This document shows positions 1-27,044 of a stretch of 27,044 nucleotides of DNA, in pieces. The notes under the pieces are model-generated. The model searched no databases and was not told where the DNA came from. It saw nothing but the letters and a program-made list of their open reading frames with translations. Source of the stretch: a virus; the IMG/VR virus record IMGVR_UViG_3300017971_000681, positions 1 to 27,044 of that record; one strand, 5' to 3'. The position numbers and the translations under genes were made by a program. Position 1 is the first letter of the stretch; every line of letters starts with the position of its first letter.

Positions 1-66
1 AAAAGTTTCCTTTGATAGCTTCTTATCACCCTTTGTTAATCGTTTTAGACTTCTAGCACCAGACAT
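1..66 (-). CDS. Partial CDS, N-terminal 22 codons only, unknown product
   Basis: An ATG at 66 lies just beyond the upstream tail gene's stop at 71 and is preceded by an AAGGTGA ribosome-binding site that overlaps the end of that gene. The first 22 codons are open to the window edge and give a basic start (MSGARSLKRL, then TKGDKKLSKETF). The position after the tape measure and one further tail gene suggests a tail-tip or other tail gene, but nothing visible identifies it. The call rests on the ribosome site, the spacing and the open frame. Confidence 0.55.
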   Translation of the reverse strand, partial: MSGARSLKRLTKGDKKLSKETF

Positions 67-70
67 TTAA

Positions 71-880
71 TCACCTTATCTTTGTAAGTGGAAGTAATGC
101 TATCTTTTCATAAGGAACTTCACCACCACCCCCTGCTGCATTTGCATCTACCCATTCCAAGCCCACCGGGTCTAGTGTTTTATTCCACCCAAACTGCTGA
201 TAAAGAAACCTTAATTGAAGTTTCCAGGTTCTAACCCATCCACTTTTAGAACTGTACTTTATTTCCCTGCTTGCTCTAGGTCCATCAAATAAAACTGTTT
301 CAGCATCAGCACCAAAAATACCATCTGTGTTAACCTTACCTATGGATGAACGTAGTAAAGCAAACTGTGGGTTATAGACCCGTGGTAATTCTACATCGTA
401 AGTAATGGTGGGTATACGTATATGCTTCTTCACAATCCTAGAACCACCACCAGCACCCGGTGAAATTTCCACCTTAACGGGAACTACCAAAACTTCTACG
501 CTAAAATCTAGGCTTTCAATTAAATAAGTTTCATCAAAATCATCATCCTTATCTTCTGGTTCTTCATAGGGCATGGTTTCATAATTAATGGTTATTTTTG
601 CATCTGTAAACTGTATGGTTTCATGGAAACTATAATTAGCAGAACGTGAACCCATAGGTTCTACATCTACAGAAGCTACCTTAAGCTTACTTAAATTGGG
701 CCATGGTTTAGAACTGGACCAGATAGCATCATCACCATAAGTATTAAGCCCACCAGTTAAGTCTGTAACTGTGTCTTCTACATCCACCCAAGGAATCTTA
801 CCCACCCTTGTACCAGAAATACCTTCTGGGGTGTAACTTAACTTGGGTTCTGCAATCTCTTCTATAGTGGCTACTGCCAT
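71..880 (-). CDS. Putative tail protein downstream of tape measure (distal tail/baseplate candidate)
   Basis: 269 aa, start chosen at an ATG with AAAAGGAG nine bases upstream. The protein is rich in beta-prone stretches. It has an acidic patch around residues 105-115 (EEPEDKDDDFDE) and a glycine run near residue 255 (AAGGGG), with no signal peptide or membrane segment. It follows the tape measure gene by 29 bases. In siphoviruses this slot usually holds the distal tail protein or a tail hub component, so that role is inferred from position only. I do not recognise a specific family. Its TWK codons near residue 219 contain one copy of the ACCTGGAAA word (221-229). Confidence 0.55.
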   Translation of the reverse strand: MAVATIEEIAEPKLSYTPEGISGTRVGKIPWVDVEDTVTDLTGGLNTYGDDAIWSSSKPWPNLSKLKVASVDVEPMGSRSANYSFHETIQFTDAKITINYETMPYEEPEDKDDDFDETYLIESLDFSVEVLVVPVKVEISPGAGGGSRIVKKHIRIPTITYDVELPRVYNPQFALLRSSIGKVNTDGIFGADAETVLFDGPRASREIKYSSKSGWVRTWKLQLRFLYQQFGWNKTLDPVGLEWVDANAAGGGGEVPYEKIALLPLTKIR

Positions 881-909
881 GGGTTAAACTCCTTTTAATT
901 TTTTCCAGG

Positions 910-2652
910 TTAAGCACCTACTAAAGCACCACCACCCACTGCATCTACAATTCTATCAGCATTTTTATCTGCTTGCTTGTTTCCTTTTTCCATTATCTGT
1001 ACTTGCTTTTGCAGTATGGCAGCTTGGTCTTTACCGTCTTTATCCTTAAATGCGTTTTTAAGGTTCTCTTTAAACATATCAGTTATGGATTTAAACTCTA
1101 CCTTTACTTCTACTTTCTTCTTCATATTGTCTGCTGCAAAGTTCATCTGCTCAAAATTAGAAGCAGTCTTACCAGCTTCTACTTTAGTGTCTGCCATATC
1201 TTTTTTAACCTTTGCCACAAGTTCTGCCCATTCTTTCATAACGGGTAATTCTCTAAACCCTTCAAATTCTGGTAAAGGTATTTCTATATCGTCAAAATGT
1301 TTTCCTATGTTAGACTTATATTTCTTTGCAGTATCTGATACCAGTGCATGAAGCCTATCACTTTTTCCGGTAGTAAGGGCTTCCCATGCCATGGATAAAG
1401 TATTACCTATGTCTGTAGCCAGTTCCATAAATATTTCCCCTGCCATTTTTGCGAAAGACCAAGCTTCCTGCAAAGCAAAGTTAAATATCTTTCTGAAAAC
1501 AGGCATAGCATAATCACGTAGAAAAGCCCAAGCCTTTTGCCCAATTAAAGGAAGGTTCTTAAAAAACCATTTTGCTATGTTCAATGCATTTTTCCATACA
1601 AACCTTTGATATTCCAGGTATCCCTGCCAAGCTGTACGCGCGATAAGTACAAAGGCTTGCTGTGCTGTTTCCCATTTACTGAACATAGCTATAACTATTC
1701 TAAGCCTATCAGCACTAGCCCTAACGAAACTACCAAAGCTTTCACCCCACTTTTTCAAGTGGTCTATGTTACTGTTAATGTACCCTAGTATTCCGTTAAA
1801 CATATCTACGATAGCTTCAAGTGCAGGAATGAAAAGCGTACCTACTTTTGCACCTATATCTTTAAGCAGACCCCATAGCCTTTTCATCAGGTTAGCAAAG
1901 CTACCAGAACTTCTTTCTGCATCACCTTGTGCATCAGTAGTACCACGTAGAATAATGTTCCATCTAGCTTGGGCTTTAGCAGCTTCACTAGCTGATGATT
2001 CCATACCCTTAAAACCCATAGTAGCCAGTTCAGCTTTAACTGCTGTTTCATTAACTACTACACCATATTTTTTCATTACTTCACCACTGCCAGTTAAAGC
2101 TGCATGCAAATCATTTATAACGTCTGCATCTGCTTTATTATTGAAAGATGCCAAGTCTACACCTAGCTGTACTATCTGTGTAGACATACCAGCAGCAGCA
2201 TCTTCTGTATACCCAAGTGGTTTAAGTAAATCCCCGGTGTTAGCTACAAAGGATTTTAATTCGTTCCTAGAACGTCCTAGAGTCTTTGCCATATCATCTA
2301 GTACAGGGTTAAGCTTAGTGCCTACAGTTTTAAAAACCACGTTAAATTTATTGTCTACTTCAGTGGCATCTGAAGCTAACATAACCGTAGCTTTAATAGC
2401 TTTAACCAAACCGTATACAGCAGCAGCAGCAGCTACAGCAGCTACAGCTATTTTTGCAAAGCCCATTTTTGCAGCAGAACCCATTTTTCCCATGGACCCT
2501 GATACTTTCCCCATATCAGCAGTACCCACTTTAGTGAAACGTCCTAAAGAATCCCTAGCACGTTCTGCACCTTTCTTAGTTCTACTAAAGGCTTGCTGTA
2601 CACCATCATCTTTAGCGACGATGGAAAAATAAAGACTACCTATCTGGTCCAT
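910..2652 (-). CDS. Tail tape measure protein
   Basis: 580 aa, start at an ATG preceded by GGAGAAAGAAAACC. The N-terminal 40 residues look like known tape measures (a KDDGVQQAFSRTKKGAERA helix). A strongly hydrophobic Ala/Val segment follows at about residues 66-92, then long amphipathic helices with aromatic-rich membrane-like patches around 335-400 (for example WQGYLEYQRFVWKNALNIAK). The C-terminus is Lys-rich and charged. Family knowledge: tape measures span the tail tube, set tail length and help DNA entry. The gene sits directly after the frameshifted tail chaperone, the classical order, and the chaperone extension overlaps its start by 17 bases. At 580 aa it predicts a rather short tail (about 85-90 nm by the usual 1.5 angstrom per residue). 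Its stop codon TAA overlaps a copy of the ACCTGGAAA word. Confidence 0.88.
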   Translation of the reverse strand: MDQIGSLYFSIVAKDDGVQQAFSRTKKGAERARDSLGRFTKVGTADMGKVSGSMGKMGSAAKMGFAKIAVAAVAAAAAVYGLVKAIKATVMLASDATEVDNKFNVVFKTVGTKLNPVLDDMAKTLGRSRNELKSFVANTGDLLKPLGYTEDAAAGMSTQIVQLGVDLASFNNKADADVINDLHAALTGSGEVMKKYGVVVNETAVKAELATMGFKGMESSASEAAKAQARWNIILRGTTDAQGDAERSSGSFANLMKRLWGLLKDIGAKVGTLFIPALEAIVDMFNGILGYINSNIDHLKKWGESFGSFVRASADRLRIVIAMFSKWETAQQAFVLIARTAWQGYLEYQRFVWKNALNIAKWFFKNLPLIGQKAWAFLRDYAMPVFRKIFNFALQEAWSFAKMAGEIFMELATDIGNTLSMAWEALTTGKSDRLHALVSDTAKKYKSNIGKHFDDIEIPLPEFEGFRELPVMKEWAELVAKVKKDMADTKVEAGKTASNFEQMNFAADNMKKKVEVKVEFKSITDMFKENLKNAFKDKDGKDQAAILQKQVQIMEKGNKQADKNADRIVDAVGGGALVGA

Positions 2653-2871
2653 GGTTTTCTTTCTCCTTTAGTTTTTCAGCTTTCTTTTTTTCTATTAAAG
2701 CTTTGCTTTCTTCCGGTGATAACCAAACCGGACCATACATAAAGTTATGGGGTGTTTTACCAGTGCCATAGATAATTAGTTCATCGTAGCTTAAGTTAGT
2801 TATAACTTCTGGGGTCCACCCAAATCTTTCTGCTATGTTATTAAATAGCTCTACCTGCCATTTTGCTTTTT
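2636..2871 (-). CDS. Tail assembly chaperone C-terminal extension made by -1 frameshift (G-T type)
   Basis: This open frame has no start codon of its own. It lies in the -1 frame relative to the chaperone gene at 2851-3393 and continues through that gene's stop for 76 codons to a TAG at 2636-2638. Reading begins AKWQVELFNN and ends in a Lys/Glu helix (KKKAEKLKEKENHGPDR). Family knowledge: lambda G/GT and many siphophages make a minor longer chaperone this way, just upstream of the tape measure. The predicted fusion is 252 aa if the slip is at the AAA AAG codons. The alternative is unexpressed read-through space, but that is less likely because the gap would otherwise be about 200 unused bases in a tightly packed operon. 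Confidence 0.75.
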
Positions 2872-3393
2872 CCTCTTCCGTTTCTTCCTTCTGGGTATCG
2901 GTACGGTAGGGTTTGCTTTAATGTACTCTTCCCTTCCAGAAACCCTTTCTATGGTTTCCATGATTAAAGTAAGTTCACCTATGGTAAGTTCTGTTTCTGG
3001 ATTATTACTATCGAATAACTTATAGAAATCTTCCCACTTGTCCCTATAGGTTTCATTGTTCTTTCTTACACTGCGCCAAAAAAGGAAAATAACACCATCA
3101 CCACCTTTAGCTTCATTCCAGTCTTCAGCACCCATGGGGCTATTAAGTCTTTGGTTATCTAACTTAAGTGCTTCTTTAGCCAGTTCTAAACGTTCTTCTT
3201 TACTGAATCCTTTAAAGGCTTCACTTTCTGAAAGAGCATCTATAGCAGAAACCATACTACGCTTTAAAAATTGGTCTGCTTCATAGAAGTCTTTAGGTCC
3301 AAGTGGGCTTATCTGCCATTGTCTACCCCTAACTTCTACATACTTTGAAACCCCAGATACTCTTTCCTCTTGTGTAAGTGCTTGGTTATCCAT
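2851..3393 (-). CDS. Tail assembly chaperone (short form, G-like)
   Basis: 180 aa, ATG at 3393 with AAAGGAG upstream. A mainly helical, acidic protein with a YVEVRGRQWQISPLGPKDF start, similar in pattern to phage tail chaperones that also resemble tail-tube-associated XkdN-type proteins. It ends in a very basic tail (PRRKKRKRKKQNGR), which the frameshifted form would replace with an acidic QKE-rich and then amphipathic extension only if slippage occurred earlier; slippage at AAAAAG keeps most of the basic run. Lies between the tail tube and tape measure genes, the standard chaperone position. The leader upstream of its start is nearly identical to that of the gene starting at 5835. Confidence 0.75.
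   Translation of the reverse strand: MDNQALTQEERVSGVSKYVEVRGRQWQISPLGPKDFYEADQFLKRSMVSAIDALSESEAFKGFSKEERLELAKEALKLDNQRLNSPMGAEDWNEAKGGDGVIFLFWRSVRKNNETYRDKWEDFYKLFDSNNPETELTIGELTLIMETIERVSGREEYIKANPTVPIPRRKKRKRKKQNGR
2865..2873 (-). promoter_or_regulatory. Candidate -1 ribosomal slippage site (GGAAAAAGC)
   Basis: In the zero frame the codons read AGG AAA AAG CAA. A one-base backward slip gives GAA AAA GCA, and the AAG to AAA re-pairing in the A site is perfect. It is the only A-run in the short window where both frames are open before the zero-frame TAG at 2851. It resembles but does not equal the canonical A AAA AAG heptamer, because the base before the run is G. Confidence 0.5.
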
Positions 3394-3428
3394 AATGTTT
3401 TATAGCTCCTTTGATTTCTGGAAGTTTT
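3391..3428 (-). repeat. 38-bp leader repeat, copy 1
   Basis: The ribosome-binding region and start of the chaperone gene (3391-3428) matches 5833-5870 at about 36 of 38 positions by eye. It includes AAAGGAGCTATAAAACAT followed by TATG. Shorter relatives (AAAGGAGCTAT or AAGGAGCTA) lie before the genes starting at 23137, 22931 and 17936. It is either a duplicated translation-initiation cassette or the product of recombination between spacers. Confidence 0.7.
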
Positions 3429-3441
3429 CCAGGTGTAAAAA

Positions 3442-3843
3442 TTAACTAGCTGCTGCCCATGTATAAGCACCATGGGTTTCATAACTAATCTGAAAGGTGG
3501 TAGCTTCACCAGTATCTACGTTTACCCCTATCTGCAAGGAAGTAACACGTACACTACCGCTAAGTTTTCTGCTTCCACTTGCAATAGTTAAAATTACGTC
3601 CACTAAATCACCTTCACTAAACAAGGTATCTATATCTACACTAGAAGAAATTTTACCTTGTATACTTCCTGAACCTTGCTTATTACCACTTACTGTAGTT
3701 TTATAACCACTAGTGGAACTGGTAGCAAAGGAATCATTGTCTACCGTTCCTGTAAAATCCCACTGTGTAACCTCTAAAGCTGTGGGTGTAGAACCATATT
3801 CTACTGTTCCATCTTTTCCACTTACATGGGTTTCTGCTGCCAT
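3442..3843 (-). CDS. Major tail (tube) protein
   Basis: 133 aa, ATG at 3843 with AAAGGAG. A compact beta-rich protein with a DGTVEYGSTP start, a Gly/Ser-rich middle (residues 40-66) and a C-terminal strand with TTFQISYETHGAYTW. Size, composition and position immediately before the tail chaperone and tape measure fit a siphovirus tail tube subunit with the gpV/Hcp-like fold. It would form the hexameric rings of the tail tube. Assignment is by pattern and gene order, not by catalytic motif. A copy of the ACCTGGAAA word sits just after its stop (3426-3434 is in the spacer upstream of position 3441). Confidence 0.72.
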   Translation of the reverse strand: MAAETHVSGKDGTVEYGSTPTALEVTQWDFTGTVDNDSFATSSTSGYKTTVSGNKQGSGSIQGKISSSVDIDTLFSEGDLVDVILTIASGSRKLSGSVRVTSLQIGVNVDTGEATTFQISYETHGAYTWAAAS

Positions 3844-3858
3844 GGTTTAAGTTCTCCT

Positions 3859-4272
3859 TTAGTTCTGGTATTCAAATCTAATAAATGCTTCAAAAAGTCC
3901 ATCGGGTGCTTGTAACCACCCAAGGCTAGTACGATGTAAAAAAAGTTTAGGTACTCCTTCTAGTTCAGGGTTTTCTAAAACGTCTGCTGCTGCATCCCTT
4001 AATGCCATAGCTTTATCTAAATCATCATCTGTAAAAGTTATCTGGATGGTAAACATATCAGAAACTTTTTCAGTGGTTCTATAAATTACATCACTGCTTA
4101 CAGGTTCAAAAATTATGGCATAGGGTGTTTCCAATTTCACCGGGGTAGTTTCCCCTTCTGGTAAATACTTGTCTGGGGCGCGTCCAGTAAAAATTTTACT
4201 GGTGGGCAGTAACCCTAAAGATGCTACTGATTCTTCCCATACTCTATTTATTTCTGAAAATATATTAGCCAT
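3859..4272 (-). CDS. Putative tail terminator / tail completion protein
   Basis: 137 aa, ATG at 4272 with a weak AGGAAAA site in the end of the previous gene. Alpha/beta composition: an N-terminal helix (FSEINRVWEESVASL), a strand with PYAIIFEPVSSD, a strand with MFTIQITFTDDDLDKA and a helix, then FEAFIRFEYQ at the end. This pattern and the position between the gp10-like protein and the tail tube match the tail terminator (gpU-like) that caps the tube and sets the joining face. No diagnostic motif, so the name rests on gene order and strand/helix pattern. Confidence 0.6.
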   Translation of the reverse strand: MANIFSEINRVWEESVASLGLLPTSKIFTGRAPDKYLPEGETTPVKLETPYAIIFEPVSSDVIYRTTEKVSDMFTIQITFTDDDLDKAMALRDAAADVLENPELEGVPKLFLHRTSLGWLQAPDGLFEAFIRFEYQN

Positions 4273-4274
4273 GA

Positions 4275-4688
4275 TTAAAGTTTTCCTGCATGCTTTCTAA
4301 AAGCTTTAGCTGCTGCCCTTTGACAACTAATCTTAATACGGGTTTTGTTTTCTCTAATGGTAACACCTAAAAATGGTCTAGGTTCTAAATTAGCTCTAGG
4401 CGCACCATATTCTAAATAGAATCCGTAGTAGGCATCTTCTGTAGGTGCTATGTATACTTCTAAGGTTTTACGGTTAACCTTGTAAGCTATGTTAGCCCTT
4501 AAGTTACCTGTACGTTTATGGGGTGGTTCACCCGGTGAAGATGCAGGTGGAAAGGGTACGTTAATAGCTCTACGTATGTCCTGCACTACATGCTTACCAC
4601 TACGTTCTAAACCATCAGCTACTGCTGCCCTTACTTTCCATGGGGCTTTGGTGGACCATTTAAAAGTTAAATCATCTATCTGTAACAT
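4275..4688 (-). CDS. HK97 gp10-like minor tail / head-tail joining protein
   Basis: 137 aa, ATG at 4688 with AGAAGGGGG. Residues about 35-70 hold the family-typical helix followed by a Pro-rich loop and PPHKRTGNLRANI. A strand with TEDAYYGFYLEYGAP and RPFLGVTIRENK follows, as in HK97 gp10-like proteins, then a basic C-terminal helix. These proteins sit at the head-tail interface and are needed for joining. It follows its upstream neighbour by two bases and its downstream neighbour starts after two more, so translation is probably coupled. Confidence 0.78.
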   Translation of the reverse strand: MLQIDDLTFKWSTKAPWKVRAAVADGLERSGKHVVQDIRRAINVPFPPASSPGEPPHKRTGNLRANIAYKVNRKTLEVYIAPTEDAYYGFYLEYGAPRANLEPRPFLGVTIRENKTRIKISCQRAAAKAFRKHAGKL

Positions 4689-4690
4689 CT

Positions 4691-5341
4691 TTAACCCCCT
4701 TCTAAAGGAGCTATAGAAGTAACAGCATCCACCACTACATAAGAATCTAGTTTAGAAAGTTTAGACACAGCATTAACTTTGTACTGGTTATCACTGCTAT
4801 CTATGATTGTATCACCGGGTTCTATATCCGTACCTTGTGGGAAGAACAATTTATGGGAAACTTCTACATCCCGTTTATCACCCTTCACCATAAGCTTCTT
4901 CTGCATATCCTGTACAATGGTTTCTACACCAGAAGCTACGGTAGTTAAGGTAGCAGACACAGCACCATGGGAACCTTTTTTCCAGGTGCTACGTTTTATG
5001 GTAACAGTTTCAGATATGTTACTATTGAAGTCTACCAGTTTACACCAGCACCTGTAGCGGGTTTCTAAGGTAGCTGTGTCTACTGCAAGCACTACCCAAA
5101 GCTTACTATCATCTGTAATTGTATCACCGGGTTTAGGTTCATAGTCTGTATCTGCTATATCCAAATTAAACTTAACATCTGAAATAGTGTATACACCATT
5201 AGATGCTTCAGCTTCCTTAAGGCTTACTTGTCTAGGTAATGCGTTATCTACTTCCTGTTCCGTAGCTGTACCAGCTTGGGTAACAGTAACAGTAGTTAAC
5301 CCGTCAAAGTATGCTAAATCACCAGATACGTCTATAGCCAT
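4691..5341 (-). CDS. Putative head-tail joining (stopper/connector-type) protein
   Basis: 216 aa, ATG at 5341 with AAAGGG. Beta-rich and without membrane segments. Two internal stretches look alike: EPKPGDTITDDSKLWVVLAV (about residues 72-91) and EPGDTIIDSSDNQYKVNAV (about 177-195), each a GDTI turn followed by an aromatic strand, which suggests a duplicated small beta barrel. Head-closure (stopper) proteins have such barrels and occupy this position before gp10-like proteins; the role is an inference. An ACCTGGAAA word is read here as TWK. Confidence 0.5.
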   Translation of the reverse strand: MAIDVSGDLAYFDGLTTVTVTQAGTATEQEVDNALPRQVSLKEAEASNGVYTISDVKFNLDIADTDYEPKPGDTITDDSKLWVVLAVDTATLETRYRCWCKLVDFNSNISETVTIKRSTWKKGSHGAVSATLTTVASGVETIVQDMQKKLMVKGDKRDVEVSHKLFFPQGTDIEPGDTIIDSSDNQYKVNAVSKLSKLDSYVVVDAVTSIAPLEGG

Positions 5342-5351
5342 GGTTTACCCT

Positions 5352-5573
5352 TTATGTATAGATGCTAGTAAATTCTTCAGCATTAGAACCAGTTTCCATA
5401 TCTATCTGGTCTTGCATGCTTGCTTCAGTTTCGCGCATGGTCTTTAAATAAGATTCCCATGTTACGCTTTGCCCATCTATATTATACGATGGTTTAGGGT
5501 TTGTAGTTAGTTCCGTAATTATGGTTCTAACTTTCAGTACTTCAGCTTCTAGCCATTCTAATCTAGTCGTCAT
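5352..5573 (-). CDS. Small hypothetical protein in head-tail joining cluster
   Basis: 73 aa, ATG at 5573 overlapping the end of the upstream gene; GGAG lies 12 bases upstream. Mostly helical with a central YNIDGQSVTWESYLKTM segment. Short proteins with a similar YxIDGQSVxW segment are found beside head-tail joining genes in many phages, from my recollection of such proteins; no function is known to me. Probably coupled to the gene that starts at 5835. Confidence 0.62.
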   Translation of the reverse strand: MTTRLEWLEAEVLKVRTIITELTTNPKPSYNIDGQSVTWESYLKTMRETEASMQDQIDMETGSNAEEFTSIYT

Positions 5574-5835
5574 TGTTTTTAACTACTCCGTTATCATCAT
5601 AAACTAAATCAGCTAGTTCTGATGCTGTTATAGGTTTAGCTTTAAAAGTATGTTTAGTCTTACTAATCCTGCATACTTCCCTGTACCTAGTTACAGCTTC
5701 TGTTTCATTAGAAGCTGTAACTACGATACTAGGGGCATCCTTAAGGGTAACTAACCACTTGCTACCATTACGTTTTTTTCTGATAGTACCCTTAACCGTT
5801 TTCTTCTTAGTAGTTTTCTTTTTAATAACTTTCAT
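5563..5835 (-). CDS. Small basic protein, paralogue of the gene at 5876-6190
   Basis: 90 aa, ATG at 5835 with AAAGGAG in the repeated leader. The first 25 residues are extremely Lys-rich (MKVIKKKTTKKKTVKG). The rest is a small domain: VTLKDAPSIVVTASNETEAV, RYREVCRI, then ITASELADLVYDDNGVV. The upstream gene has the same plan (VTLKDCPAIVCTCASTDEAI, KYHAVTGI, ITPEELEELNYSDETGLV), so the two are tandem duplicates. Located just after the capsid gene; may be a head-completion or DNA-contacting protein, but the function is unknown. Confidence 0.68.
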   Translation of the reverse strand: MKVIKKKTTKKKTVKGTIRKKRNGSKWLVTLKDAPSIVVTASNETEAVTRYREVCRISKTKHTFKAKPITASELADLVYDDNGVVKNNDD

Positions 5836-5870
5836 AATGTTTTATAGCTCCTTTGATTCATGGAAGTTTT
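5833..5870 (-). repeat. 38-bp leader repeat, copy 2
   Basis: Second copy of the leader at 3391-3428, differing at about two positions near base 27. It carries the AAAGGAG ribosome site for the gene starting at 5835. Confidence 0.7.
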
Positions 5871-5875
5871 TTAGA

Positions 5876-6190
5876 CTAGTCTGTAACTAGTCCTGTTTCA
5901 TCACTGTAATTAAGTTCTTCCAGTTCTTCCGGTGTAATCTCTTCAATTTTAAAAGGATTAACATTACTACCGGATATACCAGTTACAGCATGGTATTTAC
6001 TAATTGCTTCATCTGTAGAAGCACAAGTACAAACTATAGCAGGACAATCTTTAAGGGTAACCAAAACAGTTTTAATAACTACTTCTGCTTCCCTCTTTAG
6101 CCTTGCTGCTTTTAGTTCTTTAGCAGAACCTGCTACAGGTTTAGTTTCTTTCTTTTTTGCAGCAGGTTTTGTATCCTTCTTTCTAGCCAT
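5876..6190 (-). CDS. Small basic-tailed protein, paralogue of the gene at 5563-5835
   Basis: 104 aa, ATG at 6190 with AAAAGGAG. The N-terminal 35 residues are a Lys/Ala-rich tail (MARKKDTKPAAKKKETKP), followed by the same roughly 60-residue domain as its downstream neighbour and an acidic end. Lys/Ala tails of this type often contact nucleic acid, which is only a suggestion here. The gene begins 43 bases after the capsid gene stop, in a spacer that carries an ACCTGGAAA copy at the stop codon. Confidence 0.68.
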   Translation of the reverse strand: MARKKDTKPAAKKKETKPVAGSAKELKAARLKREAEVVIKTVLVTLKDCPAIVCTCASTDEAISKYHAVTGISGSNVNPFKIEEITPEELEELNYSDETGLVTD

Positions 6191-6233
6191 GTAATAACTC
6201 CTTTTCAGGATTAAAAATTTTCCAGGTTAAAAA

Positions 6234-7436
6234 TTAGGTAGCTGCTTTATAGTTCTTACCAGTAGCTCGGGGTTCTGTAACAGCAGGTATACCACGTTCA
6301 CTAGCTTTAAACCTAGCTACTATATCCTGTTCAAATTCCTTTTCACTATTGGAAGGTGCTTGTACCACTGTAAGGGGCCAATTTTCCATCCATGCAAAAG
6401 CTTTCTGGAAATCACCATGGAACCAAAAATCTGCACTGTTAGCTGCTGATTCACCAGAAGCAATCATGCGCCTATAGGCATGCTTACTTACAATCAGTTC
6501 ATAATTTTGAACAGGGTTAGCACTAACGGTAACTTCACCAGCAGCACCTTCTACACTTCTAACTTCACTTGCACCAAGCACTCGCCTAAAGTGGGTTTGT
6601 CTTGCAGGCATGCAAAGGATTTGGTTAGGTGTTACGTTAATAGGTTCACCAGTATGGGGGTCCAGCATATCATTAAATTTCTGTTCACTGGCATCTATCC
6701 TTTCCCACCCGGTAGCTACTACATCCATACCGTTACTGCTAGTAACGTTAATCCACGGTGTAGCAGTCTGGTAAGTATCATAAGCTGTACCTTTCCAGGT
6801 GTAGTTATTAGTAATACCTAACACCATATCCAGAATAGCTTTTTCTTTATTAACCCCCATAAGTTCACCCACTTGGGATGCATTACGGAGTACCAAACCA
6901 GTCCTATCGAAAAATACAGCTTCCTTAGTAACTGAAACAATGAAACCCTTTTTAGTAGTGGCAGGGGTTTCTATGTAGTCTTCACCAAATCCAAGTTCAG
7001 GATATGGCATACCCTCTTTTACTTCAGTAACGTTATCAGTGATGCCTGTAATACCGGGGATTTTTTCACCACTGAACTTAGTAGGAATAACTTTAACAAG
7101 CCTATTCCAAACTAGCGTAGCAGCTTCATAACCACCCAGAATAGCACTGTAGATAATTTGTCCTGTAATGTTATTGAATAGGGTACTATCTACTGCACCC
7201 CCTGCTTCCATTACAGAAGTGGCCCCTGAAGGGTCAAAGAAAACTTTAATACCTTCAGCACCAATAGAGTTACCGTTACTATCCACTATAAGGGCTTCTG
7301 CTAAATCCCTGATACTAAAATCTTCAGGGGCTACATGCTTTTCTTCCAAAGCTTCCTGCAAATGGGCTACTGTTCTAGCAGCACCATCAGCAGATACGCG
7401 CTTTTTAAGTTCATTACAGTTAATCTTTTTAACCAT
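6234..7436 (-). CDS. Major capsid protein (HK97-like fold expected)
   Basis: 400 aa, ATG at 7436 with AAAAGGAG. An N-terminal helical arm of about 85 residues (MVKKINCNELKKRVSADG) precedes FNNITGQIIYSAILGGYEAA, consistent with a short built-in delta-like or arm region. The middle has strands and a long helix (LRNASQVGELMGVNKEKAIL). The C-terminal part with SADFWFHGDFQKAFAWMENW and EKEFEQDIVARFKASERG resembles the capsid P-domain and last strand. It lies downstream of protease-scaffold and decoration genes, the standard head order. Size and context make the identity likely; the fold is inferred. The gene carries one ACCTGGAAA word read as TWK. Confidence 0.85.
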   Translation of the reverse strand: MVKKINCNELKKRVSADGAARTVAHLQEALEEKHVAPEDFSIRDLAEALIVDSNGNSIGAEGIKVFFDPSGATSVMEAGGAVDSTLFNNITGQIIYSAILGGYEAATLVWNRLVKVIPTKFSGEKIPGITGITDNVTEVKEGMPYPELGFGEDYIETPATTKKGFIVSVTKEAVFFDRTGLVLRNASQVGELMGVNKEKAILDMVLGITNNYTWKGTAYDTYQTATPWINVTSSNGMDVVATGWERIDASEQKFNDMLDPHTGEPINVTPNQILCMPARQTHFRRVLGASEVRSVEGAAGEVTVSANPVQNYELIVSKHAYRRMIASGESAANSADFWFHGDFQKAFAWMENWPLTVVQAPSNSEKEFEQDIVARFKASERGIPAVTEPRATGKNYKAAT

Positions 7437-7484
7437 TCTAAATTTCTCCTTTTATCTCTAGTTAATTATTTTAGTAGTCAAAGT

Positions 7485-7958
7485 TTAGGTATCAATTTCA
7501 TACAGACCACGTAGCACAGTAGACATAACTTCTACCTGTACTTCAGTAACTGCTGAACCTTCACGTTTAGCTACTCTACCAATAGCCAATTTTTCATCTG
7601 CCACAGCTACTACTTTCTGATTCTCTAAAGCATTACCAGTAGCTTTAGCTGGACCTACCAAAGCCCCAAGTTCAAAAGTAGCAGAAGCACAAGTGAATTT
7701 AAAAATACCAGCCCTAGCCATAAGCAAAGTATCAGTATCACCATCTGCTGATGCTTCTAAAGCTACACCAGCAAACAAGGCTACAAATGCAGCTTGCGTA
7801 GTGGCTAAATCGGTATCCCAAGTAAAATCATCAGCAGGGTCTGGTACACCTGCTGTAATACTCAGTAAATCACCCTGTTCAATAACGGTAGCTTCTACAA
7901 TAGCTTTAGTAGTTACTGCTTTTTTGCTACCCCTAACATAGTTATCATAATCAGACAT
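7485..7958 (-). CDS. Capsid decoration-like protein, second copy of a tandem pair
   Basis: 157 aa, ATG at 7958 with AAGGAAAA. Closely related to the preceding gene at 7996-8472: shared blocks include FTWDTDLATTQAAF, VGPAKATGNALENQKVVAVA with DEKLAIGRV, and a C-terminal RGLYE-DT. Small Ala/Val/Gly-rich beta proteins between scaffold and capsid genes are usually decoration (cement) proteins of the DUF2190/gpD-like sort. The two copies diverge mainly at the N-terminus and around residues 60-85, so they may occupy different capsid sites. Confidence 0.65.
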   Translation of the reverse strand: MSDYDNYVRGSKKAVTTKAIVEATVIEQGDLLSITAGVPDPADDFTWDTDLATTQAAFVALFAGVALEASADGDTDTLLMARAGIFKFTCASATFELGALVGPAKATGNALENQKVVAVADEKLAIGRVAKREGSAVTEVQVEVMSTVLRGLYEIDT

Positions 7959-7995
7959 AGTACATTTTCCTTATGAAGATTGTGTTAACTAGTGT

Positions 7996-8472
7996 TTAGG
8001 TATCAAGTTCATAAAGACCACGCATAACAGCACTGAAGATTTCTACTTCTACAGTAGTAACGTTACTACCAGCGCGTTTATGGACTCTACCAATAGCAAG
8101 CTTTTCATCAGCTACCGCTACTACCTTTTGGTTTTCAAGTGCATTACCAGTAGCTTTAGCTGGTCCTACTAAATCACCTACTTCAAAAGTAGCTGCTGCA
8201 CAAGTAAACCTGAACACCCCACTAGTAGCCACTGTAATGGGGTCTGTGTCACCACTTCTACTACGTCCTTGGGCTACCCCAAAGAACAAAGCGCAAAATG
8301 CAGCTTGGGTAGTAGCTAAGTCTGTATCCCAAGTGAAATTATCAGCAGCATCTATAACCCCTGCTGTCTGTTCTACCAAATCACCCTTTTCAATAACTAC
8401 TGCTGTAGCCACTGCTTTAGAGGTTTTAGGCTTAATGTCGCCATGTACATAACTGTTAAGATTATCTGCCAT
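7996..8472 (-). CDS. Capsid decoration-like protein, first copy of a tandem pair
   Basis: 158 aa. I chose the ATG at 8472 (MADNLNSYVHG), with GAAGGAG nine bases upstream, over the in-frame TTG two codons earlier. Same blocks as the downstream copy, from FTWDTDLATTQAAF to RGLYELDT, and the two genes are also very similar at the DNA level across the second half. No membrane segments. Likely coats the capsid outside; this is inferred from size, composition and the position between protease-scaffold and major capsid genes. Confidence 0.65.
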   Translation of the reverse strand: MADNLNSYVHGDIKPKTSKAVATAVVIEKGDLVEQTAGVIDAADNFTWDTDLATTQAAFCALFFGVAQGRSRSGDTDPITVATSGVFRFTCAAATFEVGDLVGPAKATGNALENQKVVAVADEKLAIGRVHKRAGSNVTTVEVEIFSAVMRGLYELDT

Positions 8473-8527
8473 GTTCAAATTCTCCTTCTATATCGTTTTT
8501 AAAATTTTTCCAGGTTAAAAATATTAG

Positions 8528-9148
8528 TTAAGACTTCAAACCTTTAGCCCATTCTTTAGAATCCTTGTAAGTGGATTCTTTAACGTTATGGATGTTAGGT
8601 TTGTTATCTTCCAAATCACTTTCTTTTTGCCACTGCTGTACAGTTTCCAGCACTTCCTTTTTAGTGTCTAGAGTAGCAAGCATTTTTCTTTGCTTGGCAT
8701 CAGGCTTAAAGCTTGCTGCATCACAAACTTCTAACACTGATTCCAAAGTAACGGTATCAGATTCATTATCATCTGTACCTTCTTCATCATCGTCTATAGA
8801 CTGCATATCACCTTCACCGTCTGAACCTTCAGCAGGTTTTGCTTCTGCTGTACCACCGGGGATAAGTTCTTTAAGTGCTTTGATTTTTGCAGCTACAGCT
8901 TTAATGGTAGCTTTAAGGTCTAGGTTTGGGTTTTCCAAATCACGTTTGATAAGGGTTAGTACTGCATCTACATCAGAAGTAGAAGTAGGGGCAGCTTCAC
9001 CACCACCTGCACCTTCTTCCATCTCTTCCAGCACAGCTTTAATGTCTTCATCTTCAAAGCCCTTACCCTCTAGGGTAGCTTTGATTTCATCAGCACTAAA
9101 ACTACTTTGCTGGTTATCGCCATTAGATTTCTTTTTTCTAACTTTCAT
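8528..9148 (-). CDS. Scaffold protein from an internal in-frame start (nested gene)
   Basis: 206 aa, same frame and stop as the protease-scaffold gene. The ATG at 9148 is preceded by GAAGGAGAAAGAAAACCT, and the part from GGAG to AAACC is identical to the leader of the tape measure gene at 2653-2666. The product begins MKVRKKKSNGDNQQSS, a start also used by the candidate small terminase at 17554. Family knowledge: lambda C/Nu3 and several other phages make scaffold from a start nested in the protease gene. Expression is inferred, but the ribosome site and the shared N-terminal sequence both support it. Confidence 0.7.
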   Translation of the reverse strand: MKVRKKKSNGDNQQSSFSADEIKATLEGKGFEDEDIKAVLEEMEEGAGGGEAAPTSTSDVDAVLTLIKRDLENPNLDLKATIKAVAAKIKALKELIPGGTAEAKPAEGSDGEGDMQSIDDDEEGTDDNESDTVTLESVLEVCDAASFKPDAKQRKMLATLDTKKEVLETVQQWQKESDLEDNKPNIHNVKESTYKDSKEWAKGLKS

Positions 9149-9655
9149 AGGTTTTCTTTCTCCTTCTTTAGATTCAAAAAGGCTAGATACAGTAGCAGGG
9201 TCTGCTACTACGTCTACGGATTTTACGCTTAAGATGCTTTCACATACTCTTCTTTTATTCTTCATCGGAAACAAACGCGCAGTAGCGTTATGGGATAGAC
9301 CCACATTACCCGGTGAATTTTTAACATCGTAAATAAACTGGGGTGCTAGACGATGGGCTAGGTTAAAGTGCAAATCCCCAAATAAACCTTTTCCTTCTAC
9401 AAGCCTAACGTTTCGTAAGCTACCAAATCTATCTGCATAGCTTCTTTCTGCATGGGGCTTGTTTCTAGGTGGGTGGTCTATGTTTACTTTTGCACCTTCA
9501 TAAAGTTCTGTAGCTTCTGCTAAAGCCTTATCAGGGTAGTCTACACCGTTTGCAGATTTGTTACCGATAATCTTTACACCTTCCACTACACCTTTATCTT
9601 CATTAAGTTTTCCAGGTGCAAAATCTACACTTTCTAGTACGTCAAAATTGGGCAT
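8528..9655 (-). CDS. Prohead protease fused to scaffold domain
   Basis: 375 aa, ATG at 9655 with AGAAAGGAG. Residues about 1-165 are the protease: GVKIIGNKSANGVDYP, then VNIDHPP (candidate catalytic His), DRFGSLRNVRLVEGKGLFGDL, VGLSHNATA (candidate catalytic Ser) and ILSVKSVDVVADPAT. The pattern fits a self-processing prohead serine protease of the S78-like/gp21-like clan. Residues 170-375 are low-complexity, acidic and helical, with Glu/Asp runs (DDDEEGTDDNESD) typical of scaffolds. The protease matures the head after scaffold-guided assembly. An internal start at residue 170 would make the scaffold alone. Confidence 0.8.
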   Translation of the reverse strand: MPNFDVLESVDFAPGKLNEDKGVVEGVKIIGNKSANGVDYPDKALAEATELYEGAKVNIDHPPRNKPHAERSYADRFGSLRNVRLVEGKGLFGDLHFNLAHRLAPQFIYDVKNSPGNVGLSHNATARLFPMKNKRRVCESILSVKSVDVVADPATVSSLFESKEGERKPMKVRKKKSNGDNQQSSFSADEIKATLEGKGFEDEDIKAVLEEMEEGAGGGEAAPTSTSDVDAVLTLIKRDLENPNLDLKATIKAVAAKIKALKELIPGGTAEAKPAEGSDGEGDMQSIDDDEEGTDDNESDTVTLESVLEVCDAASFKPDAKQRKMLATLDTKKEVLETVQQWQKESDLEDNKPNIHNVKESTYKDSKEWAKGLKS

Positions 9656-9717
9656 GGTAAATACTCCTTTCTGTGCTGTATGTAGTCTATTAACTCCTTT
9701 CTATGCAAGAGCAAAAT

Positions 9718-10227
9718 TTAAACTAGTATTCCTTGTACCATAATTCTAAACTTCGTAATTCCACTTAAATTATCTTGAATCCCAAACCGTATAGAATAAC
9801 CCGATGGTATCTCTACATACTTACCAGCTTTGTTAACAGTGAACCTAACAGGAAAAGCATCATCCCCTGCTGCTGGATGTATGATAGAATCTACCCCTGC
9901 AATATTGGCAAAATCGTTATTGCTCTTTAACGTTTTTCCACCCAGAAAATCTAAGGCTTGGTTTAAGTCTGCATCTAAAACTTCTAAGGTACACCCGGTA
10001 GTAAGTGCTGCAAGTCCTGCAAACTTCACCGGGGTTATGGACCCATCTACAATAGTAAAATTAATTCTAGATAGATAGAATGTTCTTCCACTAGGTACGA
10101 TGTAGAAAAAATCTTTAGTAACTACAGAAGCATCTACATTAATTTCTACAGATGCCCCCAGACCATCTAGGGATAAATACTTGTATACAAAATTTTCTGG
10201 TGCTACAGAATCTAAATTAATAGGCAT
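9718..10227 (-). CDS. Putative virion beta-protein, second copy of a tandem pair
   Basis: 169 aa, ATG at 10227 with AAAGGAG. Paralogue of the gene at 10242-10757: both start with LDSVAPENFVY, share FYLSRINF-IVDGS, KFAGLAAL, ALPVRFT/AFPVRFT with NKAGKY, and end with a MVQGIL strand. Predicted all-beta, soluble, no signal. Position between the Mu-F-like protein and the protease-scaffold gene suggests a head decoration or fibre protein, but I do not recognise the family. The spacer to the protease start holds two AGAAAGGAGT sites in a row. Confidence 0.6.
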   Translation of the reverse strand: MPINLDSVAPENFVYKYLSLDGLGASVEINVDASVVTKDFFYIVPSGRTFYLSRINFTIVDGSITPVKFAGLAALTTGCTLEVLDADLNQALDFLGGKTLKSNNDFANIAGVDSIIHPAAGDDAFPVRFTVNKAGKYVEIPSGYSIRFGIQDNLSGITKFRIMVQGILV

Positions 10228-10241
10228 AGTTAATTACTCCT

Positions 10242-10757
10242 TTAACTAGTCAAAATTCCCTGCACCATTACATGGAACTTTGTTACGGTACTTAAATCAT
10301 CGTTCACAGTAAAAACTATTTTATAACCTTCTGGAAGACGCATATACTTTCCAGCTTTGTTAATGGTAAACCGGACTGGTAAAGCATCATCACCAGATGC
10401 AGCTATTACTATAGAATCCGTACCAGCTAAAGGGGCAAAGTCTGAATTATCAGATAGCAATTTACCGTCTGTAAAATCCAGTACTGTATTACTATCAGCA
10501 TCTTCTATATAAAATTCACAACCATTTGCACCTAGTGCTGTAAGTCCTGCAAACTTGGTAGGTATCATTGAACCATCTACAATATTAAAATTAATTCTAG
10601 ATAGGTAAAACGTTTTTCCGTTAGGTACAGTGTAGGAAAAAATCTGTGATTCTAAAGAACCATCTACCATTAGTTCATAGTCACCACCTGAATCTTTTAA
10701 CCATTCATATACAAAATTTTCTGGGGCCACAGAATCTAAACTAATTGGGCTAGCCAT
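10242..10757 (-). CDS. Putative virion beta-protein, first copy of a tandem pair
   Basis: 171 aa, ATG at 10757 with AAAGGAG. Same architecture as its downstream copy, slightly more acidic. Residues 44-60 (VPNGKTFYLSRINFNIV) and 127-137 (ALPVRFTINKAGKY region) are the best conserved. Starts two bases after the Mu-F-like gene stop, so translational coupling is likely. All-beta, non-enzymatic, probably structural. Function not recognised. Confidence 0.6.
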   Translation of the reverse strand: MASPISLDSVAPENFVYEWLKDSGGDYELMVDGSLESQIFSYTVPNGKTFYLSRINFNIVDGSMIPTKFAGLTALGANGCEFYIEDADSNTVLDFTDGKLLSDNSDFAPLAGTDSIVIAASGDDALPVRFTINKAGKYMRLPEGYKIVFTVNDDLSTVTKFHVMVQGILTS

Positions 10758-10759
10758 AG

Positions 10760-11947
10760 TTAATTACTCCTTTTTGCTTTTGCTGCATCCTTCTTAGCTT
10801 TAAGTGCTTTCTTCTTTTGTCTAGCTCTACGTCTAAGAACAGATGCAGACGATTCTTTTTTAATACTGTTAACGGGTCTTAGTTCCCCTTCATCATTTAT
10901 AAAATCAAAGTAGCTTGGTTTCTTTCCAGACTTTGCAAGCTTCCTTTGCATAGCTTCAAATCTTTCTTTACCCACTATCTTTTTCTTAGTGGCTAAAGAC
11001 TGTTTATTAAACCACCCTTGGTACTGTGCTGTACTTACCCTTGGTCCTTCTTCTAATTGTTCTGGCATCTTTCCGGTAACAAGGGGAACATACCAGCACC
11101 TACAGTTAGGTTTGTCTGGTAACTGTGGTCTATCAGATGCTTTGTATTTACCCTTCCCTGCATCCTTGTAATAAATTCTTCCAGCGCGTTTTGCGTGTTC
11201 TGGTCTAGTTCTTTCGTCCAGTGGGTTTTGTATTTGAAATGCATAAATACTATCTTCAAACTGTTCAAATACTTTTTCTCGCATTTCATTATCTATACGC
11301 GCGGATTCTGTTCTAATAACAGTTCTAAGCCTACCGCTAAAAGCTTCTATGTCTGGTTTCACTTGGTTTAGGATTGTATCAGCATCCTTACCTTCTTCCA
11401 GCATATCCAGAACTTTAGAAACTACTTTCTTATCTTTGGTGTTCTTAGTCCACTTGCGTATACGTTTAGTTACTTCCTTACGGTTAACTATGCTTTCTAC
11501 TTCTTTAGTGCTTGGGGTTTTCCTTCTCTTGCTACTCTTGCTTCTACCCTTCTGGGGCTTCTTCTTTCTAACCTTTAGCTTCTTAGCTTCAGGTTCTTTT
11601 AACCCCTTGGATTTCTTCTTAGCTTCCTGCACTGATTCAGTAACGGAAGTTCCAGGTGATAAATGCCTATCTAGAATATCGAAAGCATCATTGTAAGAAG
11701 GTATTACTTTAGACGTAATTTCTTTTAGTGCTTCCTCTTCCCCGGTTAATAGGATTCTATTTAAAGCTACTTCTAGCTGGTTACGATTCTTTACACCACT
11801 ACGTACAAGGGAAGCAAAAGCTAACCACTTTTCACTTACCTTACCAGTGAATCTTTTAGCCTGTTCTATATCTTCGTTTATCTGGCTACCTACCAGTATT
11901 GCTAAATCTGTGTTAATAGCCCTTTGTAGCTTTGTTAGCTTTGGCAT
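10760..11947 (-). CDS. Minor head protein, Mu gpF / SPP1 gp7-like
   Basis: 395 aa, ATG at 11947 overlapping the portal stop as TAATG. Residues 1-110 are helical. Residues 111-150 form a very basic linker that contains KLKVRKKKPQKG. Residues about 208-290 carry the Mu-F-like domain: IRTESARIDNEMREKVFEQF, NPLDERTRPEHAKRAGRIYY and the family signature PNCRCWYVPL. The C-terminus is again Lys/Arg-rich. Proteins of this family bind the portal, enter the virion and in some phages are carried into the host with DNA. Directly downstream of the portal, as expected. Confidence 0.82.
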   Translation of the reverse strand: MPKLTKLQRAINTDLAILVGSQINEDIEQAKRFTGKVSEKWLAFASLVRSGVKNRNQLEVALNRILLTGEEEALKEITSKVIPSYNDAFDILDRHLSPGTSVTESVQEAKKKSKGLKEPEAKKLKVRKKKPQKGRSKSSKRRKTPSTKEVESIVNRKEVTKRIRKWTKNTKDKKVVSKVLDMLEEGKDADTILNQVKPDIEAFSGRLRTVIRTESARIDNEMREKVFEQFEDSIYAFQIQNPLDERTRPEHAKRAGRIYYKDAGKGKYKASDRPQLPDKPNCRCWYVPLVTGKMPEQLEEGPRVSTAQYQGWFNKQSLATKKKIVGKERFEAMQRKLAKSGKKPSYFDFINDEGELRPVNSIKKESSASVLRRRARQKKKALKAKKDAAKAKRSN

Positions 11948-13638
11948 TATTTAACTTCTTCCACTGGTGGTTTCATGGTATCGGATTTATCTATAAGGTT
12001 ATCTGCCCTTTCCCTACTAATCTTGTAAAACAGCATCATTAACTGTATGGCAGTTTCCCTTGTTATAGACTTAGCTGTAAGCCTACCTAAAATTTCATTC
12101 ATTCCAGTAATACCTGCTGCCATACTTAGCAAAGCACTTTCTTCATTTCCAGGTGAAGTAACGTTACCAGCAGCAGTATCTAGGTCTAGGTCTAAATCAC
12201 TATCATCAAAAGCAGCATCTGCTTCTGCTGCAAAATTCATTTGTTCCTGTTCATAGTCTAAGCCTAGTTCACTACTTATAGTTTGCTTGGACTTAACACC
12301 CATTTCATTATACGTTTTGTTTTCATCACTTTCTTCTTTACTATCACGTATTACTAGGGTAGGTGGTTCCACAGATATTTCTATATGGTTAGCTGTATCC
12401 CTTGGTAACCTTCCAGTATCTATAGCATGTTCCATGGCAGCATTAAGTAAGTCTAAATCATATTCTTCTAAATCCCCCTGTTCACTTTGGAAACGTTTAG
12501 TGGCAGGGGATTCTGCTACAAGGGTACTAGAGTAATTAGCGTTAGAAGCATCTGAACCTACCATAAATTCTGGTAAATCTTGTGAAGCTGCTATAGCTCT
12601 AATTTCTGCACGTAAACAGTCTACAGGTTTGGCAGGGTCTAAACCTGCTGTAGGAAAATCATATTCTATTCCCTTCTTTGCATTAATCACTGCACCACCA
12701 CCGGGTAACTTCTCTAGTTTTTCTGTGTAACCTGTTACCGGGTTTTCTATAGTGGTAGTAGTCTTAGCATTTACAAAGGACTGTACAGCAGTACTAGAAC
12801 CCTGCATCTTTCTAACCATGGCTATGGCAGCTTGTGCCGATACAGTGTTAGACATATTTCTAAGCAGCTTCATAGCCCTATCAAGATTATTACGAATAGA
12901 ATACAGGCTAGACAAACCGCGCGGAAATTCTGGGGCAGTGTTTACTTTCCTATGCTGGACTTCTTCAGCAGATACTTCTTCTCCGTTAATAATGTAGCCT
13001 ATAACCTGTTCACCGTCTTCTTCATCATACACTACACCATACTTAACGTTTTCTCTTGTATCTTCCCCGGTGGAAAGGCTACGTATATCTAGAGTTCTAA
13101 AATCAGTCATACCATTAGAACGATAGAAAAGCCTTATAAGTACTTCACCATCCCTATGGGTTTTCCATAAGTTACTTTTGCTTTTCTTTACCCACTTGTT
13201 TCTTTGCAGCAGACGTTTTAACCATAGGCTTACAATCGGTACTAGTTCTTCAGCTCTATCTTCATCCACGGTATCTTGCTTAACTACAGGACTATAAGTA
13301 AAACCATTACCCACTATGTAAGTCTGAAGAACACGTAACAGGTTAATAGCAAATGGATTTTCTGTAGCGTTATAGCGTGAAACAATACGGATAGCTTTTA
13401 GTTCTGCTTCTGTTCTGTATGGTGTTTCTGATTCTTCATTAGAAAGCTTCATACCTAAATCTATCCACCTTGTACCATCGTTACTATCGAAATATGGTTC
13501 CAGTGGGCTAACCAGTTCATGGTTACCAATAGTGATATTGGAAATAGATTCTAAAGCTTGTAACTCTAGCTCTAGGGTTTTTCTATCTACCTGTTCCCTT
13601 AAGCTTTCTACGCTAGTGTTTTTCTTTTTAATTTTCAT
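11947..13638 (-). CDS. Portal protein
   Basis: 563 aa, ATG at 13638 overlapping the terminase stop by four bases (ATGA). It starts MKIKKKNTSVESL and has an N-terminal domain with ATENPFAINLLRVLQTYIVG and the typical portal segment WKTHRDGEVLIRLFY, then LDIRSL and an RGLSSLYSIRNNLDRAMKLL helix. The C-terminal 130 residues are acidic (SDLDLDLDTAAGN) and end in PPVEEVK. The dodecameric portal forms the DNA entry channel and binds terminase. Length and order (terminase, portal, Mu-F-like) are canonical. It carries an ACCTGGAAA word read as PGN. Confidence 0.88.
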   Translation of the reverse strand: MKIKKKNTSVESLREQVDRKTLELELQALESISNITIGNHELVSPLEPYFDSNDGTRWIDLGMKLSNEESETPYRTEAELKAIRIVSRYNATENPFAINLLRVLQTYIVGNGFTYSPVVKQDTVDEDRAEELVPIVSLWLKRLLQRNKWVKKSKSNLWKTHRDGEVLIRLFYRSNGMTDFRTLDIRSLSTGEDTRENVKYGVVYDEEDGEQVIGYIINGEEVSAEEVQHRKVNTAPEFPRGLSSLYSIRNNLDRAMKLLRNMSNTVSAQAAIAMVRKMQGSSTAVQSFVNAKTTTTIENPVTGYTEKLEKLPGGGAVINAKKGIEYDFPTAGLDPAKPVDCLRAEIRAIAASQDLPEFMVGSDASNANYSSTLVAESPATKRFQSEQGDLEEYDLDLLNAAMEHAIDTGRLPRDTANHIEISVEPPTLVIRDSKEESDENKTYNEMGVKSKQTISSELGLDYEQEQMNFAAEADAAFDDSDLDLDLDTAAGNVTSPGNEESALLSMAAGITGMNEILGRLTAKSITRETAIQLMMLFYKISRERADNLIDKSDTMKPPVEEVK

Positions 13639-15203
13639 ACTTGGTTTTCCTCTATTATGTTAAATAGAATCCTTGTAAACATTTCTAGGGAATCTGGACC
13701 ATCATCATGGTCTGCTACTGGAAAATCCTTAAGCTGGTTTACAGCTATGTTAGAACCAGCAGACCTAACTACGTGTATCCTTTTTTGTGAAAGCAAGGGG
13801 CTTAGTCTACGTATACGCATGTTCTTATTAACCCGGTTATCTATGGGTACTATATGTAAATCTAAATTTCTTTCTTCAGCTTCTTCTTTGAAGTCTGCTT
13901 CAAATAAACTTTGGAACTGGTTAACTTCCAGAATAAGTACAGAAGCTTCTGATGCTTCATAAACGGTTAGCCCATCTGCTACGATTTTATCAGCACTTCT
14001 TTTTTCCAGGTTAAAATCTACGTATACATGCCCCCTTGCATCTATGCCCCCATAACAGATGCTACTGTAATCATACTTCTTACCATCCTTTCCTTTGGAT
14101 GGGTCTATAGATACACCTGTTAAAACCAAGTTTTCCGGTAGTGAATCTATCCAGAAGGTATCATGCGTGAAGTACTCTTCTTCCCATTCACAAACTTCAG
14201 GATTAATCGGGTTACCCTGCATTTCTGCCAGAAAAGCCCTATGCCCAATTTCCGCGCGTAGCTGCATTAAAGCATACAAGTTATCCTTATCTGCCCATAA
14301 AATTTTATGCCCTAGGTCCATAGCCTTTTTATTGTCTAGGTAGAAACGTCTAGCAGTCTTTTCGCTAGTGGCATCATGGGGGTTACAATACAGTTCTTCC
14401 CACCTATCCCATAAGTCCATGCGCTTGGGCCATTTCTCTATTGCTCTAAAGGGTTCAGGCTTACCATCTTTCTTTTTCGTTTCCCATCCTGCCCTAGCAG
14501 TTAGTTCTGTGATAAGACATTCTTTATGTAGACTTGTACCCACTACAAAGAAATTAGTTTTAGCGTTACCCATATTAAATACTGTACGGTTAAACCATTC
14601 CTTAACCTTAATCCTTGCAGCATTACTTTCTATATGGGAATCGTTTTCTACATCGTCCAGAATAATTAATGATGGTCTGAATTGTTTAACCCTTCTACCA
14701 CGTATCCTAGACCCTGTACCAAAGGCTTGGATAACTACACCGTTATTTAATTGGATATGGGCTTTTTGCCAAACCGGACCTACCCCGGTAGCGTATGGGT
14801 AATCCCTTCTTAAATCTATGTTAGCTTCCAGTTCATCTTTAATATTTTCCAGGTGACTACAAGCTTGTCCTTCTGTATCACTGATAAGTATTATGTACTT
14901 CTCTTTACCTTCCACAGCTTGCTTTAGTGCATAGGTAAAAGTACAGGTGGTAGACTTAGCACCCCCTCTAGGTCCAATAACTACAGCTTTAACACCCCTT
15001 ACTGGAAACGTACTATCTAACAGTTCAGATACCCATTCATGCATACTACTAGGTTCATTGGTGTAGTACATGGGCAGGTACTTCTGCCCCCATTCAATGG
15101 TACTGGTTTCAGTTTCTATTTCTGAATGTACGCTAAACTGTTCTACTATCCGTTTACGGAAATAGTTAACGTCCAAGCAAGGGGTGTTAAATCTGTTCTT
15201 CAT
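13635..15203 (-). CDS. terL: Terminase large subunit
   Basis: 522 aa from the ATG at 15203, one base after the upstream stop (TAATATG). A GTG ten codons earlier inside the upstream gene is a less likely start, and neither has a good ribosome site, so coupling is likely. Residues (from ATG) about 77-85 are the Walker A loop (GPRGGAKST) and 179-185 Walker B (LIILDDVEN), followed by a coupling-motif-like VVGTSLHKE. The C-terminal nuclease has VSIDPSKGKDG, LILEVNQFQ and HDDGPDSLE, giving the expected acidic residues. It packages DNA through the portal and cuts it. Two ACCTGGAAA copies fall inside (14003, 14846). Confidence 0.92.
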   Translation of the reverse strand: MKNRFNTPCLDVNYFRKRIVEQFSVHSEIETETSTIEWGQKYLPMYYTNEPSSMHEWVSELLDSTFPVRGVKAVVIGPRGGAKSTTCTFTYALKQAVEGKEKYIILISDTEGQACSHLENIKDELEANIDLRRDYPYATGVGPVWQKAHIQLNNGVVIQAFGTGSRIRGRRVKQFRPSLIILDDVENDSHIESNAARIKVKEWFNRTVFNMGNAKTNFFVVGTSLHKECLITELTARAGWETKKKDGKPEPFRAIEKWPKRMDLWDRWEELYCNPHDATSEKTARRFYLDNKKAMDLGHKILWADKDNLYALMQLRAEIGHRAFLAEMQGNPINPEVCEWEEEYFTHDTFWIDSLPENLVLTGVSIDPSKGKDGKKYDYSSICYGGIDARGHVYVDFNLEKRSADKIVADGLTVYEASEASVLILEVNQFQSLFEADFKEEAEERNLDLHIVPIDNRVNKNMRIRRLSPLLSQKRIHVVRSAGSNIAVNQLKDFPVADHDDGPDSLEMFTRILFNIIEENQV

Positions 15204-15204
15204 A

Positions 15205-15843
15205 TTAAGTAGTGGCAAGTAAAATGTATACACTAAAAGTAACGTCTAGTACTGTGGTAACTTCTTCCATTACTAGACTGTTATCATTTGCATCTATAGG
15301 TGCTGCTGTTCCATTTGCTTCACATAACCAGCAGAATAAAGCATCACTACTATAGCTAGACTGTAACTGTATACGTTCATTTCCTGAAGGTGCTAAGTTT
15401 ACATCACTGTTATCTGAAAAGAACTTAGTAGACGATATATCAATATTGTTAGTATGCAGTCCATTGTTCCCCGGTGTATTGGGTCCAAATGCAAGGATGC
15501 CTGAAACAGTAGGTGAAGTGGTTTTAGGTACATGGACTATAAACCCTTTAATTTCTGCTGCATCATCTAAGGCTTGTCCTAGTGCATCCAGACCAGCACC
15601 AGCACCTATATCTAGTCCAGCAAAATCATTTAGGTCTATAGTAATACTAGTACCAGCAGATAGAGTTTTATTCTTCATCCACCAAACCCTATCTACCTGC
15701 CCTTCACCATTACCAGTTTCAAATTCAATATCATTTATACCTGCTGATGTAGAAGCCCTACCATAAGTAGTATCAGTGAGTATATTTTTAATTAAAGTAG
15801 ATAATGAAAAACCTACTTTAGCTTCTGCTTCCCTTGTACCCAT
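15205..15843 (-). CDS. Hypothetical beta-rich, probably virion-associated protein
   Basis: 212 aa, ATG at 15843 directly after the beta-helix gene (four bases). Gly/Asn/Thr-rich and beta-prone: ITIDLNDFAGLDIGAGAGLD, ILAFGPNTPGNNGLHTNNID and a C-terminal strand VLDVTFSVYILLATT. No signal peptide. The composition is like phage decoration or fibre proteins, and the paralogous pair at 9718-10757 has similar composition, but no clear shared motif is visible. Located between the beta-helix gene and terL, whose translation it probably couples. Function unknown. Confidence 0.55.
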   Translation of the reverse strand: MGTREAEAKVGFSLSTLIKNILTDTTYGRASTSAGINDIEFETGNGEGQVDRVWWMKNKTLSAGTSITIDLNDFAGLDIGAGAGLDALGQALDDAAEIKGFIVHVPKTTSPTVSGILAFGPNTPGNNGLHTNNIDISSTKFFSDNSDVNLAPSGNERIQLQSSYSSDALFCWLCEANGTAAPIDANDNSLVMEEVTTVLDVTFSVYILLATT

Positions 15844-15847
15844 AGTT

Positions 15848-17167
15848 TTATTCTCCGTTAACTTGGTTATCTCTAATTACTTCACGTTTAACTTCACTTT
15901 TGTTACCGTCTTTTTCGTATAAAGAATAAGTTTCCAGGTAACCTTTCTGAAGTATCCTATTATCTGTAAACCTTAACGTAGTAAGCTTTGGGTAGTAATG
16001 TTTACCTGCACTTTGGTAACCACCTAAACTTATACTGTAAGGTGAAATGCAATCTAAAAAAGTACAATCAAATACATTAAGTGTATCTAGTTCATCACAA
16101 TAAATAGAAATTGGTGTAGTAATTCTTTCAAAAGTACATCCTTCTATTAACATTCCACCCCATGCTTTACACTTATCGTCTGCATGTACTTTAATTCCTA
16201 TTGGAAAATCCCTTAGTACTCCTTCCCTTGTATCTACAATCTTTGCACCCTTAACGATTCCTTGCAGCTTTCCGTTAGTTTGGTTAGCCCAAAACAAAAT
16301 ACCGTAATAAGGTTTAGAACCTTTCTTAGTAAAAATTACAGTATCGTTTATGCTTTCACAATTATTACCCGTTTGGAAACCAATACCACAAAAGAAAGCA
16401 TCTATAATTACGTTATCTTTACTTAAAACGTAATTGGTCTGTGTCTTTATTCCCCGTTTATCACAGAAAGCAAGTACATTACTTTCTATTACAAAATGTC
16501 CGTTATAGCCTTTGTTTAAAAGCCTGATACCATCAGCATCTTTTACGGGTGAAACGTAACTGATTCTATTCCCTTTTATTAAACACCTAGCATTATGTTT
16601 GGATAAATCCCTAGAGTTACTAACAGATATACCAGTACTGCTTTTAGCTGCTTCTATTCTTTCAACAATACAGTTAAGTATTTGAAAATCGTAATTACTA
16701 TGGTTAAAAGAAATAGCACTTACGTTAGTGTTTTTATTTTTATCCCCTATATTCTTAACGGTAATACCATCTATGGTAGTGCTGGTAGTTCTCATTATAT
16801 CCGTAGCCCTAGTACAGCACTTCTTACCATCTATGGTAAAGCCCTTCAGGGTTAGCTGGTCTGTATCCCTAACGGTAATAAAGGTGTACGTATCAGTTCC
16901 TTCTACCGGGGAAAGGATACCCTTACCACTAATGGTAAGCTGGTCCTTGTCTATAACCATGATGGACTTGGTTATAGTAACGTCTGTGTCCAGTACTAGC
17001 TGGTTCTGTTCTCCTTCTGGTAGTTCCTTGATAGCGGTATTGATAACTGCACTGTTATCTTTTCCAGGTTCTATTTTCAAGTCTGATACCTTAACTGTTT
17101 TTGCATAGAGCATGGAAGCAAGGATAAGACTAATAACCATACACAGTAATGTACTTCTAACTTTCAT
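15848..17167 (-). CDS. Exported right-handed beta-helix (pectate-lyase-like fold) protein
   Basis: 439 aa, ATG at 17167 with AGAAGGAG. Residues 1-22 look like a signal peptide (MKVRSTLLCMVISLILAS, then an LYA site). The body has regularly spaced short strands typical of parallel beta-helices: VDTDVTITKSIMV-like runs, LTISGKGI, LTLKGFTIDGKK, IDGITVKNI, FQILNCIVERI, VIESNVLAF, LIEGCTF and LNVFDCTF. Beta-helix proteins bind or cleave polysaccharide in tailspikes and lyases. Tailspikes normally lack signal peptides, so an exported enzyme or surface protein made in the infected cell or lysogen is also possible. No catalytic residues can be assigned. Placed between candidate terS and terL, an unusual site. 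Confidence 0.72.
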   Translation of the reverse strand: MKVRSTLLCMVISLILASMLYAKTVKVSDLKIEPGKDNSAVINTAIKELPEGEQNQLVLDTDVTITKSIMVIDKDQLTISGKGILSPVEGTDTYTFITVRDTDQLTLKGFTIDGKKCCTRATDIMRTTSTTIDGITVKNIGDKNKNTNVSAISFNHSNYDFQILNCIVERIEAAKSSTGISVSNSRDLSKHNARCLIKGNRISYVSPVKDADGIRLLNKGYNGHFVIESNVLAFCDKRGIKTQTNYVLSKDNVIIDAFFCGIGFQTGNNCESINDTVIFTKKGSKPYYGILFWANQTNGKLQGIVKGAKIVDTREGVLRDFPIGIKVHADDKCKAWGGMLIEGCTFERITTPISIYCDELDTLNVFDCTFLDCISPYSISLGGYQSAGKHYYPKLTTLRFTDNRILQKGYLETYSLYEKDGNKSEVKREVIRDNQVNGE

Positions 17168-17554
17168 TTACTTAGCTCCTTCTACTAAATCACGATAGAT
17201 AGCCTTTAACACTATATCCCCCTTGGGCAGTTTGCTAACATGCTTTTCTACGATTGTATAAATGCGTAGTACTTCACGTTCTATTTCCTGTTCCGTTAAA
17301 GCCCTTTCTTCAGTCCTATCTATGATTGCTTTAATAGCTTCTAGCTTTCCCCCTAAACCTATCTCTATAAGCTTTTCTGTAAGTAGGTCTGCTTTAGACT
17401 TGGTATCATCTGGGGTAGCAGAAAGCTTTTGTTTTAGAAGCTTTACCATAGATAAAGGTGCAGGGGGTACTTTACTTGTGGTGGTTCCCCCCTGCACCCT
17501 TCCCATCAAAGGAGCTATACGCTTTGTACTATTCTTCTTCTTTCGTACCTTCAT
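17168..17554 (-). CDS. Candidate terminase small subunit
   Basis: 128 aa from the ATG at 17554, whose product starts MKVRKKKNSTKRIAPL; an ATG five codons upstream (17569) directly abuts an AAAGG and is an alternative. The start overlaps the previous gene. Residues about 60-90 (LTEKLIEIGLGGKLEAIKAI followed by IDRTEERA) follow the pattern seen in many phage small terminase/DUF5681-like proteins, where a helix ends in AIK-I-DRxEG. The C-terminus is helical. It would recognise phage DNA and recruit TerL. Support is the helix pattern plus the position two genes before terL; no DNA-binding helix-turn-helix is obvious. Confidence 0.5.
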   Translation of the reverse strand: MKVRKKKNSTKRIAPLMGRVQGGTTTSKVPPAPLSMVKLLKQKLSATPDDTKSKADLLTEKLIEIGLGGKLEAIKAIIDRTEERALTEQEIEREVLRIYTIVEKHVSKLPKGDIVLKAIYRDLVEGAK

Positions 17555-17936
17555 ATATAACGTTACCATCCTTTGATTTTATGCGTACCCGGTATTTTTG
17601 TGGTTTAGCTACAGGTACGTCTTCCACTGTGGGCTTCTGTGGGGCCACTACAGGGGCTTCTTCCTTTGGACCTAAAAACATATCAGACTTCAAAAGGAAA
17701 GCAGTAAGCAGTGGAGCAAGGACCACAAGGGCCACTACTGCCCATGCTGGTAATCCTTTATTGCTTTTGTCCACTTGTACTTTCATTTCATCATCCGTTT
17801 TAGGCATATCTATTGCATACCTAAAAGTTTCTTCTGATATGCTATTATTCCTTTCTAATTGGTCTAGCCAATACTTGTGCAGTTCATCCTTGTTAACCTG
17901 CTGTGGGTTCTCCTTTTCTTTCGTCTGTGTTCCCAT
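17529..17936 (-). CDS. Single-pass membrane protein (lysis or envelope role possible)
   Basis: 135 aa, ATG at 17936 with GGAAGGAG. A charged N-terminal region of about 60 residues is followed by one transmembrane helix at about 62-83 (LPAWAVVALVVLAPLLTAFL), then a Pro/Val-rich linker and a small basic/acidic end (YRVRIKSKDGNVIYEGTKEE). No lipobox. One-TM topology with a long soluble N-terminus does not match a classical holin, though spanin- or holin-like roles cannot be excluded. It overlaps the gene upstream by 44 bases and the candidate small terminase downstream. Confidence 0.6.
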   Translation of the reverse strand: MGTQTKEKENPQQVNKDELHKYWLDQLERNNSISEETFRYAIDMPKTDDEMKVQVDKSNKGLPAWAVVALVVLAPLLTAFLLKSDMFLGPKEEAPVVAPQKPTVEDVPVAKPQKYRVRIKSKDGNVIYEGTKEEE

Positions 17937-18096
17937 TGTCTGTAGCTCCTTCCAATGGTGAATCTAAATTCAAAGGAGTAGTAAGTTCTGGTGTTAGTAT
18001 CTTAGCTTGGTAGGTTTGAATTTGGGCAGTCAGTTCTTCACTAGACTTTTTCCCGTTATCTATAATAGATTGTGCAAGCTTAGTGTAAGCATCCAT
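17893..18096 (-). CDS. Small hypothetical protein
   Basis: 67 aa, ATG at 18096 with AAAGGAG nine bases upstream. The N-terminal half is an amphipathic helix (YTKLAQSIIDNGKKSSEELT); the C-terminal half is Pro/Gly/Asp-rich and probably disordered. Its 3' end overlaps the start of the membrane protein gene by 44 bases in another frame. No recognisable motif. The good ribosome site and operon position support it as real. Confidence 0.6.
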   Translation of the reverse strand: MDAYTKLAQSIIDNGKKSSEELTAQIQTYQAKILTPELTTPLNLDSPLEGATDNGNTDERKGEPTAG

Positions 18097-18129
18097 GGTT
18101 TACTACTCCTTTGGTTACGGTAGGTACGG

Positions 18130-18375
18130 TTATGGTCCTTGCTTTACGGGTACTTGTGTACCAGCATTAAAAGCAGCAAGGTCTGTAGCAATACCGGACT
18201 TAGCTACTTCCTTTGCTGCTGCTGCATCCAGCAAATCAGTAGAAGCCCATTTATCAAGACTTACCCTTTGCTGCAAGTCCATCATATTAACATGGGCGCG
18301 TGCTTGGGAAGTAACAATACTTGCCTGTTCCCCAAGCAAAATATCTTGCATGTTAACGGGTTCTCTTTCTGGCAT
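18130..18375 (-). CDS. Small hypothetical helical protein
   Basis: 81 aa, ATG at 18375 with AAAAGGAG. Predicted helical: MQDILLGEQASIVTSQARAH, then NMMDLQQRVSLDKWASTDLL and an Ala-rich segment (DAAAAKEVAKSG). No membrane segment or Cys. Lies between the trypsin-like protease gene and the next small gene. Function not recognised. Confidence 0.6.
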   Translation of the reverse strand: MPEREPVNMQDILLGEQASIVTSQARAHVNMMDLQQRVSLDKWASTDLLDAAAAKEVAKSGIATDLAAFNAGTQVPVKQGP

Positions 18376-18414
18376 TTTCTTTACTCCTTTTAAAAGTAGG
18401 GATGGAAAAAAACT

Positions 18415-19680
18415 TTACTCTTCAGGGATTACTTCTATAGTTAGTTCACCTTCTACTTCCTTTCTTACTTCCCCTGCTACAGCTTGGATAAACTGTTTAT
18501 TGTTTATCACTGCTGCCATTACATCAGGGGCTTCTTTCAGTTCCAGGTGTTCTAATCTATTTTTAATTTCAGCTATACTAGCTTCTATCCCTGAAAGGTT
18601 TACTGAAGCTTCAGGTGGGTTATTACACTTTTCAGTAAGCTTTTGCAATAGCATTTTAATCTGCTGCATTTCCTGCTTTAGTTCCGTATCATCATACTGT
18701 GCTGGTTCTGGCACTGGTATTAACGGTGTAACAGGTTCCACTGGTCTAGTGGGCTGTGGTGTAGATATAGTGGGGTTACTTTTACCTAGCACCCTTTGGT
18801 GCTTAAACAAAGGTATATAAACCCTTGCCCTATTCCGGGGAAGTATACGTAGACCCTTACCCGGTGAATAGTAGTAAGCAGGTGCTTTAGCTTGTGGTGT
18901 AGGATATACAGGGTAAGCTGGTCTAGGTCTTACTGGTGCTGCTGGTATCATGCACTGCCCACCGTAGCATTGGGTTTTAGTAATACCACTAGGTTCATCA
19001 AAAGAAACTACTGAAGTGAACTTAGTAAAGTACCCTGTACGTTCTTCACCATGGGAACCCCAAGCTATACCTACTAAACTCCACGTATCGGTACGGAACA
19101 CTGGACCCCCAGACCACCCTTCAGGAAAAGGAAAGTTTACCTTTCCACTAAAACCTTCTATCTGGTATGGGGGCTTACCTTCCCTGATACCATCCACCTT
19201 GATTACTGAACCACTACCCTTAGTAGCTGCAAGCCTACCGTTAGGGTAACCCGATACTGAAACTTTTTCCAGGTTACTTAGCGGTCTGGCATCCAGTAAA
19301 GCGCAGTGTACTTTTCCTTTGGGAACATAGACATAGAAAGCTATGTCTGGATTTTCATTAGAGTAGATGGGATACGCGCGGTAATGTTTACTGTGTCCTA
19401 CAGTGCCTACTGATATGTAACACTTTTCAGGGTTCCTATTACTAAGCAGATGCCCACAAGTAGCAAGTAGTACAGTACCGTTACTACTCTGTAACAGGTT
19501 AACCCCAGACCCATAAGTAATACCATTACCTTCATCATATAGGGTAAGCTGAATTACAGAAGCATAGGCTTCTTTACTTGTTTGTCCTTTGGCAGCTACA
19601 GTAACCACAAGGGTAGTGATAAGCACAATCAAAAAAGCTAGTGCTGCCATGATGTTAAGCTGAATGTTTAAACGTTTCAT
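18415..19680 (-). CDS. Membrane-anchored or secreted trypsin-like serine protease with coiled-coil tail
   Basis: 421 aa, ATG at 19680. Residues 10-30 form an uncleaved anchor or signal peptide (MAALAFLIVLITTLVVTVAA). Residues 35-227 have the chymotrypsin-fold pattern with a full triad: His77 in LLATCGHLL, Asp112 in NPDIAFYVY and Ser190 in GWSGGPVF, then LVGIAWGSHGEE. A Pro/Tyr/Arg-rich linker (about 240-330; PVRPRPAYPVYPTP) leads to a coiled coil (LKQEMQQIKMLLQKLTEK; IEASIAEIKNRLEHLELK). It should act outside the cytoplasm. Possible roles are receptor or envelope processing, superinfection exclusion, lysis or defence against other phages; context does not decide. Confidence 0.78.
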   Translation of the reverse strand: MKRLNIQLNIMAALAFLIVLITTLVVTVAAKGQTSKEAYASVIQLTLYDEGNGITYGSGVNLLQSSNGTVLLATCGHLLSNRNPEKCYISVGTVGHSKHYRAYPIYSNENPDIAFYVYVPKGKVHCALLDARPLSNLEKVSVSGYPNGRLAATKGSGSVIKVDGIREGKPPYQIEGFSGKVNFPFPEGWSGGPVFRTDTWSLVGIAWGSHGEERTGYFTKFTSVVSFDEPSGITKTQCYGGQCMIPAAPVRPRPAYPVYPTPQAKAPAYYYSPGKGLRILPRNRARVYIPLFKHQRVLGKSNPTISTPQPTRPVEPVTPLIPVPEPAQYDDTELKQEMQQIKMLLQKLTEKCNNPPEASVNLSGIEASIAEIKNRLEHLELKEAPDVMAAVINNKQFIQAVAGEVRKEVEGELTIEVIPEE

Positions 19681-19683
19681 TAG

Positions 19684-20370
19684 TTATCGTTCCTTACGTT
19701 TGTGGATAATGTTACTAGTTCCTTCCTCTATGTATTCATACTCTAGAAGTTCAGCAGAAGCTTCTACACATTTAAGATGAAATGCATATAAATCATCCAT
19801 CTTAGAATGTTCCCTACAAACTTTTCTGGAAGGGTGTATAGTAGTCTTACCATCTGCTACTAGTTTATGCCCTTGTGGTCTGTTCATTAACTGATGGTAG
19901 CTATGCACTTCTTCCACGTTTGCCGGAATATGAACAATAGGGGAACCAAAAAATACGTATTCCCTTTTGAACAAAGACAACCACCGGAATAGAAATAATG
20001 GATGCCTGTAAACAGGGTCTGCTAGTATCATAGTTTTAACCCTGATTCCCCGTCTGTATAATTTCTTTGCTAACTGGACTGCACCCCACCCTGCACCCCA
20101 TGAATAAGCATAGATATTAAATACAATCGGTTTATCATAGTGGTTAGAAAGTAACCACGCATACTCTGCTTGGGTGTTCCAATCGTCGTTCCATTCACGT
20201 AACCAAACCCTAGAGTATGGCCCATGGCAGAACTTAGCATCTACTAACTTTTCTGAAAGGGATAACACCCCATGGTAATTATTTTTATTTTGTCTGAAAC
20301 CAGATATGCAGCAGTGTATGCTTATATGCTTTGCATCCCTGCTTTCTTTTTCATTACAAAGTAAATTCAT
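19684..20370 (-). CDS. Alpha/beta-hydrolase-like protein (putative esterase/lipase)
   Basis: 228 aa, ATG at 20370 with AAGGTAAGG. The core has the sequence IYAYSWGAGWGAVQLAKKL (residues 86-104), in which Ser90 sits in a nucleophile-elbow-like turn (AYSWGAG) followed by a helix. Asp118 in MILADPVYR and a His in the last 40 residues (HSKMDDLYAFH) could complete a triad. No signal peptide is seen. Lipase/esterase-like proteins in phages sometimes degrade envelope lipids at lysis, as LysB does, but this one could also be a tail or accessory enzyme. It lies between the trypsin-like protease and the methyltransferase-like gene. Confidence 0.55.
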   Translation of the reverse strand: MNLLCNEKESRDAKHISIHCCISGFRQNKNNYHGVLSLSEKLVDAKFCHGPYSRVWLREWNDDWNTQAEYAWLLSNHYDKPIVFNIYAYSWGAGWGAVQLAKKLYRRGIRVKTMILADPVYRHPLFLFRWLSLFKREYVFFGSPIVHIPANVEEVHSYHQLMNRPQGHKLVADGKTTIHPSRKVCREHSKMDDLYAFHLKCVEASAELLEYEYIEEGTSNIIHKRKER

Positions 20371-20377
20371 AGTGTCC

Positions 20378-20956
20378 TTACCTTAAGAATACTAATCTAT
20401 CATCTATAACGTAGCTTTCTTTGAAATCACCCAAAGCTTCACAGCAGCTTTCATGGGTAACTTCAGACCAGTCTATACTGTGCAAGGGGCTATGCTTGCT
20501 ACCACCTGTTCTACCCTTGTAACCAAAGTTTCTATAGTCGTCTATTACTATCATATCGTTCTGGGTTCTAGTGCTAAGAATTTCTAGCTCTTGTAGTACG
20601 GGTGTTTCGTATTCACCCTTTGCACTATCACCACCTGAATAATGGGCATCCAAAAAGAAGAAAGCACTTCCTTCTACTTGCTGTAGATTATTCAGCAGTT
20701 CATCTAACCAAAAAACGCTATCACCAAAAAGCAGATGCACCTTAAACGGAAAATGCAATTTACTATCTACATGGGTGTAGCGTTTTAAACTTAGCTCTAT
20801 ACTCCACAAGTGCCTAAAGCATGCTTGCAGGTTTATTAATGTTTGTCCTTTACCTGTACCTGTTTCTATAAAGGTTTCAGGAAACTTAAGCTTCAGTACA
20901 TCTAGGTACATACGCTTAAGCTTTTTAAATTGTTTGTATGTAATGCTTCCTGCCAT
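20378..20956 (-). CDS. Class I SAM-methyltransferase-like protein
   Basis: 192 aa, ATG at 20956 with a weak AGAAAG site; only one base separates it from the upstream glycosyltransferase stop. Residues 29-38 (FIETGTGKGQ) are motif I, WSIELS at 51-56 is the acidic-residue loop, and FFFLDAHYSGGDSAKGEYET with MIVIDDYRNF completes the Rossmann pattern. The DAH loop resembles small-molecule or sugar methyltransferases and hydroxylase-like relatives, rather than DNA methyltransferases. With two GT2 enzymes next door a sugar or glycan substrate is a reasonable inference. Confidence 0.6.
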   Translation of the reverse strand: MAGSITYKQFKKLKRMYLDVLKLKFPETFIETGTGKGQTLINLQACFRHLWSIELSLKRYTHVDSKLHFPFKVHLLFGDSVFWLDELLNNLQQVEGSAFFFLDAHYSGGDSAKGEYETPVLQELEILSTRTQNDMIVIDDYRNFGYKGRTGGSKHSPLHSIDWSEVTHESCCEALGDFKESYVIDDRLVFLR

Positions 20957-20957
20957 A

Positions 20958-21674
20958 CTAATAACTTTCTGCTATCCGTATTAAAGTTTCCAGGTGATGG
21001 GAAGACGTTACTGGTAAGTCCTTGCAAGTATTGAAAAAATGCTTTTCCCCCCATGTATTCAAACCATGATACCACCGGATATACAGCATGGGGTTATTTA
21101 CTGCAATAGCTATCTGTTTTAGGTCCAGTCCACAAGCACTTAAAAATGCTGTGTCTTCACCCCTAGTTAACTGTGGATACTCTGCTATCATCTTAGTCTT
21201 ATCGTAGAGTATCGTTCCTTCTATACCACCAAACCTTTTACGGTGTATATCACCCCGGTAATAGTAAGCTTCATCAGGTGAATAGAACTTAGCTCTAATC
21301 TGGTTAGCCAGTAAGCAGCATGGGGTGTTAAGCTTGTACATAGCTGCATACTGTGATGTTATCCTATCCGGTAAACAATAGTCGTCATCATCCCACTGTA
21401 TAACTAAATCAGTGGTGGAAGCTGCTACTGAAATATTCCTTAGTTCACCTAGAGTTATTTCCTCTTCAGGTTTGGAAGCTAGTACTAGTTCCTGTACTTG
21501 GTCTGGAAAGTTCTTAGTGATGTTACTAAACCACGGTACAAAATCAGTGTTAACTATAACTATCTTTTTGTTAGGGTAGGTCTGGTTAACCCAAGCATCA
21601 AAAGCTTTTTGTGCAAACCGTTTTCTAACTGGTATGCCTGTTATCATCAGTGCAGTGATAGGTGGGAAGTTCAT
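20958..21674 (-). CDS. GT2-family glycosyltransferase (GT-A fold)
   Basis: 238 aa, ATG at 21674 with AGAAGGAA. The N-terminal strand ITALMITGIPVRKRFAQKAF and NQTYPNKKIVIVNTD are typical of GT2. LGELRNISVAASTTDLVIQW leads to the metal-binding DDDD (residues 95-98) followed by YCLPDRI. A C-terminal acceptor region has RGEDTAFLSACGLD. It would transfer a sugar from a nucleotide sugar; the acceptor is unknown (virion protein, phage DNA base or host surface glycan). Contains an ACCTGGAAA word read as HLET near its end. Confidence 0.78.
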   Translation of the reverse strand: MNFPPITALMITGIPVRKRFAQKAFDAWVNQTYPNKKIVIVNTDFVPWFSNITKNFPDQVQELVLASKPEEEITLGELRNISVAASTTDLVIQWDDDDYCLPDRITSQYAAMYKLNTPCCLLANQIRAKFYSPDEAYYYRGDIHRKRFGGIEGTILYDKTKMIAEYPQLTRGEDTAFLSACGLDLKQIAIAVNNPMLYIRWYHGLNTWGEKHFFNTCKDLPVTSSHHLETLIRIAESY

Positions 21675-21676
21675 TA

Positions 21677-21961
21677 TTAAATTCCTTCTATAGCTACAAA
21701 GGCTTTAGGAAAATCATCAGCTCTAAATATGATTATTCTACCTTCTTCTTCTATAGCCCAATCACCATAGAAGACTTTGGTTTTATTCTGCCCATCAGGT
21801 GAAAGGATAACACCAGATAAGTTACCCCCTTCTGTTACGTATTCCCCTGTTAGCTCTAGTTTGTATTCTCCGTAATGCATGATGAACGTTATAAATTCAG
21901 GTAGTGTTTCCAGTGTAAACTTAATGCAGGGTCTACCGGATTCTTTAGTAAAGCATTTCAT
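21677..21961 (-). CDS. Small hypothetical protein
   Basis: 94 aa, ATG at 21961 with AAGGAG and a four-base ATGA overlap with the tiny membrane gene upstream. Beta-rich and acidic: YKLELTGEYVTEGGNLSGVI, VFYGDWAIEEEGRIIIFRAD. No membrane segment. Located between two glycosyltransferase genes. Function not recognised. Confidence 0.6.
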   Translation of the reverse strand: MKCFTKESGRPCIKFTLETLPEFITFIMHYGEYKLELTGEYVTEGGNLSGVILSPDGQNKTKVFYGDWAIEEEGRIIIFRADDFPKAFVAIEGI

Positions 21962-22104
21962 CTTTTGATACTCCTTATTCTTTTGGAAAGCTTGTCTAGT
22001 TTGCTGTACACCATGAATAAGCCTATGGTGTTACCCAGACCTATTACAGCTATGATAGCCAAACAAGTAAACAGTGTTTGATAGAAGGTTAGAAAATTAT
22101 TCAT
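21958..22104 (-). CDS. Tiny single-pass membrane protein (48 aa)
   Basis: The ATG at 22104 overlaps the upstream glycosyltransferase stop as ATGA, and its own stop overlaps the next gene's start as ATGA, so it exactly fills the gap. The product is MNNFLTFYQTLFTCLAIIAV, then IGLGNTIGLFMVYSKLDKLS and KRIRSIKR: a hydrophobic helix at about residues 10-32 and a basic C-terminal tail. The topology would fit a small holin-like or regulatory membrane peptide, but no function can be assigned. Confidence 0.7.
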   Translation of the reverse strand: MNNFLTFYQTLFTCLAIIAVIGLGNTIGLFMVYSKLDKLSKRIRSIKR

Positions 22105-22931
22105 TTTGGGAAGTTCCTTATTCTATTCTGAAAAGCGTATGGGGGCTTAACAGTTTTGTTAATCCTACACAGACCCTTGTAGTAGTCTATGTTAGGACGT
22201 ACTAAAGATTCTATACCTATATGCTGTGCTACTGCTGGATTAAGGCTATGCACTTCATAACCCATATCTAATGCTTGTCTGCACAGTTCACCATCCCACC
22301 CGATACGCTTAGTGGTGGTGTTACCAAAGAACGTTAAAGCTTCCATCCAAAACTTCCGGTGGATAAGTATACAGGTGGAAGACACTACTCCTTGTTCATT
22401 ATGTATAACAAGCTTTCTAATCCTTCCTGCATTTGCTGTATTGCATCCACTAAGGATAGCTTGTCCTGCACTTGGTTTAGTTTCCAGGTGTACATCAGTT
22501 CCAGCATGGAATAGCATTTTACTAAACCAGTCCAGCTTAAATAGCATATCATCCTGTAACAGTATCACAGCATCTACGTTTGGTCTGTAGTGAAACTCTG
22601 AACTAATGGCCCTTCTAGAATTGTTATTAACTCCACCTTGTGACATAGCACCATTAACAGTAACCCTATTACTGATGCCTACCACAGACCCATTAGATAT
22701 GCTTAGTGTTCCACCAGTAATTTCTAGAAACTCTTTTCTTCTAGTCCATACGTAACCATCGTATAGTGCATGGTCTATCTGGTAATAGGCTAGTGTATCA
22801 CCATCGTCTGATGCATCATCGTAAACAGTTACTGGTACGTCTTCAGGTAGATTAGACCCAGACAAACTTTTTAACGTAGCGTCTAGGTATCTATACCTGT
22901 TCCTTGTAGTTATCGCTATGCTAACTTTCAT
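22101..22931 (-). CDS. GT2-family glycosyltransferase
   Basis: 276 aa, ATG at 22931 with AGAAGGAG. It opens with MKVSIAITTRNRYRYLDATL and VTVYDDASDDGD, the donor-nucleotide-binding start of GT2 enzymes. The metal site is probably AVILLQDDMLF (residues 121-131). Later blocks include STCILIHRKFWMEALTFFGN and RIGWDGELCRQALDMGYEVH, as in family members. Unrelated in detail to the second GT2 gene at 20958, so the two may add different sugars in sequence. The gene overlaps its upstream neighbour by ATGA. Contains an ACCTGGAAA word read as HLET. Confidence 0.8.
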   Translation of the reverse strand: MKVSIAITTRNRYRYLDATLKSLSGSNLPEDVPVTVYDDASDDGDTLAYYQIDHALYDGYVWTRRKEFLEITGGTLSISNGSVVGISNRVTVNGAMSQGGVNNNSRRAISSEFHYRPNVDAVILLQDDMLFKLDWFSKMLFHAGTDVHLETKPSAGQAILSGCNTANAGRIRKLVIHNEQGVVSSTCILIHRKFWMEALTFFGNTTTKRIGWDGELCRQALDMGYEVHSLNPAVAQHIGIESLVRPNIDYYKGLCRINKTVKPPYAFQNRIRNFPK

Positions 22932-23137
22932 TTCTTTATTAGCTCCTTCTTTAAGTATTCTGCTAAGTGTTCATACCTGTTTTCTTCAGGCATCCATACA
23001 TAAAGCTTAATTCCTTTCTGTGTACACAAGCTTAAAAGGTTTAACCTTGCTTCTGTTTTTCTTACTCTATACTTTGTATGCCACAAAGATAGAAACAGTA
23101 ACACGATAATACACCACTGGTAAAAGTCTACACCCAT
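22928..23137 (-). CDS. Small membrane protein, first gene after the non-coding region
   Basis: 69 aa. I chose the ATG at 23137 (MGVDFYQWCIIVLLFLSLWH) because AAAGGAG sits nine bases upstream. The open frame extends 21 codons further up, but that part lies over the ribosome site. One transmembrane helix at about residues 6-20, then a basic and helical cytoplasmic-like region (TKYRVRKTEARLNLL) ending in KKELIKK. It heads the block that includes the glycosyltransferases. Function unknown. Confidence 0.62.
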   Translation of the reverse strand: MGVDFYQWCIIVLLFLSLWHTKYRVRKTEARLNLLSLCTQKGIKLYVWMPEENRYEHLAEYLKKELIKK

Positions 23138-23308
23138 TTCAATAGCTCCTTTGATAGGCAGACACAATAGGTAGGGTTTATAGTAAAACGTTTTCACCAT
23201 AACACCCTATTAGTAATTCGTTCTGGGGAATTGTAGCTTAGATGGTATTTCCTGCAATACCAATTTAAATAGCTTTTCTTAGCTCTACATTTATTATCGT
23301 ATGTATAC

Positions 23309-23363
23309 AAAGGTAGTACAGGGTGATAGTAATATCTATAGAAACTACCACCCCTGTACCTTT
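23309..23363 (-). ncRNA. Leader hairpin (imperfect inverted repeat)
   Basis: The arms 23309-23330 and 23344-23363 are complementary over about 20 bases with a two-base bulge and one or two mismatches, around a 13-base loop (AAAGGTA..ACAGGG.TGATAGT against its complement). It has no following U-tract on either strand, so it is not an obvious terminator. Placed at the 5' end of the predicted transcript it could stabilise the RNA or control translation of downstream genes. Confidence 0.55.
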
Positions 23364-23503
23364 AAGATAATAATTATAAGTATAAAAAAAAGTTTTTCAG
23401 TTACATTTACATAAGGTGAACACTATGTACCACCATTGTATAAAATCGTTTTTAAATATAGAAACTTACTCCACTGTAGGTTTCCCATAATAAATATAGA
23501 AAC
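23337..23503 (-). repeat. Three direct copies of TATAGAAAC (GTTTCTATA on the minus strand)
   Basis: Copies at 23337-23345, 23457-23465 and 23495-23503. The last two extend to a 13-base identity (TAAATATAGAAAC) and are 38 bases apart. One sits in the hairpin loop and the others upstream of the candidate promoter. They could be operator sites or a phage-specific promoter element. Confidence 0.5.
23373..23400 (-). promoter_or_regulatory. Candidate sigma70-type promoter
   Basis: On the minus strand CTGAAA (23400-23395, four of six to TTGACA) is followed after 16 bases by a perfect TATAAT (23378-23373). Transcription would start near 23366, so the RNA would begin almost at the foot of the hairpin at 23363. 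Reasonable but unproven; AT-rich DNA gives TATAAT by chance fairly often. Confidence 0.4.
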
Positions 23504-23511
23504 ACCAGAAC

Positions 23512-23856
23512 TTAGTTAGGTGCTGGTATTACTTCAGCAAAAAGGACTGATTTACCATCTTCACGTTCTTCTTCAGTACACTTAAAGCATGGCATGAAGG
23601 GGGCTATGCAGTTAGATTGTCCTGTTAGGTGGTAGGCTTCATTCCAATAACAGCCCTTGCAAACTTCATCAGGCTTATTGGTATCTTCCACTACAGTTAA
23701 CATAGTACCACCTACATCTACAATATCATTTAGTTCTAGTTCTACGTCTACTTCATTACCCATAACTACTTGTGCATCTATAACTGATTGCTTTAGTGCT
23801 TTGGTTAGATGGTGACGTTTGTTTTTTATATAGGATTTCTTTTGTGGTTTAGCCAC
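23512..23856 (-). CDS. Cys-rich domain from an internal GTG start (nested gene)
   Basis: 114 aa, same frame and stop as the fusion. The GTG at 23856 has AGAAAGGAG eight bases upstream, better than the site of the full-length start. The product begins MAKPQKKSYIKNKRHHLTKA, basic like many N-termini in this phage, then a beta unit with LNDIVDVGGTMLTVVED and the four-Cys end. Proteins with this C-x2-C ... C ... C-x-REDGK-VIF layout commonly stand alone in other phages, from family recollection. Either both forms are made, or a former stop between two genes has been lost. Confidence 0.6.
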   Translation of the reverse strand: MAKPQKKSYIKNKRHHLTKALKQSVIDAQVVMGNEVDVELELNDIVDVGGTMLTVVEDTNKPDEVCKGCYWNEAYHLTGQSNCIAPFMPCFKCTEEEREDGKSVLFAEVIPAPN

Positions 23857-24381
23857 TGTAGTAACTCCTTTCTTCACTAACGGGTAACGTTCATAGTCCA
23901 CTGGTAATTTTTCCAGGTACTCTTTAAACCCTTCAGTACTTGCTGAAACCCCGGTGATGGAACCCACTGCATGGGCAGCTTCTGCTAGGCTATCAAAGAA
24001 ACCATCTACCAGTGCTTCATTTTCAAAAAGGGTTCTGGTATCACCTACCACCAGAATCTTTTTATCATCCCTTAACATCATCTTCACTTTCAGGAAGTAG
24101 CCAAACTCTACAAGGTGGGAACCCCTGTAAGCCCCTGTAAGCCCTTCAGAAAGCACTATGAATACATCAGCACTTTCCACCCCTTCTAGGTCTGAAACAG
24201 CTAGGGATGGGATTCTGGCCCCTTCTGGACCTAAATTAGCTTCTTCATCCCTTCCTGATTCATATAGCCAGACTGAAGAGATAATACAGCCCTTGCTTGC
24301 CAAGTAGTCTGCAAGGTGTTTCAGTTCTTCTTTACGTTCATAGCTTCCAGCTATATACACTACATGATTGCCATTAAACAT
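23512..24381 (-). CDS. Nucleoside 2-deoxyribosyltransferase-like domain fused to a Cys-rich phage domain
   Basis: 289 aa from the ATG at 24381 (MFNGNHVVYIAGSYERKEEL), preceded by AAGGAAAGG; the frame extends 26 codons further up over a separate small gene, so I reject that start. Residues 7-125 have the family pattern: VYIAGS, LADYLASKGC, SDLEGVESADVFIVLSEG and HLVEFGYFLK with Glu92 as the likely nucleophile. Such enzymes exchange bases on deoxynucleosides; related folds act in other base-removal reactions. Residues 176-289 form a separate unit ending in CKGCYWNEAYHLTGQSNC, CFKCTEEEREDGKSVLF, a four-Cys pattern seen in many phage proteins. An internal start at 23856 would release this unit. 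Confidence 0.68.
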   Translation of the reverse strand: MFNGNHVVYIAGSYERKEELKHLADYLASKGCIISSVWLYESGRDEEANLGPEGARIPSLAVSDLEGVESADVFIVLSEGLTGAYRGSHLVEFGYFLKVKMMLRDDKKILVVGDTRTLFENEALVDGFFDSLAEAAHAVGSITGVSASTEGFKEYLEKLPVDYERYPLVKKGVTTVAKPQKKSYIKNKRHHLTKALKQSVIDAQVVMGNEVDVELELNDIVDVGGTMLTVVEDTNKPDEVCKGCYWNEAYHLTGQSNCIAPFMPCFKCTEEEREDGKSVLFAEVIPAPN

Positions 24382-24406
24382 CTTACTAACCTTTCCTTTC
24401 TTTGGA

Positions 24407-24538
24407 TTACCAAAAGAAACCAGTGATACAGTAAACGATGAACAAACCAATACCAGCAAGTAATGCCAGTGAACCAGCTTCTAAACAAAAAATAAGGAAG
24501 CTTCTAAATTCCGGTGATAGGTTGTCTGGGTTAATCAT
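24407..24538 (-). CDS. Tiny membrane protein (43 aa)
   Basis: ATG at 24538 with AAGGAG nine bases upstream. The product MINPDNLSPEFRSFLIFCLE, then AGSLALLAGIGLFIVYCITG and FFW, has one hydrophobic helix at about residues 14-43. It is the second of two adjacent tiny membrane genes, 13 bases apart. Too short for family assignment. Confidence 0.66.
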   Translation of the reverse strand: MINPDNLSPEFRSFLIFCLEAGSLALLAGIGLFIVYCITGFFW

Positions 24539-24551
24539 CCTTGTTAACTCC

Positions 24552-24671
24552 TTAAAGTATTAAACTAATTATACTGATGCCAGTAAAATAAAATACTGCT
24601 GCTTCTACACCCATGCCTAAAGTAAAACCAAAGACATAAGCTAACATGCATTTATAAACGTTAGTAAACAT
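24552..24671 (-). CDS. Tiny membrane protein (39 aa)
   Basis: The ATG at 24671 shares its A with the upstream stop (TAATG), so it is translationally coupled and needs no strong ribosome site. The product MFTNVYKCMLAYVFGFTLGM, then GVEAAVFYFTGISIISLIL, is hydrophobic throughout after residue 8, enough for one or two short membrane helices. Function unknown. Confidence 0.58.
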   Translation of the reverse strand: MFTNVYKCMLAYVFGFTLGMGVEAAVFYFTGISIISLIL

Positions 24672-25063
24672 TACTTACCATCCCATGTTACGGGTAATTT
24701 CATTTCAGGGAAATCTTCTTTAGCTTGGGTTACTATGTCCTGCACTATAGAAATGGTTTCCCGTTCCAGGTGCTTAATACGTTCTACTACTCCACTATCC
24801 AGAAGCAGGTTATGCGTAGCTTCATTAGATAGAAATTCATCCTTTAAACTACTGCACTGCATGCGTACCTGTTCAGCCCATGCTACAGCTAGCCAGTATT
24901 TACCCATAACATAGTTAAGGTGTTCTTTGCTTCCAGCTTCATAGTTAAAGAATGGTATCTTATCCACTGGCACTATCTCTAATGGGTTCCGTTTCTCCTT
25001 CTTCTTAGCTTTGCTTTTAACCTTAACGGTTAATTTCTTTTTCTTCCTTGCTTTTACTTTCAT
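24671..25063 (-). CDS. Basic N-tailed small protein, unknown function
   Basis: 130 aa, ATG at 25063 with AAAGGAAG and a four-base ATGA overlap with the gene upstream. The first 27 residues are almost entirely Lys/Arg (MKVKARKKKKLTVKVKSKAK). The rest is a helical domain (YVMGKYWLAVAWAEQVRMQC; VERIKHLERETISIVQDIVT) ending in PVTWDGK. The tail suggests nucleic-acid contact; nothing else identifies it. An ACCTGGAA core falls inside, read as HLE. Confidence 0.62.
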   Translation of the reverse strand: MKVKARKKKKLTVKVKSKAKKKEKRNPLEIVPVDKIPFFNYEAGSKEHLNYVMGKYWLAVAWAEQVRMQCSSLKDEFLSNEATHNLLLDSGVVERIKHLERETISIVQDIVTQAKEDFPEMKLPVTWDGK

Positions 25064-25272
25064 AGTATAACTTCCTTTATGTTATCCTTTGGTACGTATT
25101 CCCTTCTGGTTACCCCATGGTGTTCTTTCCACCGTACAAGGTAAAAGGGTATACCATTCAGTTCATGCGATACAGCAGAATCTAAGCCCACTATATCACC
25201 TTCTATTAACTCTTCATCTTCCCATTCAAACCTAACCCTTTTGCCTACTAGGTCTGTGTCTTTGCTAACCAT
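25060..25272 (-). CDS. Small beta-barrel-like protein
   Basis: 70 aa, ATG at 25272 with GAAAGGAG. Strand pattern LVGKRVRFEWEDEELIEGDI, VGLDSAVSHELNGIPFYLVR, WKEHHGVTRREYVPKDNIKE resembles small SH3/KOW-like barrels. Starts three bases after the methyltransferase stop. Function not known. Confidence 0.62.
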   Translation of the reverse strand: MVSKDTDLVGKRVRFEWEDEELIEGDIVGLDSAVSHELNGIPFYLVRWKEHHGVTRREYVPKDNIKEVIL

Positions 25273-25275
25273 CGT

Positions 25276-26133
25276 CTAAACTCCTTTCATGTAGTTAAGG
25301 ATATGCGCGATAACATCCACGGTAAAGGAATTACCTAAAGCCCTATACCTTTGTGCATTACTTACGAAACGGGTGTAACCGTCTGGTATCGTCTGTAGCC
25401 TTTCTATCTCTAGTGGTATGGTTCTACGTACAAGTCCATTAGACATTACCGTATAGTTCCCTTCATACGTCCTAGCGTTACTAGCCATAACGGTAGTAGC
25501 CTTATCTGGGTCTATCGCTATGCTATTCATTCTTATCTGCTTCTTCTTCCTCTTCCTGAAATCTGCTTCATCGTAGTGGGGTACATCATCTATAACGTCT
25601 TCCAGTACATCACTAAAGGCTAGCTGCTTATCTTCCGGTAGTGTAACCCCCTCTATGTTAGTCCAGTAGTACCTTACCCTATGCTGCCCACTAACCAAGC
25701 TGGAATTAATCTTAATGGGTTCCACCCCAAGCATGCTGCTTATAACGTCTAACCATTCCCGTTTCATAAAGACATTTTCCAGCAGGAAGTATTTAGGTCT
25801 GGTTTCACAAAGTAGCCTGTAGTATTCAAAGATAAGACTGCTGCGCCTATCTGCAAAGTTTAGTTTCTTTCCCCGTCTGGTGAACCCCGTACATGGTGAA
25901 CCACCCACCAGTAAAAATACTTTAGGTAGGGTAAACCCATCCAGCTTGGTAACGTCACCTACTTGTATAGTGTCTGGATAATTGTTCTGCATTATCTTCA
26001 TAGCGTAACCATCTATTTCAGATGCATAGTAGTTATCGTACCTGATGCCTACTCTATCCAAAGCTATCCTTGCTGCACCTATCCCATCAAACAAGGATAG
26101 TACGTTTACTTCTTTCTTCCTTCTAGCTTTCAC
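25276..26133 (-). CDS. DNA (cytosine-5) methyltransferase, orphan
   Basis: 285 aa, GTG start at 26133 with AAGGGG eight bases upstream, overlapping the upstream gene by 11 bases. All main motifs are visible: I SLFDGIGAARIAL (13-25), IV GGSPCTGFT with catalytic Cys81, VI FLLENV (Glu119), VIII QHRVRYYWTN and X RYRALGNSFTVDVIAHIL. The target-recognition region is short (roughly 160-240), as in compact phage and DNMT3-like enzymes. No restriction nuclease gene is adjacent, so it probably protects phage DNA or marks it. The specificity cannot be read from sequence. Starts with the basic MKARRKKEV. Confidence 0.9.
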   Translation of the reverse strand: MKARRKKEVNVLSLFDGIGAARIALDRVGIRYDNYYASEIDGYAMKIMQNNYPDTIQVGDVTKLDGFTLPKVFLLVGGSPCTGFTRRGKKLNFADRRSSLIFEYYRLLCETRPKYFLLENVFMKREWLDVISSMLGVEPIKINSSLVSGQHRVRYYWTNIEGVTLPEDKQLAFSDVLEDVIDDVPHYDEADFRKRKKKQIRMNSIAIDPDKATTVMASNARTYEGNYTVMSNGLVRRTIPLEIERLQTIPDGYTRFVSNAQRYRALGNSFTVDVIAHILNYMKGV

Positions 26134-26332
26134 TTCCTGTACCCCTTATGGTTAAGTAAGGTGCTATCTTAGATTCCTGTAATTGTGCTATGCAGTAGGG
26201 ACAATACCAGACCCCAGCGCGTTTTCTCCACCCATGCTTTACAAAGTGGTTATTTGCTTTCCGTTTAGATAGGTTACCATCTACTTCTGCATTTTCTCCA
26301 CAGTCACAAGTTAGATACCATTTCTTAATCAT
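26123..26332 (-). CDS. Small zinc-ribbon protein
   Basis: 69 aa, ATG at 26332 with GGAAAGGAAGG, overlapping the gene upstream by eight bases. Two Cys pairs (CDCGENAEVD near residue 9 and CPYCIAQLQ near residue 44) with intervening His residues (NNHFVKHGW) suggest one zinc-binding site. It may bind DNA or act as a small regulator; unknown. Confidence 0.65.
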   Translation of the reverse strand: MIKKWYLTCDCGENAEVDGNLSKRKANNHFVKHGWRKRAGVWYCPYCIAQLQESKIAPYLTIRGTGSES

Positions 26333-27044
26333 GGTAACCCCTTCCTTTCCTCTTTAAGTTTGAACTTCGTTTAACGTGTTCTATCCCCTCTTGCAGGTTT
26401 GCAGCAGTCCACAAGTCCCTAACTTCTTTGGTGACGATATAACCACCGGGGTTAGCACCCCTTCTATACTTCTTCAATGTAGACTTAATAACTATTTCAG
26501 TTTGTAGTAAGTCCTTCATCTTACGTAGTACGGTTTGGTATGGCAGTCCTGTTAGCTCCACCAGTTCATTAATGGTTATTGCTTTACCATCGTTCTTTTC
26601 CATCATGGCGGTAATAATATCTAAACCAAAACCATAAGCAGTATCATAGCTAACACGTTCTACCAGTTTGAATACTTCACCATCTACTTTATCCTTCCCT
26701 AGTATTATCATGTTAGCCATAGCTAGTTTAGCTAACTGCACTGCTAAACGTGTAGGTAGTTCTGGTTCTGGTTTAACTTGTAAAATATCCCCTTCCCTAC
26801 TATAGGTCCATTCCACCTTTTGACGTAAGAAAGCAATCAGGTTAACAAGTGCTTCTATCTTATCTTCATAGAAACGGGGTAAACATTTTCCAGGTGGATA
26901 TGGAACCAGACGATTTAAGAAAGCTTCCACTACATTTCTAACTGCTTCCCTGTTCTCTTCCTTTGCACCTATGCCCCTGATAGCTTGCAGGATAATCTTT
27001 CTACGCATACCAGACTTCACTGCTGGAAGCTGTAGCTTTAGGAA
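26325..27044 (-). CDS. C-terminal part of an AAA+-like replication protein with winged helix (runs off the window)
   Basis: The frame is open to 27044, adding eight codons (FLKLQLPA) above the GTG at 27020, which has no ribosome site; so the true start lies outside. The visible 239 residues begin FLKLQLPAVKSGMRRKIILQ, then a helical region with RFYEDKIEALVNLIAFLRQK and PELPTRLAVQLAKLAMANMI, the layout of an AAA+ lid/sensor-2 region. A winged-helix follows (ITINELVELTGLPYQTVLRK, MKDLLQTEIV). The tail is basic. This would suit a replicative helicase or primase-helicase C-terminus, inferred from pattern only. Confidence 0.6.
   Translation of the reverse strand, partial: FLKLQLPAVKSGMRRKIILQAIRGIGAKEENREAVRNVVEAFLNRLVPYPPGKCLPRFYEDKIEALVNLIAFLRQKVEWTYSREGDILQVKPEPELPTRLAVQLAKLAMANMIILGKDKVDGEVFKLVERVSYDTAYGFGLDIITAMMEKNDGKAITINELVELTGLPYQTVLRKMKDLLQTEIVIKSTLKKYRRGANPGGYIVTKEVRDLWTAANLQEGIEHVKRSSNLKRKGRGYHD

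Follow-up and report, generated by a model that had tools for sequence, protein, structure and literature searches.

A strand-polar, evenly spaced 8-base word in a virus genome fragment: a candidate nick motif

Introduction

Short, exact words that are dispersed along a phage genome and favor one strand have been described in several settings, and the array reported here is best filed with them, its function being a candidate only. The closest analogues are the nick motifs of T5, phiKMV, tf and Rembedalsseter, for which physical breaks in the DNA are known, whereas the word ACCTGGAA described below is known from sequence alone. In Rembedalsseter, 13 motif-associated breaks occur on one strand only (PMC11780129), and in phage tf the few single-substitution sites that lie outside the consensus are not nicked (PMC3517423). 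Why phage DNA carries such localized nicks is not known (PMC3517423, PMC11780129).

Chi sites offer another comparison. Phages that package concatemers without recombinases over-represent Chi, P1 belongs to one of the two genera in which this over-representation is strongest, and lambdoid Chi sites are concentrated between the origin and cos (PMC3784561). Cluster A mycobacteriophages carry 20-30 asymmetric stoperators per genome, mostly oriented with transcription (PMC6550527), and reversing stoperators abolishes repression (PMC9283540). Each stoperator spans 13-14 bp, and the sites are found in promoters and in short gaps between genes (PMC6550527, PMC9283540).

Results

The window analyzed here is the whole of a 27,044-bp virus record, which is probably a fragment of a genome. 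Its 38 accepted genes cover 95% of its length and all lie on the - strand. They include the following:

6234-7436, - strand: capsid (Mu-type head gene)
10760-11947, - strand: Mu F-like protein
11947-13638, - strand: portal (Mu-type head gene)
13635-15233, - strand: large terminase (Mu-type head gene)
25276-26133, - strand: C5-cytosine methyltransferase

Tail-connector genes and many unknowns are also in the window. The methyltransferase is related to enzymes of marine phages. No replication or nickase gene was recognized among the 38 genes of this probably partial record, and tRNA and Rfam searches of the window returned nothing.

The 8-mer ACCTGGAA is present in 22 copies in the 27,044-bp window, all on the - strand (where they appear on the + strand as TTCCAGGT), with no inverted copy. 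It is extended to ACCTGGAAA in 18 of the 22, again all on the - strand; the 9-mer TTTCCAGGT accordingly has 18 exact copies on the + strand, where ACCTGGAAA has none. The recount thus bears out the initial annotation, which had reported 18 exact 9-mers with none inverted and 22 copies of the core, and the polarity that it claimed is 22:0. The sites are:

221..229, - strand: ACCTGGAAA, phase TWK
902..910, - strand: ACCTGGAAA, running across the stop codon of gene 910-2652 into the spacer after it
1612..1619, - strand: ACCTGGAA, then T, phase YLE
3426..3434, - strand: ACCTGGAAA, intergenic; flanks duplicated at ~5833-5892 without the word
4979..4987, - strand: ACCTGGAAA, phase TWK
6219..6227, - strand: ACCTGGAAA, intergenic
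6792..6800, - strand: ACCTGGAAA, capsid gene, phase TWK
8507..8515, - strand: ACCTGGAAA, intergenic
9609..9617, - strand: ACCTGGAAA, phase PG
11650..11657, - strand: ACCTGGAA, then C, phase PG
12146..12154, - strand: ACCTGGAAA, portal gene, phase PG
14003..14011, - strand: ACCTGGAAA, terminase gene, phase NLE
14846..14854, - strand: ACCTGGAAA, terminase gene, phase HLE
15931..15939, - strand: ACCTGGAAA, phase YLE
17061..17069, - strand: ACCTGGAAA, phase PG
18541..18548, - strand: ACCTGGAA, then C, phase HLE
19266..19274, - strand: ACCTGGAAA, phase NLE
20987..20995, - strand: ACCTGGAAA, phase HLE
22481..22489, - strand: ACCTGGAAA, phase HLE
23910..23918, - strand: ACCTGGAAA, phase YLE
24764..24771, - strand: ACCTGGAA, then C, phase HLE
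26887..26895, - strand: ACCTGGAAA, phase PG

The base before ACCTGGAA is C in 12 copies, A in 7 and T in 3, and the base after it is A in 18, C in 3 and T in 1. Bias outside the eight invariant bases is limited to these immediate neighbors, and a longer hidden motif was rejected on the grounds that each side shows a single soft base. There is no sign of degenerate copies, the word being exact throughout the window.

Neither base composition nor codon usage reproduces this abundance. The dinucleotide-shuffle expectation for the 9-mer is 0.27 against 18 observed, in keeping with the earlier estimate of well under one chance copy per window. In 400 synonymous-codon shuffles, 5.7 +/- 1.2 copies of the 8-mer were expected against 22 observed, with a maximum of 9, and about 4 of the 5.7 are sites outside the shuffled codons, which are fixed by construction. 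At 0.81 per kb, ACCTGGAA is the commonest 8-mer of the window and is among the words most over-represented relative to Markov and codon-shuffle nulls; both nulls had been named in the initial annotation, and neither, when run, yields the observed count.

Within the 22 copies the codon phases are TWK (3), [YHN]LE (10) and PG (5), with three copies intergenic and one overlapping a stop codon. The word thus lies inside genes in 18 of 22 cases, and the three wholly non-coding copies are oriented like the rest. Its occurrence in three codon phases and in spacers led us to reject a protein motif, as the initial annotation had done in calling the word coding-neutral. Since the word and all accepted genes are on the - strand, DNA strand and coding strand coincide throughout the window. 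The synonymous opportunity on the coding strand is 28 places for ACCTGGAA versus 6 for the inverted word.

The copies are also evenly laid out. Start-to-start gaps range from 497 to 2124 bp, with a mean of 1270 and a coefficient of variation (CV) of 0.40. In 100,000 random placements, neither this evenness nor this minimum gap was ever reached (P < 1e-5 each), so the earlier impression that the spacing is more even than random holds, and the maximum gap has P = 0.001 under the same model. As a control for codon opportunity, we listed all coding-strand places able to carry ACCTGGAA without an amino-acid change. The word is present at 18 of the 28. Each of the 10 unused places is 101-597 bp from a copy, and no two used ones are closer than 497 bp; that the unused places lie so near carries no information on its own, because a random point in the window falls within 597 bp of a copy 80% of the time. 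Random draws of 18 from the 28 places, in which the four remaining sites stayed where they are, gave a minimum gap of 497 bp or more with P = 7e-5 and so low a CV with P = 5e-6. A spacer duplicated at ~3385-3450 and ~5827-5892, with both flanks retained, agrees with the spacing floor as a single case: the word is in the copy at 3426 and is absent from the other copy, which is ~360 bp from site 6219-6227. Such a floor would be expected if each copy were costly and served the stretch around it.

The core of the word has been lost elsewhere. Outside ACCTGGAA the window has no CCWGG, against about 29 expected (codon shuffle: 14.4 CCTGG and 14.8 CCAGG), and all 22 occurrences of CCTGGA are within ACCTGGAA. 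Single-mismatch neighbors of ACCTGGAA number 11 on the coding strand versus 20.1 expected and 2 on the other strand versus 9.9. Many short words are avoided on both strands, among them CAAC/GTTG (5 observed versus 178 expected), CTCA/TGAG (4 versus 81), GATC (0 versus 65), GCCG/CGGC (2 versus 41) and CTGCAG (0 versus 12). Avoidance on this scale resembles that of a phage whose host has many restriction systems. The CCWGG loss may belong to it, and the 22 copies that are tolerated would then point to a strong functional need. Alternatively, the loss may reflect selection against near-cognates by whatever reads ACCTGGAA itself. Type III or type IIE restriction was rejected as a source of the array, given that it could produce polarity or spacing but not over-representation of the word.

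No DNA relatives of the window were found among phage records. A separate 5,786-bp record, L118, is identical over its full length, is the same phage and hence is uninformative. Terminase relatives in IMG/VR and in genomes are many and at most 46% identical, capsid relatives are three and 42-45% identical, and none carries the array; for the portal and the gene at 15848-17167 no relatives were found. At alignable sites the relatives, 42-46% identical, mostly lack both the word and the amino acids that it encodes. At 14854, most of the distant terminases have a Leu-Glu pair, which is in no case shifted and is encoded without the word. IMG/VR was scanned twice for pairs of 9-mers separated by 520-580 bp, with 58 and 71 stretches returned; judged by word count, these yielded L118 and a 347-kb contig with integron-like repeats, the rest resembling chance, and neither scan gave a second phage with the array. 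A host search by word density covered about 460 genomes: 14 that carry related prophages, 299 of Pseudomonadota and 148 from the same phylum as a Desulfovibrio genome. Not one of them has ACCTGGAA at even 1 per 6 kb, both strands summed.

Discussion

The ACCTGGAA array is real, statistically robust and unusual. The word is exact, confined to one strand and never repeated closer than about 500 bases, and it is therefore almost certainly a working signal of some kind. By analogy with described systems, our best reading, to which we give a probability of roughly one in three, is a DNA site that acts in cis on one strand, with a nick motif (single-strand interruption) as its likeliest form. Its copies would be read in cis on one strand by a sequence-specific enzyme, a phage or host nickase that would recognize (C/A)ACCTGGAA(A) and break one strand about every 1.2 kb. 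If the reader does act on DNA in this way, inverted or near-cognate copies may have been selected against for the double-strand breaks or off-target nicks that they would cause, and close copies for the short single strands that they would set free. Nicking would account for the exactness, the absolute polarity, the depletion of near-cognates and the minimum spacing. The even layout and the 2.1-kb ceiling on gaps are outside its reach.

Like known nick motifs, ACCTGGAA keeps all of its copies to one strand and is short, asymmetric and exact, whether it falls inside genes or outside them. The likeness is clearest for phage tf, whose 9-bp motif is exact, has 14:0 polarity in our recount and is both genic and intergenic. 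The tf sites also keep a minimum distance, 721 bp versus 497 bp here. They differ in having a CV of 0.86, which is not even, versus 0.40, and 0.3 sites per kb versus 0.81, making the present array about three times denser. The phiKMV nick consensus recounts as 3:0, all on one strand as in the window. ACCTGGAA matches no known nick consensus (TACTRTGMC; CGACxxxxxCCTA/CTCCGG), the known motifs themselves differ between phage groups, and the phage of the window is unrelated to the known nicked groups. Among the exact-word classes that we counted, the array shares its absolute polarity with nick motifs and its even spacing with none. It counts against nicking that no nickase gene was recognized, albeit in a record that is probably partial, and that restriction avoidance of the usual kind may explain the CCWGG loss, many other words being avoided too.

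The main rival, which we regard as possible though doubtful, is that ACCTGGAA is a Chi-like site of the host, one that halts degradation by RecBCD or AddAB and starts recombination, and that the phage keeps in its active orientation as protection from the enzyme, above all once restriction has cut its DNA. Chi in P1 and the lambdoids is likewise an exact 8-bp word that is over-represented and whose orientation matters; ACCTGGAA is exact and asymmetric with a 22:0 orientation bias, points 5' to 3' from the terminase toward the tail, as active Chi does in lambda, and sits in a genome that looks heavily restricted. Known Chi words are G-rich and ACCTGGAA is not, which weighs against this reading. 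The layouts of known Chi also diverge from the array: in P1 we recounted Chi at 31:19, clustered, with a CV of 1.52, and the concentration of lambdoid sites between origin and cos likewise counts against Chi, while the over-representation in phages that package concatemers without recombinases counts for it. Furthermore, Chi is dense in the host chromosome as well as in its phages, whereas no genome in the sample of about 460 is enriched in ACCTGGAA (a sample that need not include the host), and this lack of Chi-like density is what would be expected of a phage-specific site and so supports nicking. A Chi-like role would also leave the evenness and the CCWGG loss unexplained. The initial annotation had listed Chi, uptake, packaging, priming and antitermination without choosing among them; Chi stands as a possibility, and uptake is disfavored by the absolute polarity. 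Nick motifs, the closest analogue that we found, were absent from that list.

Every copy of ACCTGGAA is on the coding strand, as would suit a signal at the level of RNA or transcription in a long late operon, such as RNA processing, antitermination or a stoperator-like block to elongation that a prophage repressor imposes in one orientation. We consider such a signal unlikely, given that stoperators vary in sequence, whereas ACCTGGAA is an invariant 8 bp and mostly genic (18 of 22), that Rfam finds no RNA element, and that loss of near-cognates on the opposite strand would not be expected. Lagging-strand (primase) start sites at the spacing of Okazaki fragments, in one-directional replication, fit the spacing best: a mean gap of 1.27 kb with a floor and a ceiling would match the length of Okazaki fragments, and sites would be required on one strand only. 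Nonetheless they seem quite improbable, as known primases use starts of about 3 bases, we know of no precedent for an exact 8-base start, and the window has no replication gene. A DNA uptake sequence of a naturally competent host, gathered by transformation, would resemble the exact words that Neisseria Mu-type prophages, phages of the same terminase family, carry at about one per kb. Those words are on both strands (e.g., 20:12 and 13:10) at near-random spacing, whereas the array is 22:0, a polarity on which we rejected this very remote candidate. None of the roughly 460 sampled genomes, which need not include the host, reaches uptake-level density. Least probable of all is chance or a codon or protein bias, that is, a habit of Leu-Glu, Pro-Gly or Thr-Trp-Lys codons in a sequence that also avoids other words. 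Composition could account for part of the polarity, given 28 versus 6 synonymous places for the coding and inverted word, but such a bias fails to explain 22 copies against 5.7 +/- 1.2 in codon shuffles, exact occupancy of 18 of the 28 possible places, the spacing given those places (P = 5e-6) or three wholly non-coding sites in the same orientation.

To our knowledge, a strand-polar word at even spacing with a minimum distance has not been reported. We tentatively suggest that the array represents a new class, an even, strand-polar, exact 8-mer at intervals of about 1.2 kb with an exclusion zone of about 500 bp and its CCWGG core purged elsewhere, in which each copy would be costly through restriction or off-target cutting and just enough copies would be kept to serve nicking, priming, packaging or another periodic process. 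If the copies are nick sites, the nicked phages would come to include one with Mu-type head genes, and the spacing rule would limit what the nicks could be doing. If they are Chi sites, the phage would reveal the Chi word of an unstudied host. On either reading, ACCTGGAA is a specific marker to seek in related phages.

Other repeated words and duplications

Additional polar 8-mers, weaker than the evenly spaced 8-base word, are present on the minus strand of the window, with the following polarities.

TAGAGCTA, minus strand, 10:0
ACCTAGAC, minus strand, 7:0
CTAAGTTC, minus strand, 6:0

The window also carries a duplicated spacer and two tandem gene duplications (74-76% identity, spaced ~510-530 bp).

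3385-3450 and 5827-5892, duplicated spacer with a ribosome-binding site
7483-7720 / 7994-8231, first tandem gene duplication
10004-10146 / 10534-10676, second tandem gene duplication

The spacer copies have near-identical flanks, and the word occurs in only one of them. In the first gene pair, the second, downstream copy has a weak match to a phage cement protein family.

Words in comparison loci

The evenly spaced 8-base word is also present in the 347-kb contig IMGVR_UViG_3300042879_006196 (loci L140 and L176), where it is embedded in a far longer repeat, and its sharing with the window is probably a coincidence. In this contig, which is catalogued as viral, over 30 repeats bearing TGTTAAACCTGGAAA follow one another head to tail at intervals of 60-1400 bp, and the arrangement resembles an array of integron cassettes with attC-type sites. 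Neisseria-type Mu-like prophage loci (L075, L036, L106 and others) carry uptake-sequence words on both strands, at a density of about one per kb. In phiKMV, each of the three nick-consensus sites (6313, 13985 and 24127) coincides with an annotated phage-specific promoter.

Short-word avoidance

Many short words are extremely avoided in the window relative to a synonymous-codon null, including others beyond those listed.

Short-word counts on both strands of positions 1-27044 (observed vs expected)
CAAC/GTTG, 5 vs 178
CTCA/TGAG, 4 vs 81
GATC, 0 vs 65
GCCG/CGGC, 2 vs 41
CTGCAG, 0 vs 12
ACCGGT, 0 vs 8

This avoidance suggests that the host possesses many restriction systems, and the pattern could be used as a host fingerprint.
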